From Lysinibacillus fusiformis (GTDB taxonomy: Bacteria > Bacillota > Bacilli > Bacillales_A > Planococcaceae): a stretch of DNA of 64,000 nucleotides. Positions 1-64,000 of the stretch are shown here, piece by piece. Numbering within the stretch: the stretch's first letter is position 1; every line of letters begins with the position of its first letter. The notes below the pieces were generated by a model. It was not told where the DNA came from and searched no databases. It saw nothing but the letters and a program-made list of their open reading frames with translations. Made by a program: the position numbers and the translations under genes. The stretch covers positions 4,284,001-4,348,000 of the forward strand of contig NZ_CP070490.1 of NCBI RefSeq assembly GCF_016925635.1. The letters run 5' to 3'.

Positions 1-717
1 ATTGCAAATGCCTCTATAAACAAAATGTCAGTACGAATAAATGGAGAGCGATTAAACGGCATTCAAATTGGTACAGTGATGACTGCTGAACAGTATCGCC
101 ATCAAGGCTTAGCGAAACAGTTGATGCAGCATATTCTCAAGGAGTATGAGAGTGCCTGTGATTTCATCTATCTTTTCGCCAATGACACCGTTTTGGATTT
201 TTATCCGAAGTTTGGCTTTACACGCGTTCATGAAAGCGAATTTAGCTTAGACCCTACAAAAAATCCTATTCAACCAAAGAAGGGGGCCAAGGTACGTCAG
301 CTGACAATCGAACAAGATCTCGCACTGTTAGAAAACTATGCAAAAAATCGTCATATAAATTCTAGTATTTTAGCTGTTGAACACAATGAAAGCTTATTAA
401 TGTTTTATTTCACTTTAGTATTTCAGCATTCCATTTACTATTTAGAAGACGTAGCAGCCATTGTATTAATGGAGGAGGAAGAAGGGGTGTTACATATTTT
501 CGATATCATCTCTTTACAGGCAATTAATATAGAGGCTGTATTAACAAGCATTATTAAGGATACAACCAAAAAAGTAGTATTCTATTTTACACCGGACTTT
601 ACAATCGAAGGCATGACAGCCACCATCACGCCGAATGATGACGACGCACTTTTTATCCTAACGAAAAAACCATTACTACAGGGGCATTTTATGTTTCCTT
701 TAACATCCCATTGTTAG
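1..717 (+). CDS. GNAT-family N-acetyltransferase, 5' end cut by the window
   Basis: The frame is open from base 1 (first codons read I-A-N-A-S-I-N-K before the first Met at 25), so the true start probably lies outside the window. The acetyl-CoA-binding signature of GNAT enzymes is visible as YRHQGLAKQLM near residue 25 of the Met-initiated form, followed by the typical beta-strand ending in FYPKFGF. The C-terminal 130 residues form an additional region as in the roughly 290-residue two-part GNAT proteins of Bacilli. The acceptor substrate cannot be read from the sequence. No terminator follows directly; a 21-bp repeat array begins 44 bp downstream. Confidence 0.8.
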   Translation: MANASINKMSVRINGERLNGIQIGTVMTAEQYRHQGLAKQLMQHILKEYESACDFIYLFANDTVLDFYPKFGFTRVHESEFSLDPTKNPIQPKKGAKVRQLTIEQDLALLENYAKNRHINSSILAVEHNESLLMFYFTLVFQHSIYYLEDVAAIVLMEEEEGVLHIFDIISLQAINIEAVLTSIIKDTTKKVVFYFTPDFTIEGMTATITPNDDDALFILTKKPLLQGHFMFPLTSHC

Positions 718-760
718 GAAGTGTTTCTGAAGGCTGTTTGATCACTTCAAGTTGAAATCG

Positions 761-881
761 GAGCGCTGTTGATTAAAGAATGAGCGCTTCTAGCTGGAAA
801 GGGAGCGTTTTTGAATAAAGAGTGAGCGCTTTTAGCAAGAATGAGAGCGCTTTTGGATAAAGTATGAGCGACTCCTGTCAC
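761..881. repeat. 21-bp tandem repeat, about six units
   Basis: The pentamer GAGCG recurs at 761, 782, 803, 824, 845 and 866, exactly 21 bp apart. Units alternate between a type containing TTGATTAAAG or TTGGATAAAG and a type containing TAGCTGG or TAGCAAG, so the higher-order period is 42 bp. Most units contain the 6-bp palindrome AGCGCT. No gene overlaps it; the last unit is degenerate. It may be a variable-number repeat. Confidence 0.85.
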
Positions 882-1012
882 ATACCATAACAGCCTTTTT
901 AATAGCTTCTATAGTATTGCTCATATCCATACATTGTTGCAATACGAGTTACTGATGGTGGTGTTGTCAGCGCACTTCTTACCATTCTAGAGGACATGCA
1001 TTTACTAATGAC

Positions 1013-1046
1013 AAAAGGCTTAGGAGGATTTCTTCCTAAGTCTTTT
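1013..1046. terminator. Hairpin, probable terminator
   Basis: An AAAAGGCTTAGGA arm pairs with TCCTAAGTCTTTT around a short loop, flanked by A and T runs on either side, so it could act on both strands. It lies in the 480-bp gap between the GNAT gene and the TPR-like gene. Apart from this hairpin and the 21-bp repeats I see nothing in that gap. Confidence 0.55.
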
Positions 1047-1199
1047 CATATTCTATTTTGCCATTGAAAGAACAGGCCCATGCGCACGTTTATTACCAAA
1101 TAGTGCTACTAAAAATAAATCCTTTAGCACCATCTTCACAGTGATTGTCTAACTATAATAGATAATGTTTCAACAATCTTGAGGAGGAATTGACGATAA

Positions 1200-1592
1200 T
1201 TGATGGCTTCTAAGCGATATAAACGATTTGTAAAAAGAGCGAATCTGTATGATATGATTTTTATGAAAAGGACAGCTATAAAAATCATGTCCGCTGCATT
1301 AAAGGAGCCATTAACAGATCATGAGAAATCAAGTGCAATGATTTATATGGGGCTTTTATACGGAGAGCTAAGAGAATATGAAAAGGCTTCCGATCATTTT
1401 CATAATGGGCTGAGTCTTGTAGAACATCAAGCATTTTATTACAGCCCTAATTTCAAGAAAATACTGAGTATCTTCTATAAGAACAATGATTTAGAAAGAG
1501 CAGCCTATTGGTTTGAGAACTTTCATAGAAGAAACGCCTACGATAAAAATTTTGAACAGCTCGAAATTTTTTCAAAAAGAAAATTAAAATGA
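1200..1592 (+). CDS. Small TPR-like helical protein
   Basis: A 130-residue soluble protein whose middle part (MIYMGLLYGELREYEKASDHFHNGLSLVEHQ, followed by a second helix pair) has the spacing of small and large residues typical of tetratricopeptide repeats, with perhaps two to three repeats. TPR proteins scaffold protein-protein contacts; the partner is not evident. The start is TTG at 1200 or ATG at 1203; GAGGAGG at 1181-1187 is somewhat far from both. A 98-residue membrane protein follows 21 bp later on the same strand and may be co-transcribed. I do not recognise a named family. Confidence 0.6.
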   Translation: MMASKRYKRFVKRANLYDMIFMKRTAIKIMSAALKEPLTDHEKSSAMIYMGLLYGELREYEKASDHFHNGLSLVEHQAFYYSPNFKKILSIFYKNNDLERAAYWFENFHRRNAYDKNFEQLEIFSKRKLK

Positions 1593-1613
1593 AATACCTT
1601 TTGATAAGGTCTA

Positions 1614-1910
1614 ATGAATGGAGTCCTAATGGAACAAAGAAAAAATAAAACACTCACGCATTTATTATTTAGCAGTTATACCATTGGCTTTGTATTAGGT
1701 GGCTTTACCTTTTTTATAACAGAAACGAGCATGACTATTTCAAAGGAAGGTATTTTTAGTTTTATCCTATTGCTTCCTATTATTTACTGGATATACCGTT
1801 ATTCAGGGATGGTATTTAATGAGCAAAGTATGAAAATAAAATTCCTTTACGCTGTACTATTTTTGATAGGTATATGTTTTGGTGTTCTATTTTTTTGGTC
1901 CATGCGCTAA
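1614..1910 (+). CDS. Small membrane protein, three predicted TM segments
   Basis: Up to 98 residues with three hydrophobic stretches (about residues 18-38, 47-64 and 78-96) and a charged N-terminus, so an integral membrane protein of unknown function. Two starts are possible: ATG 1614, or ATG 1629 preceded by GGAG at 1620-1623. Neither ribosome site is strong. It ends just before a strong bidirectional terminator and may share a transcript with the TPR-like gene upstream. Confidence 0.5.
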   Translation: MNGVLMEQRKNKTLTHLLFSSYTIGFVLGGFTFFITETSMTISKEGIFSFILLLPIIYWIYRYSGMVFNEQSMKIKFLYAVLFLIGICFGVLFFWSMR

Positions 1911-1922
1911 TAGCTTTGAGAC

Positions 1923-1959
1923 AAAAAGTGGGCGTCACACGGATGACGCCCACTTTTTC
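1923..1959. terminator. Strong bidirectional terminator
   Basis: An 11-bp stem (AGTGGGCGTCA with TGACGCCCACT) with A5 before and T5 after separates two converging genes. Confidence 0.9.
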
Positions 1960-1961
1960 TG

Positions 1962-3164
1962 TTAGGGAAGAATGCGAATAGTTGTTTCGTTCTTTGTTTT
2001 TACCTTTAATGTTAGTAGCATGAGGACGATTATAATAAATAATAGTGCAAAAAGGGCAACGTCAAATGTATTGGTTACATCTTTTATGACCCCAACAAGC
2101 ATCGGAATAATACCACTAATAATATAGCCACCAAATTGAATCATGGCTGTCCATTCACTTGCATCCTTTGGGGTAGTCGTTGCATCTAAAGGTAGGATCA
2201 TCGCTAATGGGAATAATCCACCTGCACCAATCCCCATTAATGTGGCACAGAAAATAGGGGAAACTCCACCCGTTATTAATAACAGAATGCCAATAAAGGA
2301 GCTTAACGCACATAATAGCAGCCAAGGCTTTCTCTTCACACTATTATTAATAATAACCGGAATTATAAAGCTACAAATCATTTGCATAACAGAAAAAATG
2401 GTAGCTGTCGTTGCGGCATAGCCATCGCTATAGCCGATGTCCTGAACTTTTGGCGCAAGCCATGTCGCTAGGGAATAGTAGACACCCGATTGCAAACCAA
2501 ACATCACCATCAGCAGCCAAACATATCGATTTCCCCAAGGTAAACGACTTTTTTGACTGATAGTTTTTTCCTTTGCAGCTTGCGATTGATTTGATTTTTT
2601 AATAATAGGAATCCATACAATGATCCCCACTAGTGCAAACACAGACCATATCGCTAAAGCTGCGTTCCAAGATTGATGAAAAGCATGCATAACGGGCACA
2701 ACTAAGCCAGCACTTAGAGACGCACCAATCCCCATCCCTGCTGAATAAACACCAATCATTGAGGAAGAAGATTTAGGAAAATGCTTTTTAATATACCCAG
2801 AAATGAGTGGTCCTGTAATGGCAATGCCTATCCCACTAAGAATCGCTGTTAATAATAACAGCAAGGGAGTTGTTGCCACTAGACGTAATGCTGTGGAGAC
2901 GCCAATTAATAAAACCGACAATGCAATCGTCAACTCTAGGCCCCAACGTTCGCTTAGCTTACCAGCCAAAGGTGCAAAGAGACCCATACAGAACACAGGG
3001 AGGGCCGTCAGTAGGCTGACCACTACACTCGACATTTGTAAATCAGTCTGTATATTTTTCAGCACTGGTGAAATGGACGTGATAGAAGCTCGTAGATTCA
3101 TAGAGAGTATGAATAAAGAAAAAACGCTCCAAATAATAGATAGATTTTTTGATTTTGCCATCAT
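1962..3164 (-). CDS. MFS transporter, CynX/NimT type
   Basis: A 400-residue major facilitator protein with about twelve hydrophobic segments. The N-terminal LRASITSISPVL matches the conserved first-helix motif of the CynX/NimT (cyanate and 2-nitroimidazole transporter) family, usually NLRPAITSxxPxL. The start is set at ATG 3164, preceded at 8-10 bp by AAGAGGTG (3180-3173); the GTG at 3173 lies inside that ribosome site. It is divergent from an XRE-cupin regulator at 3307, which probably controls it. The substrate is unknown; members of this family move small anions or nitroaromatics. Confidence 0.85.
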   Translation of the reverse strand: MMAKSKNLSIIWSVFSLFILSMNLRASITSISPVLKNIQTDLQMSSVVVSLLTALPVFCMGLFAPLAGKLSERWGLELTIALSVLLIGVSTALRLVATTPLLLLLTAILSGIGIAITGPLISGYIKKHFPKSSSSMIGVYSAGMGIGASLSAGLVVPVMHAFHQSWNAALAIWSVFALVGIIVWIPIIKKSNQSQAAKEKTISQKSRLPWGNRYVWLLMVMFGLQSGVYYSLATWLAPKVQDIGYSDGYAATTATIFSVMQMICSFIIPVIINNSVKRKPWLLLCALSSFIGILLLITGGVSPIFCATLMGIGAGGLFPLAMILPLDATTTPKDASEWTAMIQFGGYIISGIIPMLVGVIKDVTNTFDVALFALLFIIIVLMLLTLKVKTKNETTIRILP

Positions 3165-3204
3165 AGAAAGCACACCTCTTTGTATAAATATGAATGATTA
3201 TTTG

Positions 3205-3272
3205 ATATACTATAGTTAACTTTTCATACAAAAAATAAACTATAATTAATCGACTTGTATACTATAATATAC
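3205..3272. promoter_or_regulatory. Divergent promoter region with repeated ACTATAGT-like boxes
   Basis: The 142-bp gap between the MFS gene and the XRE-cupin gene carries three related boxes: ACTATAGTTA at 3209, ACTATAATTA at 3239 and ACTATAATAT at 3261. TATAAT sequences at 3241 and 3263 could be -10 boxes. The boxes resemble the perfect palindrome in front of the second XRE-cupin gene at 58716, so they are candidate operators for this regulator. Confidence 0.5.
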
Positions 3273-3306
3273 TTATTATGTGAAGTCAATGGAAGGGGTG
3301 CGCAAA

Positions 3307-3861
3307 ATGCTTGAAGAAAATATTGACTTATCTGGTCAAGTTGGCGTTAATCTAAGAGAAATTCGAAAAAGCAAAAGAATGAGTTTAGAGGACCTGGCGA
3401 CTATCAGTAATGTCAGTAAATTAACGTTAGGGAAAATTGAACGAGGGGAAACGAATCCAACCGTTAATATTCTTTGGAAAATATGTAGAGGACTTAATAT
3501 TCCACTCGTTTCATTATTAACATTCGAGGAACATACAGAAGTCCATCGTTTTGGCTCTGACTATCAATTTGCAGGGCATAATAACGACTGGTTTGTTGAA
3601 CCATTATTTAAAACACATGGAACAGAGTGGTATAGAGGCTGTATCGAGCCACATAGTGAATATAGTGAGTGTCACCTAGCAGGGTCCGAAGAAATTGTGC
3701 TTGTGTTAAATGGACAATTGGACATGAAAGTAGGGGAGAAAAGTCATCAGTTGAACCAATGGGATGTCATTAAATTTAAAGGCGAAGAACTGCACACGTA
3801 CATCAATCGCTCCAATGAAAAAGTACATTTGATGTTGTCGTTAACGTATACAACGCCATAA
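3307..3861 (+). CDS. XRE-family regulator with C-terminal cupin domain
   Basis: A 184-residue protein: an N-terminal helix-turn-helix of the Cro/CI type (LREIRKSKRMSLEDLATISNVSKLTLGKIERGETNP) and a C-terminal cupin barrel (around ECHLAGSEEIVLVLNGQLDMKVGEKSH and QWDVIKFKGEELHTYIN). Proteins of this layout sense a small ligand in the cupin and repress a neighbouring operon. The start is ATG 3307, with GGAAGGGG 8 bp upstream; the earlier in-frame GTG at 3280 has no ribosome site. It is divergent from the MFS transporter, so control of that gene is the simplest inference. Confidence 0.85.
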   Translation: MLEENIDLSGQVGVNLREIRKSKRMSLEDLATISNVSKLTLGKIERGETNPTVNILWKICRGLNIPLVSLLTFEEHTEVHRFGSDYQFAGHNNDWFVEPLFKTHGTEWYRGCIEPHSEYSECHLAGSEEIVLVLNGQLDMKVGEKSHQLNQWDVIKFKGEELHTYINRSNEKVHLMLSLTYTTP

Positions 3862-3882
3862 ATGAGTACTTCTCACAAAATA

Positions 3883-3917
3883 CAAGGCAGAAACATGACA
3901 CTCGTTTCTGCCTTGCT
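3883..3917. terminator. Bidirectional terminator
   Basis: A 12-bp perfect stem (CAAGGCAGAAAC with GTTTCTGCCTTG) lies between the converging XRE-cupin and TetR genes. The T run is short. Confidence 0.65.
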
Positions 3918-3939
3918 CATGCGACAAACGCACACTTAT

Positions 3940-4557
3940 TCAGTTATTTTTTAAGCCCGCAGCAAAAAATGGGCCATTTAATGTGATGGTCGATAGTATA
4001 CGAGCCATTTCTTCGGGAGATTCTTTGCCTTCGCCAAGTAGCCATTGCTGTACAACGCCGATATGTGCTGAAGCAATATAAGAGACAAGATATTCTCCTG
4101 GTACAAGTAAATTTTCCAATTTAAGTGGGGTATCAGTACTTTCAAATAATGTTTTATAGATAAATTCCTTCAATTTCGTCTGAAAAGATAAATCTCCGTT
4201 TGGACCTAATACCGCTTTCATAAACCGCCGATTTTGATCTAAAAATTTAAAAATTAAAACAGCTATTTCAATGGTTTGCACCTTTTTATCATTCGTATGA
4301 AGATCAGCTATTAAATTTGGTAGGTTTTCTTTCGTAATGGTTGACATTTCACGCATTGTTTCTTCTTGATAGCTATTCATTAAATCAAATTTATCCTGAT
4401 AATGTGCATAAAAAGTTCCTCTATTGATTCTTGCTTTTGTTGTAATATCCTTAACCGTAATGGATTCAAAGCCTTTTTCCTCAATCAAATCAACTAATGC
4501 ACCTTTAATACTCTCTACTGTTCGAATGACACGGAGATCTGTAAAAGACTCTTTCAT
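3940..4557 (-). CDS. TetR/AcrR-family regulator
   Basis: A 205-residue protein with the TetR DNA-binding domain at the N-terminus (GFESITVKDITTKARINRGTFYAHYQDKFDLM) and a helical ligand or dimer domain behind it. It is transcribed away from the YhgE-like membrane gene at 4721; TetR/YhgE pairs are common in Bacillales, and this regulator probably represses that gene. A 6-2-6 palindrome at 4674-4687 in the shared gap is a likely operator. ATG 4557 has AGGAGGGG about 5 bp upstream. Confidence 0.85.
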   Translation of the reverse strand: MKESFTDLRVIRTVESIKGALVDLIEEKGFESITVKDITTKARINRGTFYAHYQDKFDLMNSYQEETMREMSTITKENLPNLIADLHTNDKKVQTIEIAVLIFKFLDQNRRFMKAVLGPNGDLSFQTKLKEFIYKTLFESTDTPLKLENLLVPGEYLVSYIASAHIGVVQQWLLGEGKESPEEMARILSTITLNGPFFAAGLKNN

Positions 4558-4646
4558 TTAACCCCTCCTAATTTTAAGCAACAGAAGTAATAGATGTGTT
4601 CGATAAGCAACACTAACTACAGTTTTGATTATTGAACAGTGATTTC

Positions 4647-4687
4647 TTGACAACTATAATTTGAATTGTAATAAACAACAGGTTGTT
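4647..4687 (+). promoter_or_regulatory. Promoter and palindromic operator for the YhgE-like gene
   Basis: TTGACA at 4647-4652 and TAATAA at 4669-4674, 16 bp apart, make a good vegetative promoter. AACAAC-AG-GTTGTT at 4674-4687 is a perfect inverted repeat that covers the expected transcription start, an ideal place for a repressor. The divergent TetR protein is the obvious candidate. Confidence 0.55.
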
Positions 4688-4720
4688 CGTTATTATAACT
4701 TAAAAGGAGAGGTAGATGAA

Positions 4721-5914
4721 ATGGTCAAACATAAATTTGCATGGTCTGCACCAATTCTAGCGTTCGTTGTTATTTTCATTTTTTCACTTACATTATTCCC
4801 TTCAGTGCAGCCAAAACCAAAAAATTTGCCGATAGCCCTTGTGAATGAGGATCAAGGAGTAGAATTGCCGAATCAACCAAGTATTAATTTAGGCAAAAAT
4901 ATGGTAGAAATGATCCAAACTACAGCTAAATCAGCAAAAGAAGAAGAGCCTGCTGTGAAATGGGTAGTAGTAAAGAATACCGAAGAAATGCAAAAGGGGC
5001 TCAATAACCAAGAATACTATGCTGCATTCGTTATACCTAAGGATTTCAGTGTCAAACAAGCTTCTTTACGGACGCCCAACCCCATTGCTCCAGAGGTTCA
5101 GCTATTCATTAACCAAGGAATGAATATGGCAGCTTCCACGATAGCAGGCCAAATTCTAAATGGTGTAGTGGATACTATGAACCAGAATGTACGCACACAG
5201 CTACTGGCAGAGCTAGATGCACAAAACGCAACATTAACAGTTGAACAGGTAGCTCTTTTGGTAACACCGATTTCAAAAACGGTCACAAATGTTCATGCGG
5301 TAGGCGAAAACAGCGCTAATGGGAATGCGCCTGTATCGCTCTTCCAGCCATTATGGATGGCGACTATGGCAGGTGCAGCCATTGTTTTTATATCAATCAA
5401 TAAATTAGCAAGCCATTCTCGTAAAGACAATTTTATGGCAAAGCTCAGTCAGATTATGATTGGGGGTATTGTTGCTCTTGTGGTGGGATTTGGTCTTACT
5501 TGGATTGTCGATGGAATGGTAGGAATTCATATTCCAGACTTCTTGGATACAGCCTTATTTTTATCCATTACGACTTTTAGCTTCTTTTTATTAATATCAG
5601 CCGTTCTTTCTTGGTTCGGGATCAAAGGCATAGCTATTTTTGCTTTAATGCTGTTCTTTGGGGGTCCACTGCTTGCATTAGCTCCTGAAATGATGTCAGC
5701 CTTTTATCGAGAGTGGATTTATTCTTGGCTACCAATGCGTTTTATGGTTGAAGGTTTACGAGAACTGTTTTTCTTCGGAAAAGAACTATCTTGGAATTCC
5801 TCTGTAGCTGTTCTTGTCTGGATTGGCGTCGCTAGTATCCTCTTGATTCTTCTATCAGCTTTAAAATTAAAAACTACAAGTCATGACGATGAAAGCCACA
5901 TCATTCAGCAGTGA
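4721..5914 (+). CDS. YhgE/Pip-like (ABC-2/SNG1-type) membrane protein
   Basis: A 397-residue protein with one N-terminal membrane helix (AFVVIFIFSLTLF), a large extracellular region of about 180 residues, then five or six C-terminal membrane helices (from about residue 205). This is the layout of the YhgE/Pip and DUF3533/SNG1 families, related to ABC-2 export permeases. No ATPase is encoded beside it. The start is ATG 4721, with AAAGGAGAGG 8 bp upstream; the longer reading frame from 4661 runs through the promoter and ribosome site. The likely role is export or tolerance of a hydrophobic or toxic compound, controlled by the adjacent TetR. Confidence 0.75.
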   Translation: MVKHKFAWSAPILAFVVIFIFSLTLFPSVQPKPKNLPIALVNEDQGVELPNQPSINLGKNMVEMIQTTAKSAKEEEPAVKWVVVKNTEEMQKGLNNQEYYAAFVIPKDFSVKQASLRTPNPIAPEVQLFINQGMNMAASTIAGQILNGVVDTMNQNVRTQLLAELDAQNATLTVEQVALLVTPISKTVTNVHAVGENSANGNAPVSLFQPLWMATMAGAAIVFISINKLASHSRKDNFMAKLSQIMIGGIVALVVGFGLTWIVDGMVGIHIPDFLDTALFLSITTFSFFLLISAVLSWFGIKGIAIFALMLFFGGPLLALAPEMMSAFYREWIYSWLPMRFMVEGLRELFFFGKELSWNSSVAVLVWIGVASILLILLSALKLKTTSHDDESHIIQQ

Positions 5915-5921
5915 TTTCACA

Positions 5922-5963
5922 CAAAAATCGTCCTTACTTTGAACAGTAAAGGACGATTTTTTA
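5922..5963. terminator. Bidirectional terminator
   Basis: AAAATCGTCCTTACT pairs with AGTAAAGGACGATTTT (one bulge), with A and T runs on both sides, between the converging YhgE-like gene and qoxD. Confidence 0.85.
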
Positions 5964-5973
5964 TTATTTATTT

Positions 5974-6258
5974 TTAGATATAACCCCAAATCATGCATAA
6001 TAATGTTCCGAAAATCGTCACGAGAGCGATGATTAATGCATAATAGATGTTGGTATAAATCGCAGGCTTATCCTTTGTTTCACTAGCGTGCATAAAGACG
6101 ACTAATTGGAGACCAGCCTGAATAAATGCTGTGACTAATAAAATGGTCATGGTAATAGCAAAAGGTAGATCGAAAAAATATACACATGCTGCGATTATCG
6201 TAAGGATAATCGACATGCCAAACCCCATGACCTGTTTCAGTGGGAATAAATCACTCAT
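5974..6258 (-). CDS. qoxD: Cytochrome aa3 quinol oxidase subunit IV
   Basis: A 94-residue protein with three membrane helices and the subunit-IV pattern GFGMSIILTIIAACVYF ... FIQAGLQLVVFMHA. It is the last gene of qoxABCD, starting 1 bp after the qoxC stop, with GGAATGG as ribosome site. Subunit IV helps assemble and stabilise the terminal oxidase that transfers electrons from menaquinol to oxygen and pumps protons across the cytoplasmic membrane. Confidence 0.92.
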   Translation of the reverse strand: MSDLFPLKQVMGFGMSIILTIIAACVYFFDLPFAITMTILLVTAFIQAGLQLVVFMHASETKDKPAIYTNIYYALIIALVTIFGTLLCMIWGYI

Positions 6259-6259
6259 G

Positions 6260-6856
6260 TTACACCATTCCTTTCAAGTAAATGAAGCTGAAAATAAAAA
6301 TCCAGACCACATCTAAAAAGTGCCAGTATAAGGAGAAGATGAACGATTTATTGGCAGTTTCTGGTGTCAGGCCACGTTGGATGAGTTGATAGACGATAAA
6401 CATTCCCCAGAATACCCCAAAGGTAACGTGTGCCCCATGTGTTCCTAATGTTGTTAAAAGGGCAGCAGTAAAGGCACTCGTCTGTAAGCCCGCACCAACA
6501 TGAATATAGTGCATAAACTCGTAAACTTCAAAACCAATAAATACGATACCAAGTACTAGTGTCAAAATATAGAACCCTATCATCGCTTTTGTATAGCCCT
6601 TACGCATAGCGTGTATACCTAAGCCAATGGTAAAGCTACTTGTTAAAAGAATAAACGTTTCAAATAAAACAGGTGTAATTTCAAAAATATCCGCTCCTGT
6701 CGGTCCATTTCCAGTACGGTCCACTAAGACAAAATAACCTGCGAATAATGTGCCAAAGAGCATAATTTCAGCACCGATAAACACCCAGAAGCCTAATATA
6801 TTCAATTGATTTTGCTGAGTACTATATTCTAAAGGAAGTGATTGATCGATTTTCAT
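6260..6856 (-). CDS. qoxC: Cytochrome aa3 quinol oxidase subunit III
   Basis: A 198-residue protein with five membrane helices, typical of heme-copper oxidase subunit III (NILGFWVFIGAEIMLFGTLFAGYFVL; HGAHVTFGVFWGMF; YWHFLDVVWIFIFSFIYL). Its start overlaps the stop of qoxB by four bases (ATGA), which suggests translational coupling. It stabilises proton pumping by subunit I. The length is normal for the family. Confidence 0.95.
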   Translation of the reverse strand: MKIDQSLPLEYSTQQNQLNILGFWVFIGAEIMLFGTLFAGYFVLVDRTGNGPTGADIFEITPVLFETFILLTSSFTIGLGIHAMRKGYTKAMIGFYILTLVLGIVFIGFEVYEFMHYIHVGAGLQTSAFTAALLTTLGTHGAHVTFGVFWGMFIVYQLIQRGLTPETANKSFIFSLYWHFLDVVWIFIFSFIYLKGMV

Positions 6857-8802
6857 AATTGACTACCTCGCAATTTCGATTCCGTTGCTTTCACTTTTTC
6901 GACAGGTACATAGTGTCCTGGATCTTTTTCCAATGAACGGTGAGCCATGCATATAAAAATACCAATGGTTGTGAGAATCGTCGGTATCCACATACCAAAA
7001 ACAAAGGAGAAGCCCCAAGCAAAGAAAATACAGCCTAATATGAAAGGCACACCACTATTATTCGGCATATGAATCTTTTCATATGGCTCTGGGAACAAAT
7101 CATGCTGACGATATTTTGCATCCCATAACGCTTCTGTCGAAATCACGTGTGGAACCTTGGCAAAATTATAGTACGGCACTGGGCTTGGTGTAGCCCATTC
7201 TAATGTACGAGCATCCCATGGATCTGAACCAACATTTCTTGGTGAATAGCGAATACTGTAGATAACATTGTAAACAATTAAGATAAAGCCAATTGTCAGG
7301 CCAATTGCGCCGATAAACGAAAGCATATTCCACAACCCAAAACCTGTAGAGGCAGAATAAGTATACATACGACGTGCTTGTCCATCTAAGCCAGAGAAGA
7401 ACATGGGCATAAAGGCTAGCAGGGTGCTCATCGCAATTATCCAAGCCGTCCATTTGCCGATTTTTTCATTCAGCATAAAGCCAAACATTTTTGGCCAATA
7501 GTAATGTAATCCAGCTAGCATAGCAAAGACAACACCAGGAATAATGACCATATGGAAGTGGGCAACCAAGAACATTGTGTTATGGTATTGATAGTCAGCT
7601 GCTGACATGCCGAGCATTACACCAGTTACACCACCTATTGTAAAGGTAGGAATAAATAACATGGAGTAAAGCATTGGTGTTGTAAAAACAATTTTTCCTT
7701 TCCAAAGGGTGAATAACCAGTTAAAAATTTTCACGCCAGTTGGTACCGCAATGGCCATCGTTGTAATTGAGAAAATGCTGTTTGTTAAAGCACCTTGTCC
7801 CATCGTAAAGAAATGATGTGTCCACACTAAAAACGATAGGAAGGAAATGATCACCATGGAGCCAACCATTGACTTATAGCCATAGAGATTTCGTCCAGAA
7901 AAAGTAGAGATAATCTCACTGTAGATCCCAAAGGCCGGTAAAATCAGGATATAAACCTCAGGATGCCCCCAGACCCAGAAGAAGTTTGCCCACAGCATAT
8001 CCATACCGCCATCGGATGTTGTGAAAAAATTAGTAGCAAATAGTCGGTCAAAGGTTCCCATCGTTAGGGCTACCGTTAAAACGGGAAAGGCGAAAACGAT
8101 AATCACGTTTGCCACTAACGAAGACCATGTAAACATGGGCATTTTCATGAGTGTCATGCCTGGTGCTCTCATTTTGAGGATCGTCACAATCATATTAATA
8201 CCAGTAATTAATGTGCCAAGACCTGAAATCTGTAAAGCAAATAAATAATAATTTGTACCTACAGATTGACTAAATTCATTATTTGCAAGAGGGAAATAAT
8301 TCGTCCAGCCAGCATCAGGAGAGCCACCTATAACAAAGGAAATATTTAATAGCATAGCCCCCATGAAAAATAGCCAAAAGCTTAAAGCATTCAACCGTGG
8401 GAAAGCAACGTCTCTTGCACCGATTTGTAAGGGCACAATATAATTCATAAAGGCCATAATAAAAGGCATGGCCATAAAAATAATCATCACTGTTCCATGT
8501 GTTGTGAAGATTTCATTATAATGCTGCGCATCAAGTAATGTATTGTCAGGTACAGCCATTTGTGCACGCATCATAATCGCATCTGCTCCACCACGGAAAA
8601 GCATCAGTAGGGCTGAAATTAAATACATAATACCAATGCGCTTATGATCAACGGTTGTTAACCATTCATGCCAAAGGTAGCCCCATTTTTTAAAGTAGGT
8701 TAATCCAACTATAATCGCTATCACCGTCAGCCCAATCGCAACCATCGATGCATAGATAGCTGGGCTTGGATGGGGTATAGCAAATCGTTCGAAGTACTCC
8801 AT
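6853..8802 (-). CDS. qoxB: Cytochrome aa3 quinol oxidase subunit I
   Basis: The catalytic subunit, 649 residues from ATG 8802, with the heme a / a3-CuB centre that reduces oxygen. Ligand motifs are intact: TTHGTVMIIF (low-spin heme His), VWGHPEVYILILPAFG (CuB His and the cross-linked Tyr), WTHHFF (two CuB His) and VAHFHMVI (heme His pair). An in-frame ATG at 8823 overlaps the qoxA stop, but AAAGGAG at 8819-8813 lies downstream of it and fits ATG 8802. It overlaps qoxC by 4 bp. Confidence 0.95.
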   Translation of the reverse strand: MEYFERFAIPHPSPAIYASMVAIGLTVIAIIVGLTYFKKWGYLWHEWLTTVDHKRIGIMYLISALLMLFRGGADAIMMRAQMAVPDNTLLDAQHYNEIFTTHGTVMIIFMAMPFIMAFMNYIVPLQIGARDVAFPRLNALSFWLFFMGAMLLNISFVIGGSPDAGWTNYFPLANNEFSQSVGTNYYLFALQISGLGTLITGINMIVTILKMRAPGMTLMKMPMFTWSSLVANVIIVFAFPVLTVALTMGTFDRLFATNFFTTSDGGMDMLWANFFWVWGHPEVYILILPAFGIYSEIISTFSGRNLYGYKSMVGSMVIISFLSFLVWTHHFFTMGQGALTNSIFSITTMAIAVPTGVKIFNWLFTLWKGKIVFTTPMLYSMLFIPTFTIGGVTGVMLGMSAADYQYHNTMFLVAHFHMVIIPGVVFAMLAGLHYYWPKMFGFMLNEKIGKWTAWIIAMSTLLAFMPMFFSGLDGQARRMYTYSASTGFGLWNMLSFIGAIGLTIGFILIVYNVIYSIRYSPRNVGSDPWDARTLEWATPSPVPYYNFAKVPHVISTEALWDAKYRQHDLFPEPYEKIHMPNNSGVPFILGCIFFAWGFSFVFGMWIPTILTTIGIFICMAHRSLEKDPGHYVPVEKVKATESKLRGSQL

Positions 8803-8822
8803 ATGACTATGTCTCCTTTTCA

Positions 8823-9713
8823 TTAATGATCATTTTGTTGAGAAGCATGATCTTTCGTGTGTGATGTGCCATGTTGATGTCCACCATTTTCACCCTCAGG
8901 TGCTGGCAAAAACGTTAAATGTGTGCCAGTATAGGTTGATTGGCCAACGTGTCCTGGTTCTAGCAACGTATTAAATTTTTCTTCCGTTAATGGTTCTGCA
9001 GTTGCTTTTACTTCCTTCACCCAATCAGCAAACTCATCCTGAGTCACCGCTGTTACGTTAAACGTATTTTCAGCGAACCCTTTACCATTAAAGTTTGCAT
9101 TTCTTCCCATATACTCTCCAGGTAGATCCGCAGCCAGATGCAATGTATTCACCATATCGGCCATTGCATATTTTTGACCACCTAGTTGAGGAATCCAGAA
9201 ACTTGTAATCGGTCCGTAAGAATAAAGTTTAAATTCAATGGGACGCTCTGCAGGAATATACAAATAATTCACGGTTTCAATATCTTCCTCTGGATAACTA
9301 AAATGCCATTTCCAGTTCGATGTTGAAGCATAAATGATTAACGGCTCTTCCTGTTTGTATTTCTCTGGTGTGGATTCCACCTTATAGTTACTTTCAACAG
9401 AAATAAAGGATAGGTACGCTACAATTAAAACGGGGATACCTACACAAATAATTTCCACCTTTGTACTCCCTTTAATGTGGGGAGGCTTATAGTCAGGGCT
9501 TTGCTTAGATGCACGAAACTTCACTAACATATAAGCTAACAATACAAATACGATGAGTACGATAAAGGACATAATCCCTATCGATAGCATAATATCTTTG
9601 GCTTGCACTTGAGCTTGAGGTCCTTTTGGATCTAATACTAACAATGGGTCACAACCAGTTAGCATAGTGACAATAGTGGAAAGACCAATTAATCTGAGCC
9701 AACTTTTTTTCAT
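8823..9713 (-). CDS. qoxA: Cytochrome aa3 quinol oxidase subunit II (lipoprotein)
   Basis: A 296-residue protein with a lipoprotein signal peptide (lipobox LTGC at about residues 18-21), two membrane helices, and an extracellular cupredoxin domain (YASTSNWKWHFSYPEED ... ITSFWIPQLGGQKYAM). The CuA-binding CxxxC of cytochrome c oxidases is absent, which marks it as a quinol oxidase. The C-terminus is rich in His (HQHGTSHTKDH). It is the first gene of the qoxABCD operon. Confidence 0.94.
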   Translation of the reverse strand: MKKSWLRLIGLSTIVTMLTGCDPLLVLDPKGPQAQVQAKDIMLSIGIMSFIVLIVFVLLAYMLVKFRASKQSPDYKPPHIKGSTKVEIICVGIPVLIVAYLSFISVESNYKVESTPEKYKQEEPLIIYASTSNWKWHFSYPEEDIETVNYLYIPAERPIEFKLYSYGPITSFWIPQLGGQKYAMADMVNTLHLAADLPGEYMGRNANFNGKGFAENTFNVTAVTQDEFADWVKEVKATAEPLTEEKFNTLLEPGHVGQSTYTGTHLTFLPAPEGENGGHQHGTSHTKDHASQQNDH

Positions 9714-10065
9714 AAATAAACCCCTTTAACTGATTCATTGAAGTGCTATAGGCTACTATGGGTTTGTATGGAATTCGATTCACAATTGATTTTTATAATA
9801 GGGGCACTTCATTTGAAAGACAAGGCGTTTTGCCAGATTACACAGAATGTTCTCAAACGAGAAAAATAATTTCAGTATAATTTTATAGAGGGAAATACGC
9901 ATCAAGTAAGGGATTTTATCAACTGTAATGGATTGAAATCGAAAGTGGATGGTGAAAGTAATAAGGAAATGGATGGTTAGTTTCAAATATTGTTATAGTA
10001 TGATTGCCTTTTTAGCTTATTTACGAGAGCTAAGAAAGGATAAGGCATAACTGAGGTGAGTAAAT
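9714..10065. promoter_or_regulatory. Intergenic region between qoxA and a MocR gene, with repeated TGGAT boxes
   Basis: This 352-bp gap must hold the divergent promoters of qoxABCD and the MocR regulator. TGGAT-type boxes occur at 9929 (TGGATTGAAA), 9946 (TGGATGGTGAAA) and 9970 (TGGATGGTTAG); direct repeats are the usual operators of MocR proteins. A hairpin (CCTTTTTAGCT with AGCTAAGAAAGG) lies at 10007-10038, just before the MocR ribosome site. I could not identify -35/-10 boxes with confidence. Confidence 0.35.
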
Positions 10066-11496
10066 ATGGATTGGAAACCTGATCGAACAGCAAAAAAAGC
10101 GATCTATAAACAGCTCGCAGAATATATTGAAAAGGGGATTGCAGACGGAACATTTCCGCCCGATAAACCTTTACCATCTGAGCGTTATTTAGCAAACGCT
10201 TTGAATGTAAACAGAAGTACGGTAGTTAGTGCATACGACGAATTGGAAGCAATGGGGCTGATTGAACGGAATCGTGGGAGTGGCACAACCATTAGCAAGG
10301 ACATTTGGGGTATCACAAGGAAACGAATTCCTAGCTGGAATCGCTATATTGAGGCTGGCTCCTTTTTACCCAATCTTCCTGTTACGCAAAAAATTAGAAA
10401 AGAGGCTATTGAACATAAATTAATTAATCTCGCTACGGGGGAATTATCAGAGGATCTTTTTCCAAAAAGCGCCTTGAGAGAAATCACGGCAACTCGTTCA
10501 TTTATCGGTAGCCTTGGGTATGATCATCCTTTAGGGAGTGAAATATTACGGACAACCCTTACACGGCATATCAAAAACAGCAGAGGAATTGAGACAAAGC
10601 CTTCTTCCATACTGATTACATCAGGAGCCCAGCAAGCCTTACATTTGATTGTCCAATGCCTGTTAAAGCCTGGAGATGCAGTCGCGATAGAAGACCCCTC
10701 CTACAATTTTAATCTACCTATATTTAAAACAGCAGGCTTACAAATCCATTATCTTCCTGTCAGTAAGGATGGCATTAACCCAGATGATTTGCAAGTATTA
10801 TATAAAAAACATCGAATTAAAATGATTTTTCTCAATCCAGATTTTCATAATCCAACGGGGTCTTCCTTAGATTTGAAGAAAAGAGAAGCTGTTTTAGACA
10901 TATCCTCTAAGCTAGGCATTCCCGTAGTAGAGGATGATCCCTATAGCCTAACAGCCTTTTCAGGGGATAAAATGCCTACGCTTAAATCCCTGGATAAGAA
11001 TGGGAACGTCTTATATATTAGCTCTTTGTCCAAAATTGTAGCCTCAGGCCTACGAATCGGGTGGATTGTTGGTCCTACATCTGTTATTGAACGACTATCT
11101 GATGCCAAGCAACAAATTGACTTTGGTCATTCTAGTTTCACGCAATGGATCGCCAATGATTTTTTAGAGTCACCTAATTTCAATTTGCATATGAAGCATT
11201 TAGTGAAGGAATTAGAAACACGACGAGATACCATTGTCCAAAGCCTCGATATGTATTTAAAGGACCAAGTAGTTTATTCCATTCCTCAAGGTGGGATTCA
11301 TTTATGGTGTCATGTTTTGAAGGAATATAACGAAACGCAATTACTTGAGGAATCCATAAAACGAGGCGTTATTTATGTTCCTGGATCTACGATGGGCTCC
11401 AAAAAGGGGTTTGTCCGCTTTACTTACGCAAGGGATGATGTCCATTCAATCAATGAAGGGATTAAAAGGTTTGCTCAAGCTCTTAATAGCTTCTAG
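10066..11496 (+). CDS. MocR-type regulator (GntR HTH plus aminotransferase domain)
   Basis: A 476-residue two-domain protein: a winged helix of the GntR family (IYKQLAEYIEKGIADGTFPPDKPLPSERYLANALNVNRSTVVSAYDELEAMGLIER, residues 12-70) and a fold-type I PLP-binding domain. The PLP lysine is in SSLSKIVASGLRIGW, and HNPTGSS and EDDPYS are conserved active-site segments. MocR proteins use PLP or an amino-compound adduct as effector to control vitamin B6, GABA, taurine or transport genes. GAGGTGAG precedes ATG 10066. The target is not clear from context. Confidence 0.9.
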   Translation: MDWKPDRTAKKAIYKQLAEYIEKGIADGTFPPDKPLPSERYLANALNVNRSTVVSAYDELEAMGLIERNRGSGTTISKDIWGITRKRIPSWNRYIEAGSFLPNLPVTQKIRKEAIEHKLINLATGELSEDLFPKSALREITATRSFIGSLGYDHPLGSEILRTTLTRHIKNSRGIETKPSSILITSGAQQALHLIVQCLLKPGDAVAIEDPSYNFNLPIFKTAGLQIHYLPVSKDGINPDDLQVLYKKHRIKMIFLNPDFHNPTGSSLDLKKREAVLDISSKLGIPVVEDDPYSLTAFSGDKMPTLKSLDKNGNVLYISSLSKIVASGLRIGWIVGPTSVIERLSDAKQQIDFGHSSFTQWIANDFLESPNFNLHMKHLVKELETRRDTIVQSLDMYLKDQVVYSIPQGGIHLWCHVLKEYNETQLLEESIKRGVIYVPGSTMGSKKGFVRFTYARDDVHSINEGIKRFAQALNSF

Positions 11497-12138
11497 AAAT
11501 TTTGTAAATTATAGACAAGTGGATGACTGAAAAAGCGCTCAAGTGGATGGTTTAAAATCGAGGGAAAGAATTTAAGATAGAGTCATGGATAACAACTATC
11601 CATCAAGGCTAACTACTATCATGGAAGTGTGGATGGATTCACAATTATTCACACAAGTAATGAAATCTGTAAATTGGGAAGGTGATAGAGGAACCTTGAC
11701 TGCTATGCCGAGGACGTTAGGGAAGAGGTAGATCGCTAATGCTAGTAGGTTAATGCTTCACAGAGGTTATTGGAAAAAATCGCTAGAGCCCACTTTTAAT
11801 AAAGAGGTTATAACATTCACAACACCTATTGTTAAAGTTGTCTGAAAGCTTTACCTGTTCGACCAATTTCATTTTTAGCTTTAGCTGCTGATGAAAAAAC
11901 CAAGGCAGTCACTACTTATTATATTTTAAGGTCAACGAGAATATAGAAAGGATATAGCTACTCCTTATATATTCAATTAAAACTAGTTAAAAGCATCACT
12001 TAGCCACCTAGCTCTGCAATACCATCAGCGCGCTAGGTGGCTGGCTGTTTTTATAGAAAGATTGAGTAAATAGTTAAGCAATACTATCTGATTATAAAAG
12101 TTTCTTGATTACTCAGTTAGTGGTGATGATATACAATA
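11497..12138. other. Gene-poor stretch with decayed coding fragments and TGGAT boxes
   Basis: No intact gene. TGGAT boxes continue (11520, 11544) and ATGGATA-ACAAC-TATCCAT at 11585-11603 is an inverted repeat. Short open stretches in shifted frames read like pieces of one lost protein: MDSQLFTQVMKSVNWEGDRG (from about 11634), MLHRGYWKKSLEPTFNKEV (11753-11845), then KALPVRPISFLALAADEKTK in another frame to about 11946. I do not recognise the parent. A terminator hairpin closes the region. Confidence 0.4.
12001..12053 (+). terminator. Intrinsic terminator
   Basis: An 11-bp stem (AGCCACCTAGC with GCTAGGTGGCT), then TGGCTGTTTTTA. It would end transcripts running from the MocR gene or from the decayed region. 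Confidence 0.75.
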
Positions 12139-12750
12139 TTATTTTTTAGTTACGATATTAATGCCTGCACTTGCAGTACCTATTAAATTAACTGGGAAGT
12201 TTACCATTATTGATGAGATATAAAATACCATTAATAAACAATCTCCAACTGATATAGATAAGGGTGAAATATTACTTGATGCGAAAGCAATTTGTCCGAA
12301 GGTTACTACTGGTAATGTTATAGGGGGAGTCAAATCAATAAAGGCACTTGTACCAGTGAACATATTACTTCCAACGGGTGCATGAAAAATTTGAGCACGG
12401 ATTGTAACAGTTCCTTCAACTAAAGGTAATGATCCTAATGGAGAAAATGACGCTGAGATAGCTGTAATGTTACCATTACAAGGAACTGTGAAGGCTTCAC
12501 TTGTGTTTCCATTTATGTTAATGACATTATTTATAATAGAAACGGTATTTGCAGTACCGAACCCTATGCTACTTGCGAGTCCAACTAGAGCTTGAATATG
12601 TGATGTTGAATTTCCGCTTGAGAATGCAATTATAGTGCTGTCAGTGGTAGAAGAAGGGTTTAAACAGTTGGTTTCTTTAGCCACAAATGGTCCTGATTGA
12701 TCGCATGCTCTAAATGTTGACAATCTACTATTATATCGACAATTATCCAT
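12139..12750 (-). CDS. Exosporium-type BclB C-terminal domain protein
   Basis: A 203-residue protein rich in Ser, Thr, Ile and Asn. The stretch from about residue 38 (STIIAFSSGNSTSHIQALVGLASSIGFGTAN ... FTVPCNGNITAISASFS ... IRAQIFHAPVGSNMFT) matches the C-terminal beta domain of BclB-related exosporium glycoproteins of spore-formers. The collagen-like GXX repeats that normally precede this domain are absent. It probably sits on the spore surface. Read on the minus strand; a ribosome-site-like GGGG lies 10-13 bp before ATG 12750. Confidence 0.7.
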   Translation of the reverse strand: MDNCRYNSRLSTFRACDQSGPFVAKETNCLNPSSTTDSTIIAFSSGNSTSHIQALVGLASSIGFGTANTVSIINNVININGNTSEAFTVPCNGNITAISASFSPLGSLPLVEGTVTIRAQIFHAPVGSNMFTGTSAFIDLTPPITLPVVTFGQIAFASSNISPLSISVGDCLLMVFYISSIMVNFPVNLIGTASAGINIVTKK

Positions 12751-12886
12751 ACAAGAACTTATCCCCTTTCTATTTTTAATATGTAGTAAAGAGTATTAGG
12801 CATGAACAATAACCTTATGTATGGGTATTTAATGTGAGTAAAAACACTTTCAAATGGTTCACAAATGAACTACATATAATATAGAT

Positions 12887-12927
12887 AAGGAAGATCACTT
12901 TGAGCGATAAGTGATCCTTCTTTTTTA
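12887..12927 (+). terminator. Intrinsic terminator without an obvious upstream gene
   Basis: AAGGAAGATCACTT pairs with AAGTGATCCTTCTT, followed by TTTTTTATA on the plus strand. Both flanking genes are on the minus strand, so the transcript it would end is unknown. TATAAT at 12875-12880 lies just upstream, but no suitable -35 was seen. Confidence 0.55.
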
Positions 12928-12985
12928 TACGTCCAATTAAGTTTCTTTAGTCCTAAAAGATTATGATTTATAAGGAATACAGGTT

Positions 12986-13617
12986 TTAGTCATCGCATGT
13001 ATATTTAAATTCCGGATTAGTCTGAATAAAATATCCACTTCTAACTTGCCCTGCCCAATTCTGTAGTGCTTCTTTCCACGCTACACTTTCAAAAAACTCA
13101 TCTACTGTTGTTGTTTCAGAAAACCAAATTAATGGTGTGAAGGGTGCAAGGGGTCCCACATCACCCCAAATCCCCCCAGCTTTAATCGTACTTTGTTTCA
13201 CAAGAAGCAAGGGGAGCCCGTGTTGAAAAGACATAGAAGGTTCTATTTGCATGAAAGGTGAATAGGGTTCTAATTGATCCGTACGACGTGTTGGCTTTAA
13301 AAGGGCAGCTATAGTTCCGTAACTAGAGTTTACAATTCTACGGACATTTTCTAAAGTGGTGTTAGGATACTGGTCTGTATTGGGTAGTGTTCTAGGGAAA
13401 AGAAGAACCTCTTTTATTTCATTAAACATACGAATAATGAATCGCTGCTCTTGTGATAATGGTGGTTGCGATGGCCCCAGAGTAAATAGGTTCTGATGGC
13501 TAAAAAAATAGGTATCCGGAAAAAAGCACTCGCTGCTTCATTGAAATCATCAACAGCTTTATAAAACTGATCTATTTCATTATTAGTAGCATTTTTTCTA
13601 GTTTTATTCTCACTCAA
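12986..13617 (-). pseudogene. Frameshifted hypothetical protein
   Basis: One ancestral gene is split in two frames. It starts at ATG 13617 (MSENKTRKNATNNEIDQFYK...) and reads to SAFF near 13520. A homopolymer (A6 on the plus strand at about 13519-13524) then breaks the frame, and the sequence continues without stops as PDTYFFSHQNLFTLGPSQPP into the frame ending at 12986 (MFNEIKEVLLFPRTLP ... EFKYTCDD). Joined, it is about 210 residues. The centre (SSYGTIAALLKPTRR, IEPSMSFQHGLPLLLV) vaguely recalls nucleotide-binding or TIR-like folds, but I do not recognise the family. Confidence 0.65.
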
Positions 13618-13856
13618 TTTTTTATCACTTCCTTACGATAACTTATTCATAAGTTGGAAGGGAGGTTTGTGTTTACATACAAAGTTCACTATTCATTTTA
13701 GTATTCATGAATCTTTTTAAATAGATATTCATTTCTAGGATTATATATTATTTATGAAAAAATAAAATGAAACTAATTATTCGTCTGTTCAACATTTTTG
13801 TTTCAGAAAAATCTTTGCCTGCACATTTATGGTTCTTATGAATAATAACTTAACTC

Positions 13857-14100
13857 CTATTTTTCCATGTTGTAAACACCACAGAATAAAAGTGCACCTT
13901 TTAACTGTTTCTTATCAACAAAAGTTTGAAGATCCATTGATTTTACTAGTGCTTCATTAGTATTATGGCCTTTATTCGACTGGCAATTTAAGTCCATGCT
14001 GAATCACCGTCAATAAATAATTGATTTGAGACATTGGCCTGTAAATATTTGAGCGCCTGATTAACTTGTATAATTGGTCCTAGATATTGCGGCAGAAACA
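13857..14100 (-). pseudogene. Remnant of an alpha/beta hydrolase (esterase)
   Basis: On the minus strand, about 14100 down to 13995 reads FLPQYLGPIIQVNQALKYLQ then ANVSNQLFIDGDSAWT before a stop. GDSA is the nucleophile-elbow motif of esterases. After a frame change the text resumes as NEALVKSMDLQTFVDKKQLK, then GALLFCGVYNMEK, to a stop near 13857. Both pieces belong to the same enzyme type. There is no start and several stops, so it is dead. Confidence 0.6.
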
Positions 14101-14194
14101 TTAGTGTTTTTCGTGGTCACTGCTACTTACAAGAAGTCACCGCTATCATTTACGAATTAACAAGGGAAGGATTATTTATAAAAATAACGACAAC

Positions 14195-14235
14195 AAAAAA
14201 GTCGCATTCCAAGAATTCAGGAATCGACTTTTTGT
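14195..14235. terminator. Bidirectional terminator-like hairpin
   Basis: AAAAAGTCGCATTCC pairs with GGAATCGACTTTTT (one bulge), with an A run before and a T run after. It lies in the 900-bp gene-poor gap before the EmrB-type transporter. Confidence 0.65.
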
Positions 14236-14401
14236 GAAAAAATTATATAAAATACATTGAAATGTGAATAGTCATATGATAAATTTATAGAGATAGACAC
14301 TGTATGATTATTACACCGCGAATTATCCCTATTTTAATTATACAATACAATCTACTGTGTCGTCAACAATTTTAATTTTATTTTTTTGAGGGGTGGTTGC
14401 G

Positions 14402-14494
14402 ATGAAATCAGCAGGGGCAAAACAGCAGATTGGGGGAAAAATAAACGAAGCAGCTCAAATCTTTGAGACAATCAAAGGCTTCATAAACATGTGA
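14402..14494 (+). CDS. Possible 30-residue small protein or leader peptide
   Basis: ATG 14402 is preceded by GAGGGGTGG, a good ribosome site, and opens a 30-codon frame (MKSAGAKQQIGGKINEAAQI, then FETIKGFINM), predicted to be one amphipathic helix. It ends 40 bp before the EmrB-type exporter. It could be a leader peptide that tunes the exporter, or the remnant of a lost regulator. Evidence is only the ribosome site and position. Confidence 0.35.
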   Translation: MKSAGAKQQIGGKINEAAQIFETIKGFINM

Positions 14495-14534
14495 ATGAAA
14501 TTGAAAAAGATAAAGAAAGTAGGACGGATACTAT

Positions 14535-16064
14535 ATGTCAGAAAAAACCATTTCAGTTGAGACAAAAGCGCCATACGGCATGATTGCCATATTATTTATC
14601 GGGGCCTTTGTTGCTATTTTAAATGAGACTTTACTCAACATTGCACTACCAGCCATTATGGACGAATTCGATGTGAATGCTACTGCGGTACAATGGCTTT
14701 CAACAGGCTATATGCTAATTAACGGTATTTTAATTCCTGCCAGCGCGTTCTTCATTCAACGTTTTACGGATAAAAAGTTATTTATTACAGCGATGGCTCT
14801 GTTTACTTTAGGTACATTTCTAGCTAGTATTGCGCCTACATTTGGTGTGTTATTAGCAGCACGTATGATTCAAGCTGCAGGCTCAGCGATCATGATGCCT
14901 TTATTAATGAATGTTATGCTGACTGCATTTCCAGTTGAAAAACGAGGAGCCGCAATGGGGATGTTTGGTCTTGTCATGATTACGGCTCCAGCAATCGGCC
15001 CGACGCTTTCTGGTTGGTTAATAGAGCATTACAGCTGGAGAATGCTATTTGATCTTGTGCTACCAATTGCTATTTTAACTTTAATTTTTGCGGCCTTTAA
15101 ATTAAAGGATGTAACACCACAACGTGCCATTAAGCTCGATGTGATTTCTCTTATTCTTTCAAGCATTGGATTTGGCGGCTTGCTTTATGGCTTTAGTTCC
15201 GCTGGTGAAAAAGGATGGGATCATATCCTTGTATATGGAACAATTATTATTGGAACACTTGCTTTAATTACCTTTACCCTTCGTCAGCTACGAATGGATG
15301 AGCCAATGCTTGAGTTTCGTATTTTCAAATATCCAATGTTTGCTTTATCCTCAGCCATCTCCATCGTCATTTCGGTGGCTATGTTCTCGGCTATGATTTT
15401 AATGCCTATTTACGTACAAACCATTCGTGGTATTTCACCAATGGATTCAGGTCTACTCATGCTACCTGGTGCCATTGTGATGGGCATTATGTCGCCGATT
15501 ACAGGGAAGCTCTTTGATAAATACGGGGCGAGAAGCTTGGCTGTATTTGGCTTAATCATCACCATTGTAACGTCGTATTACTTCAGCAAAATTAGTATGG
15601 ATACGGCTTATTCTACATTAGTACTTCTATATACATTACGTATGTTTGGGATGTCGATGGTAATGATGCCCGTGATGACAAATGGTTTGAATCAGCTACC
15701 AGCGCACAATAACCCACACGGCACAGCCATGAACAACACATTACAGCAGGTTTCGGGTGCGATTGGTTCAGCAGTATTGATCACGATCATGAACAATAAA
15801 ACAACGGCCAAGGCAGAGGAATTGGCTGCAAGTGCAATGAACAATATGAGTGCCAATGCAGCACAGGCTACGACACAATCTGCCAGCGAATTAAAGCAGC
15901 AAATCTTAAACGAAGCCATGCTACATGGCATCAATTATACGTTCTTCCTTTCCACATTGATTGCGGCCATCGCACTCATACTAGCCTTCTTTATTAAGCG
16001 AGTTAAGCCTAACTATGATAATCACACAGGTGGGGAAGTTGCTGGAAAGCAAGTAGAGGAATAA
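14535..16064 (+). CDS. DHA2-family (EmrB/LmrB-type) 14-TM drug exporter
   Basis: A 509-residue MFS protein of the drug:H+ antiporter-2 family. Motif C of DHA2 exporters is present as GLVMITAPAIGPTLSGWLI, the D1-type motif as LNETLLNIALPAIM, and a loop carries the MTAFPVEKRGAAMGM motif. The size and 14 hydrophobic segments match LmrB/MdtP/EmrB of Bacilli, which export lincosamides, dyes or other hydrophobic drugs. ATG 14535 has only a weak ribosome site (TAGGACGG). A strong terminator follows. The real substrate is unknown. Confidence 0.9.
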   Translation: MSEKTISVETKAPYGMIAILFIGAFVAILNETLLNIALPAIMDEFDVNATAVQWLSTGYMLINGILIPASAFFIQRFTDKKLFITAMALFTLGTFLASIAPTFGVLLAARMIQAAGSAIMMPLLMNVMLTAFPVEKRGAAMGMFGLVMITAPAIGPTLSGWLIEHYSWRMLFDLVLPIAILTLIFAAFKLKDVTPQRAIKLDVISLILSSIGFGGLLYGFSSAGEKGWDHILVYGTIIIGTLALITFTLRQLRMDEPMLEFRIFKYPMFALSSAISIVISVAMFSAMILMPIYVQTIRGISPMDSGLLMLPGAIVMGIMSPITGKLFDKYGARSLAVFGLIITIVTSYYFSKISMDTAYSTLVLLYTLRMFGMSMVMMPVMTNGLNQLPAHNNPHGTAMNNTLQQVSGAIGSAVLITIMNNKTTAKAEELAASAMNNMSANAAQATTQSASELKQQILNEAMLHGINYTFFLSTLIAAIALILAFFIKRVKPNYDNHTGGEVAGKQVEE

Positions 16065-16073
16065 ATGCAAAAG

Positions 16074-16108
16074 GGGTGTTGCTCAACTGAAGCAACGCCC
16101 GTTTTTTA
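16074..16108 (+). terminator. Intrinsic terminator of the DHA2 exporter
   Basis: GGGTGTTGCT pairs with AGCAACGCCC (one GU pair), followed by GTTTTTTATT. Confidence 0.9.
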
Positions 16109-16192
16109 TTAAGGGATTTTATATAGAGATGGGGGAGTCTAGAAAGTATAAAAAAGGCATTGCATCCAAAGATGAAACACCTTTTCTAGTAG

Positions 16193-17101
16193 TTATTGAG
16201 CTAATCGTTGGATAAAAGCATCTAATTGGGCCAATGTGACATTGTCGTTCACACCGAATGTGCCGTCACCTTTACCTACAGTTACTTTATTCGAAGCCAG
16301 GATCGCTACATAATTATTTGCCCAATGTGAGCCTGGAACATCCATGAATTGTTCAGTTGTTCCTTGCTGTGTTAAATGAAATGCTTCCACTAAAACTTTA
16401 GATAGTTGCCCACGTGTCATCGGAGAACCAGGATTGAATTTCCCATTATCATCACCCGTAAAAACACCCATTTTTTTAAGTGCCTCTGCAGCACCTGCAT
16501 ATTTAGATGATGGCTTAATATCTGGGAAACTTGAATTCGTATTACTCGTATCTAAATGTAATTTATCAGCCAATCGAAGAGCTACCTCTCCACGCGATGC
16601 ATAAATACTAAAGTCAATTTCCGCATCTTTTACTTCTCCATAATCAGAGAAGTTGGCAATACGTTTTGCCCCTACATAACGTGAACCCCAATAATATGGG
16701 TCATTCACTGTATCTACCTTAACCCCAGAACTTGTAGTAGCTGAGATAAAATTATTGTCACCTATGTATATGCCAACGTGTGAAACACCACTTCCAGAAG
16801 TATTAAAAAATACGAGATCACCCGTTTTTAAATTGTCTTTTGAGATTGACGTACCTTGCTGGTATTGAGCTTTAGATGTGCGCTCTAATGACATGCCTAG
16901 CTTAGAAAAGACTAATTGTGTATAGGCTGAGCAATCCACACCTGTCTTAATATCTGTTCCTCCATATTTATAAGGAGCACCAATATATGCTTTTGCTGTA
17001 GTAGTTATATCTGCTATTGTTGCCGCTTTCGCATCATGAATACCCATACCTGTAAAGAACATAAACGATGCGAAAATGGGTAGTAACCATTTTTTCTTCA
17101 A
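16193..17101 (-). CDS. Secreted NlpC/P60 peptidoglycan hydrolase with SLH domains
   Basis: A 302-residue exported enzyme. It has a signal peptide (MKKKWLLPIFASFMFFTGMG, cleavage after DAKA at about residue 26), an NlpC/P60 domain (residues 30-145) with catalytic Cys in GVDCSAYTQ and His in SHVGIYIGD, then two SLH repeats (about 170-230 and 232-300; MTRGQLSKVLVEAF, VTLAQLDAFIQRLAQ). It probably cuts D-Glu-meso-DAP or D-Glu-Lys cross-peptides while anchored to secondary wall polymer. Such D,L-endopeptidases act in cell separation, growth or spore germination. Confidence 0.92.
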   Translation of the reverse strand: MKKKWLLPIFASFMFFTGMGIHDAKAATIADITTTAKAYIGAPYKYGGTDIKTGVDCSAYTQLVFSKLGMSLERTSKAQYQQGTSISKDNLKTGDLVFFNTSGSGVSHVGIYIGDNNFISATTSSGVKVDTVNDPYYWGSRYVGAKRIANFSDYGEVKDAEIDFSIYASRGEVALRLADKLHLDTSNTNSSFPDIKPSSKYAGAAEALKKMGVFTGDDNGKFNPGSPMTRGQLSKVLVEAFHLTQQGTTEQFMDVPGSHWANNYVAILASNKVTVGKGDGTFGVNDNVTLAQLDAFIQRLAQ

Positions 17102-17664
17102 TTCTATCTTACTCCTTTCAAAAAGCTATCGCCTTTGAACTAAAGTAAGAATAGCATGAAATAGGGGAGAGTTATTTTTCAATAATATTACCGATTACCC
17201 CTAAACACCAAATTTGAAACCTTAATTTTAATTGTGTAAAACTTTTGCAATAATAATGGGCAATTTTACTAAAAATATATGAAATTAATGGATTTATAGG
17301 GACATAAGTGCTTTTTTTATATTTTATCCAATTCTGTGAACCGTAAAATTTGTGGAATGATATTTACTAATAGTTATAATGTGAAAGCATCTACCTTAAT
17401 AGAAACCTTTTTTCAAAATGGGAAAATAAAGTTGGCAAGATGTTAGTTAAAATTGTATCACAGAGGTGTATTATGCAATTATTTGGATTGTTTTATGACA
17501 CGATTAATTCCTGTAATCGTCGACCGCTTTGTATTTTTAGAGATTAGTTATGCCAAAGCTTTTGAAGCGATGGTCCATTTTCAATCAATACGGAGTGGAG
17601 CTTGAGGAAGATTAGGCATCACAAAACCAGAACTCATTCTTGAGCGAGTATCTGGTTTTCTATT
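17102..17664. other. 560-bp intergenic region with a possible gene remnant
   Basis: Mostly AT-rich, with no complete gene. From about 17471 one frame reads LCNYLDCFMTRLIPVIVDRF, then VFLEISYAKAFEAMVHFQSI, to a stop at 17603-17605. It looks protein-like but has no ribosome site near its ATG (17495) and no recognisable family, so it may be the tail of a lost gene. Confidence 0.3.
17623..17660. terminator. Bidirectional terminator
   Basis: AAAACCAGA pairs with TCTGGTTTT, with an additional CTC/GAG pairing inside, next to the 3' end of the minus-strand yczE-like gene. Confidence 0.75.
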
Positions 17665-18267
17665 TTAGGACTTATTCAATATATTATCTAGTATTCTCCC
17701 AGTAATGGGCATAAAGAAATGCAGGATAAAGCCACCTAAACAAACCGTTAATAATGTACCAATACCGATTGGGCCTTTACAAATGATCGCCAACACTAAG
17801 AATAAGAGGTAAATAGCTGTTCTTGAGAAAAAAATCGTTTTTTTCGTTAATTCTTTAATAATTAAGGTTAGTCGATCTACAGGAATTGGCGCAAAATTTG
17901 TATGTAAATAGGTTGCCGTTCCTAAACCAACTACAACCAATCCTATGACAAAACAAACGGTTTGGCTATACCAAATATCAGGGGTTACAACATCGTGGAA
18001 TAAAAATAACCACATATCGATCCCTATACCCGTAATAAATGCGGTGATCAAGCCTAAAATTTCTGGCCTTTGTCTAGCTAACAGGGAATTACTACATATT
18101 AATAGGAGCGCTAAGATGATTTCCCAACTTCCTACAGTTAGCCCCACATTTTTAGATAATCCTACGAGAAGTGCATCAAAAGGTGACGTGCCGAGGTTAG
18201 ATTGAATCGTGAGCGAAATGCCTAGCGTTAAAATTAAAATGCCCACTACATAAAAGACATATTTCAA
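17665..18267 (-). CDS. YczE/YyaS/YitT-family integral membrane protein
   Basis: A 200-residue protein with five hydrophobic segments. The opening GILILTLGISLTIQSNLGTSPFDAL and central GLGTATYLHTNFAPIPVDRL are hallmarks of the YczE family (membrane proteins often beside phosphopantetheinyl transferases or biosynthesis genes). The function is unknown; some members affect antibiotic synthesis. AGGAGG lies close upstream of ATG 18267. It is divergent from paiA, separated by about 127 bp of AT-rich promoter DNA. Confidence 0.8.
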   Translation of the reverse strand: MKYVFYVVGILILTLGISLTIQSNLGTSPFDALLVGLSKNVGLTVGSWEIILALLLICSNSLLARQRPEILGLITAFITGIGIDMWLFLFHDVVTPDIWYSQTVCFVIGLVVVGLGTATYLHTNFAPIPVDRLTLIIKELTKKTIFFSRTAIYLLFLVLAIICKGPIGIGTLLTVCLGGFILHFFMPITGRILDNILNKS

Positions 18268-18358
18268 ATAAAAGACCTCCTCCTATTAATTTTATTGCAA
18301 ATACAATAAAATTACGTTAAATTGACTATATACTCTTTTTATTGCATTTACAATATAA

Positions 18359-18913
<555 letters not shown>

Positions 18914-18921
18914 AATTTTTA

Positions 18922-18958
18922 TGGCAGAAACGTTGATTCACAACATTTCTGCCTTCTC
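18922..18958. terminator. Bidirectional terminator between paiA and paiB
   Basis: A 13-bp stem, GGCAGAAACGTTG with CAACATTTCTGCC (one GU pair), followed by TTCTCTTTT. Confidence 0.8.
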
Positions 18959-18960
18959 TT

Positions 18961-19578
18961 TTAATTGCTTCTATTTTTCTTCATGGCCTCAGCCACCGCA
19001 TCAGCATGTGGATCTTCCTCTTTATAGAGCTCATTTATAATATTGGCGTAATCACTCGCATTACGATTTTGACTTAATTTATAGGCAGCTTGCACTTCTT
19101 CTACCTTTATTTTAAACCCTTTTATTCCTTTCATTTCTTGCTGCAGAAGTTCCGGAGATAGTTTATCCCACAAGACAGGATTTTCACGGAATGACTCATA
19201 TTTTTCAAGTAAGCTAGACAAATCTTGTTCTAAGTCTTTTCCTTCCATGACATTTGCTTTTCCATAAACATGGACAGCTTGATAATTCCAGGTTGGCACA
19301 TTTTCATGCTCATACCAAGAGGAAGAGATATAGGCATGTGGACCATTAAATATCACCAGAATGTCATGCACCTCCTCAAATGTCTTCCATAATGGGTTGC
19401 CATAGGCTAAGTGACCTGTCAGATAATAGTCATCCTCGATTTTTTTCAGGAGTACGGGGATATGAGCTGCTATTGGCTTACCTTTTCTAATTGAAACAAT
19501 TGTTGCAAAGGCATTATGCTGAATAAATTCTTTGATTTCTTCTAAATCCGTTACTTTGTAATACTTAGGAACATACAT
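18961..19578 (-). CDS. paiB: PaiB-family FMN-binding negative regulator
   Basis: A 205-residue protein with the PaiB signature: MYVPKYYKVTD at the start, HIPVLLKK, LTGHLAYGNPLWK, SSSWYEHENVPTWNYQAVHV, and GIKGFKIKVEEVQAAYKLSQNR. PaiB has a split-barrel flavin-binding fold and in B. subtilis works with PaiA to repress protease and sporulation genes. Here it converges on paiA and is divergent from a MocR regulator (ATG 19746). A weak AAGGAGAG precedes ATG 19578. Confidence 0.92.
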   Translation of the reverse strand: MYVPKYYKVTDLEEIKEFIQHNAFATIVSIRKGKPIAAHIPVLLKKIEDDYYLTGHLAYGNPLWKTFEEVHDILVIFNGPHAYISSSWYEHENVPTWNYQAVHVYGKANVMEGKDLEQDLSSLLEKYESFRENPVLWDKLSPELLQQEMKGIKGFKIKVEEVQAAYKLSQNRNASDYANIINELYKEEDPHADAVAEAMKKNRSN

Positions 19579-19693
19579 GGAAATCTCTCCTTATACATAA
19601 AATCATCGCGAGTTTTTGGAATAAACAAATAATTGTGTATGGACGTCTTTACATTTTCTACTCAACAATGTAGATTTTATTATAATCAATTAC

Positions 19694-19714
19694 TGGCACC
19701 TCTTAAAAGTGCCA
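19694..19714. promoter_or_regulatory. Inverted repeat TGGCAC-N9-GTGCCA, candidate operator
   Basis: TGGCAC at 19694-19699 and GTGCCA at 19709-19714 lie 32 bp before the MocR start and within the promoter region shared with paiB. MocR proteins are usually autoregulated, so this is a plausible operator. TATAAT at 19681-19686 could be a -10 box for the plus strand. Confidence 0.5.
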
Positions 19715-19745
19715 ATAACGCTATTTCTAAAGGAGCCAAGAAACC

Positions 19746-21161
19746 ATGCTCGAAATGACACCAAACTTGAATAGTGAAGAACCGCTTTATCTTCAATTAT
19801 ATAACTATATAAAAGCTGAAATCCAAAATGGCAATATCTCCGCTCAAAGCAAATTGCCGTCTCAGCGTAGTCTAGCTCAACATTTACAGATTAGTCGCAA
19901 CACGGTAGATGCAGCTTACCAACAGCTCCTTGCAGAGGGCTATGTGGTTAGTAAAGAACGAGAGGGACTATTTGTGGTCGATCTTGAAAAAGGTTATTTC
20001 CAAGCAAACTCCCATCATTTTGAACCTCAATTAACAACTCAGCAAAAACAAGAACGACTAGCTATTAAGTACGATTTTAATTATGGGGATATTAATTTAA
20101 AAGATTTTCCCTTTAAAATATGGCGTAAATTAACGATGCAAAGCCTTGATGAAGAACAGGCTCAGCTGCTTTTATACGGAGATCCACAGGGCGAGCTTGA
20201 ATTAAGGAATTATATGGCAACTTATCTTTATGAAGCTAGAGGGGTGCAATGCAGTGTAGACCAAATTGTTATAGGGGCAGGCCTGCAGTTTCTTATGGGC
20301 ATCGTATGTAACTTAATTGGGCGAAATGAGCTTTTTGCTATGGAAGATCCAGGTTATTATCGCGTTCGCCAACTGTTTAAAGATAATGCTATAAAGGTGA
20401 AACCAATCTCTCTTGACAATCACGGGATTCATATCGACCAATTAAGGAAAAACAAAATAAAGGCTGTTTATGTTACACCCTCCCATCAATTTCCCCTTGG
20501 AACGGTTATGCCTATCTCAAGAAGATTAGCGTTACTAGAGTGGGCAAAGGAAGAAAATGCTTATATCATCGAGGATGATTATGATGGGGAATTTCGATAT
20601 GCTGGAAAACCGATACCTGCTCTACAAGGATTAGATTCAAATGATCGGGTCATCTATATGGGCACCTTTTCAAAATCTTTGATTCCCTCTATCAAACTAA
20701 GCTACATGATATTACCAAGAAAATTAATCAATATATTTCATCGCAACAATTACTATGTTCAAACTGTATCGAGACTCCATCAGCATACGTTGCAACTATT
20801 TATGGAGAGTGGACATTGGGAGAGACACTTAAATAAAACACGCAATAGCTATAAGCGAAGATATGAGGCTTTACTTAAGGCCATTCATCAAACTTTTGGG
20901 GAAAATGTGAAAATATATGGGGCTAGCAGTGGCTTACATATTTTACTAGAACCAAATAATAAGATGTCTGAAGAGGAATTGATTGATACAGCAAAAATGG
21001 CTGGCGTTCGGGTCTACCCAACATCCATTTTTTATGCAAACCCCTCGATCTTACAGCCCGCAAAGGTATTACTTGGATTTGCTAACCTAGCGGAAGATGA
21101 GATTGACACGGGCATTAAGCTATTAAACAATGCTTGGTTTGATAGGTGTCATATGTTGTGA
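19746..21161 (+). CDS. MocR-type regulator (GntR HTH plus aminotransferase domain)
   Basis: A 471-residue protein: a GntR winged helix at residues 12-75 (PLYLQLYNYIKAEIQNGNISAQSKLPSQRSLAQHLQISRNTVDAAYQQLLAEGYV) and an aminotransferase-like domain with EDDYDGEFRY and the PLP lysine in GTFSKSLIPSIKLSY. It is a second MocR paralogue in this window, only distantly similar to the one at 10066. AAAGGAG lies about 10 bp before ATG 19746. The neighbour paiB is divergent; the regulated genes might be paiB or polyamine or amino-acid metabolism, which is inference only. Confidence 0.9.
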   Translation: MLEMTPNLNSEEPLYLQLYNYIKAEIQNGNISAQSKLPSQRSLAQHLQISRNTVDAAYQQLLAEGYVVSKEREGLFVVDLEKGYFQANSHHFEPQLTTQQKQERLAIKYDFNYGDINLKDFPFKIWRKLTMQSLDEEQAQLLLYGDPQGELELRNYMATYLYEARGVQCSVDQIVIGAGLQFLMGIVCNLIGRNELFAMEDPGYYRVRQLFKDNAIKVKPISLDNHGIHIDQLRKNKIKAVYVTPSHQFPLGTVMPISRRLALLEWAKEENAYIIEDDYDGEFRYAGKPIPALQGLDSNDRVIYMGTFSKSLIPSIKLSYMILPRKLINIFHRNNYYVQTVSRLHQHTLQLFMESGHWERHLNKTRNSYKRRYEALLKAIHQTFGENVKIYGASSGLHILLEPNNKMSEEELIDTAKMAGVRVYPTSIFYANPSILQPAKVLLGFANLAEDEIDTGIKLLNNAWFDRCHML

Positions 21162-21229
21162 ATCTTTCAAAGTTCTATTTCTACATTTCTTGTATATACA
21201 TAGTAGAGATAGGTGGGAGGGGGATTTTC

Positions 21230-21658
21230 ATGCAATTTTATTATGGCAATCAAATGCCATTACGTGTATTAGATGAAGCTGAATTTTGGAAGCATCAAGA
21301 AGAGGAGCATACAGTAGTAATAAGAGAGCTTGTAAAAGATTTGGAGCAGCCATATGTCGATGCGTTAAAGGAATGGGAAAAAGCTTTCGCTCAAACACAT
21401 CAGCAAGTTGTAAGATATATAGAAACAGTCAATCGTTCACAGGGACAAGTTTCCCCAGCCCTGTTTCAGGATATTTTACAGCTAACTTCCTTCTGTCTAC
21501 AACAGAGTGATCAATTTATCCAGTTTTGTCGAACTCTAATGGAAGAAAGTCAACCGATAAGCGCCAATCCGACAGCTAAAGTTGTATTAAATCATATCAT
21601 TGTAGAATCCGAATATTTTATCGGAATTGCTCAAACCATTTTATACCAACAGAAATAA
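21230..21658 (+). CDS. DUF2935-like helical protein
   Basis: A 142-residue protein predicted to be a four-helix bundle. The N-terminal LRVLDEAEFWKHQEEEHTVVIREL is like the first helix of DUF2935 proteins, in which Glu and His residues suggest a ferritin-like metal site. The start is ATG 21230, with GGGAGGGGG 6 bp before; the longer frame from 21146 has no ribosome site. It stands alone between the MocR gene and a terminator. The function is unknown. Confidence 0.6.
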   Translation: MQFYYGNQMPLRVLDEAEFWKHQEEEHTVVIRELVKDLEQPYVDALKEWEKAFAQTHQQVVRYIETVNRSQGQVSPALFQDILQLTSFCLQQSDQFIQFCRTLMEESQPISANPTAKVVLNHIIVESEYFIGIAQTILYQQK

Positions 21659-21674
21659 TAGGTTTTAGCGTGAG

Positions 21675-21719
21675 AAAAATGGAGTTTGGAGAAAGGACAC
21701 TTGCCACACTCCATTTTTA
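21675..21719. terminator. Bidirectional terminator
   Basis: AAAAATGGAGT pairs with ACTCCATTTTT around a 22-nt loop, between converging genes. Confidence 0.8.
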
Positions 21720-21741
21720 GTTCGCTAGTTCCATCACCATA

Positions 21742-22107
21742 TTAACTATTCGGAATTTTCTCTTTATACTTAAAGGAAAGGAGACTTAAAGAATAATTCT
21801 TCAGTGTATCTGTGTTAACAAAGTCATTTAGAATACTTTCAATTGAACTACAATGTTGATTGATTAAATTAATTTCTTCTATATAAATTGAATCGATCAA
21901 AACTTCTCTTAATGTTTTAAATACTATTTTTTGCTCATTAAATAAATAAACCAATTCAAATCTAGCGTTCACTATTAAGGTGGTAATCTCAGGGAAAACA
22001 ATTCGATCCTTTAATACTTCAAGAATGGAATCCACGGATTTTACTCCTTCAATAGCCTGTATAGATGAAAAAGCACCATTTAATAGCTCTTCAAAATCAA
22101 CCTTCAT
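21742..22107 (-). CDS. Hypothetical protein, 121 residues
   Basis: A soluble, mainly helical protein with no motif I recognise (MKVDFEELLNGAFSSIQAI ... LLSFKYKEKIPNS). GGAGGATT lies just before ATG 22107, so it is probably expressed. It is isolated: a terminator lies on one side, and a degenerate region with an IS remnant lies on the other. Confidence 0.5.
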   Translation of the reverse strand: MKVDFEELLNGAFSSIQAIEGVKSVDSILEVLKDRIVFPEITTLIVNARFELVYLFNEQKIVFKTLREVLIDSIYIEEINLINQHCSSIESILNDFVNTDTLKNYSLSLLSFKYKEKIPNS

Positions 22108-22386
22108 TCATTTAAATCCTCCATCAATCTTAAATTCTTTCTGATAATAACATTTTTTTAGAAAAATTTTAATGATTAATATTTCCCTTCAATAATGTGG
22201 AAATACTGTTTAGTACTAATTAAGATTTCTAGATGCCTCTTGAAATTAATTTTTCAAAATAATAACAAACTAAAACTCCTATAAGGCGTTATGATTCTTT
22301 GTTCAGATTTTGTTCAAACTTAATATGCTACTATCTCAAAGGGTGAACAATATGATGTAAAGATACATCTGAATGGGAGCTTGGTA

Positions 22387-22480
22387 ATGAAAAAATATGA
22401 TTATTGTAATTATAGCCATGCGATTAGTGATAGTTTTTTCATTCAATAACCAGCCACAAATCATACATAAAAGAGGTTTT
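22387..22480 (+). pseudogene. Possible N-terminal remnant of a sensor kinase
   Basis: After GGGAGCTTGGTA an ATG (22387) starts MKKYDYCNY; one frame change gives a hydrophobic stretch MIIVIIAMRLVIVFSFNNQP like a signal anchor. The C-terminal end of a kinase survives about 570 bp downstream, directly before the response regulator, so this may be the other end of the same lost gene. This is inference from position and hydrophobicity. Confidence 0.3.
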
Positions 22481-22510
22481 AAAAGTTACCGGAAAATTCG
22501 TGCTATGCTC

Positions 22511-22565
22511 CCCATTAGGTAGACAGATTAAGAAATAAAATCTGTTTATCTAATGGGCGTTTTTA
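22511..22565 (+). terminator. Hairpin in front of an IS remnant
   Basis: CCCATTAGGTAGACAGATT pairs with AATCTGTTTATCTAATGGG around a short loop, followed by CGTTTTTA. It may be a terminator protecting the transposase gene or part of the IS end. Confidence 0.6.
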
Positions 22566-22566
22566 T

Positions 22567-22850
22567 GTGGCAAAGCAAGTATCCAATCGAACTAAAACTA
22601 CAAATCCTTCAATTGTTTGAAGATGGTCACTATTCTATCCTCGAATTGTGTGAACGGTTTTCATTCAATCTTCAGACTTTTTATAGCTGAAATATGAGGC
22701 TGGTGGATGTGGAGGATAAAAGAAGCTACTTCATTAAAATTCTTTTCAAAAAGGTGAAATTAGTAGTTGTTGAAGACTATATTCAGGGAAATTATTCAAA
22801 GACGAGTGTTGATGAATATGAAATTAGAAGTACTTCCGTTTGAAAAAAGT
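22567..22850 (+). pseudogene. Remnant of an IS150/IS3-type transposase (OrfA)
   Basis: From ATG 22567 the frame reads MWQSKYPIELKLQILQLFED, then GHYSILELCERFSFNLQTFY, and stops. In the next frame it continues KYEAGGCGG. This is the helix-turn-helix start of IS3-family OrfA proteins (YPIELK ... VQ.W..KYE..G). The later part to about 22850 is degraded, and no intact OrfB or clear terminal repeat is present. Confidence 0.65.
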
Positions 22851-22951
22851 AGGTAAAAAAGTATACTATTCATAGTGGATGAAAAGATTCAGGTAAAAGG
22901 ATGCGTTCAACTATGACAGATGGGAATGAAGAAAGTACAAGAATCGGCTTT

Positions 22952-23065
22952 ATGAATCAATTAAAGACATATAAATTAATAATAAATGCTAGTTTACGAA
23001 TATACAGCGAAGAAGGAAAGGGAACAACAATTGTCGTTTTATTACCAGAGGGTGGTGGCACATGA
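22952..23065 (+). pseudogene. C-terminal fragment of a histidine kinase
   Basis: The frame ending in TGA 23063-23065 reads NASLRIYSEEGKGTTIVVLL then PEGGGT, which is the last G-box strand of a HATPase_c domain (xIxSEEGKGTTxxxxLP). Its stop overlaps the ATG of the response regulator by four bases (ATGA), so the fragment is the tail of the cognate kinase. The catalytic and dimerisation parts are gone. Confidence 0.65.
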
Positions 23066-24168
23066 ATATAATGATCGTTGATGATGAAAAATTAGCCATT
23101 GATATTTTAACGATCATGGTTAAACAACTTACTCAATTTCAGATTAACATTAAGGGGACATTTACAAATTCAACTGAAGCCCTCCATTTTCTTGAAAAAG
23201 AAAAGATTGATGTAGTGTTTTTAGATATTGAAATGATTGACACACACGGTATGCAACTTGCGAAGCAACTACTACACAAGCAACCATCCTTACAAATCAT
23301 TTTTGTGACGGCTCATACCCAATTTGCAGTGGAGGCCTTTGAAGTAGAGGCAACAGATTATTTATTAAAGCCTGTACATGAAAAACGACTTATTATAGCG
23401 TTAACAAAAGCACAGAAAAAAATGGTCGTTACGGCGGCACCAAGGAAAGAGCAGGAAAACTCATTATATGCGCATACTTTAGGCAGTTTTTATTTATTGG
23501 ATATTCAACATAATGTGATGAAGTGGCGTACAAGAAAAGTACGTGAACTATTTTTATATTTATTATTTCACCAAAAAAGGCCCATGTTAAATGCCGTCCT
23601 TTTAGAGGTATTGTGGCCAGATTTGAATTTTGAAAAGGCAGCAAGTAATTTACATACAACTATTTATCATTTAAGAAAGATATTAAAGGACAATGGCTTA
23701 CAGGATCCCATCCTATTAGTCAATAATCATTATAAATTAAATGCAGTCATTAAAACGGATTATGACGAGCTCAATCAATTATTAGAGCAGGATCAACATG
23801 ATGAGAAATCCATTCAGCAGTTATTGAATTGCTATGAAGGGGATTTTTTAGTGGATGAAGAGTATTTATGGGTTAATCAAATCAGGCTTCGCTTAAAGCA
23901 AGCTGTCTTACATGTGCTTGAACAGTATACGGCTCGTACAAACGCTGACCATGCTCTATTAAAATATAATTGCTTACAAAAGCTATTAGAGCTAGATGAA
24001 TACAATGAACATTATATGTTTCAATTGTTGGAATTCTTAATTCAGCATAATAGGAAACAGGAATGTTTAAAATTCTATAAAACTATAGAGGCGAAATTAG
24101 CTGAAATTGACCTCTCTGTGCCAGAAAAGATTAATAGAACATATAACGAATACTTACTCAATCTATAA
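23062..24168 (+). CDS. Response regulator with SARP/BTAD-type output domain
   Basis: A 368-residue regulator: an N-terminal receiver with acid pair D7-D8, phospho-acceptor D55 (VVFLDIEM), T in IIFVTAHT and K103 in LLKPV; then an OmpR/SARP-like winged helix (VRELFLYLLFHQKRPMLNAVLLEVLWPDLNFEKAASNLHTTIYHLRKIL); then a BTAD helical domain to the end (NQIRLRLKQAVLHVLEQY). Such proteins normally work with a co-transcribed histidine kinase, of which only the last residues remain here, so it is an orphan. A terminator follows. Confidence 0.88.
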   Translation: MNIMIVDDEKLAIDILTIMVKQLTQFQINIKGTFTNSTEALHFLEKEKIDVVFLDIEMIDTHGMQLAKQLLHKQPSLQIIFVTAHTQFAVEAFEVEATDYLLKPVHEKRLIIALTKAQKKMVVTAAPRKEQENSLYAHTLGSFYLLDIQHNVMKWRTRKVRELFLYLLFHQKRPMLNAVLLEVLWPDLNFEKAASNLHTTIYHLRKILKDNGLQDPILLVNNHYKLNAVIKTDYDELNQLLEQDQHDEKSIQQLLNCYEGDFLVDEEYLWVNQIRLRLKQAVLHVLEQYTARTNADHALLKYNCLQKLLELDEYNEHYMFQLLEFLIQHNRKQECLKFYKTIEAKLAEIDLSVPEKINRTYNEYLLNL

Positions 24169-24218
24169 TGGATGAAAGATCCGTTATACAAACAATTTGA
24201 AATAAAAGAGGCAAGCGA

Positions 24219-24253
24219 AAAGGATTGGGAAAAATTAAATTCCCAATCCTTTA
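24219..24253. terminator. Bidirectional terminator
   Basis: AAAGGATTGGGA pairs with TCCCAATCCTTT between the response regulator and the converging DUF3888 gene. Confidence 0.8.
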
Positions 24254-24991
24254 CATATACCAAGGCAACAAATCCTCCATCTTCTTACCTGGCTTACTTG
24301 CTTTATCTGTTACGATCCATGTGCCTTCTTTCTTTTGCAGTTGATATTTTACATTTGTTCCATCCGCCCTTTTAAAAAGCATATAGCCTGTATTACCTTT
24401 GATAAAGGTGACAGGGTCTATGACATTTTTGTAGGGTATCTTTCGCTCAGGAAATAAAATATTGGTGGCTATTTCCTCTGCAATTGCAGCAAGGGGTTTC
24501 ATGTCATTATTGATTTCAGCTTGGTATTGCAATTGATCGTATCTATAGGAAATATACGATGACAAGTCCAGATTAAAGCTTTGCTGTATATCTGAAAGTG
24601 TTGCGCGATAGAATGCATCTATTGCTTTTTCTACATCATCCGCCTCATGTTTATAGCGAAGTGTGCTGACACCCGTTGGACTGACTTCAAACGTAATGAT
24701 TTCCTTACTATTGGGTGGGGAATGTGCATGTTCAAAGGTGGTGACTTCAACGTTAACTTTAAAGCCAAATTGACTTTCTCTGACAATTTTTAAAATTTTC
24801 ACATCATATAAGCCATACTGCTTAGGATAGCCGTAGTAATGATCAATTTCCTTTTCTATATATGGATTAAGGATTGTGATCAATGTGTCAGCAATCAGTT
24901 TCTCATCAGTTTGTTCACTTTGTGCATACATCTTACTGGGCAGCATCAAAATAGTTACGATAGCCATTAAAACATAAGTGATTTTTTTCAT
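24251..24991 (-). CDS. Secreted DUF3888-domain protein
   Basis: A 246-residue protein with a signal peptide (MKKITYVLMAIVTILMLPSKMYAQ). The N-terminal half carries the DUF3888 pattern, EKLIADTLITILNPYIEKEIDHYYG, with a KVNVEVTTFEHAHSPP strand. The C-terminal half (NNDMKPLAAIAEEIATNILFPE ... YQLQKKEGTWIVTDKASKPGKK) looks like a separate beta domain of the NTF2-like or lipoprotein kind. The function is unknown. It is divergent from another small secreted protein at 25082. Confidence 0.7.
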   Translation of the reverse strand: MKKITYVLMAIVTILMLPSKMYAQSEQTDEKLIADTLITILNPYIEKEIDHYYGYPKQYGLYDVKILKIVRESQFGFKVNVEVTTFEHAHSPPNSKEIITFEVSPTGVSTLRYKHEADDVEKAIDAFYRATLSDIQQSFNLDLSSYISYRYDQLQYQAEINNDMKPLAAIAEEIATNILFPERKIPYKNVIDPVTFIKGNTGYMLFKRADGTNVKYQLQKKEGTWIVTDKASKPGKKMEDLLPWYM

Positions 24992-25081
24992 GGAATAGGA
25001 GCCTTTCTGTAGGATAATACTTTATAGGATGCGCCAATCACAGTAAATTATTGAGCATTTTTAAGAAAGGGAGGGGATACG

Positions 25082-25501
25082 TTGCGAAAAATAATGATGC
25101 CCTTTATATGTATGCTTTTGTTATTTCCAACAGTATCTTTGGCGTCAGAACCTGAAGGCTTAGTATGTCCAAATCCAGATGTATTGATGAAAACCACGGA
25201 GAAAGACAAAGATGAGCTTATTCAATCATTGGCTGACATCATTCCAAAAGTATATGGCTCAAGCCCTGAGTATCAGGAGTGGCAAATTGAGGTGATAAAA
25301 CCTATGCCATTATTAGCTGGCATGGAGGAGAATTACTATAAAATGGCGATGAACTTCTGTGGAGAAAATGTGGCGAATCACTCCTGGTTTGTTCGACTAA
25401 GGTTTCCAAGATTACTCCCAGCGCAAAGTGCATCTCTTGGGGAGCTATATATTGTGAAAGAAACAAATAATAAATGGGTCCCTTGGTTCCAATATCATTA
25501 A
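25082..25501 (+). CDS. Small secreted protein of unknown function
   Basis: A 139-residue protein with a signal peptide (MRKIMMPFICMLLLFPTVSLA). The mature part has two Cys (VCPNPD, NFCGEN) that may form a disulfide. The start is TTG 25082, with GGGAGGGG 5 bp upstream; no better ATG fits. It is divergent from the DUF3888 protein, with which it may share a promoter region. I do not recognise the family. Confidence 0.6.
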   Translation: MRKIMMPFICMLLLFPTVSLASEPEGLVCPNPDVLMKTTEKDKDELIQSLADIIPKVYGSSPEYQEWQIEVIKPMPLLAGMEENYYKMAMNFCGENVANHSWFVRLRFPRLLPAQSASLGELYIVKETNNKWVPWFQYH

Positions 25502-25535
25502 AAAAGAAGAATCCATAAATTGGATTCTTCTCTTC
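25502..25535. terminator. Bidirectional terminator
   Basis: GAAGAATCCA-TAAAT-TGGATTCTTC between two converging genes, with an A5 run on one side. Confidence 0.8.
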
Positions 25536-25536
25536 A

Positions 25537-27015
25537 CTACATAGCTATCGTTTTCGTTGCCACGGCTTGTTGAAATGCCTGGTCATGCTCAACTATCACC
25601 ATTGTGAGATGAGCGCTTTGAATAAGCTCTTCAATCTGCATACGTGAATAGATATCAATAAAATTGAATGGTTCATCCCAAATATATAAATGAGCTTTCT
25701 CACACAAGCTTTTAGCAATCAGCAGTTTTTTCTTTTGCCCACCAGAATAATGAGAGATGTCTTTCTCAAATTGAATTCGCTCAAAATCCATCTTGCGCAG
25801 AATTGATTTAAATAACGTCTCATCAATACCATGCTCTTCAATAAATTCCGATAATAACCCCTTCAAATGGGATGTATCCTGTTGAACATAGGAAATGACC
25901 AGACCTGAAGCTAATTTAATGGCGCCTGTATGTTGGATGGGCTTGCCTAGAATAAGTTTTAGAATACTACTTTTTCCGTTTCCATTTTTGCCATCTATAA
26001 CAATGCGATCACCTTGTGCCACTTGGAAGCTAATGGGCTTATTTACGATATGGTCATCGTACCGAATCGATACATCCGTGACAACAACCATTTCTTTTGA
26101 TGGACATGCCAATGGCTCTACTTTCAATGACTCGGTTTTTTCAACATTTTTTAGCAGTTTTGATTTTTCCTCAATAGCTCTTTGTTGTCTGGATTCCAGG
26201 TTCTTTGCTCGTTTCATCATCTTGGCTGCTTTATGTCCAACAAAGCCTTTGTCCAGCTTCGAACCTGAATTGGTTGTCCCGTTTTTGGAGGCTTCCACTT
26301 GATTCGACCAACCTCCCGAACGCTTTGAGGACTGTTTTAATCGGTCGATATCTTTTTGCAGTCGTTGATTGGTTGCTTCTTCATGTTCCTGCTGTCGATC
26401 AAAATTGAGCTTCCAAGATGAGTAATTACCACTTTGAACGTCAATATTGGCTCTATTGATCGATAAAATATGGTCAACGCAGCCATCTAAAAAGCTTCTG
26501 TCATGCGAAATTAAAATAAATCCTTTTTTCCTACGAAGATAATCTGAGACCGTCTTTCGTGCATCCGTATCGAGATGATTGGTAGGTTCATCAATTAATA
26601 AAAATTGACCCTCTGTCAAAAATAACGCCGCAAGCAACACCTTTGTTTGCTCACCGTTGGATAATGTTTTAAAAGGACGATACATAACCTCCGCATCTAC
26701 ATGTAGATAAGCTATTTCACGTAAACATTCCCAATCCTCTGCCTGAGGGCAAATTTCTTCAAAAATTTCGTGTGTATATTTATTTGGATCCGAAACGGGA
26801 TAGGGGAAATAAGTAAAGTCTACGGAAGAGATGATTTTTCCGCTATACTCATAATTGCCTAATAGCAACTGAAAGAATGTTGTTTTACCTCGTCCGTTTC
26901 TCCCGATAAATCCAAGTTTCCAATCCGTGTCGATTTGGAAGTTTACCCCTTCAAAAATATTGTCAAAGCTACTTGGATAAGAAAAAGTTAGGTTTTGTAC
27001 TTGTATCATGGACAT
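25537..27015 (-). CDS. ABC-F ribosome-protection protein, Lsa type
   Basis: A 492-residue protein with two ABC domains and no membrane part. First domain: Walker A GRNGRGKTT, signature LSNGEQ, Walker B LLIDEPTNHLD. Second: GKNGNGKSS, YSGGQKKK, YIWDEPFNFID. A long charged linker with many Lys/Arg lies between (SKRSGGWSNQVEASK ... AKMMKRAKN), as in Lsa/Vga antibiotic-resistance ABC-F factors that displace lincosamides, pleuromutilins and streptogramin A from the ribosome. The start is ATG 27015 after AAAGGAGG; the longer frame from 27039 begins upstream of that site. The 5' leader carries a peptide and several hairpins. Confidence 0.88.
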   Translation of the reverse strand: MSMIQVQNLTFSYPSSFDNIFEGVNFQIDTDWKLGFIGRNGRGKTTFFQLLLGNYEYSGKIISSVDFTYFPYPVSDPNKYTHEIFEEICPQAEDWECLREIAYLHVDAEVMYRPFKTLSNGEQTKVLLAALFLTEGQFLLIDEPTNHLDTDARKTVSDYLRRKKGFILISHDRSFLDGCVDHILSINRANIDVQSGNYSSWKLNFDRQQEHEEATNQRLQKDIDRLKQSSKRSGGWSNQVEASKNGTTNSGSKLDKGFVGHKAAKMMKRAKNLESRQQRAIEEKSKLLKNVEKTESLKVEPLACPSKEMVVVTDVSIRYDDHIVNKPISFQVAQGDRIVIDGKNGNGKSSILKLILGKPIQHTGAIKLASGLVISYVQQDTSHLKGLLSEFIEEHGIDETLFKSILRKMDFERIQFEKDISHYSGGQKKKLLIAKSLCEKAHLYIWDEPFNFIDIYSRMQIEELIQSAHLTMVIVEHDQAFQQAVATKTIAM

Positions 27016-27022
27016 GATAATT

Positions 27023-27060
27023 CCTCCTTTGTATTGCAATAGTTTTCCTTTTCATACAAA
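27023..27060 (-). promoter_or_regulatory. Hairpin touching the abc-F ribosome site
   Basis: Read on the minus strand, TTTGTAT (27060-27054) pairs with ATACAAA (27034-27028). The last three bases of the stem are the first three of the AAAGGAGG ribosome site (27030-27023). The stem could therefore modulate translation of the ABC-F gene. Confidence 0.45.
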
Positions 27061-27068
27061 GTCGGTCT

Positions 27069-27126
27069 ATCCATCTATGCTCCATTGCTCCGTATAAGTA
27101 GATGGATATTAACGACTTATACGGAG
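27069..27126 (-). promoter_or_regulatory. Competing hairpins between leader peptide and abc-F gene
   Basis: One stem joins CTCCGTATAAGT (27126-27115 on the minus strand) to ACTTATACGGAG (27099-27088), 12 bp and perfect. A second joins ATCCATCTA (27107-27099) to TAGATGGAT (27077-27069). The 5' arm of the second lies in the loop of the first, so the two are essentially alternatives. The first stem overlaps the end of the leader peptide, so a ribosome stalled there would open it. Confidence 0.6.
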
Positions 27127-27162
27127 TATTACATGCGTCACAATAGTATCTGAATCGCTCAT
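27109..27162 (-). CDS. Leader peptide of the ABC-F gene, 17 residues
   Basis: AAAGGAGAG lies 7-8 bp before ATG 27162 and opens MSDSDTIVTHVILRISR, then TAA. The reading frame ends inside the 3' portion of the main leader hairpin, the usual geometry for ribosome-mediated attenuation. Drug-stalled ribosomes on such peptides induce ABC-F and erm-type resistance genes. Expression is not proven. Confidence 0.6.
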   Translation of the reverse strand: MSDSDTIVTHVILRISR

Positions 27163-27215
27163 ATTATCTCTCTCCTTTACGAGTAGATGAAAGGTACAGA
27201 TTCAACGATGAGAGC

Positions 27216-27253
27216 AAGAAAAAAATCCCTCCAATCGTGCATTGGAAGGATTA
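27216..27253 (-). terminator. Terminator in the abc-F 5' leader
   Basis: On the minus strand AATCCTTCCAAT-GCACG-ATTGGAGGGATT is followed by a run of seven T. It lies about 200 bp upstream of the abc-F start and before the leader peptide, so it would stop transcription early unless antitermination occurs. The roughly 300 bp upstream (27254-27560) is AT-rich; TATAAA-like -10 sequences are there but no promoter could be fixed. Confidence 0.7.
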
Positions 27254-27587
27254 GTCTTTCACTGAATAAAGTCGATTTGCCACTCGTATCATGACAAATA
27301 AAATGCAAACTGATTGTTAAAAATGGATAGACTAACCCTATATTTTGGTTTGAAATCATTCAATTCAAATAAAAATATAGTTTAGTTCATCATCGTCCAT
27401 TCATCAGTCCTCTCATAATTGTCTATTTATAGTAACAAATTTTTTAACGGAATACAATGTAGCCTTATCTTAGCGGAGATATTTAATAATTCCTAGAATA
27501 TTTATAGAAATAATTTATATAATTGTTTAAAAATAATTTCTACTATTCTGAAATGTATGCTATAGTAGGAGCATAATTGAATAATGT

Positions 27588-27784
27588 GTAAGACTTGGTG
27601 CCAAATGAAAGTTTGGCTTAAAAGGGAAGTCGGTGAAAATCCGACGCTGTCCCGCAACTGTAATTCGGAGCAAATCACAAATGCCACTGGGGAAACTGGG
27701 AAGGCTGTGAGGCGTGTTGATGAAAAGCCAGGAGACCTGCCAATTTCTAGTACACACCAAATACCTACGTGGAAATAGGTGGTG
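27588..27784 (+). ncRNA. Cobalamin riboswitch 1 (controls metE)
   Basis: A class-I cobalamin aptamer: AAAAGGGAAGTCGGTGAAAA (27620-27639), then CCGACGCTGTCCCGCAACTG, GCCACTG (27683), TGGGAAGG (27697) and the canonical B12 box AAGCCAGGAGACCTGCC at 27725-27741. An extended -10 (TGCTATAGT, 27558-27566) gives a likely start near 27573. The expression platform is the terminator at 27873. Binding of cobalamin is expected to switch metE off. Confidence 0.95.
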
Positions 27785-27872
27785 AAAAGTGACCAAATAG
27801 GCACTGTGCGATAATGTTTATGCAAAAGTAGATACTTTTTCGCATTGTTTTAGCATTCATAATTTTAACATG

Positions 27873-27912
27873 CAGCCATTTTCCAAATAGGAGAATGGCT
27901 TTTTATTTTTTC
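27873..27912 (+). terminator. Riboswitch expression-platform terminator for metE
   Basis: AGCCATTTTCC-AAATA-GGAGAATGGCT then TTTTATTTTTT. It precedes the metE ribosome site (AAAAAGGAG) and would form when cobalamin is bound. Confidence 0.9.
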
Positions 27913-27930
27913 TAAAAAGGAGATTATAAC

Positions 27931-30228
27931 ATGACCTATACAAGCACACTCATCGGTTACCCCTATATAGGGGAGGATCGCGAATGGAAAAAAGCATTAG
28001 AATTATTTTGGCGTAATGAACTTTCTGAAGAGGACTTTGAGGAAAGATTAAAGAAGATTCGTTTAGCGAGAATCGACAAGCAGCTACAATTGGGTATCGA
28101 AATGGTGACAGTTGGTGATTTTACGTATTACGATAGAATGTTAGATACGGCTTTGATGTTTGGTCTAGTACCAAAACGCTTTAACTGGCAAGGTGGTAAA
28201 GTCGATTTACATACCTACTACAGTGTAGCAAGAGGGAATAAAACAGCCGTAGCGAGTGAAATGACAAAATGGTTTAATACCAATTATCACTATATTGTTC
28301 CTGAGTATGAGGGACAAACCTTACAACTAACAGAAAATAAAGTGTTAGCTGACTTTTTAGAGACGAAAGAAGCATTCGGGATCATCACGAAGCCGACATT
28401 GATTGGTCCCTATACATTTTGCAAGTTAACAAAAGGCTACAACAAATTAACACAGGTTGAATACTTATTAGCCTTATTACCGCTCTATACGCAGGTATTA
28501 AAAGAGTTAGTGGATGCAGGTGCCACTTGGATTCAGCTAGAAGAGCCATCCCTTGTTACAACTCTTGATCCAGCAGAGATAAAGCTGGTGCAAGAAATTT
28601 ACGACCAATCAGCCGTTGCCGTTCCAGGGGCTAAGATTATGCTACAAACTTATTTTGAAGCATTATGTGCCTATGAAACATTGATTACGCTGCCTGTTCA
28701 AGGGTTTGGCCTAGACTTTGTTCATGGCTATAAAGGGAATATGGAGTCACTGCGTCAATTCGGTTTCCCGCAGGATAAAGTATTGGCAATTGGGGTTGTA
28801 AATGGCCGTGATATTTGGCGTTCAAACCTTGCAGAGGTCAACGCAACGATTCAAGCCATTGAACAGCTAAGTCATGCCGAAGAGCTATGGATTCAACCAT
28901 CAAGTAACCTACAGCATGTTCCAATCACAACCTCTCTTGAAAATGAACTTGACCCTGTTTTAAAGCAGGCTTTGGCCTTCGCAGATGAAAAAATCGTAGA
29001 AATCACGGGGCTGACTAAATTTAGACGAGATAAAGATGGTTCCTTACAACATAATTTTTCAGAAAGTATGAAGGCGATTGAGGCTCTAAAAAATCATCCA
29101 ATCCGCCAAAACAAGTTGATTCATCAAGCTGTTCAAACTGTGACAACGCAAGATTTTGAACGACACAGTGATTTTACGCAACGTCAAAATATACAACAAC
29201 AGGCCTTAGCGTTACCACTGTTCCCAACGACTACAATCGGTAGCTTCCCACAATCTGATGAGGTGAAAAGAAATCGTAATGCTTGGCGAAAGAAACAACT
29301 AGCAAATGAAGACTATGAGGCATTTATAGAAGAGGAAACTAAGCGCTGGATCACTATACAAGAGGACCTAGATATCGATGTACTCGTTCATGGTGAATTT
29401 GAGCGTACAGACATGGTAGAATATTTTGGTGAAAAACTGACTGGCTTTGCCTTTACAGAAAAAGCATGGGTCGTTTCATACGGGTCACGCTGTGTGAAGC
29501 CTCCGATCATTTATGGAGATGTTGCGTGGGCCTCACCCATTACCGTAAAAGAATCAGCCTATGCTCAAAGCCTAACAAAGCGATTTGTAAAAGGCATGCT
29601 GACAGGGCCTGTGACGATATTAAATTGGTCGTTTGTACGCGATGATCTTTCCCGTCAAGATGTCGCTTATCAAATTGCATTAGCACTTCGCAAAGAGGTG
29701 GAAGCACTAGAAAACGCAGGTATTTCGATTATTCAAGTGGATGAACCAGCACTAAGAGAAGGCTTACCGCTTCGAAAAGAAGAGTGGGGGGCTTACTTAG
29801 ATTGGGCTGTCAATTCCTTCAAGCTTGCTACATCTAGTGTCAAAGATGAAACACAAATCCATACACATATGTGTTACTGCGAATTTAATGATTTCATCGA
29901 ACCGATTAGCGCACTAGATGCAGATGTGATTTCCATTGAAACATCGCGAAGCCATGGGGAACTCATCACGTCACTACAAGTGCAACCTTATAAAAAAGGA
30001 ATAGGTTTAGGTGTCTATGATATTCATAGCCCACGTGTACCAAGTGAGGAAGAAATGCTCACTATTATGAAAGATAGTTTACAGGTTCTTGATCGCCATC
30101 AATTTTGGGTGAATCCAGATTGTGGCTTAAAGACTAGAAAAGAAACAGAAACCGTTGCAGCTTTAGCCAATATGGTTGCTGCTACTAAAACATTGCGTCA
30201 AGCCGTACAACAATCTACATCAAGATAA
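27931..30228 (+). CDS. metE: Cobalamin-independent methionine synthase
   Basis: A 765-residue protein, full length for MetE. It transfers the methyl group of 5-methyl-tetrahydrofolate (polyglutamate form) to homocysteine without cobalamin. N-terminal domain: YPYIGEDREWKKALELFW; catalytic C-terminal half: LPLFPTTTIGSFPQ, VHGEFERTDMVEYFGE, and the zinc ligands in IHTHMCYCEFND (His, Cys), EVD/ISIETSRSHGE and VNPDCGLKTR (Cys). AAAAGGAG precedes ATG 27931. It is a single-gene unit under cobalamin riboswitch 1, so it is expected to be made only when B12 is low and MetH cannot work. Confidence 0.98.
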   Translation: MTYTSTLIGYPYIGEDREWKKALELFWRNELSEEDFEERLKKIRLARIDKQLQLGIEMVTVGDFTYYDRMLDTALMFGLVPKRFNWQGGKVDLHTYYSVARGNKTAVASEMTKWFNTNYHYIVPEYEGQTLQLTENKVLADFLETKEAFGIITKPTLIGPYTFCKLTKGYNKLTQVEYLLALLPLYTQVLKELVDAGATWIQLEEPSLVTTLDPAEIKLVQEIYDQSAVAVPGAKIMLQTYFEALCAYETLITLPVQGFGLDFVHGYKGNMESLRQFGFPQDKVLAIGVVNGRDIWRSNLAEVNATIQAIEQLSHAEELWIQPSSNLQHVPITTSLENELDPVLKQALAFADEKIVEITGLTKFRRDKDGSLQHNFSESMKAIEALKNHPIRQNKLIHQAVQTVTTQDFERHSDFTQRQNIQQQALALPLFPTTTIGSFPQSDEVKRNRNAWRKKQLANEDYEAFIEEETKRWITIQEDLDIDVLVHGEFERTDMVEYFGEKLTGFAFTEKAWVVSYGSRCVKPPIIYGDVAWASPITVKESAYAQSLTKRFVKGMLTGPVTILNWSFVRDDLSRQDVAYQIALALRKEVEALENAGISIIQVDEPALREGLPLRKEEWGAYLDWAVNSFKLATSSVKDETQIHTHMCYCEFNDFIEPISALDADVISIETSRSHGELITSLQVQPYKKGIGLGVYDIHSPRVPSEEEMLTIMKDSLQVLDRHQFWVNPDCGLKTRKETETVAALANMVAATKTLRQAVQQSTSR

Positions 30229-30272
30229 TGAAATGATTTATTTAATCTACTACATCTACTCTCCAAAAGATA

Positions 30273-30307
30273 ACAAAGGCCAGGGTAAGTTACCTGGTCT
30301 TTTTATG
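30273..30307 (+). terminator. metE terminator
   Basis: AAAGGCCAGGGTAA pairs with TTACCTGGTCTTT (GU pair and a bulge), followed by TTTTTAT. Confidence 0.85.
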
Positions 30308-30394
30308 TTGTTTGGAGAAATTTATTATATTCAGAAAATAAAATTGACGTGAACATGGGAGCATGTTATGTTTATTACTAATTTCATAGCAATC

Positions 30395-30603
30395 ATTACA
30401 AGTTTGAATGAATTCGTCTTTCATTCAATTAAAAGGAAAATGGGTGAAAATCCCATGCTGTCCCGCAGCTGTAAATGAGGAGTTTTGTTTCAAATACCAC
30501 TGAGTAAGTACTTGGGAAGGTGAAGCAAAATCATGATTCATGAGCCAGAATGCCTGCTTGTAAGAAGATTCATTGATGATCTACGAAAGATAGGGAGATG
30601 GAT
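30395..30603 (+). ncRNA. Cobalamin riboswitch 2 (controls the NikABCDE-type operon)
   Basis: Conserved blocks: TTAAAAGGAAAATGGGTGAAAA (start at 30429), ATGCTGTCCCGCAGCTG, ACCACTGAG (30497), TTGGGAAGG (30512) and a variant B12 box GAGCCAGAATGCCTGC at 30542-30557. A vegetative promoter, TTGACG (30344-30349) and TATGTT (30367-30372) 17 bp apart, lies upstream. The CTACGAAAGATAGGGAG tail typical of these aptamers follows. The terminator at 30632 is the probable platform. Confidence 0.9.
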
Positions 30604-30631
30604 GGAGACTTGCTCATCGTGAGTTTTTCTG

Positions 30632-30662
30632 TCCTTATTCTTTTTTAGAATAAGGTTTTTTT
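30632..30662 (+). terminator. Expression-platform terminator of riboswitch 2
   Basis: CCTTATTCT-TTTTT-AGAATAAGG followed by T7. It lies 63 bp before the first gene of the transporter operon. Confidence 0.9.
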
Positions 30663-30724
30663 ATGCCCTCTCTTCTTTAACAAGTAGATTTATTTGCACT
30701 ACGAATAGAGATAGGAGACAGAAA

Positions 30725-32341
30725 ATGAGATTGACTAAGTATTTACTTCCTTTACTGCTTGTGCTGACGTTCAGTTTACTTGCTGGCTGTACAAGCACGG
30801 ATGAAGAAAAGGGGAAGACAGCGACACCACAAACAAATGGAAAAATGATAACAATTGGCTGGCCATTAGATGTCGGTCCATTGAATCCTCATACATATTT
30901 ACCGAATCAAATGACTGCCCAAGCCATGGTCTATGAATCCTTGGTGGAATACAATGATGATGGCACGGTTACGCCAAAGCTAGCAGAAAGCTGGGACATC
31001 TCAGAGGACAAAACTTCGTATACTTTCCATTTAAGAAAAGATGTGAAGTATTCAGATGGAACTGCTTTTAATGCCGATAATGTCATTCGTAATTTTGATG
31101 CCGTTTTAGCGAATCGAGACATGCATTCTTGGATGGGCATGGTCAACCATATGAAAGAGGTTGTAAAGGTGGATGATTTTACCATTCGTCTGCAATTGGA
31201 TGAACCCTATTATCCTGTCTTAAACGAACTTGCCTTTGTCAGACCTTTCCGCTTTTTAGGGGATAACGGATTCCCAGAAGGCGATACGACGCAAGATTCT
31301 ATCAAGGAACCGATTGGGACAGGCCCATGGGTGTTAACTGAATACAAAAAGGACGAATATGCATTATTTAGTCGCAATGAAAACTATTGGGGTGAAAAAC
31401 CACTAGTAGAACAAATAAAAGTAAAAATTATTCCTGATTCAGAATCTATTTCATTGGCATTTGAAAACGAAGAATTAGATTTAATTTATGGTCGTGGCAT
31501 TATTAGTTTAGATAACTATACGTATTTAAAAGACAGTGGGAAATATAAAACAGCTACCTCTGAGCCTTTGTCTACGAAAGCACTGCTGTTCAATACACAA
31601 TCTGGCCCGTTAGCTGAATTAAAGGTGCGTCAAGCCATTCAATATGCTATTAATAAGGAGCAAATGGTAGACAGTATTACACATGGTACAGAGAAAGTGG
31701 CAAACACATTGTTCTGGGATGCGATTCCTTATGCCAATATAGATTTAGCGCCTATATTATACAATCCGGAAAAAGCGCAACAATTGCTAGATGAGGCAGG
31801 GTGGACGTTACAGAATGGAGAAAAAATTCGTTCGAAAAACGGACAACCATTATCATTAGATTTAATTTACATTGCATCCGATGCGATTCAAAAACCAATG
31901 GCAGAATTAATGCAAGGTGAATTAGCGAAAATTGGCGTACAGTTGAATTTAGAAGGTGCAGATGTGATGGTCGGTCTACAAAAATTGATGGATGACCAGG
32001 TAGATATTAATTTCTGGCGTACCAATGGACCGCCAACAGACCCTCATAGCTTTGCAAATGAATCAGCTACACCAAATGCTAGTGGTGTGTATGAGGCGAA
32101 ATTAGGCTTACCAAATGCCAAAGAAATTGATACGAAAATTCACCAATTATTAGTAGGGACAGATGAAGAGGAACGCGTGCAGCTTTATACGGATATTTTA
32201 ACGATGTTCCATGACCAAGCACTATTCTATCCAATATCTTACGAAACAAATAATGTGATTTATCAACCATATCTAAAGGATTTTGCCCCACGTGCATCTG
32301 AATACGATATACCTTATGCACAAATGGCTACAGAAAAATAA
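30725..32341 (+). CDS. NikA-type substrate-binding lipoprotein of an ABC importer
   Basis: A 538-residue lipoprotein (lipobox SLLAGC, residues 17-22) of the SBP_bac_5 family. It follows E. coli NikA closely by memory: VGPLNPHTYLPNQMTAQAMVYESLVEY, LNELAFVRPFRF, EPIGTGPWVL, FSRNENYWGEKP and RTNGPPTDPHSF. The segment equal to the NikA metal-loop (a Trp after RT and a His in the PSHADF stretch) reads RTNGPP and TPNASG here, so the usual His ligand seems absent and the ligand may differ. As first gene of the riboswitch-2 operon, it probably collects cobalt or nickel, or a metal chelate, when B12 is scarce. Confidence 0.85.
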   Translation: MRLTKYLLPLLLVLTFSLLAGCTSTDEEKGKTATPQTNGKMITIGWPLDVGPLNPHTYLPNQMTAQAMVYESLVEYNDDGTVTPKLAESWDISEDKTSYTFHLRKDVKYSDGTAFNADNVIRNFDAVLANRDMHSWMGMVNHMKEVVKVDDFTIRLQLDEPYYPVLNELAFVRPFRFLGDNGFPEGDTTQDSIKEPIGTGPWVLTEYKKDEYALFSRNENYWGEKPLVEQIKVKIIPDSESISLAFENEELDLIYGRGIISLDNYTYLKDSGKYKTATSEPLSTKALLFNTQSGPLAELKVRQAIQYAINKEQMVDSITHGTEKVANTLFWDAIPYANIDLAPILYNPEKAQQLLDEAGWTLQNGEKIRSKNGQPLSLDLIYIASDAIQKPMAELMQGELAKIGVQLNLEGADVMVGLQKLMDDQVDINFWRTNGPPTDPHSFANESATPNASGVYEAKLGLPNAKEIDTKIHQLLVGTDEEERVQLYTDILTMFHDQALFYPISYETNNVIYQPYLKDFAPRASEYDIPYAQMATEK

Positions 32342-32346
32342 AAGTG

Positions 32347-32386
32347 GAAGAGAGAGTATGTCTAGCAGAGACAGCTCTCTCTTTAT
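32347..32386 (+). other. Intra-operon hairpin between nikA-like and nikB-like genes
   Basis: AAGAGAGAG pairs with CTCTCTCTT, with an inner GTCT/AGAC stem, and only a short T run. Such hairpins behind binding-protein genes often reduce downstream expression or stabilise the upstream message. Confidence 0.5.
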
Positions 32387-32412
32387 CATAGGATTGAGTA
32401 GGAAGTGACAGC

Positions 32413-33366
32413 ATGTATGAGTCGACATGGATGTTTTGTTTAAAAAGAATTTTGACATTGCCCTTTGTCTTATTAGGCGTTTCCATCCTAACCTTTGTAT
32501 TTATTCGTTTCGTTCCAGTAGAGCCTGCTGAAGTCATTCTACGTTTGGCAAGAGTTGCGCCAACAGAGGAAGCCATTCAGGCATTACGTGAAGAACTAGG
32601 GACGGACAAGTCGTTTCTTCTTCAATATTTACTATGGGGAAAAGGCGTATTACAGCTAGATTTCGGCACATCTTTTGTTAGTAAATTACCCGTGGCACAT
32701 GAGCTACTTGCGAAATTACCCGCAACCATTGAATTAGCGATTGCTGCGTTTGTCCTCATTTTAGGGCTAAGTATCCCATTTGGGGTGATAAGCGCATTGT
32801 ATAAGCACGCTATCATCGATAAAATCATTCGATTCTTTACCATCCTGAGTGTGTCGATTCCAACCTTTTGGCTAGGTTTCCTACTACTCTATTTATTCAG
32901 CTTGAAATTAGGATTCTTTCCGACAAATGGGAAGGGCACACTATCTCATTTAGTTTTACCTGCATTCACTCTGGCTTTACCAACAATTGGCTTGTTCGTT
33001 CAATTTATCCGTTCAACCATCCTAGAAGAATTACAGCAGCAATATGTTCAATATGCACAGTTAAGAGGATTAAAACGCTCTGTGATTCTTATGCGTCATG
33101 TGTTGCGAAATGCTGCTATTCCATTGACATCCCTGTTAGGCATGACCCTTGGGAATCTACTAGGTGGAGCCGTCATTGTGGAGCAGGTTTTTAGCTGGCC
33201 AGGACTCGGCAGGTACTTAATAGAATCCATTATGAACAGGGATTACCCAGTTGTACAATGCTATGTATTAATTATCGCTGTAATCTATGTGCTTGCCAAT
33301 TTATGCACAGATATATTGCATCGTTTATTGGACCCTCATCTAATGATGAAGGGCAGGAGAGATTAA
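32413..33366 (+). CDS. NikB-type ABC permease
   Basis: A 317-residue permease of the DppB/NikB family with six membrane segments. The opening CLKRILTLPFVLLGVSILTFVFIRFVPVEPAEVILR and the inner EAA-like loop VQYAQLRGLKRSVILMRHVLRNA, which docks on the ATPases, are typical. The start at ATG 32413 has GGAAGTGAC upstream. The final GRYLIESIMNRDYPVVQCYVLI is the conserved C-terminal motif. It pairs with the NikC-type permease 2 bp downstream to form the channel. Confidence 0.88.
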   Translation: MYESTWMFCLKRILTLPFVLLGVSILTFVFIRFVPVEPAEVILRLARVAPTEEAIQALREELGTDKSFLLQYLLWGKGVLQLDFGTSFVSKLPVAHELLAKLPATIELAIAAFVLILGLSIPFGVISALYKHAIIDKIIRFFTILSVSIPTFWLGFLLLYLFSLKLGFFPTNGKGTLSHLVLPAFTLALPTIGLFVQFIRSTILEELQQQYVQYAQLRGLKRSVILMRHVLRNAAIPLTSLLGMTLGNLLGGAVIVEQVFSWPGLGRYLIESIMNRDYPVVQCYVLIIAVIYVLANLCTDILHRLLDPHLMMKGRRD

Positions 33367-33368
33367 AA

Positions 33369-34178
33369 ATGAACTTCGTACGAACAAAAAGTAGCAATTT
33401 GATAGGATTCATTAGTCTATCGCTCCTTGTTATCATTGGCTTGTCGGGGCTATTTGCGCCAATTTTAATGCCACACGACCCTTTAGCTGTCGATATAGCT
33501 AAGAAATTTTCGGTTCCGTCTTGGGACTATCCATTAGGTACAGATCATTTAGGAAGGTGTATCTTGTCACGCCTCCTTTTAGGTATTCGTTATTCATTAG
33601 GATCAGCGCTCGTCATTCAGCTAGTTGCCATTGTTTTAGCTATCCTACTAGGTGCTTTTGTAGCGTTGAAAAGGGGCTTAATCGATTTTCTTTTTATTCG
33701 ACTATGTGATATTTTATTAGCCTTTCCGACACTTGTACTTGCATTTGGGCTATTAGGTATATTAGGCCCTAGCTTAAAAAATGTTTTAATAGCACTCATT
33801 TTTACACAGCTTATTTATTATGCAAGAATGGTCCGAAGTTTGTGTATCGGCATGAATGAGAAAAACTTTGTTCAAGCTGCAAGGATTTCAGGCACTACAG
33901 GTATCCAATTAATTAGACGCCATTATATACCCAATATACTGCCATCTATTGTCACGATTGTTGCATTAGATATCGGGAAGGTGATTTTAGAAATTGCGGG
34001 CTTTTCCTTTATCGGACTTGGCGTGCAGGCACCGATTCCAGAATGGGGCATGATGATCAACGAAGGAAAGCAATACATGAGACAGCATCCTGAATTAATG
34101 CTTTATCCTGGACTTGCCATCATCCTTGTTGTGTTATTGTTTAATCAGTTAGCAAATCGTTTAAAAAAGCTTGATTAG
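33369..34178 (+). CDS. NikC-type ABC permease
   Basis: A 269-residue permease of the DppC/NikC family: LMPHDPLAVDIAKKF, YPLGTDHLGRCILSRLLLGIRYSL at the N-terminal side and the EAA loop NFVQAARISGTTGIQLIRRHYIPNI. The start is set at ATG 33369, 2 bp after the nikB-like stop, with GCAGGAGAG upstream; the longer frame from 33258 lies inside the previous gene. It forms the channel with the NikB-type partner. Confidence 0.88.
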   Translation: MNFVRTKSSNLIGFISLSLLVIIGLSGLFAPILMPHDPLAVDIAKKFSVPSWDYPLGTDHLGRCILSRLLLGIRYSLGSALVIQLVAIVLAILLGAFVALKRGLIDFLFIRLCDILLAFPTLVLAFGLLGILGPSLKNVLIALIFTQLIYYARMVRSLCIGMNEKNFVQAARISGTTGIQLIRRHYIPNILPSIVTIVALDIGKVILEIAGFSFIGLGVQAPIPEWGMMINEGKQYMRQHPELMLYPGLAIILVVLLFNQLANRLKKLD

Positions 34179-34191
34179 TAAAGGGGAAGTT

Positions 34192-34965
34192 ATGGAGAAA
34201 GTTTTAGAAGTGAAAGACCTCACAGTCAAAATGGGGGAGAAAAATATATTAACCTCTATCAATCTGACAGCTTATAAAGGGAGAGTCTTAGGAATTATAG
34301 GGGAAAGTGGCAGTGGAAAGACCATGCTTTGCCATGCCATCATGCAAACATTACCGTCCTTAGCACATGTCACCCAAGGTGAAGTACTCTATCAGCAAGA
34401 AAATTTATTGAACGTTTCAGCTGCTAAATTGAGAACTTATCGTGGCCGGCATCTTTCGATGATTTTGCAAAACCCATCTACTGCATTCGATCGTATTCAA
34501 ACGATTGAAAGTCATTTTCGAGAAACATTAAAAGCACACTTTAAGCTGACCAAAAAGGAAATGAGACAGATTGCCCTTGATGCTCTGAATAAAGTCCATT
34601 TATCTCATCCAGAGCAGCTTTTGTCCTACTATCCTTTTCAGTTAAGTGGAGGCATGCTACAGCGAGTGATGATTGCCCTATCATTGGCGATACAAGCTTC
34701 TCTCTACATTGCAGATGAACCTACGACTGCTCTTGATACTATCAATCAAAAACAAGTATTAACACTTTTTGATTGTATTCGCTCAGAAACAGATGCTGCC
34801 ATACTCCTTGTCACGCATGATTTAGGTGTCATTGCTGAACTTGCTGACGATGTGGCTGTGATGTATCAAGGAGAAATCATTGAGCAAACGAATGTTTTTG
34901 ATTTTTTTGATGCGCCTCAGCATCCCTATACAAAGAAGCTTTTACAAGCAAGAATGCTATTTTAG
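34192..34965 (+). CDS. NikD-type ABC ATPase
   Basis: A 257-residue ATPase: Walker A GESGSGKTML, Q-loop MILQNPSTAFD, signature LSGGMLQRVMIAL, Walker B LYIADEPTTALD and H-loop LVTHDLG, plus the C-terminal HPYTKKLLQA tail of oligopeptide/nickel transporter ATPases. ATG 34192 follows AAGGGGAAG. It overlaps no gene and is the first of two ATPases in the operon. Confidence 0.9.
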   Translation: MEKVLEVKDLTVKMGEKNILTSINLTAYKGRVLGIIGESGSGKTMLCHAIMQTLPSLAHVTQGEVLYQQENLLNVSAAKLRTYRGRHLSMILQNPSTAFDRIQTIESHFRETLKAHFKLTKKEMRQIALDALNKVHLSHPEQLLSYYPFQLSGGMLQRVMIALSLAIQASLYIADEPTTALDTINQKQVLTLFDCIRSETDAAILLVTHDLGVIAELADDVAVMYQGEIIEQTNVFDFFDAPQHPYTKKLLQARMLF

Positions 34966-34975
34966 AGGTGAAAAA

Positions 34976-35782
34976 ATGACGTTGCTAGACGTGAAAAATA
35001 TAGACATGCATTATGCTCAAAGACCAGCCCTATTTCAACGAAGACAAAAAATTCCTGTATTACAAAAGATGTCATTTTCACTTCAGGAGGGAGAATGTCT
35101 AGGAATCGTCGGTCAAAGTGGTTCAGGAAAAAGCACATTAGGACGCATTATTTTAGGGATTGAACGACCAACAAACGGAGAGCTGCTCTTTCAAGGTATC
35201 AATTTATACGAAGCACCCAGCAAAGAGAAAAAAATGATACGAAGAAATTTACAGGCTGTTTTTCAAAATAGCTATCATTCATTTAATCCAAAACAGACGA
35301 TTTTCGAAATACTCGAAGAACCGTTTTTGAATTTCGAGCATTTTAGCAAAGCAGAGCGACAACAGAAGGTAAGGGAATTACTAGACTGTGTAGAGTTAGA
35401 GTGGGCAATGGCTCAAAACTATCCCTCACAGCTAAGTGGGGGACAGCAGCAACGAGTCAACATCGCTAGAGCTCTTGCATTAAAGCCGAAACTGATTGTT
35501 TTAGATGAGGCCATTAGTAGTCTTGATATGATTTTGCAAAAGACGATTATAGAACTATTACAATCACTGCAAAAAGAGCTACAGCTTGCTTATCTATTCA
35601 TTTCACATGATTTACAAGCCACACGTTTTATGTCAGATCGCATCCTAGTGATGCAGCATGGTCAGCTCGTGGAGGAGATTGGGAAGGATGGAGCCTATCA
35701 GCATCCCGCTTCACAAGAATTATACAATGCTATTTTGCCATCACACCCGCGAGAAAGAAAAAATAAGGATAGACCAAATTAA
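34976..35782 (+). CDS. NikE-type ABC ATPase
   Basis: A 268-residue ATPase: Walker A GQSGSGKSTLGR, Q-loop AVFQNSYHSFNPKQT, signature LSGGQQQRVNIARAL, Walker B LIVLDEAISSLD (Ala-Ile where many paralogues have Pro-Thr/Val), H-loop FISHDLQA. It follows the NikD-type gene by 10 bp, with AGAGGTG as ribosome site. The two ATPases probably form a heterodimer. The operon ends at the terminator at 35787. Confidence 0.9.
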   Translation: MTLLDVKNIDMHYAQRPALFQRRQKIPVLQKMSFSLQEGECLGIVGQSGSGKSTLGRIILGIERPTNGELLFQGINLYEAPSKEKKMIRRNLQAVFQNSYHSFNPKQTIFEILEEPFLNFEHFSKAERQQKVRELLDCVELEWAMAQNYPSQLSGGQQQRVNIARALALKPKLIVLDEAISSLDMILQKTIIELLQSLQKELQLAYLFISHDLQATRFMSDRILVMQHGQLVEEIGKDGAYQHPASQELYNAILPSHPRERKNKDRPN

Positions 35783-35786
35783 ACAG

Positions 35787-35822
35787 AAACTCCATTTTGA
35801 ATTTTTCAAAATGGGGTTTTCT
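35787..35822 (+). terminator. Terminator of the NikABCDE-type operon
   Basis: AAACTCCATTTTGA pairs with CAAAATGGGGTTTT around a short loop, with T residues after it. The next 150 bp up to the DUF2089 gene is AT-rich promoter DNA. Confidence 0.75.
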
Positions 35823-35972
35823 TAATTATTAAAGCATTTTAGAAATAAAATTAATAATATCAATCATAAAATTAACTTTATTTATATTTTGATTCAAATA
35901 ATTAATTTTTATTATTTACTTCTTTAAATTCTTTGTTATATAATCAACTTAACTTAAAGGAAGGAGTTCACT

Positions 35973-36338
35973 ATGGCTTATCAAGTAATCACAAATTGCC
36001 CTGTCTGCAGTAAAACTTTGAAAATTACCAAGTTACAGTGTTCTCATTGTCACACGACGATTGAAAATGAATTTGAATTATCTAAGCTCGCATCTTTATC
36101 AAAGGATCAGCTTCATTTTGTGGAAGTATTTTTAACTTGTCGAGGAAACATTAAAGAGGTTGAAAAGGAACTGGGGGTTTCGTATCCAACAGTTCGTGGC
36201 AAGCTAAACGACATTATTTCATCCCTTGGCTATGCTCAAAAGAAGAAAAATGAAGTAGACGAGAAAAAAATTGTAAGCATGTTGGAAAATGGCGAAATCA
36301 CAACGGATGAAGCCATAAAGCTTTTAAAAGGCGAATAG
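35973..36338 (+). CDS. DUF2089 zinc-ribbon DNA-binding-like protein
   Basis: A 121-residue protein. The N-terminus has a four-Cys zinc ribbon (NCPVCSK and CSHCHT); the middle (FLTCRGNIKEVEKELGVSYPTVRGKLNDIISSLGY) is a helix-turn-helix as in DUF2089; the C-terminus (IVSMLENGEITTDEAIKLLKG) is a short SHOCT-like helix pair. It is probably a transcription regulator of its own operon. AAGGAAGGAG precedes ATG 35973. The next two genes follow closely. Confidence 0.85.
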   Translation: MAYQVITNCPVCSKTLKITKLQCSHCHTTIENEFELSKLASLSKDQLHFVEVFLTCRGNIKEVEKELGVSYPTVRGKLNDIISSLGYAQKKKNEVDEKKIVSMLENGEITTDEAIKLLKGE

Positions 36339-36351
36339 GGAGGAATAGACC

Positions 36352-36738
36352 ATGAAAGAGGAAATTACAAAAGTGTTAACCATGATTCAAGAGGGGAAAA
36401 TTGATGCGGATAAAGGTTCAGAGCTGATTCAAGTGTTACAACAGAAAGAAGAATCAGGAAACAAATTTGTGGAAAAAACAAAGTATTTAGATAAAACATT
36501 AAAGGTCCGTGTTGTATCCACCGAAAATGATAATGTCACGGTGAATTTGCCGATTAAACTTGTCAAAGCCGTACTCATGGCTGGACACAGCATCGCAGCG
36601 AGTATTCCACAATCGGAAAAATACGTGAAAGATATCGACATCAATCTTCTTCTTGAAGCGATCGAAAATGAACTAGATGGACAAATTGTAGATATAAAAT
36701 CGGCAAACGGAGATACCGTTGCAGTCTTCATTGAATAG
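36352..36738 (+). CDS. SHOCT-like / YvlB-type small protein
   Basis: A 128-residue protein. Residues 1-30 (MKEEITKVLTMIQEGKIDAD...) repeat the SHOCT-like helix pair found at the end of the DUF2089 protein; residues 45-128 form a beta-alpha domain (LKVRVVSTENDNVTVNLPIKLVKAVL) seen in LiaX/YvlB-related proteins of Gram-positive envelope-stress systems. AGGGAGG precedes ATG 36352, 13 bp after the previous stop. Confidence 0.7.
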   Translation: MKEEITKVLTMIQEGKIDADKGSELIQVLQQKEESGNKFVEKTKYLDKTLKVRVVSTENDNVTVNLPIKLVKAVLMAGHSIAASIPQSEKYVKDIDINLLLEAIENELDGQIVDIKSANGDTVAVFIE

Positions 36739-36747
36739 AGGCGACGA

Positions 36748-37029
36748 ATGATGCATGTAAAAGTGAAAGCAAAAGACGTTCGCTTTACCTTCCCTGTTCC
36801 CTATGCTGTGCTAACCATTGTCCTCTCCATTTTAACTTCCAAATGGATTCAGCAACAAGTCAATAAGTGGACAAAGGCATACTTCGATCGAAAGAAAATA
36901 GACTTTACCTTTCCGCTCATCGACAAAGAAATGCTCAAGCCGATTATCAAGGAACTACAAAATTATAAAGGGCTCGTGCTAGTCGATGTCAAAGCTCAGG
37001 ACGGGACTGAGGTTAAGGTTAGACTATAA
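36748..37029 (+). CDS. Small membrane-anchored protein, same operon
   Basis: A 93-residue protein with one hydrophobic segment (VPYAVLTIVLSILTSKWI) and a C-terminal beta-rich end (GLVLVDVKAQDGTEVKVRL) that resembles the end of the SHOCT-like protein just upstream (GQIVDIKSANGDTVAVFIE). The two may share a domain or bind each other. It is the third gene of the DUF2089 operon, which may sense the cell envelope. The function is unknown. Confidence 0.6.
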   Translation: MMHVKVKAKDVRFTFPVPYAVLTIVLSILTSKWIQQQVNKWTKAYFDRKKIDFTFPLIDKEMLKPIIKELQNYKGLVLVDVKAQDGTEVKVRL

Positions 37030-37046
37030 TACCCAACAAAGAATGA

Positions 37047-37084
37047 TTAGAGCATGTTTGAATAAAAAGCATGCTCTTTGTTAT
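37047..37084. terminator. Bidirectional terminator
   Basis: AGAGCATG pairs with CATGCTCT; AAAG on one side and TTTGTTATTT on the other. It separates the DUF2089 operon from the converging NUDIX gene. Confidence 0.7.
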
Positions 37085-37570
37085 TTAAAGAATATCCTTT
37101 GCAAAAGAACTATCGAAATCCCACAATGTATCTTCCAGATTGTTTAATAGCAGTTTCGTTCTTTTCTCAAGTTGATCTGGTAGCTCATTTTTACTGAAAT
37201 AGGTAAGTTTCAAGCTCTCATCATCCTTTATCTCCAATATACCCCTTACATTTTTCGCAATATAAAGATGAATAACTGTATAGACTTCATCCCCATTTGG
37301 ATATTGGAAATAATAATCTGGCCCTGAAAAAACACCCACCAAGTCAAATTCATTCGCTACAAGTCCTGTTTCTTCATGAAGCTCACGAGCAGCAGCTTCC
37401 TCTAACGTTTCGTTTAGTTCCAATGCACCGCCAGGTAATCCCCAATCCAACGTATCTGATCGATGTTGAAAGAGAATTTGCTTGTCATCGTTAACCACAA
37501 GAATGGTCGCCCCAATACTGATAATTGGTCTACTACCGATGTGTTTCCTTAACTCTGAAATATATCCCAT
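37085..37570 (-). CDS. NUDIX hydrolase
   Basis: A 161-residue protein with a perfect Nudix box (G-A-L-E-L-N-E-T-L-E-E-A-A-A-R-E-L-H-E-E-T-G-L, residues about 47-69), which binds Mg and hydrolyses a nucleoside diphosphate linked to another group. FQHRSDTLDWGLPGG before it is typical of MutT-like/ADP-ribose-type members. The substrate is unknown. GGAGGG lies 4-5 bp before ATG 37570. It lies on the opposite strand to the B12-controlled units and appears unrelated to them. Confidence 0.9.
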   Translation of the reverse strand: MGYISELRKHIGSRPIISIGATILVVNDDKQILFQHRSDTLDWGLPGGALELNETLEEAAARELHEETGLVANEFDLVGVFSGPDYYFQYPNGDEVYTVIHLYIAKNVRGILEIKDDESLKLTYFSKNELPDQLEKRTKLLLNNLEDTLWDFDSSFAKDIL

Positions 37571-37829
37571 ATTGGTCCCTCCTATAGATCATAAGAAACG
37601 ATTCGCCTTTCTTCCTTTAAAAACCTCTATTTTCCTTGTAATGCTTAAAATTGGATGTATTGGGATAGATGCACAATCTTTTTTTTGTACAAAATATTGC
37701 TAAAAAACGCAGAATAGTTCATCAAAGATGAAAAATAGCTTTTTATAATCAGTCTTTTCTGAATTTTACCTATATTGATTGTTTTGAAAACTCTATGTTA
37801 AGGTAAAAAGACAAATTGAATATGCTAAA

Positions 37830-38041
37830 TTTTGGTGGTTCAAATGGGAGTTGATTCTATTTGATTAAAAGGGAAGTTGGTGAGAGTCCAACACTGTCCC
37901 GCAACTGTATTTAGGAGCTCGAAAACAAAGCCACTGTTTTGTTTGTCAAAATGGGAAGGTGTTATGAGAGCGTTGATCATAAGTCAGGAGACCTGCCACG
38001 AAAAAAAGCATCAATTGACCTACGAGGATAGGGAGGTGTTA
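37830..38041 (+). ncRNA. Cobalamin riboswitch 3 (controls the prp/acyl-CoA operon)
   Basis: Conserved blocks: TTAAAAGGGAAGTTGGTGAGAG (from 37865), AACACTGTCCCGCAACTG, GCCACTG (37930), TGGGAAGGTG (37950), and B12 box AAGTCAGGAGACCTGCC at 37981-37997, then GACCTACGAGGATAGGGAGG. The terminator at 38108 is the expression platform. It lies 165 bp before prpC and would control a six-gene operon up to 45435. Confidence 0.95.
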
Positions 38042-38107
38042 GCTACTGCATGATTGTGAATTCATGTAAATTCACTGTTTTTTTGGTCTGTCATGCTTTT
38101 GTAGATT

Positions 38108-38142
38108 AACAACTTCTAGAAAGGGATAGGAGTTGTTTTTTT
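38108..38142 (+). terminator. Expression-platform terminator of riboswitch 3
   Basis: AACAACTTCTA pairs with TAGGAGTTGTT (one GU pair), followed by TTTTTTG. Confidence 0.9.
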
Positions 38143-38206
38143 GTTGTTCTGTCGTGTTTGAATGGTAACGCTTACAAGAATAATTAAACAAAGGGGCTGT
38201 CATTAA

Positions 38207-39331
38207 ATGGAGTTAAATTATTCACCAGGTCTTGATGGAATCATTGCCGCTGAAACAAAGTTATCTTTTTTAGACACTGTAGGAAGTCAAATAGTTATTC
38301 GAGGCTATGACTTGATTGAATTATCTCAGCGATATTCGTATTTAGATATTGTTTACTTATTGCTGCATGGAGAAATACCAACTACCGAGCAACAGGCTGA
38401 TCTACAGGACAAATTGAAAGCTCATTATCAGGTTCCACAAGAGCTATTTCAAATTTTTAAGCTATTGCCCACTGAAACACATGCGATGGATGGGCTTAGA
38501 ACAGGAATTTCCGTTTTAGCAGGCTTTGATCAGCACATCAATGATCGTTCGACTGAAATGAATTTATCGCGAGCATATAGACTTTTAGGTGGTATGCCCA
38601 ACATCGTAGCAAATAGCTATCGTGTATTAAATGGACAAGAGGTTGTCGAGCCGGATAGTCAACTTTCCTATAGTGCCAATTTTTATTACATGATTACGGG
38701 CAGAAAGCCAACTGCGTTAGAAGAAGAAATTTTTGATCAGTCACTCGTTTTATATAGTGAGCATGAGATGCCAAATTCGACATTTGCAGCTCGTGGTGTC
38801 ATTGCTTCTACACAATCTGATTTGTATGGCGCTTTAACGGGAGCTGTCGCATCATTGAAAGGGAATTTACATGGAGGAGCTAACGAGGCAGTCATGTACA
38901 TGCTTCTTGAAGCCAAAACAGTAGAAGGCTTTGAAGCATTGTTGAAAAACAAGCTACAAAATAAAGAAAAGATTATGGGCTTTGGCCACCGTGTCTATAT
39001 GAAAAAGATGGACCCAAGAGCGCAAATTATGAAAGAAGCCTTGCACAAATTATGTTTAGAGCAAGGGGATGATCGCTTATATCACATGTGTGAAGCTGGT
39101 GAAAAAGTGATGGTACAGGAGAAAGGGTTGTATCCAAATTTAGATTATTATGCAGCACCCGTGTACTACATGCTTGGTTTGCCGATTGAAATCTATACGC
39201 CAATCTTCTTTGGCTCACGAACAATTGGCTTATGTGCCCATGTAATTGAGCAGCATGACAATAATCGATTATTTAGACCTCGTGTCAATTATATTGGCGA
39301 GCGTCATAACCTTGAAGAATTGTCGGTATAA
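38207..39331 (+). CDS. prpC: 2-methylcitrate synthase (citrate synthase family)
   Basis: A 374-residue enzyme joining propionyl-CoA to oxaloacetate to give 2-methylcitrate. Citrate-synthase motifs: LHGGANEAV, the signature GFGHRVYMKKMDPRA (catalytic His) and the region YYAAPVYYMLGLPIEIYTPIFFGSR with the catalytic Asp just before it (NLDYYAAP). The length matches MmgD/PrpC of Bacilli rather than the longer CitZ. Being followed by prpD and prpB confirms the methylcitrate role. AAAGGGG precedes ATG 38207. Cobalamin riboswitch 3 lies upstream. Confidence 0.93.
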   Translation: MELNYSPGLDGIIAAETKLSFLDTVGSQIVIRGYDLIELSQRYSYLDIVYLLLHGEIPTTEQQADLQDKLKAHYQVPQELFQIFKLLPTETHAMDGLRTGISVLAGFDQHINDRSTEMNLSRAYRLLGGMPNIVANSYRVLNGQEVVEPDSQLSYSANFYYMITGRKPTALEEEIFDQSLVLYSEHEMPNSTFAARGVIASTQSDLYGALTGAVASLKGNLHGGANEAVMYMLLEAKTVEGFEALLKNKLQNKEKIMGFGHRVYMKKMDPRAQIMKEALHKLCLEQGDDRLYHMCEAGEKVMVQEKGLYPNLDYYAAPVYYMLGLPIEIYTPIFFGSRTIGLCAHVIEQHDNNRLFRPRVNYIGERHNLEELSV

Positions 39332-39356
39332 TCAAGTTTTAACAACTCGCCATAAA

Positions 39357-39387
39357 GCTAATGGGCATTCTGACCAATGCCCATCAG
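39357..39387 (+). other. Hairpin between prpC and prpD
   Basis: ATGGGCATT-CTGACC-AATGCCCAT is a perfect 9-bp stem, extended by a GCT/AGC pair, but with no T run. It may be a processing or stabilising element that sets relative levels of PrpC and the downstream genes. Confidence 0.5.
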
Positions 39388-39429
39388 CATACTAGTATAT
39401 CAAACTTAAGCCTTGAAAGGAAGATATAG

Positions 39430-40863
39430 ATGATTAAAACAAATGACATAACGAAGACAGATCAATTACTTACAGATATTGCGGATTATGTACTAAATAC
39501 AAAGATTACAAGTGAAGAGGCGTACGAAACGGCACGCTATGTTCTATTGGATACTTTAGGCTGTGGCATTTTGGCCTTACAATATCCTGAATGCACGAAG
39601 CTTCTTGGTCCAGTAGTACCAGGCACAGTCGTTCCTAATGGTACACGTGTTCCTGGAACTTCCTATGTTCTTGATCCAGTAAAAGGCGCTTTTAATATCG
39701 GGTGTATGATTCGTTGGTTAGATTACAACGATACTTGGCTTGCGGCTGAATGGGGGCATCCATCTGATAATTTAGGTGGCATATTAGCTGTGGCAGATTA
39801 TTTAAGTCGCGTGCGTGTGGCAGAGGGTAAGGCGCCTCTTAAAGTGAAAGATGTTTTAGAAATGATGATTCAAGCACATGAAATACAAGGTATTTTAGCA
39901 CTAGAAAATAGCTTAAATCGTGTTGGGCTAGATCATGTTCTGTTTGTCAAAATTGCAACAACAGCTGTTGTGACAAAGGCATTAGGAGGCACGCATCAGG
40001 AAATTGTCAATGCATTGTCCAATGCCTGGATTGATAATTCAAGCCTACGAACATATCGCCATGCACCGAATACAGGTTCTAGAAAATCATGGGCTGCTGG
40101 TGATGCAACAAGTAGAGCAGTGCAAATAGCGATGATGGCTGTGAAAGGCGAAATGGGCTACGCAACGGCCTTATCTGCACCAGGCTGGGGATTCCAAGAC
40201 GTTCTCTTTAATAAACAAGAATTAAAGCTTGCTAGACCACTGACATCTTATGTGATGGAAAATGTACTATTCAAGGTTTCTTATCCAGCTGAATTCCATG
40301 CACAAACAGCTGCTGAATGTGCCGTTCATTTACACCATGAAGTGAAAAATCGTTTACAGGACATTGAACGCATTCAAATTACGACACATGAATCAGCAAT
40401 ACGAATTATTGATAAAGAAGGGCCTCTTCTTAATCCAGCTGATCGCGATCACTGCCTTCAGTATATTACAGCTATCGGACTTATCTTTGGTGATATTATT
40501 GCAGATCACTATGAAGATGATGTGGCAGCAGATCCTCGTATCGATGAGTTAAGAAATAAAATGGTGGTTGTGGAAAACGCTCAATATACAATCGATTACC
40601 TAGATCCTGAAAAACGTTCGATTGCCAATGCTGTTCAAGTTTATTACAACGACGGCACATCATCTGAGCTTATTGAGTGTGAATATCCTTTAGGACACCG
40701 TTTCCGTCGTGAGGAAGCATTCCCTCAAATCATTGATAAATTCCAGCAAAACATCAGTACCCATTATTCACAAAAACAATTACGTAAAATTAATGAGATT
40801 TGTGCTAAACAAGAGCTTCTTGAAAATAGTGCCGTCCATGAATTTGTTAATTTATTTGTTTAA
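39430..40863 (+). CDS. prpD: 2-methylcitrate dehydratase
   Basis: A 477-residue MmgE/PrpD-family enzyme: [30 protein letters not shown] at the N-terminus, [32 protein letters not shown], and [22 protein letters not shown]. It dehydrates 2-methylcitrate to 2-methyl-cis-aconitate in the methylcitrate cycle. AAGGAAG lies upstream of ATG 39430. It follows prpC by 98 bp and precedes prpB by 64 bp in one operon. Confidence 0.95.
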
Positions 40864-40927
40864 CTTTCTAGGCGATTCTGGACGTACTTATGGCGAGGCA
40901 TCATTGATTATTAGGGGGTTTTTATAG

Positions 40928-41842
40928 ATGGCGTGGATTGTAAATGAAGCGATAACACAAAAACAACTGGCTGAGCAATTTCAAGCGCTCATTAATCGTT
41001 CAACGATTTTGCAAATACCAGGCGCTCATGATGCAATGGCAGGTTTAATGGCTAAAAAAGTTGGCTTTGAGGCATTGTATCTTTCTGGAGCTGCCTACAC
41101 GGCCAGCAGAGGCTTACCTGATTTAGGAATGATTTATTCCAATGAAGTGGCGCAGCGAGCGAACGATATTATTCGTGCTACGAATTTACCAATGCTCGTG
41201 GATATCGATACTGGCTTCGGCGGTGTACTAAACGTTGCCCGTACAGCGCGTGAAATGGTAGAGGCAGGGGTTGCTGCTGTACAGCTAGAAGATCAAAATC
41301 TACCAAAAAAATGTGGTCACTTGAATGGAAAAACGCTTGTTTCCCAGGAGGAAATGATACAAAAAATAAAGATGATTAAGCAAATAGCCCCTACTTTAGT
41401 GATTGTTGCCCGCACAGATGCGAGGTCTGTAGAGGGCTTAGAACAGGCGATCTTAAGAGCTAAAGCCTATGTAGCAGCTGGGGCAGATGCTATTTTTCCG
41501 GAGGCGTTACAAACAGAAAAAGAGTTTAAACAATTTGCCCGTGAGCTGGATGCTCCCTTATTAGCTAATATGACTGAATTTGGACAAACGCCTTATTATA
41601 CCGCTAAGGAGTTTGAAAAAATGGGCTATTCGATGGTGATTTATCCCGTTACATCCATGAGAGTTGCAGCCAAAGCCTATGAGCAAGTGTTTACCTTAAT
41701 AAAAAACACAGGAACTCAGAAAGATGCTATTGAGGATATGCAAACGAGAAGTGAATTATATGAAACCATTTCCTATTACAAATTTGAAGATTTAGATAGT
41801 GAGTTGGCGAAAACCATCTTACCGAAAGAGGAAATAAAGTAG
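40928..41842 (+). CDS. prpB: 2-methylisocitrate lyase
   Basis: A 304-residue enzyme of the isocitrate lyase/PEP mutase family. The active-site loop KKCGHLNGK is present, with VDIDTGFGG (Mg-binding Asp) and QIPGAHDAMAGLMAKKVGFEALYLSG. It splits 2-methylisocitrate into pyruvate and succinate, completing B12-independent propionyl-CoA use. The hydration of methyl-cis-aconitate needs an aconitase that is not encoded here. TTAGGGGG precedes ATG 40928. Confidence 0.95.
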   Translation: MAWIVNEAITQKQLAEQFQALINRSTILQIPGAHDAMAGLMAKKVGFEALYLSGAAYTASRGLPDLGMIYSNEVAQRANDIIRATNLPMLVDIDTGFGGVLNVARTAREMVEAGVAAVQLEDQNLPKKCGHLNGKTLVSQEEMIQKIKMIKQIAPTLVIVARTDARSVEGLEQAILRAKAYVAAGADAIFPEALQTEKEFKQFARELDAPLLANMTEFGQTPYYTAKEFEKMGYSMVIYPVTSMRVAAKAYEQVFTLIKNTGTQKDAIEDMQTRSELYETISYYKFEDLDSELAKTILPKEEIK

Positions 41843-41884
41843 GAGAAAAGTTGTTTTTCTCCTTTTCTTTCAAGGAGGGCTAGT

Positions 41885-43543
41885 ATGGATAAACTAGAGG
41901 ACAAAATGACCATCTTTACACCAGAGGACTTTCAAGATGAGGAAGAGCTCATCGCAAAAACCGCAGAGCTCTTCATTAAACAGGATGTCTCACCTAATAC
42001 TACAGCTATTGAAAAGCATCAATATGAAGTTACTCGTCAGTTATTTCAAAAAGCAGGTGACCTTGGTTTACTAGCCATTGAGATACCCGAAGACTATGGG
42101 GGGCTGGCACTCAATAAAAAAATTTCAGGGCTCGTTGCAGAAAAAATGGGCTATGGCGGCTCATTTAGTGTCTCTTACAATATTCATGCAGGAGTCGGCA
42201 CATTGCCCTATGTCTATTTTGGAGATGCGTCACAAAAGCACAGATACTTACCAAAGTTGGCCTCAGGTGAATGGATTGGAGCCTACGCACTGACTGAGCC
42301 AGACGCAGGTTCAGATGCATTACATCCCAAAACAAATGCGATTTTAAATGGAGATGGCTCTGCATGGATCTTAAACGGTGAAAAGCAATGGATTACCAAT
42401 GCGCAGCTAGCAGATATCTTTGTTGTTTTTGCCAAAACAAGTGAAGGCATGACTGCTTTCATTGTAGAGCGTACCTTTACAGGGGTATCTGTGGGACAGG
42501 AAGAAGAGAAGATGGGTATTAAGGGATCTTCGACGGCTACCCTTATATTAGAGGATGTTAGCGTACCGAGGGATAATGTACTTGGCGAGGTTGGAAAAGG
42601 TCATAAAGTGGCGATGAATATATTGAATATGGCACGTCTAAAGCTAGCTTTCTCCAACATCGGCACTGCCAAACAGGCTCTACAATTAGCTGTGAATTAC
42701 GGGAAGGAACGGAAGCAATTTCACAAGCCAATTGTTGATTTTACTATGATACAGGAAAAGCTTGCGGACATGTCCATTTCGATATATGGGGCAGAAAGTG
42801 CTGCCTATCGGACAGCTGGAGAAATGGATGATGCGATTGAGTTAGCTAGTAAAGAGTCGATGGTTCATAAAATAGCCGATTTCGCTTTGGAATGCGCCCT
42901 TAATAAAGTCAATTGCTCAGAAGCCCTTGGCAAAATTGTAGATGAAGCTGTACAAATACATGGTGGCTATGGCTATATGCAAGATTATGAGGTAGAACGA
43001 TTGTATCGTGATGCGAGGATTAGCCGTATTTTTGAAGGGACAAACGAAATCAATCGTTTAACCATTGCGAAAATGTTATATAAAGAATATACACTCGCAC
43101 CTTCTACGTATAATGCGCCTGAAGCCTATAAGACAGCTGAAATAAATCAGCAATACATCCAGCTTTCCAACTATTTAAGGCAAATAGCTCTTACTGTCAT
43201 TACAGGCGCACAGATCCATTTGGACCAAGAGCAGGAATACATGCGTCTGTTGGCTGATATAGCGAAGGATCTTTATGTTATGGAAGCTTCTTTACTGAGA
43301 ACTGAAAAAAACGTAAATGAAAAAACGAAGCACTTGATGACTGATATTATCTGTCAGGAGGGCTACCGTAAAATAGAAAAAAGTACAATTGATATTATTT
43401 GTGCTGCTGAAACAAATGAACAAAAGCGAAAAATATGGCTAGATGCTATTCAACAACTAAACATCCCGCTTCATCAAAATCTCTTTATGAAAAAGCGAGA
43501 GATTGCTAGAAGTATTATTAACAATCCAAAATCGATAAGTTAA
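41885..43543 (+). CDS. Acyl-CoA dehydrogenase (FadE-like)
   Basis: A 552-residue flavoenzyme: FAD/substrate loop YALTEPDAGSDALHPK, WITNAQLADIFVVFAK, RKQFHKPIVDFTMIQEKLADM, QIHGGYGYMQDYEVERLYRDARI, and the catalytic-Glu segment SRIFEGTNEINRLTIAKMLY. It has a 150-residue C-terminal extension as in FadE/VLCAD-type members. It introduces a trans-2 double bond in an acyl-CoA. The context (prp genes upstream, hydratase and hydrolase downstream, B12 riboswitch) suggests a short substrate, possibly propionyl-CoA or isobutyryl-CoA; this is inference. AAGGAGGG precedes ATG 41885. Confidence 0.9.
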   Translation: MDKLEDKMTIFTPEDFQDEEELIAKTAELFIKQDVSPNTTAIEKHQYEVTRQLFQKAGDLGLLAIEIPEDYGGLALNKKISGLVAEKMGYGGSFSVSYNIHAGVGTLPYVYFGDASQKHRYLPKLASGEWIGAYALTEPDAGSDALHPKTNAILNGDGSAWILNGEKQWITNAQLADIFVVFAKTSEGMTAFIVERTFTGVSVGQEEEKMGIKGSSTATLILEDVSVPRDNVLGEVGKGHKVAMNILNMARLKLAFSNIGTAKQALQLAVNYGKERKQFHKPIVDFTMIQEKLADMSISIYGAESAAYRTAGEMDDAIELASKESMVHKIADFALECALNKVNCSEALGKIVDEAVQIHGGYGYMQDYEVERLYRDARISRIFEGTNEINRLTIAKMLYKEYTLAPSTYNAPEAYKTAEINQQYIQLSNYLRQIALTVITGAQIHLDQEQEYMRLLADIAKDLYVMEASLLRTEKNVNEKTKHLMTDIICQEGYRKIEKSTIDIICAAETNEQKRKIWLDAIQQLNIPLHQNLFMKKREIARSIINNPKSIS

Positions 43544-43570
43544 TTGTTATTAAATAGGAGGGAAACGATA

Positions 43571-44356
43571 ATGGTCGATACTTTTGCCAATGTAAGCAAG
43601 GAAGGTGCCATCACGATCATTCATTTAGATCATCCACCAGCAAATACTTTATCATCCGCATCGATTGAAAATCTTCGACTCATTCTCAAAGAGTTAGCTG
43701 TGGACGAACAAACGAATGCTATCATTATGACAGGCTCTGGACGATTTTTTGCCGCTGGTGCAGATATTAAGGAATTTGTTTCTGCCTTTGGGCAACAAGA
43801 AAAAGCATTGCAGATGGCTGAGAGAGGTCAAGCGCTATGTGATGAAATTGAAGCCATGAAAAAGCCTGTTATTGCTGCTATTAATGGTCCAGCTCTTGGA
43901 GGAGGATTAGAGTTAGCATTAGGCTGTCATTTCAGAATTGCATCAAGTAATGCCATTGTTGGTTTACCAGAATTAAAGCTTGGCTTATTGCCGACATTCG
44001 GGGGAACTCAACGATTGAGCAGAATCACGGGGCAAGCAAAGGCACTACAATTGATTTTAACAAGTAAACAACTAAGTGCCGACGAAGCACTACAATTAGG
44101 CATTATTCAACTGGTGACAGAACAAGAGGAGCTTCTGCCAACTGCAAAAGCGATTGCGCAGTCCTTTGTTGAGGGTAAAAGTATGACAAGTGTGTCCCGT
44201 ACAATTGAATGTGTCATACAGGGCGGCAAAGATCATCTCCAAAATGGGCTAGAACTTGAACGAACACGTTTTGCAGAGTTGTTTTTAACAGAGGATGCTA
44301 AAGAAGGGGTTCAGGCATTTATTGAAAAAAGACAGCCAGACTTTAAACATTCTTAA
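43571..44356 (+). CDS. Enoyl-CoA hydratase
   Basis: A 261-residue crotonase-family enzyme. The oxyanion-hole segment FAAGADIKEF, the first catalytic Glu in LGGGLELALGCHFRIAS and the second in LPELKLGLLPTFGGTQRL are all present, so it is a true hydratase, not a hydrolase. The start is ATG 43571, with TAGGAGGG 8-9 bp upstream; the longer frame lies across that ribosome site. It could hydrate acrylyl-CoA, methacrylyl-CoA or crotonyl-CoA; the substrate is not proven. Confidence 0.9.
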   Translation: MVDTFANVSKEGAITIIHLDHPPANTLSSASIENLRLILKELAVDEQTNAIIMTGSGRFFAAGADIKEFVSAFGQQEKALQMAERGQALCDEIEAMKKPVIAAINGPALGGGLELALGCHFRIASSNAIVGLPELKLGLLPTFGGTQRLSRITGQAKALQLILTSKQLSADEALQLGIIQLVTEQEELLPTAKAIAQSFVEGKSMTSVSRTIECVIQGGKDHLQNGLELERTRFAELFLTEDAKEGVQAFIEKRQPDFKHS

Positions 44357-44370
44357 AGGAGGGAATCGAT

Positions 44371-45435
44371 ATGACGAACGAAGTACTATTTTCTGTCAGT
44401 GATGGCGGCGCAGCAACCATTACACTAAATCGTCCTAAAGCCTTAAATTCACTTTCTACTGAAATGCTAAAGCCCATCGGAGAGAAACTGAAGGAATGGC
44501 AAGCAAATGACCAAATTCAGCTAATCATCCTAAAAGGAGCTGGTGAGAAGGGATTTTGCGCAGGTGGTGACATTAAAACACTTTATAAAGCTCGCTCCAG
44601 TCAGGAAGCTTTCAAAAATGCTGAAATCTTTTTTGAAGAAGAATATCAAGTAGATATGGCGATCTACCACTACCCTAAACCCATTATTGCCTGCCTTGAT
44701 GGCATTGTCATGGGAGGTGGGGTCGGGTTAACCTATGGGGCAAGCCACCGAATCGTTACTGAACGAACGAAATGGGCTATGCCAGAAATGAATATTGGCT
44801 TCTTTCCGGATGTTGGAGCTGGTTATTTCTTAAATCAAGCACCAGGCTATGTAGGATACTACTTAGCCTTAACCGCATCGGTCATCCAAGCTGCGGATGT
44901 TCTCTTTACCAATGGCGCAGATTGCTACATGACAAGCGATCAGTTAGACACTTTCCTAGCGCGCATTGAACAATTAGACTGGCATACATTGGAGACCAGC
45001 ACAGCTCTAGGCCAATTAATGGAGGACTATTCAAGTACACCTTTAACAAACAGTGACCTTGCCAACCTCCAACATAAGATCGATCAGCATTTCTCAAAAA
45101 ATACCGTGGAAGAGATAGTTGAATCCTTAGACAATGACGCAAGTAAATTTGCGCAAGAAACAAAGCAGTTCCTTCTATCTAAATCTCCATCATCGTTAAA
45201 GATTACGTTAAAGCAACTGATAGATGCTCGAGATAAGACATTAGAGGAATGCTTTGCGACAGATTTAATCTTGGCTAAAAACTTTTTAAGACATGAGGAT
45301 TTCTTTGAAGGTGTACGCTCTGTCGTCATTGATAAAGACCGAAATCCACAGTATATCTATCAAACATTCAATGAATTTACAGATAAAGACCTAGAAAATT
45401 TCTTTCAAGATCGTAATGCGACAGTAAAAAAGTAA
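44371..45435 (+). CDS. 3-hydroxyisobutyryl-CoA hydrolase-type enzyme
   Basis: A 354-residue crotonase-family thioesterase with the HIBCH pattern: FCAGGDIKTLY, GIVMGGGVGLTYGASHRI and the catalytic pair in MPEMNIGFFPDVGAGYFL (Glu and Asp), and the long C-terminal half normal for this family (about 350 residues). It releases 3-hydroxyisobutyrate or 3-hydroxypropionate from CoA. It is the last gene of the riboswitch-3 operon, 14 bp after the hydratase; ATG 44371 follows AAAGGAGGG. Confidence 0.9.
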   Translation: MTNEVLFSVSDGGAATITLNRPKALNSLSTEMLKPIGEKLKEWQANDQIQLIILKGAGEKGFCAGGDIKTLYKARSSQEAFKNAEIFFEEEYQVDMAIYHYPKPIIACLDGIVMGGGVGLTYGASHRIVTERTKWAMPEMNIGFFPDVGAGYFLNQAPGYVGYYLALTASVIQAADVLFTNGADCYMTSDQLDTFLARIEQLDWHTLETSTALGQLMEDYSSTPLTNSDLANLQHKIDQHFSKNTVEEIVESLDNDASKFAQETKQFLLSKSPSSLKITLKQLIDARDKTLEECFATDLILAKNFLRHEDFFEGVRSVVIDKDRNPQYIYQTFNEFTDKDLENFFQDRNATVKK

Positions 45436-45465
45436 AAACAAGTGGATTTTCTATTGATAAACGTT

Positions 45466-45506
45466 GAAACCATCTACTATTTAAAAGGTAGATGGTTTCT
45501 TGTTTG
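45466..45506 (+). terminator. Terminator of the prp/acyl-CoA operon
   Basis: GAAACCATCTAC pairs with GTAGATGGTTTC, followed by TTGTTT. Confidence 0.85.
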
Positions 45507-45584
45507 TAGTGATATGCGAAGTAAGTTAGCAAAGAGATTGATATGTTATACTATAAAAAACGGAATAACAGGATAAAGGTACAA

Positions 45585-45777
45585 ATTCATAATGAGTTTG
45601 TTTAAAAGGGAAGTTCGGTGAAAATCCGGCGCTGTCCCGCAACTGTAATTAGGAGTACATTTTCAAAGCCACTGTTCTGTCATGTAATGGGAAGGGAAAA
45701 TGTGTGATGATCATAAGCCAGGAGACCTGCCTTTGTCTAGTACAGCCAAAAAACCTACGAGGATAGGGGGTGTTGAG
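45585..45777 (+). ncRNA. Cobalamin riboswitch 4 (controls an unknown two-gene operon)
   Basis: Conserved blocks: TTTAAAAGGGAAGTTCGGTG (from 45601), GCGCTGTCCCGCAACTG, GCCACTG (45668), TGGGAAGG (45688) and a perfect B12 box AAGCCAGGAGACCTGCC at 45715-45731, then ACCTACGAGGATAGGGGG. An extended -10 (TGTTATACT) lies at about 45543-45551. The terminator at 45897 completes the expression platform. Confidence 0.95.
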
Positions 45778-45896
45778 TGTGACGAATTACCTTCATCATA
45801 CTCATAGTGCGACAACCAAGAAAAGGGTCTCTATTCAGTATAGACGACTTATTTTATATTGGTTGAAGAACTATGTAGTATTTAAGTCATAGCTAG

Positions 45897-45929
45897 CATC
45901 TTACCTAAGGGGAAAGATGTTTTTTTTAT
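45897..45929 (+). terminator. Expression-platform terminator of riboswitch 4
   Basis: CATCTTACC pairs with GGGGAAAGATG (imperfect next to the loop), followed by T8. It lies 22 bp before the first gene of the unknown operon. Confidence 0.85.
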
Positions 45930-45950
45930 GAACGAATAGGAGTGAACAAA

Positions 45951-46145
45951 ATGACATCTCATTCAATTTTATTTTATGAAAATCAGTTAAAGCAGCAAAT
46001 AATGAACAACCTTTCTAGTGAGCACATGATTTCCCTACAAGTTTATATCAAAATATTAATACAAGAAAATCCTGATGATTACAAAAATATTAATTATGCC
46101 TATTTAAATATAAAACGTGAGTTAGTCGGGGCAATAGAATGCTGA
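45951..46145 (+). CDS. Unknown small protein, B12-riboswitch controlled
   Basis: A 64-residue protein with two predicted helices (MTSHSILFYENQLKQQIMNN; SLQVYIKILIQENPDDYKNI), mixed charge and one Cys at the end. I recognise no family. The start is ATG 45951, with ATAGGAG 8 bp upstream; an in-frame GTG at 45942 overlaps that site. Its stop overlaps the ATG of the next gene (ATGCTGA), indicating translational coupling. Control by riboswitch 4 means it is expected to be made only when cobalamin is low. Confidence 0.75.
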   Translation: MTSHSILFYENQLKQQIMNNLSSEHMISLQVYIKILIQENPDDYKNINYAYLNIKRELVGAIEC

Positions 46146-46798
46146 TAGATGAAAAAATTTTAGAGGATAGCATTGATATTGATCAAGATACTCTATTTAA
46201 TAATTTGGATCATTTTGAGATTGAGAGATGCTTTGTATTAGAATATTTAGAAATGCTGTTAAAGTGGAATAAACAAACAAACGCTATTTCTGAAGAGAAA
46301 CTTCAAAAGCTTTGGATGAAACTGATAAGAAAATATAAATTTTCTCTTGATGAATGGGAAAGAAATGCTGGAAATACGAATATTCACTCGTATCTTGTGA
46401 AAGAACAAGGGCATGGTCTACAAAAATTAATTCGTTTTTACAGGGACCGTCATGGAGTGAAATGGTTAGAAAATGCCTTTGATTATGGCATGACATTGCT
46501 AATGAAAGGTGGGGAAATGCCAGCATTAGAAATGTTTTTCCTCACAAATTTAATATGTTACAAGTGGCAACTAGACTACTTAGAGGATAAAGAAGTGCAA
46601 TATTACTTTTCTCATTCAGTAAATGGGAAAGTGAAAGAGGTCTATGATCGTTTTAGGGCTTACGATAGAGAACAGAATCTATTAACTGCAACTAAATTAT
46701 ATAAGCTTTTATCCAAATATAATCCTCAATTTCATACAAATTCTGCTGCAACGCCGGAATTTTATAAGGAATTGGCCCTGTTTATTGTAAAGCACTAA
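46139..46798 (+). CDS. Unknown 219-residue helical protein, B12-riboswitch controlled
   Basis: A soluble, largely helical protein without signal peptide or membrane segment (FEIERCFVLEYLEMLLKWN; LIRKYKFSLDEWERNAGN; WLENAFDYGMTLLMKGGEMP; EVYDRFRAYDREQNLL). Cys occur only as single residues (ERCF, LICYK), so no CxxC metal motif is seen. It resembles neither QueH, MetE, RNR nor any B12 enzyme I know. It is translationally coupled to the 64-residue protein and ends at a terminator. The function is open; see findings. Confidence 0.8.
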   Translation: MLIDEKILEDSIDIDQDTLFNNLDHFEIERCFVLEYLEMLLKWNKQTNAISEEKLQKLWMKLIRKYKFSLDEWERNAGNTNIHSYLVKEQGHGLQKLIRFYRDRHGVKWLENAFDYGMTLLMKGGEMPALEMFFLTNLICYKWQLDYLEDKEVQYYFSHSVNGKVKEVYDRFRAYDREQNLLTATKLYKLLSKYNPQFHTNSAATPEFYKELALFIVKH

Positions 46799-46813
46799 TA
46801 GATGTTCGTAGTG

Positions 46814-46853
46814 TCAAACAGTCTATTTTTCTTCAGAATATAGACTGTTTCCA
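46814..46853 (+). terminator. Terminator of the unknown operon
   Basis: AAACAGTCTAT pairs with ATAGACTGTTT. The T run after it is short. The following 270 bp up to riboswitch 5 is AT-rich with nothing further seen. Confidence 0.75.
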
Positions 46854-47124
46854 TAGCTATTCAAGATTATTTTAGGCATTCTATAAATGAATAGTTTTAC
46901 TGTAGATAGAATTTAATAGAAAATCTCGTACATCGTTTAAAATATCTATTTTGTTTAGGTATAAGTAATTAGTGATAATCTATTTCGAACTACATAATCA
47001 AAAATACTGAATAATCCAAAAATAAAGAAGTTTAGAATCTAGATTTACTTTTCATTTGAAGGATGGTAAACTTAAAACTATTGAACAACAACAATATATT
47101 GTGTTCGTTTTACTAAGGTACTAC

Positions 47125-47310
47125 TATATGTAGTTTAAAAGGGAAGTTCGGTACAATTCCGACGCTGTCCCCGCAACTGTTAAGCTGACGATGATAGCAT
47201 CCACTGTGCATGCGCATGGGAAGGAAATCAGAGAATGAAGCAAAGCCAGGAGACCTGCCTTTATAAAACAAATTAATCATTTCTTCGGGGATTAAGAGAT
47301 GGGAACGTCG
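47125..47310 (+). ncRNA. Cobalamin riboswitch 5 (controls nrdHIEF-dut)
   Basis: A promoter TTGTGT (47099-47104) and TACTAT (47122-47127), 17 bp apart, lies at its head. Conserved blocks: TTTAAAAGGGAAGTTCGGT (from 47132), GACGCTGTCCCCGCAACTG (one C more than in the others), CCACTGTG (47201), ATGGGAAGG (47216) and B12 box AAGCCAGGAGACCTGCC at 47243-47259. The terminator at 47342 follows. Confidence 0.92.
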
Positions 47311-47341
47311 GTATTTTTAGTATGTTAACGTTTCCATTTTA

Positions 47342-47375
47342 GCTATCTCTCTTAAAGAGATAGCCTTTTTATTTT
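47342..47375 (+). terminator. Expression-platform terminator of riboswitch 5
   Basis: GCTATCTCT pairs with AGAGATAGC, followed by CTTTTTATTTT. It ends 19 bp before the nrdH start. Confidence 0.9.
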
Positions 47376-47393
47376 ATGAAAAGAGGGATTTCT

Positions 47394-47618
47394 ATGAAAC
47401 TTTATACGAAAACAATTTGTCCAAAATGCCTGTGGGTAAAATCTGAATTACAACGTGCAGGACTTGAAGCAGAAATTGTTAACATTGATCACGATGAACA
47501 AGCTAAGCAAACCATTATAGATGCAGGTTTTTTAAGTGTGCCTGTTTTAGAAATGAATGAAACCTTTATAGGAGATGTTCAGGAAATTGTTTCTCAAATT
47601 GAGTTGATTACCCTATGA
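47394..47618 (+). CDS. nrdH: Glutaredoxin-like NrdH
   Basis: A 74-residue redoxin with a CPKC active site (residues 9-12: YTKTICPKCLWVKSEL) and a conserved cis-Pro segment SVPVLE. It supplies electrons to the class Ib ribonucleotide reductase. The start is ATG 47394, with AAGAGGG 6 bp before; an in-frame ATG at 47376 lies upstream of that ribosome site. It overlaps nrdI by four bases. Confidence 0.88.
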   Translation: MKLYTKTICPKCLWVKSELQRAGLEAEIVNIDHDEQAKQTIIDAGFLSVPVLEMNETFIGDVQEIVSQIELITL

Positions 47619-47974
47619 TCGTTTATGCAAGTCGTACAGGCAATGTCCGAAATGTTGTATCCAAATTAAAGGCAGAAGCTATCGAGCTCTCTGAAGAATT
47701 GCGACTGAATAAGCCGTATCTTTTAATTACCTACACAGATGGTTTAGGTGACATTCCAGCGAAGGTGCAACGCTTTTTAGAAAAAAACAGAGATTTTTGT
47801 AAAGGAGTAGTTGCCAGTGGCAATAGTAACTTTGGCCATCATGTATTTGGCGCTGCTGGTGAGAAAATTGCTACTACCTATCATGTACCCTTAGTAAGGA
47901 AATTAGATTTACGAGGCAATCAAACAGATTATGAAGCAATACAAACGTTTTATGAAACGAGGGTAATGAGATGA
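47615..47974 (+). CDS. nrdI: NrdI flavodoxin-like maturation factor
   Basis: A 119-residue flavodoxin-fold protein with the FMN phosphate-binding loop YASRTGNVRNVV and the family segments YTDGLGDIPAKVQRFLEKN and VASGNSNFGHHVFGAAGE. NrdI provides superoxide or peroxide for assembling the dimanganese-tyrosyl cofactor of NrdF. Its start overlaps nrdH and its stop overlaps nrdE, each by four bases. Confidence 0.95.
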   Translation: MIVYASRTGNVRNVVSKLKAEAIELSEELRLNKPYLLITYTDGLGDIPAKVQRFLEKNRDFCKGVVASGNSNFGHHVFGAAGEKIATTYHVPLVRKLDLRGNQTDYEAIQTFYETRVMR

Positions 47975-50064
47975 AAACCTATTTAAAGCTTAATAATGAC
48001 GTACTGAATCGTTATAGTACAACTGGATTACTTGAGTTAGAAAAAGATCGTGAAGCTACGCGCCGCTACTTTTTAGAGTATGTCAACGTACGTTTGCGTT
48101 ATTTTATAGATATTGAGGAAAAAATCCGCTATTTAGTTGATGAGGGCTACTATGAGAAAGCATTTATCGACATGTACGAAATGGAATTTATTAAGAAGTT
48201 GTATAAAAAAGCCTATGATTATAATTTCCGTTTCCCATCCTTTATGAGCGCCAGCAAGTTTTATGATAGCTATGCTATGAAAAGTCGTGACGGCGAAGAG
48301 ATTTTAGAAAAATATGAGGATCGTATTGTTATTATTGCTTTGTATTTAGCTCAAGGCAACACAGCTTTAGCAGAACGTTCTGTCGAAGCGATGATGGAAG
48401 CCTATCAACCTGCCACACCAACTGCATTGAATAGTGGCAAGAAAGCACGTGGTGAATTAGTAAGCTGCTTTAAATTATCAATGGATGACTCCATGAATAG
48501 TATTGCCGAAAACATTGGCTATTGTTTAGAGCTATCACGCCTTGGTGGTGGGGTTGGGGTCAACTTAACAGATTTACGCCCTTTAGGGGATCCAATTAAA
48601 GAGATACTGAATCGTGCAAGTGGTGTCATCCCAGTTGCGAAACTGTTAGAAAATTCTTTCAGTTATTCGAATCAGCTAGGGCAACGAAATGGCTCTGGTG
48701 TTGTTTATTTAAATATTTTTCATGCAGATATAGAAAATTTTATTTCATCCAAAAAACCGAATGCCGATGATAAAATTCGCCTCGCAACCCTTTCAACAGG
48801 AATTATTATACCTAGTATTTTCTTCGAACTGATGAAACGCGATAAAGATATTGTTTTGTTTAGCCCATATGATATATATAAAGAATATGGCAAACGTATG
48901 TCTGAGATCTCCATCTCAGAAATGTATTACGAGCTACTTGATAACCCTAAAATTCGTAAAATCAAACGTTTGAATGCACGTAAGCTTTACACAGAGGTGA
49001 AAAAAGCACAATTTGAATCGGGCTATCCGTTTGAAATCTTTGATGATAATGTCAATAAGGTACATCCTTTAAAAAACATTGGTCGCGTAAAAATGTCCAA
49101 TCTATGTACCGAAATTCTGCAAGTGCAAGAGACAAGTATCATTACGGACCAAGATCAACCAAATGACTATGGACTCGATGTATCGTGTAACTTAGGGTCT
49201 ATTGATATCCATGCAGCAAGTAAAGTCAATGATTTCGGCGCATTAGTCGATACAGCCATGCACTTATTAACGAATGTATCGCAAATGACACATATCAAGA
49301 ATGTACCGTCAGTTGCAAAAGCCAATCAATTAATGCATTCTGTAGGGCTTGGCTGTATGAACCTTCATGGGCATCTCGTGACGGAGGGCATCTTGTACGG
49401 CTCAAAAGATTCGATTGATTTCATGGATCACTTTATGGAAGCGATGAACTATTACTCACTGAAATCTTCGATGGAAATGGCGAAAGAAAAAGCTGCAACC
49501 TTCTACCGATTTGAGGACAGTGATTATGCATCAGGTAGCTATTTTGACCAATATATAACTAAGACTGAAGAAGAGCTATCACCTGTTGTGTTGAAAGCAC
49601 TTGGCAATATTCCAATCATTACGAACAAGATGTGGGAAACGTTAAAGCAGGATGTAATGCAATACGGTCTATTCCATTCCTATCGTTTGGCTATTGCTCC
49701 AACTGGCAGTATCTCATATATTCGTAGCTGTACGGCTTCAATCGCACCATGTACAGAGCGCGTAGAGGTTCGTGATTATGCTGATAGTAGAACGATTTAT
49801 CCAATGCCTCATTTAACAAATGACAACAGCCATTTATATGTGGAGGCATATGATGTAAATCCGTATGATTTAATTGATTTATATGCAGCTTCTCAAAAAC
49901 ACGTTGACCAAGGTATTTCCATGACGCTTTATGTGACGGACAATTGGACAACCGAACAATTGGCTAAAGTATACATTTATGCATGGGTAAAGGGCATTAA
50001 ATCCGTTTACTATGTTCGTCAACGATTACAAAGCTTAGAGGAGTGTGTAGCATGTCAAATATAA
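47971..50064 (+). CDS. nrdE: Class Ib ribonucleotide reductase, alpha subunit
   Basis: A 697-residue catalytic subunit that reduces ribonucleoside diphosphates. The substrate-reducing Cys pair (ELVSCFKLS; DVSCNLGSID), the thiyl-radical Cys (MSNLCTEILQ) and the C-terminal redox pair ECVAC are all present; the radical-path tyrosines lie in SVYYVRQR. It lacks the long N-terminal ATP cone of class Ia, as expected for class Ib. It overlaps nrdI by 4 bp and nrdF by 13 bp. Confidence 0.96.
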   Translation: MKTYLKLNNDVLNRYSTTGLLELEKDREATRRYFLEYVNVRLRYFIDIEEKIRYLVDEGYYEKAFIDMYEMEFIKKLYKKAYDYNFRFPSFMSASKFYDSYAMKSRDGEEILEKYEDRIVIIALYLAQGNTALAERSVEAMMEAYQPATPTALNSGKKARGELVSCFKLSMDDSMNSIAENIGYCLELSRLGGGVGVNLTDLRPLGDPIKEILNRASGVIPVAKLLENSFSYSNQLGQRNGSGVVYLNIFHADIENFISSKKPNADDKIRLATLSTGIIIPSIFFELMKRDKDIVLFSPYDIYKEYGKRMSEISISEMYYELLDNPKIRKIKRLNARKLYTEVKKAQFESGYPFEIFDDNVNKVHPLKNIGRVKMSNLCTEILQVQETSIITDQDQPNDYGLDVSCNLGSIDIHAASKVNDFGALVDTAMHLLTNVSQMTHIKNVPSVAKANQLMHSVGLGCMNLHGHLVTEGILYGSKDSIDFMDHFMEAMNYYSLKSSMEMAKEKAATFYRFEDSDYASGSYFDQYITKTEEELSPVVLKALGNIPIITNKMWETLKQDVMQYGLFHSYRLAIAPTGSISYIRSCTASIAPCTERVEVRDYADSRTIYPMPHLTNDNSHLYVEAYDVNPYDLIDLYAASQKHVDQGISMTLYVTDNWTTEQLAKVYIYAWVKGIKSVYYVRQRLQSLEECVACQI

Positions 50065-51020
50065 TCTATGAGGCCGTCAATTGGAATAAAGCAACAAGTG
50101 AGCTTGCCCAAATATTTTGGGATCAGCAATGGAAGCAAATTTGGTTTCCTGAAGAAATTGCGGTCAGTAAAGATATTAAGCAATGGAAAAGCTTTGAACA
50201 TCAAGACACATATAAAAAAGTATTTGCAGGATTAACCTTACTAGATACTGTACAAACAAATATAGGAATGAATCGTGTTGCCGCTTATACAGACGATTTA
50301 CAGGAGAAGGCTGTCCTAACTGTTTTTGATGCATTTGAGGCCATCCATGCCAAATCTTACTCTTATATTTTCACAACGCTTTGTACAAATGAAGAAATAG
50401 ACGAGCTATTTGAGTGGGTCAAGAAAAATGAATTCCTACAGTATAAGGCAAATAAAATTGCAGATATTTATAATAGTATTGAAGAAGGCAATCCAGAGAG
50501 TTTATGGAAAGCAATGTTCTCATCCGTCATGCTCGAATCCTTCCTTTTCTATTCTGGCTTTTTCTATCCATTGTACTTAGGAGGACAAGGCTTCCTACGA
50601 AACAGTGCTGAAATTATTTCACTTATTTTGCGTGACGAATCTATCCATGGTGTAGCAGTTGGATTTTTTGCTCAAAATCTATTCAAGCAATTTTCAAAGG
50701 AAAAGCAAGAAGAGCTACATTTATGGGGCTATGAGTTATTATTAGATTTATATCAAAATGAAATGAAATATACCGATGATATTTATGCGGAAACAGGATT
50801 ATCGCCTGAAGTGAGAGCGTATGTACGTTATAATGCTAATAAAGCACTAATGAATGTCGGCTTTGAAGCCATGTTCCCAGAAGAGGAAGTCAATCCGATT
50901 GTGATGAATGGTATTCGTAATGAAGGCTCCACATATGATTTCTTTTCACAAAAGGGTGCTACCTATGCCAAGGCAAAAGTTGCGCCGATCACAGATGACA
51001 CATTCAATTTTAATCGTTAA
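50052..51020 (+). CDS. nrdF: Class Ib ribonucleotide reductase, beta subunit
   Basis: A 322-residue subunit holding the dimetal-tyrosyl radical. Metal ligands in FDAFEAIHAKSYSYIF (Glu, His and the radical Tyr), MLESFLFYSGF (Glu) and LRDESIHGVAVG (Glu, His). The start is ATG 50052, within the end of nrdE, with GAGGAG upstream. The enzyme needs Mn or Fe and oxygen but no cobalamin, so it can replace a B12-dependent class II reductase. Confidence 0.96.
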   Translation: MSNIIYEAVNWNKATSELAQIFWDQQWKQIWFPEEIAVSKDIKQWKSFEHQDTYKKVFAGLTLLDTVQTNIGMNRVAAYTDDLQEKAVLTVFDAFEAIHAKSYSYIFTTLCTNEEIDELFEWVKKNEFLQYKANKIADIYNSIEEGNPESLWKAMFSSVMLESFLFYSGFFYPLYLGGQGFLRNSAEIISLILRDESIHGVAVGFFAQNLFKQFSKEKQEELHLWGYELLLDLYQNEMKYTDDIYAETGLSPEVRAYVRYNANKALMNVGFEAMFPEEEVNPIVMNGIRNEGSTYDFFSQKGATYAKAKVAPITDDTFNFNR

Positions 51021-51032
51021 GGATGAAGCACA

Positions 51033-51470
51033 ATGAATCTAGAAGTAAAAATCAAAAAAATTCACAATGATGCCATGCTACCAATGCAAGCCAACCCTGG
51101 TGATGCGGGCATGGATCTCTATTCCATCGAAGCCATAGAGATCCCAGCAGGCGTAGCCAAACTCGTTAAAACAGGTATTCAGATTGAATTACCTAAGGGA
51201 ACGGAAGCACAAATTCGACCTAGAAGTGGACTAGCATTAAAGCATAGTGTAACTGTACTCAATAGCCCAGGCACAATAGATGAAGGCTATAGAGGCGAAA
51301 TCGGCGTTATTTTAATCAACCATGGTCAAGAACCATTTATCGTAGAAAAATCCATGCGTATTGCCCAAATGGTTATTCAATTTGTTCCATCCATTCAATT
51401 AGTGGAAGTAGACGAATTATCTCAAACGGTCCGTGGGGCATCTGGATTTGGAGCAAGTGGTACGAAATAG
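51033..51470 (+). CDS. dut: dUTP pyrophosphatase (trimeric dUTPase)
   Basis: A 145-residue enzyme with the five trimeric-dUTPase motifs: [45 protein letters not shown] and the C-terminal GASGFGASG loop. It turns dUTP into dUMP, the precursor of dTMP, and lowers uracil in DNA. It follows nrdF by 12 bp and is the last gene of the riboswitch-5 operon, an arrangement that links deoxynucleotide supply and clean-up. Confidence 0.95.
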
Positions 51471-51510
51471 CTTGGCTATATACAAATAGAAACCTCATAA
51501 AGTTTACTTA

Positions 51511-51540
51511 AAAATCCTGCGAAGATGCAGGATTTTTTTG
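51511..51540 (+). terminator. Terminator of nrdHIEF-dut
   Basis: AAATCCTGC-GAAGAT-GCAGGATTT then TTTTG. Confidence 0.9.
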
Positions 51541-51579
51541 TTGTCATTTATAATAGCAGAAGGAAATGATAGGGTTCTT

Positions 51580-51867
51580 ATGGAAGAAATGCACCATACT
51601 TTTATAAAAAACAAAGGGAATAAGGTCGAACAGCCGGCAAACTTCACATGGTCTGTCCACAGCACCGTGATTGGAGGTTATTATAAAATGGGCCAATATG
51701 ATTTCCTCAATCAAGAAGGCAGCAGCATAGCTCATTTTGATCTCTATTCATTGGTGCAATCCTCAGACAAACCTTTGACTGGAAAGCCAGACGTTTTGAT
51801 TTATGATGCAACGGTTGATCAATGGTATGTGTTTAACAAAACAGCTAGTGATGCCATTTTTTCGTAA
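51580..51867 (+). CDS. Hypothetical protein, possibly a gene remnant
   Basis: The frame, open from 51538, begins inside the dut terminator, so ATG 51580 is preferred (95 residues), but its ribosome site is weak. The text GYYKMGQYDFLNQEGSSIAH and KPDVLIYDATVDQWYVFNKT reads like a genuine beta-rich protein. It may be the C-terminal part of a longer, lost protein. I do not recognise a family. Confidence 0.4.
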   Translation: MEEMHHTFIKNKGNKVEQPANFTWSVHSTVIGGYYKMGQYDFLNQEGSSIAHFDLYSLVQSSDKPLTGKPDVLIYDATVDQWYVFNKTASDAIFS

Positions 51868-51961
51868 ATGGGAACTGCTGCGAGAAATGGCTTTGTGACA
51901 GTTATTAGTAATACCGTTCCATGATTTTGTAAATCCATTAAAAACGCTTTAATGAATGAAT

Positions 51962-52009
51962 AGAAGAGCACATATATTAGTACGAATGATATGTGCTCTT
52001 CTTTATTTT
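51962..52009. terminator. Terminator-like hairpin
   Basis: AGAAGAGCACATAT pairs with ATATGTGCTCTTCT, followed by TTATTTTG. Confidence 0.8.
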
Positions 52010-52057
52010 GTTATTTAAGGAGAAGAGTTTATTCTATTAAGATAGTGAGGATAAAAA

Positions 52058-52990
52058 ATGAATAGGAAGATTGAAAAATACTATTTAACAGAAGATGAGC
52101 TGGAGGTATTTGAAACCTCTTTTCAGTATGGGAATTTAAAGAATGCTAATTATGTTTTTGTTGGGATGGAGGAAGGATTAGGGCGTTTTGGTTATCAAGA
52201 AAACCTAGAGGGCAGACTAAATTTTTTAACGAAGCACAATCATTATGTGCATTACATCGATGCTGAACAGGATTATAGAAACGGATGGTATGTAACAGAT
52301 ATTGAAGATTCACCTGCGCTCCTGACAGCCATCAATAGTAGTTTAGAAAATAGAGGAATCCCTATAAGCTGGGAAGTTGATAGAAAAATTTACCCAACCA
52401 TGAGAATGCAAATTCGTTTAGCTAAGCTACTGGAAACAAATATGGACTTCTCTACTCTGGATTTATTTCAAAGTAATACAGACTATTCTTCGTATCCCTT
52501 ACATACTAAAGACGGAGCAACCGCAATGTTTGATTGGTACCCTCTACCAAAAAGAAGTAAAAATGATTTTCCCTATATAGTTTCTGGAAAGTTTGACGAT
52601 TTGAAATCCTATTATCATTATTATGATACTCAAGACACAACTCGAATAAATATTATTAAAAATATGTATGATACGTTGCCATTAAATATTAGTTTCGTTT
52701 ATGTAGGCATACAAAGGGGAAAATTTAAATTACAAAAGCATTTTGAAGATGTGTTAGGGTTCCAGTTTGCTCCTTATAATACAGGCTTAGTGCCTGCTAG
52801 CTTTTCTACACGAATGGACCCTAGCCAGAAGCCTAAGCCTTTTAGTATAGGTCAAAGAATACGAGATGATGGTCACAGACAATTAGCCGTCATGACACCT
52901 TTTTGGGGAATGGGTCAATTTGGATTCGACGATATAAATGCAATGGCAGCTTGGGTTTATGAGAAACAAAGCCAATTCAATCTTGCTTAA
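52058..52990 (+). CDS. Hypothetical protein, 310 residues
   Basis: A soluble protein with an early NANYVFVGMEEGLGRFGYQEN stretch, which faintly recalls the first strand and loop of uracil-DNA-glycosylase-like folds (xxxFVGxxPG), and late NISFVYVGIQRGKFKLQKHFED and VMTPFWGMGQFGFDDINAM segments. The match is too weak to claim. AGTGAGG lies before ATG 52058. It is a single gene, bounded by terminators, in an accessory region. Confidence 0.55.
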   Translation: MNRKIEKYYLTEDELEVFETSFQYGNLKNANYVFVGMEEGLGRFGYQENLEGRLNFLTKHNHYVHYIDAEQDYRNGWYVTDIEDSPALLTAINSSLENRGIPISWEVDRKIYPTMRMQIRLAKLLETNMDFSTLDLFQSNTDYSSYPLHTKDGATAMFDWYPLPKRSKNDFPYIVSGKFDDLKSYYHYYDTQDTTRINIIKNMYDTLPLNISFVYVGIQRGKFKLQKHFEDVLGFQFAPYNTGLVPASFSTRMDPSQKPKPFSIGQRIRDDGHRQLAVMTPFWGMGQFGFDDINAMAAWVYEKQSQFNLA

Positions 52991-53095
52991 ACAGTTGAAT
53001 TTGTAAGTTATGGAGAAGAAGAGATTACATTAAAATTGGATTCGGTCTGTCTATAGAGACCTAAATGCAGGAAGAAAGATAGTAGTAAGCTTAAA

Positions 53096-53138
53096 AACAA
53101 GTTAACCTTTGTTAAAGGCTAACTTGTTTTATTTTGAG
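53096..53138. terminator. Bidirectional terminator
   Basis: AACAAGTTAACCTTT pairs with AAAGGCTAACTTGTT (one mismatch), followed by TTATTTTG, between converging genes. Confidence 0.85.
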
Positions 53139-53143
53139 AAGGG

Positions 53144-53635
53144 CTAATCATTTTTATTTAGAAAAGTACTAGGCATTACGACAAGAACTACTGTACCGCG
53201 AGCACAAAGCGTATCCTGAGCGTAAACTTCGGTTTCAACCTTCCATTTTTTCGGATGAATTTCTTCAACAGTCCCAATTGCTTTTAATGGAACATGTTGT
53301 GGTGTTGGCTTGAGGAAATCTACATTAAGGTTAGCCGTTACAAATCGAGGTGGCTCCGCTCCATCACCAATTTCATGTCCATTTTTACGATGCAATGCAA
53401 GCGCAGCTGACCCTGTTCCATGGCAATCAATTAATGAAGCAATTAAACCACCGTAAATAAATCCTGGAATACCCATATATTTTGATTCAGGTGTATAGAT
53501 GGTGATCGTCTTTTCTCCTTGCCAACCCGTGCGCAGATGATGACCATCATCATTCAGTCGGCCACACCCATAACACCAAGCGATGTCATCTGGATAAATA
53601 TCTTGTATTGCTCTTTCTACGCTTAATTCTTCCAT
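53144..53635 (-). CDS. PaaI-family (hotdog) thioesterase
   Basis: A 163-residue hotdog-fold protein. CYGCGRLNDDGHHLRTGW at the N-terminus and the central GFIYGGLIASLIDCHGTGSAALAL helix are typical of PaaI-like acyl-CoA thioesterases; the VTANLNVDFLKPTP strand follows. The Cys-x-x-Cys at the start is seen in a Bacillales subgroup. The substrate is unknown. GGAGAG lies 6 bp before ATG 53635. Confidence 0.85.
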   Translation of the reverse strand: MEELSVERAIQDIYPDDIAWCYGCGRLNDDGHHLRTGWQGEKTITIYTPESKYMGIPGFIYGGLIASLIDCHGTGSAALALHRKNGHEIGDGAEPPRFVTANLNVDFLKPTPQHVPLKAIGTVEEIHPKKWKVETEVYAQDTLCARGTVVLVVMPSTFLNKND

Positions 53636-53763
53636 TTTGCTCTCCCCAATACTCTAGTATTATCTGTTTCTAAACGAGCGTTAATCATTTAAGTATAATT
53701 AATTATTTCCATTCCATCAACAAAAATCTAAATATTCTATCTATTTTAAATTATTTAAACTAG

Positions 53764-54024
53764 AAGCATAACTATGAAGAAAACTCGGTTTGGCACTCCC
53801 ATAAAGTTGGACAAATTTTATTAGTGACAGGTGGGGAGGGCTGGTATCAAGAAGAAGGGAAGTCGGCACAGCTTTTAAAAACGGGAGATGTCGTGAATAT
53901 TCCACCGAATGTAAAACGCTGGCATGGTGCGACAAAAGAAAGCTGGTTTGTTCATTTAGCCATGACACTTGGTGAAACAGAATGGCTAGAACCAGCATTG
54001 GATGAATGGTATACTAAACTATAA
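53764..54024 (+). pseudogene. Truncated cupin-domain protein
   Basis: After an in-frame stop at 53761 the frame reads KHNYEENSVWHSHKVGQILL then VTGGEGWYQEEGKSAQLLKT, the core of a cupin barrel (WHSH metal ligands; GDVVNIPPNVKRWHGA). The whole N-terminal third of the family is missing and there is no start or ribosome site for this piece, so it is a remnant. A strong terminator still follows. Confidence 0.7.
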
Positions 54025-54073
54025 AAAGAAAAACGTAACGGATTACTACTTAATTCGTTACGTTTTTCTTTTA
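54023..54073. terminator. Terminator-like hairpin after the cupin remnant
   Basis: AAAAGAAAAACGTAACG pairs with CGTTACGTTTTTCTTTT around a 15-nt loop; A and T runs lie on both sides. Confidence 0.8.
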
Positions 54074-54108
54074 CCGCGCTGAAGTAGTAATAGAAGGAGA
54101 CAAAAGGT

Positions 54109-54705
54109 ATGTCATTAGGAAATATAATCGATTGTATTTGTAAGGAAGCAACAAATAGAGACAGTAAAAAATTAGAGCAATTACTAGAACAACTGTATGA
54201 TGATGAGAGTCCCAAAATACTTGATATTTTCCCTTATCAGATAAAAAGTAATGAAAAATATAGTCAAGTAGAAATATTCTTCGATAAATTAGAGATGATC
54301 GATTTCCAACAAAAAACGCAGAATTATCATGCATATCAAAAAAGCCTAGAAAAATTTGAGAGATTTTTTGAATTAATCTGGTTAAGATCATCTGAATTTT
54401 ATGCATTTTATTATTTACCAGAACCTTTATATAAGGATCAATTGTATTATAAAATCTACGAGAATGAGTGGAATCAAATTATACCTAAAGATCTTACAGA
54501 AGGAATTTTATTTAACATTGATGAGTACTCTATGTTAATTTCGCTCATTAAATTAGCTGTTTCGGACCATCTCTATATACATTTCATTATACCTGAGGAG
54601 AATATTGTCTTTAGTGGGAACGGATTAGCCTTTTTGATCTATAGCCAACATAATCTTGATTTATTGGAAAAGATAGCTAATACTGAAGGGCTCTATATCC
54701 GTTGA
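54109..54705 (+). CDS. Hypothetical protein, 198 residues
   Basis: A soluble acidic protein rich in Tyr, Phe and Ile (FYAFYYLPEPLYKDQLYYKIYENEW). AGAAGGAGACAAAAG gives a good ribosome site before ATG 54109. The style and the final FSGNGLAFLIYSQHNLDLLEKIA resemble small immunity-type proteins often scattered in Bacillales genomes, but I cannot name a family. No toxin gene is seen beside it. Confidence 0.55.
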   Translation: MSLGNIIDCICKEATNRDSKKLEQLLEQLYDDESPKILDIFPYQIKSNEKYSQVEIFFDKLEMIDFQQKTQNYHAYQKSLEKFERFFELIWLRSSEFYAFYYLPEPLYKDQLYYKIYENEWNQIIPKDLTEGILFNIDEYSMLISLIKLAVSDHLYIHFIIPEENIVFSGNGLAFLIYSQHNLDLLEKIANTEGLYIR

Positions 54706-54737
54706 TCCCATCCGATACGCCAAGAAACAATTAATTT

Positions 54738-54773
54738 GTAGCTAGTTGACGGTATTTTGCCGTTGACTAGCTT
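54738..54773 (+). terminator. Terminator-like hairpin
   Basis: AGCTAGTTGACGG pairs with CCGTTGACTAGCT (internal mismatches), then TGAAATTTTTG. Confidence 0.55.
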
Positions 54774-54960
54774 GAAATTTTTGTATTTGTATCGTCTGAA
54801 TGACTTTACTAATTTTTTTGAAATGGATAAAAGTGTTGTAATTCAGAACATAAAATCATAATATAAGAATATAGTTATATAGTGATTAATTTACCTTTTA
54901 TCTAGGTGATTTTATTATAAACAAAATATAAGAAAATAATTATATAAGGAGTGGAGATAA

Positions 54961-55287
54961 ATGGAAAACACACTAATTGAAAAACAATTAAAAGCAGCAG
55001 CTGATTTAAATCGCATTAAATTGCTTGCATGTATGAAAAATGGGGAGGTATGTGTATGTGATTTTGTGGATGTGCTAGGCATATCACAACCAGCAGTTAG
55101 TCAACATCTACGAAAATTAAAGGAGGCTGGCATTATTACGGAACGAAAAGTAGGGACTTGGAAACATTACCGTTTAGTAGAGGAGCAAACGCCATTAATG
55201 AAGGGCATTTTAGCACAAATTCAACCTTTAAACGAGTGTAGCTGTGGTACAGATTGTTGCGATATAAGGGGAACTGATCATGAGTAA
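54961..55287 (+). CDS. arsR: ArsR-family arsenic-sensing repressor
   Basis: A 108-residue winged-helix repressor. The metal-binding motif [13 protein letters not shown] (Cys-Val-Cys) in the third helix is the ArsR type; [31 protein letters not shown] is the recognition helix and wing. Additional Cys at the C-terminus ([10 protein letters not shown]) may also bind arsenite. AAGGAGTGG precedes ATG 54961. It is the first gene of an ars operon, overlapping the next gene by 8 bp. Confidence 0.93.
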
Positions 55288-56336
55288 TGATTCTTTAACC
55301 AAGCAGCTTTCTTTTCTAGATCGTTACCTCACCCTTTGGATATTTGTTGCGATGGGAATAGGCGTTTTATTAAGTATCACACTACCCAATATTGGTGAAG
55401 CATTAGAATCCATGTCTGTTGGTACAACTTCTATACCAATTGCAATCGGATTAATTGTCATGATGTATCCACCATTAGCGAAAGTAAAGTATGAGGAAAT
55501 GTGGCGCGTGTTTAAGGATTGGAAAGTGCTTTTGCTATCCCTTTTTCAAAACTGGTTACTCGGTCCGTTCTTAATGTTCTTTTTAGCCATCATCTTCCTG
55601 CACGATTATCCAGAATATATGGTTGGACTTATTATGATTGGTTTAGCTCGCTGTATTGCAATGGTCATTGTATGGAATGATTTAGCACGTGGAGACCGTG
55701 AATATGTAGCTGGTTTAGTTGCGTTTAACTCCATCTTTCAAATCGTAACGTATTCAATTTTTGCTTACTTTTTCTTAAATATATTACCTGGATGGTTTGG
55801 TTTAGAGAATTTCGAAGTATCTATTTCCATGTGGGAAAATTACAAAGAGCGTACTAATTTACTTAGGCATACCATTTGCTGCAGGGTTCCTCACACGTTG
55901 GATAGGGATTAAAGCCAAAGGGAAACAGTGGTATGAGGAAAAGTTCTTGCCGAAGATTTCACCACTGACTTTAATTGCACTGTTATTTACGATTGTGATG
56001 ATGTTTGCCTTAAAAGGTAAGCAAATAGTTGAACTACCACTCGATGTAGCCCGAGTAGCTATTCCTTTATTTATTTACTTTGTAGTGATGTTTGCTGTTT
56101 CATTCTTCTCTTCACGTAAAGCAGGTGCATCTTATCCTGTCACAGCAGCTCTTTCTTTTACAGCTGCAAGTAACAACTTTGAGCTAGCCATTGCGGTGGC
56201 AGTTGGTGTGTTTGGTCTGCATAGTGGCGTGGCATTTGCCGCTGTTATTGGTCCACTTGTAGAAGTACCTGTTCTTATAGGACTTGTATGGGTTGCGTTA
56301 CGTTGGCAGAAAAAATACTTTAATTCTATTAAATAG
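55280..56336 (+). pseudogene. Acr3-type arsenite exporter, frameshifted
   Basis: The 5' frame ([20 protein letters not shown]...) encodes the first half of an ACR3 permease ([38 protein letters not shown], with the conserved Cys). Near 55836-55839 an extra A in a GAAAATT run breaks the frame. Dropping one A gives [20 protein letters not shown], which runs on without stops into [20 protein letters not shown] and the second half ([22 protein letters not shown]) to 56336. As written, the exporter would be truncated after about 200 residues. A base-calling error is possible. Confidence 0.85.
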
Positions 56337-56347
56337 GGAGCAATATT

Positions 56348-56665
56348 ATGACAAATACACTTTATTTTTTGTGTACAGGGAACTCATGCCGTAGTCAGAT
56401 GGCTGAAGGCTGGGCTAAAAAATTACTACCTATTGATTGGATAGTTAAAAGTGCAGGAATAGAAGCACATGGCGTCAATCCGAATGCCATTCAAGCAATG
56501 GTAGAGTTAGGGATCGATATTTCGAACCACACATCAGATTTAATTGATGTTGAGCTATTAAACAACGCAACACTCGTTGTCACGCTATGCGGTGATGCAG
56601 CTGATAAATGCCCAACGACACCACCTCACGTTCGTCATGAACATTGGGGTGTTGTTAAAAATTAG
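56348..56665 (+). CDS. arsC: Arsenate reductase (thioredoxin-linked), C-terminally shortened
   Basis: A 105-residue ArsC of the low-molecular-weight phosphatase type. The P-loop CTGNSCRS and the second and third redox Cys ([15 protein letters not shown]) are intact, so all catalytic Cys are present. The reading frame ends at HEHWGVVKN; homologues continue for about 26-34 residues (the DDPA... helix), so the last helix is missing. Activity is uncertain. It is the third gene of the ars operon. GGGAGC precedes ATG 56348. Confidence 0.8.
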
Positions 56666-56696
56666 CGCTTATTACGTAGCCTAAGGCTCTTAAAAA

Positions 56697-56733
56697 AAAA
56701 CAATCTGTACGAAAAACAGATTGTTGTTTTTTA
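56697..56733. terminator. Terminator after the ars operon
   Basis: AACAATCTGT pairs with ACAGATTGTT, then GTTTTTTAG; A9 lies before it, so it could serve both strands. Confidence 0.85.
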
Positions 56734-56792
56734 GGAAGAAGATTTAATAGAAATCATTTATTTTGTTCTTGATAATTTAAATTCATCGGTAG

Positions 56793-57107
56793 CTAGGATA
56801 GTGTAAAACATATTCTACTGTTTACATTTGCTATTGTCGCAGTGACTGTATTGTCTATCCATAAATAGTATTCATCATCATTGAGTTTAATCTTATACTG
56901 CGGAGCAATTTCGTTATCGACTTCACCAAATTCTCTAGCTTTTTTAAATGGTTTCTCTATAATTTTCATATCCTTCACATCAGAGATTTGTTGTAAGGTA
57001 TCGGGTTGTACGTCATCGAAATTCATTAATTCTTGAATCTCAATAACCTTTGATGCTTCTTTCTGATCGTTACAAGCAACTACCCCTAAAGAACAAATCA
57101 TTAACAA
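56793..57107 (-). CDS. Putative lipoprotein, start region damaged
   Basis: A 104-residue frame with lipobox LGVVAC and a mature part (ASKVIEIQELMNFDDVQPDT ... YKIKLNDDEYYLWIDNT) like small Bacillales lipoproteins. It opens with TTG 57107, but a strong AAAAAGGGG lies about 20 bp upstream, followed in the same frame by AAG-ATA-AAA-ACA-ATT and then a TAG stop. The natural start may have been an ATG, now ATA, and the TAG a nonsense mutation inside the signal peptide. It may be a pseudogene. Confidence 0.5.
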   Translation of the reverse strand: MLMICSLGVVACNDQKEASKVIEIQELMNFDDVQPDTLQQISDVKDMKIIEKPFKKAREFGEVDNEIAPQYKIKLNDDEYYLWIDNTVTATIANVNSRICFTLS

Positions 57108-57206
57108 CTAAATTGTTTTTATCTTCACCCCTTTTTATTTAATCAAGCATATTCCCTTATGAACACTTCTTCAAACAGCAAAACCAACCTGTTAAAAGCC
57201 ATTAAT

Positions 57207-58688
57207 TTATTGGAATATAAAAAGAAGTAATAATTCAATTAAAATAATAGCTAGAGTACCTAAACCAACAAAAAGCATCTTTTTTTGAATTTCATTTTCA
57301 TGTGACCTTATTTTACAAACCGAACAGCTTAAGGCTACGCGTGATGGATTGACCATAGTCATCAAAGAAGAACTTACATTTTGAGCACACGCTACTAGGA
57401 TAGGTGACATACCTATATGAAGGGCTGTTTCTGTTTGTAATCTAATAAACATTGTATTGGAAGCCGTGTTACTTCCAGTTAAAAAGCCACCAATTGCACC
57501 GACTAATGGAGAAATAAATACATAAAATTGCCCAAAGGATTGTGCAGCTAGTAAAGATAGTAACTGAATCATTTTTGCCTCAGACATGATTTCTGAAACA
57601 ACTACATACAAAAAGGTTGTCAGTATAACCGGATAACATTTTTTAAAAGTTGAAATACTACTTTCTCTTATTTCGAATGCTTGTAGTCGATAAAAGAAGA
57701 TCGTGAAAATACAAACGATAAATAGAAAAAAACCAGGCGAATATAAAATTGATAATTCGAAATTATATTTTTCAATAGTTAATGTCCATGTATTAGATAA
57801 ATACTCTTTAAGAGGTATGACAATTCTTGATATAAATAATAGTACTATTAAAAGCAGATACGGCATTATATTTTTAATGCTATTCGATTCTTTTTCTAAT
57901 TTAGACGTGCTAGACGTTTTTTTATTTTGCTGTTTAATCATTAAAAATAGAACGGAAATGACTGCTAAAGATCCAAACAATCCAGCAAGCTCCACACTAA
58001 CAAATCGATTACATAACCAAACTGAAGCCCCTAACAGAAAACCCACAAATAGGATTGTGAATAGTCTTTTTTTCAAAGCACTTAGCCCTACACCTATGTA
58101 AACCACTACTAATGCATAATAAATATAAATGGGAATACACATCAAGGCACTTCCCATTCCCATCTTTTCAAGCTCTACATTACCTAAGGTTGCGCCAATT
58201 ATTGTTCCCATGGCAAGCGTTCCCCAGGGAATAATACATAAACTAACTAACGCAATAAGGGAAGACTGAATAGGACTAAACCCTAAAGCAATTAGTAAAG
58301 GAGCTATGACAATGACTGCTAAACCAAAGCCACTAACAGATTCAATTAAAGGCGATAATCCCAATGCTAAAATGAGAATTTGATAAATTTTATCATTAGT
58401 CGCTTTTGTAATAGAAGAAGCTATGCCTTTGATTGCACCTGCTTTATCCATTAAATGAAATAAAAAAATACCGAAAAATAAAATATAAGCAATAATTGAC
58501 GTAGTAAGAAAGCTTTTTATAATAGGTTCGGTTAAATTCATTATGTTACTATTAAAAATAGGGGATAGAGCAATTGCTGCCGTTAACATACAGGCAACGA
58601 TTCCAGTGAAGATGGAAGATTTTTTTAAAACGAAAATCATAAACATAATACTGATTAAAGGTAGCAAAGCAAGTAACACTTTCAACAA
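57207..58688 (-). CDS. L-lactate permease family transporter
   Basis: A 493-residue protein with about twelve to fourteen hydrophobic segments and the LctP/LldP-family blocks: SPLIESVSGFGLAVIVIAPLLIALGF, LIALVSLCIIPWGTLAMGTIIGATLG and the late FLTGSNTASNTMFIRLQTETA and ACAQNVSSSLMTMVNPSRVALSCS. It imports lactate or glycolate with protons. It is divergent from an XRE-cupin regulator, with a perfect 18-bp palindrome between them. AGGAGTG lies about 7 bp before ATG 58688. Confidence 0.88.
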   Translation of the reverse strand: MLKVLLALLPLISIMFMIFVLKKSSIFTGIVACMLTAAIALSPIFNSNIMNLTEPIIKSFLTTSIIAYILFFGIFLFHLMDKAGAIKGIASSITKATNDKIYQILILALGLSPLIESVSGFGLAVIVIAPLLIALGFSPIQSSLIALVSLCIIPWGTLAMGTIIGATLGNVELEKMGMGSALMCIPIYIYYALVVVYIGVGLSALKKRLFTILFVGFLLGASVWLCNRFVSVELAGLFGSLAVISVLFLMIKQQNKKTSSTSKLEKESNSIKNIMPYLLLIVLLFISRIVIPLKEYLSNTWTLTIEKYNFELSILYSPGFFLFIVCIFTIFFYRLQAFEIRESSISTFKKCYPVILTTFLYVVVSEIMSEAKMIQLLSLLAAQSFGQFYVFISPLVGAIGGFLTGSNTASNTMFIRLQTETALHIGMSPILVACAQNVSSSLMTMVNPSRVALSCSVCKIRSHENEIQKKMLFVGLGTLAIILIELLLLFIFQ

Positions 58689-58715
58689 TTAAATCACTCC
58701 TACTGAATAACAAAT

Positions 58716-58751
58716 TTTACACTATAGTGTAAATAATTATTCTATAGTGTA
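58716..58751. promoter_or_regulatory. Operator: perfect palindrome plus a half-site
   Basis: TTTACACTATAGTGTAAA at 58716-58733 is a perfect 18-bp inverted repeat. CTATAGTGT recurs at 58742-58750, 20 bp (two helical turns) further. Both lie in the promoter region shared by the lactate permease and the XRE-cupin gene, and are best explained as binding sites of that regulator. The core ACTATAGT also appears before the XRE-cupin gene at 3307. Confidence 0.75.
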
Positions 58752-58832
58752 TTATTTTACGTTAAAATCCTTAAAAGGGAAGTGTTTTTTGAATTTTTTT
58801 ATAATTCCTAATAGAAGAATGGAGAAATACAA

Positions 58833-59393
58833 ATGGAATTTGGAAAACAAGTAAATTTAATAAGAAAAGAAAAAGGCCTGAGTTTGCAGGAGCTTTCTGC
58901 GTTGAGTAACGTAAGTACGTCCATGCTATCTCAAATAGAACGTGGTGAAAAAAACCCAACTATTTCAGTAGCTTGTCAGATTGCAGAAGCTTTAAATACT
59001 ACTTTATCAGCCCTATTAGATCAGCAAGAGAAGAGAGAAACCATTGTTATAAGAAAAGAAAATAGACCTGTGTACCATGATGAAAACTCTGGTTTTCAAA
59101 GACATTTATTGTCACCTTCTTTTCCGTCAAGAGGAATTGAATTTGTGAAAAACGTGATGCCACCTCTTTCAGAATCAGGCATTTTTCCGGCACATCAATC
59201 AGGCGTGAAAGAGTACATATATGTAGAAAAAGGGACTTTAAAGGTTGAACTAGGCAAAGGTCTTTATAACGAAGAATTATATGAGGGGGATTCTTTCTTT
59301 TTTGAAGCCGATACAGAACATCGATTTATTAATGTTTTAAATGAGGAATGCCATTATTTTTTAGTTATTGATTCAAGCCAAAGTAAGAAGTAA
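58833..59393 (+). CDS. XRE-family regulator with C-terminal cupin domain
   Basis: A 186-residue protein: helix-turn-helix at residues 7-60 (LIRKEKGLSLQELSALSNVSTSMLSQIERGEKNPTISVACQIAEALN) and a cupin domain (HQSGVKEYIYVEKGTLKVELG; EGDSFFFEADTEHRFIN). It is the same architecture as the protein at 3307, only distantly similar. It is divergent from the lactate permease and probably regulates it in response to a small ligand. AATGGAG precedes ATG 58833. Confidence 0.88.
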   Translation: MEFGKQVNLIRKEKGLSLQELSALSNVSTSMLSQIERGEKNPTISVACQIAEALNTTLSALLDQQEKRETIVIRKENRPVYHDENSGFQRHLLSPSFPSRGIEFVKNVMPPLSESGIFPAHQSGVKEYIYVEKGTLKVELGKGLYNEELYEGDSFFFEADTEHRFINVLNEECHYFLVIDSSQSKK

Positions 59394-59420
59394 GAGAACT
59401 ATTCGTTGCTGTTTTTCAAC

Positions 59421-59455
59421 ATCCAATCATTGTTTCTAAATGACTGGATTTTTGT
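59421..59455 (+). terminator. Probable terminator
   Basis: ATCCAATCATT pairs with AATGACTGGAT (one mismatch), then TTTTTG. Confidence 0.6.
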
Positions 59456-59555
59456 ATTTAGATAAAAATAGCCCAAAATCATGTCTATTCATCTGAGAGC
59501 TTTCCCCTTGACTGGAATTTATAGTATGCTGATTAAAAGAGAGGAGAGGGATTTT

Positions 59556-60050
59556 ATGGTTAAACAATTAATGATTGGGGACACAACACAAGAATGGGCT
59601 TCTACGCGTCGCATGCTGGAACGCTTGCCTGACGAGCATATGACATGGAGACCACATGAGAAATCGATGACACTCGGAGGTCTGGCCACACACCTAATCA
59701 ATCTGCTCAACTGGCAAATTGCGATTTTACAATACCAGGAGTTTGATCTTTCGACTGTGCCGTTGCGACGGGAGCCATTAGAAAAATGCGCTGATATTCT
59801 GGGAGAGTTTGAAGCAAATGTCGGCAAGTTGGAAAAGATACTTGCCGAATGTGATGAAAAAATGCTAGGCGAAGAATGGACGCTACGTCATGGTGACCAT
59901 ATCATTCGCCGTGAGCCCCGAGCAATTGCGTTCCGCACCTTCGGATTAAGCCACATGATCCATCATCGAGCGCAGCTTGGGGTATACTTGCGACTTCTCG
60001 ATATCCCAGTTCCAGGCATCTACGGGCCCTCTGCAGACGAGGAAGCCTAG
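59556..60050 (+). CDS. DinB-family four-helix protein
   Basis: A 164-residue DinB/YfiT-type protein. The three metal-binding His are placed as usual: THLINLLNWQ and LSHMIHHRAQLGVYLRLLD. Such proteins bind Zn or Ni and many act as thiol transferases or stress proteins; the function here is unknown. The start is ATG 59556, with GAGGAGAGGG 6 bp upstream. Codons ending in G or C are more frequent than in its neighbours (for example the run from 59590 to 59700), suggesting recent transfer. Confidence 0.8.
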   Translation: MVKQLMIGDTTQEWASTRRMLERLPDEHMTWRPHEKSMTLGGLATHLINLLNWQIAILQYQEFDLSTVPLRREPLEKCADILGEFEANVGKLEKILAECDEKMLGEEWTLRHGDHIIRREPRAIAFRTFGLSHMIHHRAQLGVYLRLLDIPVPGIYGPSADEEA

Positions 60051-60137
60051 TAACCTACATCCACGAATCGATAGAAACAAGGGTGAAAACAATTGTTTAT
60101 CATTTGGAAATAAAGTATTGATATGTGAGGTGTTCGA

Positions 60138-60698
60138 TTGAATAAGATAATGACGAAGACAGAACGATTAATTATTCGATTAATGGAGGTGGAAGATTAT
60201 TCTTCTTGGCTTACGGAATATGAAAACCGTTTACCTTCTCAGCATAAATACGATGAGGGTAAATTAGATATGAGCATCTGTACGAAAGAATGGTTTTGTG
60301 ATTTAGTTACGAAACATCATCAGATGGCTGAGGATGACAAGGTATATGTATTTGGCGTATTCAGAAAAACAGATAATACACACATTGGTTTCGTGGACTT
60401 TTCAACAATTATGAGGGAAGAATTTCAATGGGCTAGGTTCGGGTATACAATTCATAACCATTTTTGGAGAAAAGGTTATGGTAAAGAGGCTGTAAAAGCA
60501 GCGATTGATCTAGCATTTGAAAAATTAAATTATCATCGAATAGAAGCTCATATAAACCTCGACAATACGGCATCTATAAAATTGGCAGAAAGTGTTGGAA
60601 TGCTTTATGAATGTACGAGGAAAGCATTCATATACGAGGACGACAAGTGGACTGACCAATTAGTTTATTTTATAAACGCAGAAGACAAGCCATTCTAA
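60138..60698 (+). CDS. GNAT acetyltransferase, RimJ/RimL type
   Basis: A 186-residue protein: TKTERLIIRLMEVEDYSSW at the N-terminus, the acetyl-CoA loop FWRKGYGKEAVKAAIDLAF and LNYHRIEAHINLDNTASIKLAESVGM are typical of RimJ/RimL-like enzymes that acetylate protein N-termini or small amines. The start is TTG 60138, 5 bp after GAGGTG. The substrate is unknown. Confidence 0.88.
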   Translation: MNKIMTKTERLIIRLMEVEDYSSWLTEYENRLPSQHKYDEGKLDMSICTKEWFCDLVTKHHQMAEDDKVYVFGVFRKTDNTHIGFVDFSTIMREEFQWARFGYTIHNHFWRKGYGKEAVKAAIDLAFEKLNYHRIEAHINLDNTASIKLAESVGMLYECTRKAFIYEDDKWTDQLVYFINAEDKPF

Positions 60699-60748
60699 TG
60701 AATTAAAAAAGCGTCAAAAATTTTTCCCATTTAAAAGGGAGGAGCTGT

Positions 60749-61510
60749 ATGTACGAAATGGAGAACTCTTTAGAAGTGCAAAAGAAAGAGGATATAAAAA
60801 TTTCAATTGTCATACCAGCCCATAATGAAGAAAAATACATTGAAAAATGCTTAGAGTCTATTTTAAAGGCTTCCAAATCCTTTGAAAATCAAGTGGAGAT
60901 TATTGTTGTTTTAAATCGATGTACAGACAGAACGGAGGAAATTGCAAAATCGTATAATTGTATCCTTTTAAAGAATAGCGATAAGAACCTTTCTAAGATT
61001 AGGAACGCTGGTGTTGACATAGCAAGAGGGGAAATCATCGTTACAATCGATGCAGATACGCAGATGAACGAGCATGTGCTGTCAAAGGCAAAGGAGAACT
61101 TAATCACAGGAAAATATATTGGCGGTGGCGTTACAGGGAAGTTTGAAAGAATGTCCTTAGGAATTTTTGTTTCAGCTTTATTATTGATTGGGCCACTCTT
61201 CTTTAAATATGGCGCAATTTCTGTGGGAATCTTTTGGTGCTACAAAAAGGATTTTCAAGCGATTAAGGGATTTAATGAAAATATGCTGATGGCAGAAGAT
61301 GCCGATTTCGCTAGACGACTAAAAGATTTTGGAAAAAAGAACGGGAAAAAATACGGAACAATTCAAAATGGAATGATCACTTCAAGCAGAAAATTTGATA
61401 AGCATGGCGACTGGGTTTTACTTAAACGCCCTAAAATGATCCTAGCTTATCTTAAAGGTACAGATCAGAAATATGCGGATGAAGCCTATTATGAAAATCA
61501 AGATAGATAA
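60749..61510 (+). CDS. Glycosyltransferase family 2
   Basis: A 253-residue GT-A-fold enzyme: ISIVIPAHNEEKYIEKCLESIL, the nucleotide-sugar-binding VLNRCTDRTEEIA and metal-binding VTIDADTQM (DAD), then AEDADFARRLKDFGKKNG as the acceptor-site ED. One hydrophobic stretch (LGIFVSALLLIGPLFFKYGAISVGIF) may dip into the membrane. It probably adds a sugar to a lipid or wall polymer. AGGGAGGAG precedes ATG 60749. Confidence 0.88.
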   Translation: MYEMENSLEVQKKEDIKISIVIPAHNEEKYIEKCLESILKASKSFENQVEIIVVLNRCTDRTEEIAKSYNCILLKNSDKNLSKIRNAGVDIARGEIIVTIDADTQMNEHVLSKAKENLITGKYIGGGVTGKFERMSLGIFVSALLLIGPLFFKYGAISVGIFWCYKKDFQAIKGFNENMLMAEDADFARRLKDFGKKNGKKYGTIQNGMITSSRKFDKHGDWVLLKRPKMILAYLKGTDQKYADEAYYENQDR

Positions 61511-61521
61511 AAAGAAACTGT

Positions 61522-61554
61522 GACGTTATTCGAACAAGGATTAACGTTTTTTTA
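61522..61554 (+). terminator. Weak terminator
   Basis: ACGTTA pairs with TAACGT around a 13-nt loop, followed by T7. Confidence 0.5.
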
Positions 61555-61673
61555 TTACGATGCAATCACACTAGCTAGATTAAAGAAAAGAATTGAATAA
61601 TTTTTTATAATAAATTATTCTTTATTCATCAATATTGATCAATCATTTTAGCGAAAGGAATGGATTGATATAG

Positions 61674-62654
61674 TTGATGTCAATGTGTCAATCCCAAACA
61701 GTCAGAATGATGAATAGCTTTGAAGATTTAATAAAAAAAGAGTATTCCAATATAGCAGGCATTGCTATTAGAAAAGATAATCATCTAATTTACGAAAAAT
61801 ATTTTGATGGGTACACCCAAGATGATGCTTTGCATATAGCATCTGTCACTAAAAGTATCATAGCCATTCTTATTGGTATGGCAATCGATAAAGGATATAT
61901 GAAAAATATAGAACAGCATGTATTAGATTTTTTTCCGAATTACACAGTGAAGCGTGGCGAAAAAACCATTCAAAATATCACTATAGCCAATTTATTGTCA
62001 ATGACTGCACCTTATAAATACAAATCAGAGCCATATACGAAAGTATATACAAGTGATGACTGGGTAAAAGCTGCATTGGATTTGTTAGGGGGCAAAGGTA
62101 GTATTGGGGAATTTAACTATTCTACCGTTGGCACACATATTTTATCAGGTGTTCTTACAAATGCCACTGGTCAATCTGTTCTTGATTTCGCTACAGAGAG
62201 TCTGTTTAAACCTCTTGCAATCAAAGCTCCCACTAATACAACTATACAAAATAAAGAAGACTATTTCGCTTTTCTGAAGGATAAATATGTCACTGGCTGG
62301 ATAGTAGATCCTAAGGAAGTAAATACCGCTGGTTGGGGACTTACGTTAACGACCCGGGATATGGCCAAAATAGGTCAGCTCTATTTAAATGGGGGTGTAT
62401 GGAACGGTCGCCAAATTCTTTCTTCTCAATGGATAGAGAACAGCACAAAAGTACAAAGTCGATCAGGAGAGCTGTCCTATGGTTATTTGTGGTGGATACT
62501 TGATGATTGCTATGCAGCTTTGGGAGATGGTGGAAATGTAACTTTCATAAATCCTCAAAAGAAGATGGTCATTTCGATTGCTTCGCGCTTTATGCCACGT
62601 GCCAAGAATCGTGTTGAATTGATTAGAAAACATATGATGCCATTGTTTGAATAA
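61674..62654 (+). CDS. Serine hydrolase of the beta-lactamase (class C/PBP4*) family
   Basis: A 326-residue protein without a signal peptide, so probably cytoplasmic. The catalytic SxxK is SVTK (in HIASVTKSIIAILIGMA), the YxN-type motif is YST (GEFNYSTVGTHILSGVL), and GWGLTLTTRDMAKIGQLYLNGG is the family's downstream block. It may be an esterase or D-amino-acid peptidase rather than a true beta-lactamase. The start is TTG 61674 or the ATG next to it; the ribosome site (GAAAGGAATGG) is distant. Confidence 0.8.
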   Translation: MMSMCQSQTVRMMNSFEDLIKKEYSNIAGIAIRKDNHLIYEKYFDGYTQDDALHIASVTKSIIAILIGMAIDKGYMKNIEQHVLDFFPNYTVKRGEKTIQNITIANLLSMTAPYKYKSEPYTKVYTSDDWVKAALDLLGGKGSIGEFNYSTVGTHILSGVLTNATGQSVLDFATESLFKPLAIKAPTNTTIQNKEDYFAFLKDKYVTGWIVDPKEVNTAGWGLTLTTRDMAKIGQLYLNGGVWNGRQILSSQWIENSTKVQSRSGELSYGYLWWILDDCYAALGDGGNVTFINPQKKMVISIASRFMPRAKNRVELIRKHMMPLFE

Positions 62655-62667
62655 TAGCTAGGGATAA

Positions 62668-62711
62668 TAAAAACTCCATTTTGATCAGCATCAATCAAAA
62701 TGGAGTTTTTA
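62668..62711. terminator. Terminator after the serine hydrolase gene
   Basis: AAAACTCCATTTTGA pairs with TCAAAATGGAGTTTT, followed by TTAT. The next 250 bp to the TetR promoter is AT-rich with no gene seen. Confidence 0.9.
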
Positions 62712-62937
62712 TATTGAATGAAGGGTATTAATGAATCAATTTTGCAAATCATCTTTAATGGGCATAAAAGCATCTCCTTTATTGACTACAAAAATAACAC
62801 AAGTGAAAAATTACAAGCCATCCAAAACAGTTTTGGGGTTCTGTTCAACTTTGTTCAAAATGAGATTAATTTTTAGCAGTATAACCAATTAAGGTATAGC
62901 TTTTTTGATCAATTTTTTATTAAACTAACAATAATAC

Positions 62938-62973
62938 TTGCAACACCCATTTTAGTACTGTATAGTACTAATT
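62938..62973 (+). promoter_or_regulatory. Promoter and TetR operator, predicted leaderless start
   Basis: TTGCAA (62938-62943) and TATAGT (62961-62966) are 17 bp apart. The palindrome TTAGTACTGTATAGTACTAA (62952-62971) covers the -10 box. Transcription would start near 62973, next to the ATG at 62974, so the message should be leaderless. A second copy of the operator lies at 63583. Confidence 0.65.
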
Positions 62974-63558
62974 ATGACAAAAGTAAAATTAATGAATCAA
63001 AAACGTGTGATTGAAGTAGCTGCAACATTATTTTTAGAAAAAGGGTTTGCTTATACAAGTATGGATGAATTAGTTCGTGTAAGCAAAGTTTCAAAGTCTA
63101 ATGTGTATTATCACTTCTCTAATAAGGAAGAATTGTTGGAAGGGGTCGTTGATTATTGGATTGAAATGTATCAATCTGCAATAGAGGACTTACTATCTCA
63201 AAACCAATTATTAGTTGAAGATCGTATCCAATTGTTTTTAAAGCAAATATCACAAGGAGTTCAGACCAGAGAATATAAGGGGAGCTGTCCATTTATTACG
63301 CTTTATATTCAAAGTCCTACAAATGCCACAAAAGTAAAAGAAAAAATAGGTCTTTTTTTTAAAGGCTTACAAACGAAAGTTTCTCTATTCCTTAAACAAG
63401 GGGTAGAGAATGGTGAATTTAGAAAGACAATAAATATTGACGAGGTTGCATCTCTTTTTATTACAAATCTTGAAGGAGCGCTATTTATTTCAGAAACACT
63501 GGAGGATGCAACTGTAATCATGAAAACAGCAGATCATTTGTTTAACTTGCTTCGATAA
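62974..63558 (+). CDS. TetR/AcrR-family repressor
   Basis: A 194-residue repressor: DNA-binding domain IEVAATLFLEKGFAYTSMDELVRVSKVSKSNVYYHFSNKEELL, then a ligand domain with TREYKGSCPFITLYIQ and FITNLEGALFISETLED as in AcrR/YcdC-like members. No ribosome site precedes ATG 62974, which fits a leaderless message; ATG 62992 is an alternative. The same operator before the downstream reductase gene suggests it controls both. Confidence 0.88.
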   Translation: MTKVKLMNQKRVIEVAATLFLEKGFAYTSMDELVRVSKVSKSNVYYHFSNKEELLEGVVDYWIEMYQSAIEDLLSQNQLLVEDRIQLFLKQISQGVQTREYKGSCPFITLYIQSPTNATKVKEKIGLFFKGLQTKVSLFLKQGVENGEFRKTINIDEVASLFITNLEGALFISETLEDATVIMKTADHLFNLLR

Positions 63559-63582
63559 AAGAAGCATTTTTTTTACATCAAA

Positions 63583-63602
63583 TTAGTACTACATAGTACT
63601 AC
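63583..63602 (+). promoter_or_regulatory. Second TetR operator copy, before the reductase gene
   Basis: TTAGTACTACATAGTACTAC has the same 8-4-8 inverted repeat as the site at 62952, with one base changed in the last half-site. It lies just before the AGGAGGA ribosome site of the downstream gene. Confidence 0.75.
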
Positions 63603-63615
63603 TAGGAGGATTTTT

Positions 63616-64000
63616 ATGAGAACAGTATTTTTAACGGGTGGAACAGGTTTTATTGGAAAGCAATTAGTGAATGAATTAGTCAAAGAGGATGTGAACATTC
63701 TTCTTTTAGTGAGGTCGAAAAGTAAAGCAACACACATTTTTCAGGAAAGAGGCATCTTAAAAGAGGAAAATATGCACTTTATTGAAGGTGATTTAACGAA
63801 AATAGACTTAGGTCTAAGTGCTGAAGATAAGGAGTTGGTATTGAAAACGGATGTGATGATTCACGCAGGAGGCTCCATGGATATTCAAGCGACAAACAAA
63901 GAGGCAACTTCTGTATTTTTGAATGGCGCCAAACATATTAGTGAATTCGCTAAAAGTATTCATCAATTGAAGGGCTTGCAGCAATTTATTCATGTTGTAG
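63616..64000 (+). CDS. Extended SDR reductase/epimerase, 3' end outside the window
   Basis: The 128 visible codons start with a dinucleotide-binding fold: MRTVFLTGGTGFIGKQLVNEL (Gly motif TGGTGFIG), VRSKSKATHIFQERG and EGDLTKIDLGLSAED, DVMIHAGGSMDIQ. This is typical of thioester-reductase or fatty-acyl-CoA-reductase-like extended SDRs, more than UDP-sugar epimerases. AGGAGGA precedes ATG 63616. It is probably repressed by the TetR upstream. The gene runs off the right edge. Confidence 0.8.
   Translation, partial: MRTVFLTGGTGFIGKQLVNELVKEDVNILLLVRSKSKATHIFQERGILKEENMHFIEGDLTKIDLGLSAEDKELVLKTDVMIHAGGSMDIQATNKEATSVFLNGAKHISEFAKSIHQLKGLQQFIHVV

Follow-up and report, generated by a model that had tools for sequence, protein, structure and literature searches.

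The five cobalamin riboswitch units that adjoin one another in this Lysinibacillus DNA are best explained, as a whole, as five independently movable cassettes (probability of roughly 0.78). Each comprises a riboswitch and the operon behind it, and gain or loss affects such a cassette in its entirety. The features concerned are given below by their positions in the window, i.e., the whole 64,000-nucleotide stretch analysed. All of them lie on the + strand.

27579..27758, +, cobalamin riboswitch aptamer of the metE unit (RF00174, 127.3 bits)
27874..27900, +, intrinsic terminator of the metE leader
27931..30228, +, metE, B12-independent methionine synthase, 765 aa (TIGR01371, 1055 bits, cut-off 930)
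30383..30575, +, cobalamin riboswitch aptamer of the nik unit (RF00174, 112.1 bits)
30633..30655, +, intrinsic terminator of the nik leader
30725..35782, +, nikABCDE-type ABC importer for Ni or Co (NikA, TIGR02294, 624 bits, cut-off 393)
37819..38014, +, cobalamin riboswitch aptamer of the prp unit (RF00174, 115.9 bits)
38108..38137, +, intrinsic terminator of the prp leader
38207..41842, +, prpC (named from its operon), prpD and prpB, 2-methylcitrate cycle (prpD, TIGR02330, and prpB, TIGR02317, over cut-off)
41885..45435, +, acd (FadE/ACAD9-like acyl-CoA dehydrogenase), ech (enoyl-CoA hydratase) and hibch (3-hydroxyisobutyryl-CoA hydrolase)
45560..45748, +, cobalamin riboswitch aptamer of the orf64/orf219 unit (RF00174, 121.1 bits)
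45896..45919, +, intrinsic terminator of the orf64 leader
45951..46145, +, orf64, member of a family of about 60 aa
46139..46798, +, orf219, narrowly distributed orphan overlapping the end of orf64
47099..47276, +, cobalamin riboswitch aptamer of the nrd unit (RF00174, 111.2 bits)
47342..47364, +, intrinsic terminator of the nrd leader
47394..51470, +, nrdH, nrdI, nrdE and nrdF (class Ib ribonucleotide reductase) and dut (models and Pfam)

The first-pass annotation had described five B12 boxes, each within a full aptamer and each followed by a terminator, and this description held. Rfam cmscan at gathering scores returned five RF00174 aptamers in the window, all of full length (model positions 1-189) and scoring 111.2-127.3 bits against a gathering score of 31.5. 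The boxes start at 27727, 30544, 37983, 45717 and 47245, 2-3 nt from where they had been placed. An intrinsic terminator followed by a T-rich run stands between aptamer and first gene in 5/5 leaders, which provides the expression platform of an RF00174 riboswitch. From the known mode of action of these riboswitches, we infer that the five leaders respond to cobalamin: with plentiful cobalamin the RNA would terminate after the aptamer, and with scarce cobalamin transcription would enter the operon.

The gene content proposed earlier was likewise borne out by models and Pfam, with several names resting on scores below the model cut-off. NikB exceeded the cut-off of the nickel permease model Opp2B; for nikC, nikD and nikE, nickel models were the best match at scores under their cut-offs. 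The prpC product passed the citrate synthase model PRK12349 and stayed under the 2-methylcitrate synthase models. Both acd and hibch were over cut-off, and ech was under. In the nrd operon, NrdE (TIGR04170) and NrdI (TIGR00333) were over cut-off and NrdH was under, NrdF and the dUTPase being identified by Pfam. DUF2089 genes were also seen behind nik in the window. They lie elsewhere in four genomes (G154, G074, G084, G162) and adjoin nrd in G033.

Three of the units, metE, prpCDB and nrdHIEF, had been read as replacements of B12-dependent enzymes, and genome searches agree with this reading. One metE, one prpD and one class I NrdE, the last counted from the cross-match of the NrdJ model, were the sole copies matched in the genome. 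The predicted B12-dependent counterparts were found as well. MetH, MutB and IcmF exceeded their model cut-offs; MutA was recognised by similarity, under its own cut-off. NrdJ is present but interrupted: it occurs in three pieces, each under cut-off, with a group I intron match within the locus. The metE, prpDB and nrdE genes have the features of a B12-independent isozyme regulon, including B12-dependent counterparts in the same genome; nik and orf64/orf219 do not. The wider label of a dedicated low-B12 survival block therefore fits three of the five units, because nik serves metal uptake and the orf64/orf219 pair has no assigned family or function. Moreover, the genome carries a riboswitch-led cobalamin-synthesis region, in which CbiM and CobT were confirmed and the other cbi genes were read by eye.

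Under cobalamin shortage, the metE cassette would switch methionine synthesis from the B12-dependent MetH to MetE, and the nrd cassette would replace NrdJ by the class Ib ribonucleotide reductase. The prp cassette would lead from MutAB/IcmF to the 2-methylcitrate cycle, to which an acyl-CoA side branch is attached. The nik cassette would raise metal uptake, probably of cobalt for cobalamin synthesis. As for the orf64 cassette, it would express a protein of about 60 aa whose relatives mostly follow a cobalamin riboswitch or metE.

The movable character of the units emerges from a comparison of 32 Lysinibacillus genomes. A single dedicated block had been proposed, but the gene-order comparison found all five units together in only 3/32 genomes (G000, G127, G049). 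Other genomes hold subsets of the units, or place prp or nrd at another site, still led by its riboswitch. Because unit content varies among relatives, a single five-unit block is not conserved among them. metE occurs in 19/32 genomes and has an upstream aptamer in 19/19; prpD occurs in 11/32 and is aptamer-led in 11/11, including two copies unlinked to metE. For class I ribonucleotide reductase, 18 of 20 selected upstream stretches contain an aptamer, and both misses are second copies in their genomes. Breakpoints relative to G033, G121 and G152 lie between whole units. The window aptamers are 49-64% identical to one another, and in a comparison of 58 aptamers the closest relative of every one of the 38 belonging to the five classes was an aptamer of the same class from another genome. 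Of the B12-dependent enzymes, MutB was found in 32/32 genomes, as was an IcmF-like frame of 1085-1143 aa, counted by length, with the IcmF model run on the frame of the window genome only. NrdJ-type matches also occur in 32/32 genomes, 24 over cut-off and the rest, the window genome included, split. In part of the genus, cassettes have probably gathered close to metE, and they come and go as entire units.

A simpler account would be an ordinary B12 regulon with known isozyme control, whose members became neighbours through local gene shuffling only. Isozymes of B12-dependent enzymes are described as a standard regulon class in the excerpted text of PMC3766115, and control of metE and nrdEF by cobalamin riboswitches is known from Priestia megaterium, according to excerpts of PMC8390425. 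The prp and nrd units that stand elsewhere in several genomes with their riboswitch also suit chance neighbourhood. However, at least two of the five units lie together in 11/19 metE genomes (stretches of 13-34 kb examined). In addition, five of the genome's 16 RF00174 aptamers fall within 19.7 kb, which random placement of the 16 reproduced in 1 of 200,000 trials; as a null model this is weak, since genes that share a function tend to lie together in any case. Overall, chance neighbourhood seems somewhat unlikely. Transfer as one mobile genomic island conferring B12 independence would be in keeping with the patchy distribution of the units, but units break singly while their neighbours stay, and such an island is highly improbable.

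The function of the acyl-CoA branch within the prp cassette was weighed separately. The acd, ech and hibch products belong to three enzyme classes that we take to be the counterparts of ACDH-1, ECH-6 and HACH-1 of Caenorhabditis elegans. They might therefore form a bacterial propionate shunt from propionyl-CoA through acrylyl-CoA to 3-hydroxypropionate, instead of a valine/isobutyryl-CoA route replacing IcmF. The shunt's enzyme classes are present in the genome, including four MMSDH genes over cut-off outside the cluster, one of them adjoining a HIBADH-like gene. That gene is under its model cut-off. Propionyl-CoA is already consumed by prpCDB of this operon, with which an upstream route that makes propionyl-CoA agrees better, and the shunt is judged improbable. 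Bacillus FadE and the VLCAD/ACAD9 types are closer to the acd sequence than is the isobutyryl-CoA dehydrogenase ACAD8, and acd is therefore only a putative participant in a B12 bypass.

The product of orf64 is a member of an undescribed family of about 60 residues linked to metE and cobalamin riboswitches. The family was matched in 71/261 genomes and 11/19 genera of the order sample. At 20 loci examined outside Lysinibacillus, an aptamer lies upstream in 11, metE in seven and neither in two, the last two being the weakest matches of the 20. At one locus (L178), metE debris remains between the aptamer and the orf64-type gene. Most likely, the orf64 unit is what was left of a metE operon after loss of metE itself. 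Homology within the family is faint in places: in a first test, two of three orf64-type proteins scored 16.0 and 14.4 bits, below the best shuffle (16.9), and the match in G152 covers only positions 1-35 of 60. A family search with orf64 gave no convincing match. No member matched the model of FbpB, a small Fur-regulated protein, above its cut-off; 2/17 members reached E values up to 0.1 (best E 0.021). The orf64 protein probably modulates the methionine or B12-sparing response. Small proteins act as effectors when Bacillus spares iron. By analogy, the orf64 family could be an effector of a B12-sparing response, made at low cobalamin, which would act with MetE or shut down B12-dependent enzymes, its genes having stood first behind metE and been freed as stand-alone riboswitch units upon metE loss. 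This idea is tentative and rather unlikely as it stands.

For orf219, the genome-contig search gave three loci only. Its dN/dS is about 0.2. Neither the family search nor the solved-structure search returned a convincing match, and its AlphaFold model (mean pLDDT 57.6, all helical) was too weak for a fold search. A relationship to b251, another uncharacterised riboswitch-led protein, was rejected (BLASTP E 0.41; hhalign probability 0.8%), as was a phage, plasmid or defence protein, for which searches gave no convincing match. A conserved leader peptide was also considered: an open frame of 42-43 codons lies between aptamer and terminator in 14/14 Lysinibacillus small-protein leaders. In 13 leaders, the set excluding L141 and the window's own orf64 leader, differences were even over the codon positions (355/341/327) and dN/dS was 0.81 (59 of 78 pairs). 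The downstream gene of 55-60 aa is clearly coding (796/525/1619; dN/dS 0.15 from 22 of 78 pairs, unequal lengths dropped). The leader frame thus failed the coding test and is conserved as RNA.

Comparable systems are known. As far as the excerpts of PMC8390425 go, Priestia megaterium shares with this Bacillales genome the cobalamin riboswitches that lead metE and nrdEF, but has eight aptamers compared to 16 in Lysinibacillus, which adds prpCDB-acd-ech-hibch, the nik importer and the small-protein unit, with all five units adjacent. Low B12 is described as rewiring the propionate shunt (PMC4951191, in part) and the Met/SAM cycle in C. elegans. An alternative propionate route at low B12 is proposed here for Lysinibacillus as well, where propionate would go via 2-methylcitrate and the switch is a cis RNA in each operon, in contrast to a nuclear hormone receptor in the worm. 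In Mycobacterium tuberculosis, B12 riboswitches control metE and ppe2, with a reported uORF interplay (PMC11260477, in part). Both organisms have metE and a gene of uncertain function under such riboswitches, whereas what looks like a uORF in related Lysinibacillus leaders is the frame that did not prove coding. The literature searched contained no report of a cobalamin riboswitch on a 2-methylcitrate operon that includes an acyl-CoA branch. A prophage-like element is located at a cobalamin riboswitch outside the window; the excerpts examined from work on prophages and riboswitches mention no riboswitch attachment site.

The set of functions under cobalamin riboswitches is hereby widened to a 2-methylcitrate operon with an acyl-CoA branch. 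Units of riboswitch and operon behave as exchangeable cassettes, and the unnamed orf64 family of about 60 aa offers a direct handle on how B12 shortage is managed beyond the swapping of enzymes.

The cluster of five cobalamin riboswitch units in the window is well supported as a real feature. Rfam searches of the window at gathering scores returned five full-length Cobalamin aptamers, all on the plus strand and at the places claimed by the first-pass annotation, and an intrinsic terminator lies between aptamer and first gene in all five leaders. The gene names proposed from the sequence were largely upheld by family searches. The "three acyl-CoA enzymes" behind prpCDB are a FadE/ACAD9-like acyl-CoA dehydrogenase (acd), an enoyl-CoA hydratase (ech) and a 3-hydroxyisobutyryl-CoA hydrolase (hibch). 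PrpC, which owes its name to its operon, scores over the cut-off of a citrate synthase model and under those of the 2-methylcitrate synthase models, and NikA exceeds the cut-off of the nickel model. The operon first described as unknown comprises two genes:

45951..46145, plus strand: orf64
46139..46798, plus strand: orf219

An ncr1575 sRNA (RF02452, 139 bits) adjoins the metE leader at window 27219-27426 on the minus strand. It also lies beside metE in two compared genomes (G127 and G121) and is present without metE in a third (G033).

In cobalamin riboswitches, cobalamin binding favours termination. For the units of the window, aptamer, terminator, gene content, partners and linkage are established, and the mechanism as a whole is proposed. 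Because of its riboswitch, the nik importer is likely to carry cobalt. The acd-ech-hibch enzymes may convert isobutyryl-CoA to propionyl-CoA, which would then enter the 2-methylcitrate cycle and bypass IcmF and MutAB; alternatively, they may form a propionate shunt. Elsewhere in the source genome, a HIBADH-like gene (under its cut-off) adjoins an MMSDH gene, and three further MMSDH genes are present. Any role of orf64 and orf219 would be putative. Isozymes of B12-dependent enzymes are a recognised regulon class (PMC3766115), and control of metE and nrdEF by cobalamin riboswitches is described in Priestia megaterium (PMC8390425). No description of a riboswitch-led prp operon was found in titles, abstract openings and passages of the papers listed by searches on cobalamin riboswitches.

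The source genome (5.01 Mb, one contig) carries 16 Cobalamin aptamers, and the 32 Lysinibacillus genomes compared carry 6 to 16 each; one survey gives 535 aptamers in 197 genomes (PMC3766115). B12-dependent counterparts of the clustered enzymes had been predicted elsewhere in the genome. MetH, MutB and IcmF indeed exceed their cut-offs, and MutA was recognised by similarity. A class II NrdJ was also found, but in three pieces, with a group I intron match within its locus. Judged by eye, endonuclease-like ORFs accompany the three pieces (L050, C1:4931000-4943000). A single uninterrupted full-length nrdJ match occurs in 10 of the 32 genomes.

Across the genus, MutB is present in all 32 genomes, as is a frame of IcmF length with a mutase domain; only the source genome's protein was compared with the IcmF model, the other genomes being judged by frame length and domain. 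NrdJ-type matches occur in 32/32, of which 24 exceed the model's cut-off and the remainder, including that of the source genome, are split. As for the B12-independent enzymes, metE is found in 19/32 genomes, with an upstream aptamer in every case (16 seen by motif, G165 from the genus-wide aptamer listing, G145 and G157 separately). All 11 prpD genes (11/32 genomes) also have one (Rfam for eight; motif for G049, G154 and G074), including the copies of G133 and G145, which are distant from metE. The acd-ech-hibch genes lie downstream of prp in 10 of these 11; the stretch from G145 showed none of them. An aptamer also precedes class I ribonucleotide reductase genes at sites other than the five-unit one, in 18 of 20 upstream stretches chosen from the loci matched. 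The two aptamer-free loci (G160:C53 and G121:C15) are second copies, and each genome has another.

The five-unit block is not fixed across the genus. All five units stand together in the source genome, G127 and G049, but in only these three of 32 genomes. Four are together in G152, three in G121, G154, G151, G074 and G084, and two in G166 and G162, as counted in 13-34 kb stretches around metE, with some aptamers seen by motif only. In DNA alignments with relatives, whole units are absent between conserved neighbours: G033 is without window 27471-35849 and 37089-46912, G121 without 37104-46903, and G152 without 30301-37116. A comparison of 58 aptamers included 38 from the five unit classes, and each of these 38 has its closest counterpart within its own class, in a different genome; the window's five share 49-64% mutual identity. 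Each riboswitch therefore mostly travels with its own operon and is not a recent local copy. The aptamer of the Caryophanon orf unit, which falls outside its class in the aptamer tree, counts against so simple a picture.

Another locus of the source genome holds a prophage-like element of ~16 kb (C1 about 4116880-4133440; L018, L019) with tyrosine integrase, head and tape-measure genes. A cobalamin aptamer flanks it on each side; the two copies share an identical stretch of about 210 bp, and the left one lies upstream of the integrase. At this site G158 carries a related element (integrase 94%), likewise between two near-identical aptamers, and five relatives aligned there have a single aptamer each. 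The riboswitch looks like the element's attachment site. The aptamer tree places a further aptamer, inside the element (L018:8798-8974), among those of the nrd class, but the DNA behind it showed no nrd gene. Protein b251 (L019:1746-2501; 251 aa, no known family) also stands behind a cobalamin aptamer and is conserved in 11/11 genomes compared.

Matches to orf219 are confined to 7 of the 261 genomes of the order sample: five stand-alone genes, all with a cobalamin aptamer ahead, a domain-like match inside a longer protein (G034), and one broken remnant upstream of a riboswitch-led nrd unit (G158, L093:2560-2805). In Caryophanon tenue (L068:9866-19968), three cobalamin aptamers lie within 1.5 kb, two of them directed towards S-layer-homology surface proteins on either side of the orf219 relative; this genome gave no orf64 match. 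With dN/dS of about 0.2, orf64 and orf219 are under purifying selection and evolve faster than metE or prpD.

A sister of the orf64 aptamer (C1:3743038) precedes a 55-aa gene in the source genome, and this small gene follows the aptamer at 14/14 Lysinibacillus loci selected for having this aptamer type. Homology of orf64 with the 55-aa-type protein was put at 94% by hhalign. In a test with 2,000 shuffles, the best of which reached 16.9 bits, the window's orf64 scored 20.3 bits, but its orthologues in G049 and G127 scored only 16.0 and 14.4 bits, under the best shuffle; taken alone, this test lends modest support. A joint model of both protein kinds matches 71/261 genomes, 29/32 Lysinibacillus and 11/19 genera. 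Outside the genus, 20 of 42 matching genomes were examined, mostly better-scoring ones: 11/20 loci have a cobalamin aptamer upstream, in 7/20 the gene follows the metE C-terminus at a distance of up to about 250 nt, and 2/20 have neither beside it. In one locus (L178), metE scraps (residues 1-43 and 108-128) lie between aptamer and small gene. Within Lysinibacillus, the distance between the gene and metE is 0.7 kb in G133 and G153, 2-6 kb in G157, G165, G161 and G115, and large in others. The window's orf64 is 49-52% identical to copies from other genera (L173-L175) versus about 25% to the genus-wide copy. Stand-alone orf64-type units are thus probably metE operons that lost metE. No fitting Pfam or NCBIfam family was found, nor any description in titles, abstract openings and passages of the papers listed by searches on cobalamin riboswitches, including metE with small proteins. 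The orf64 family is an undescribed small-protein family that is worth following.
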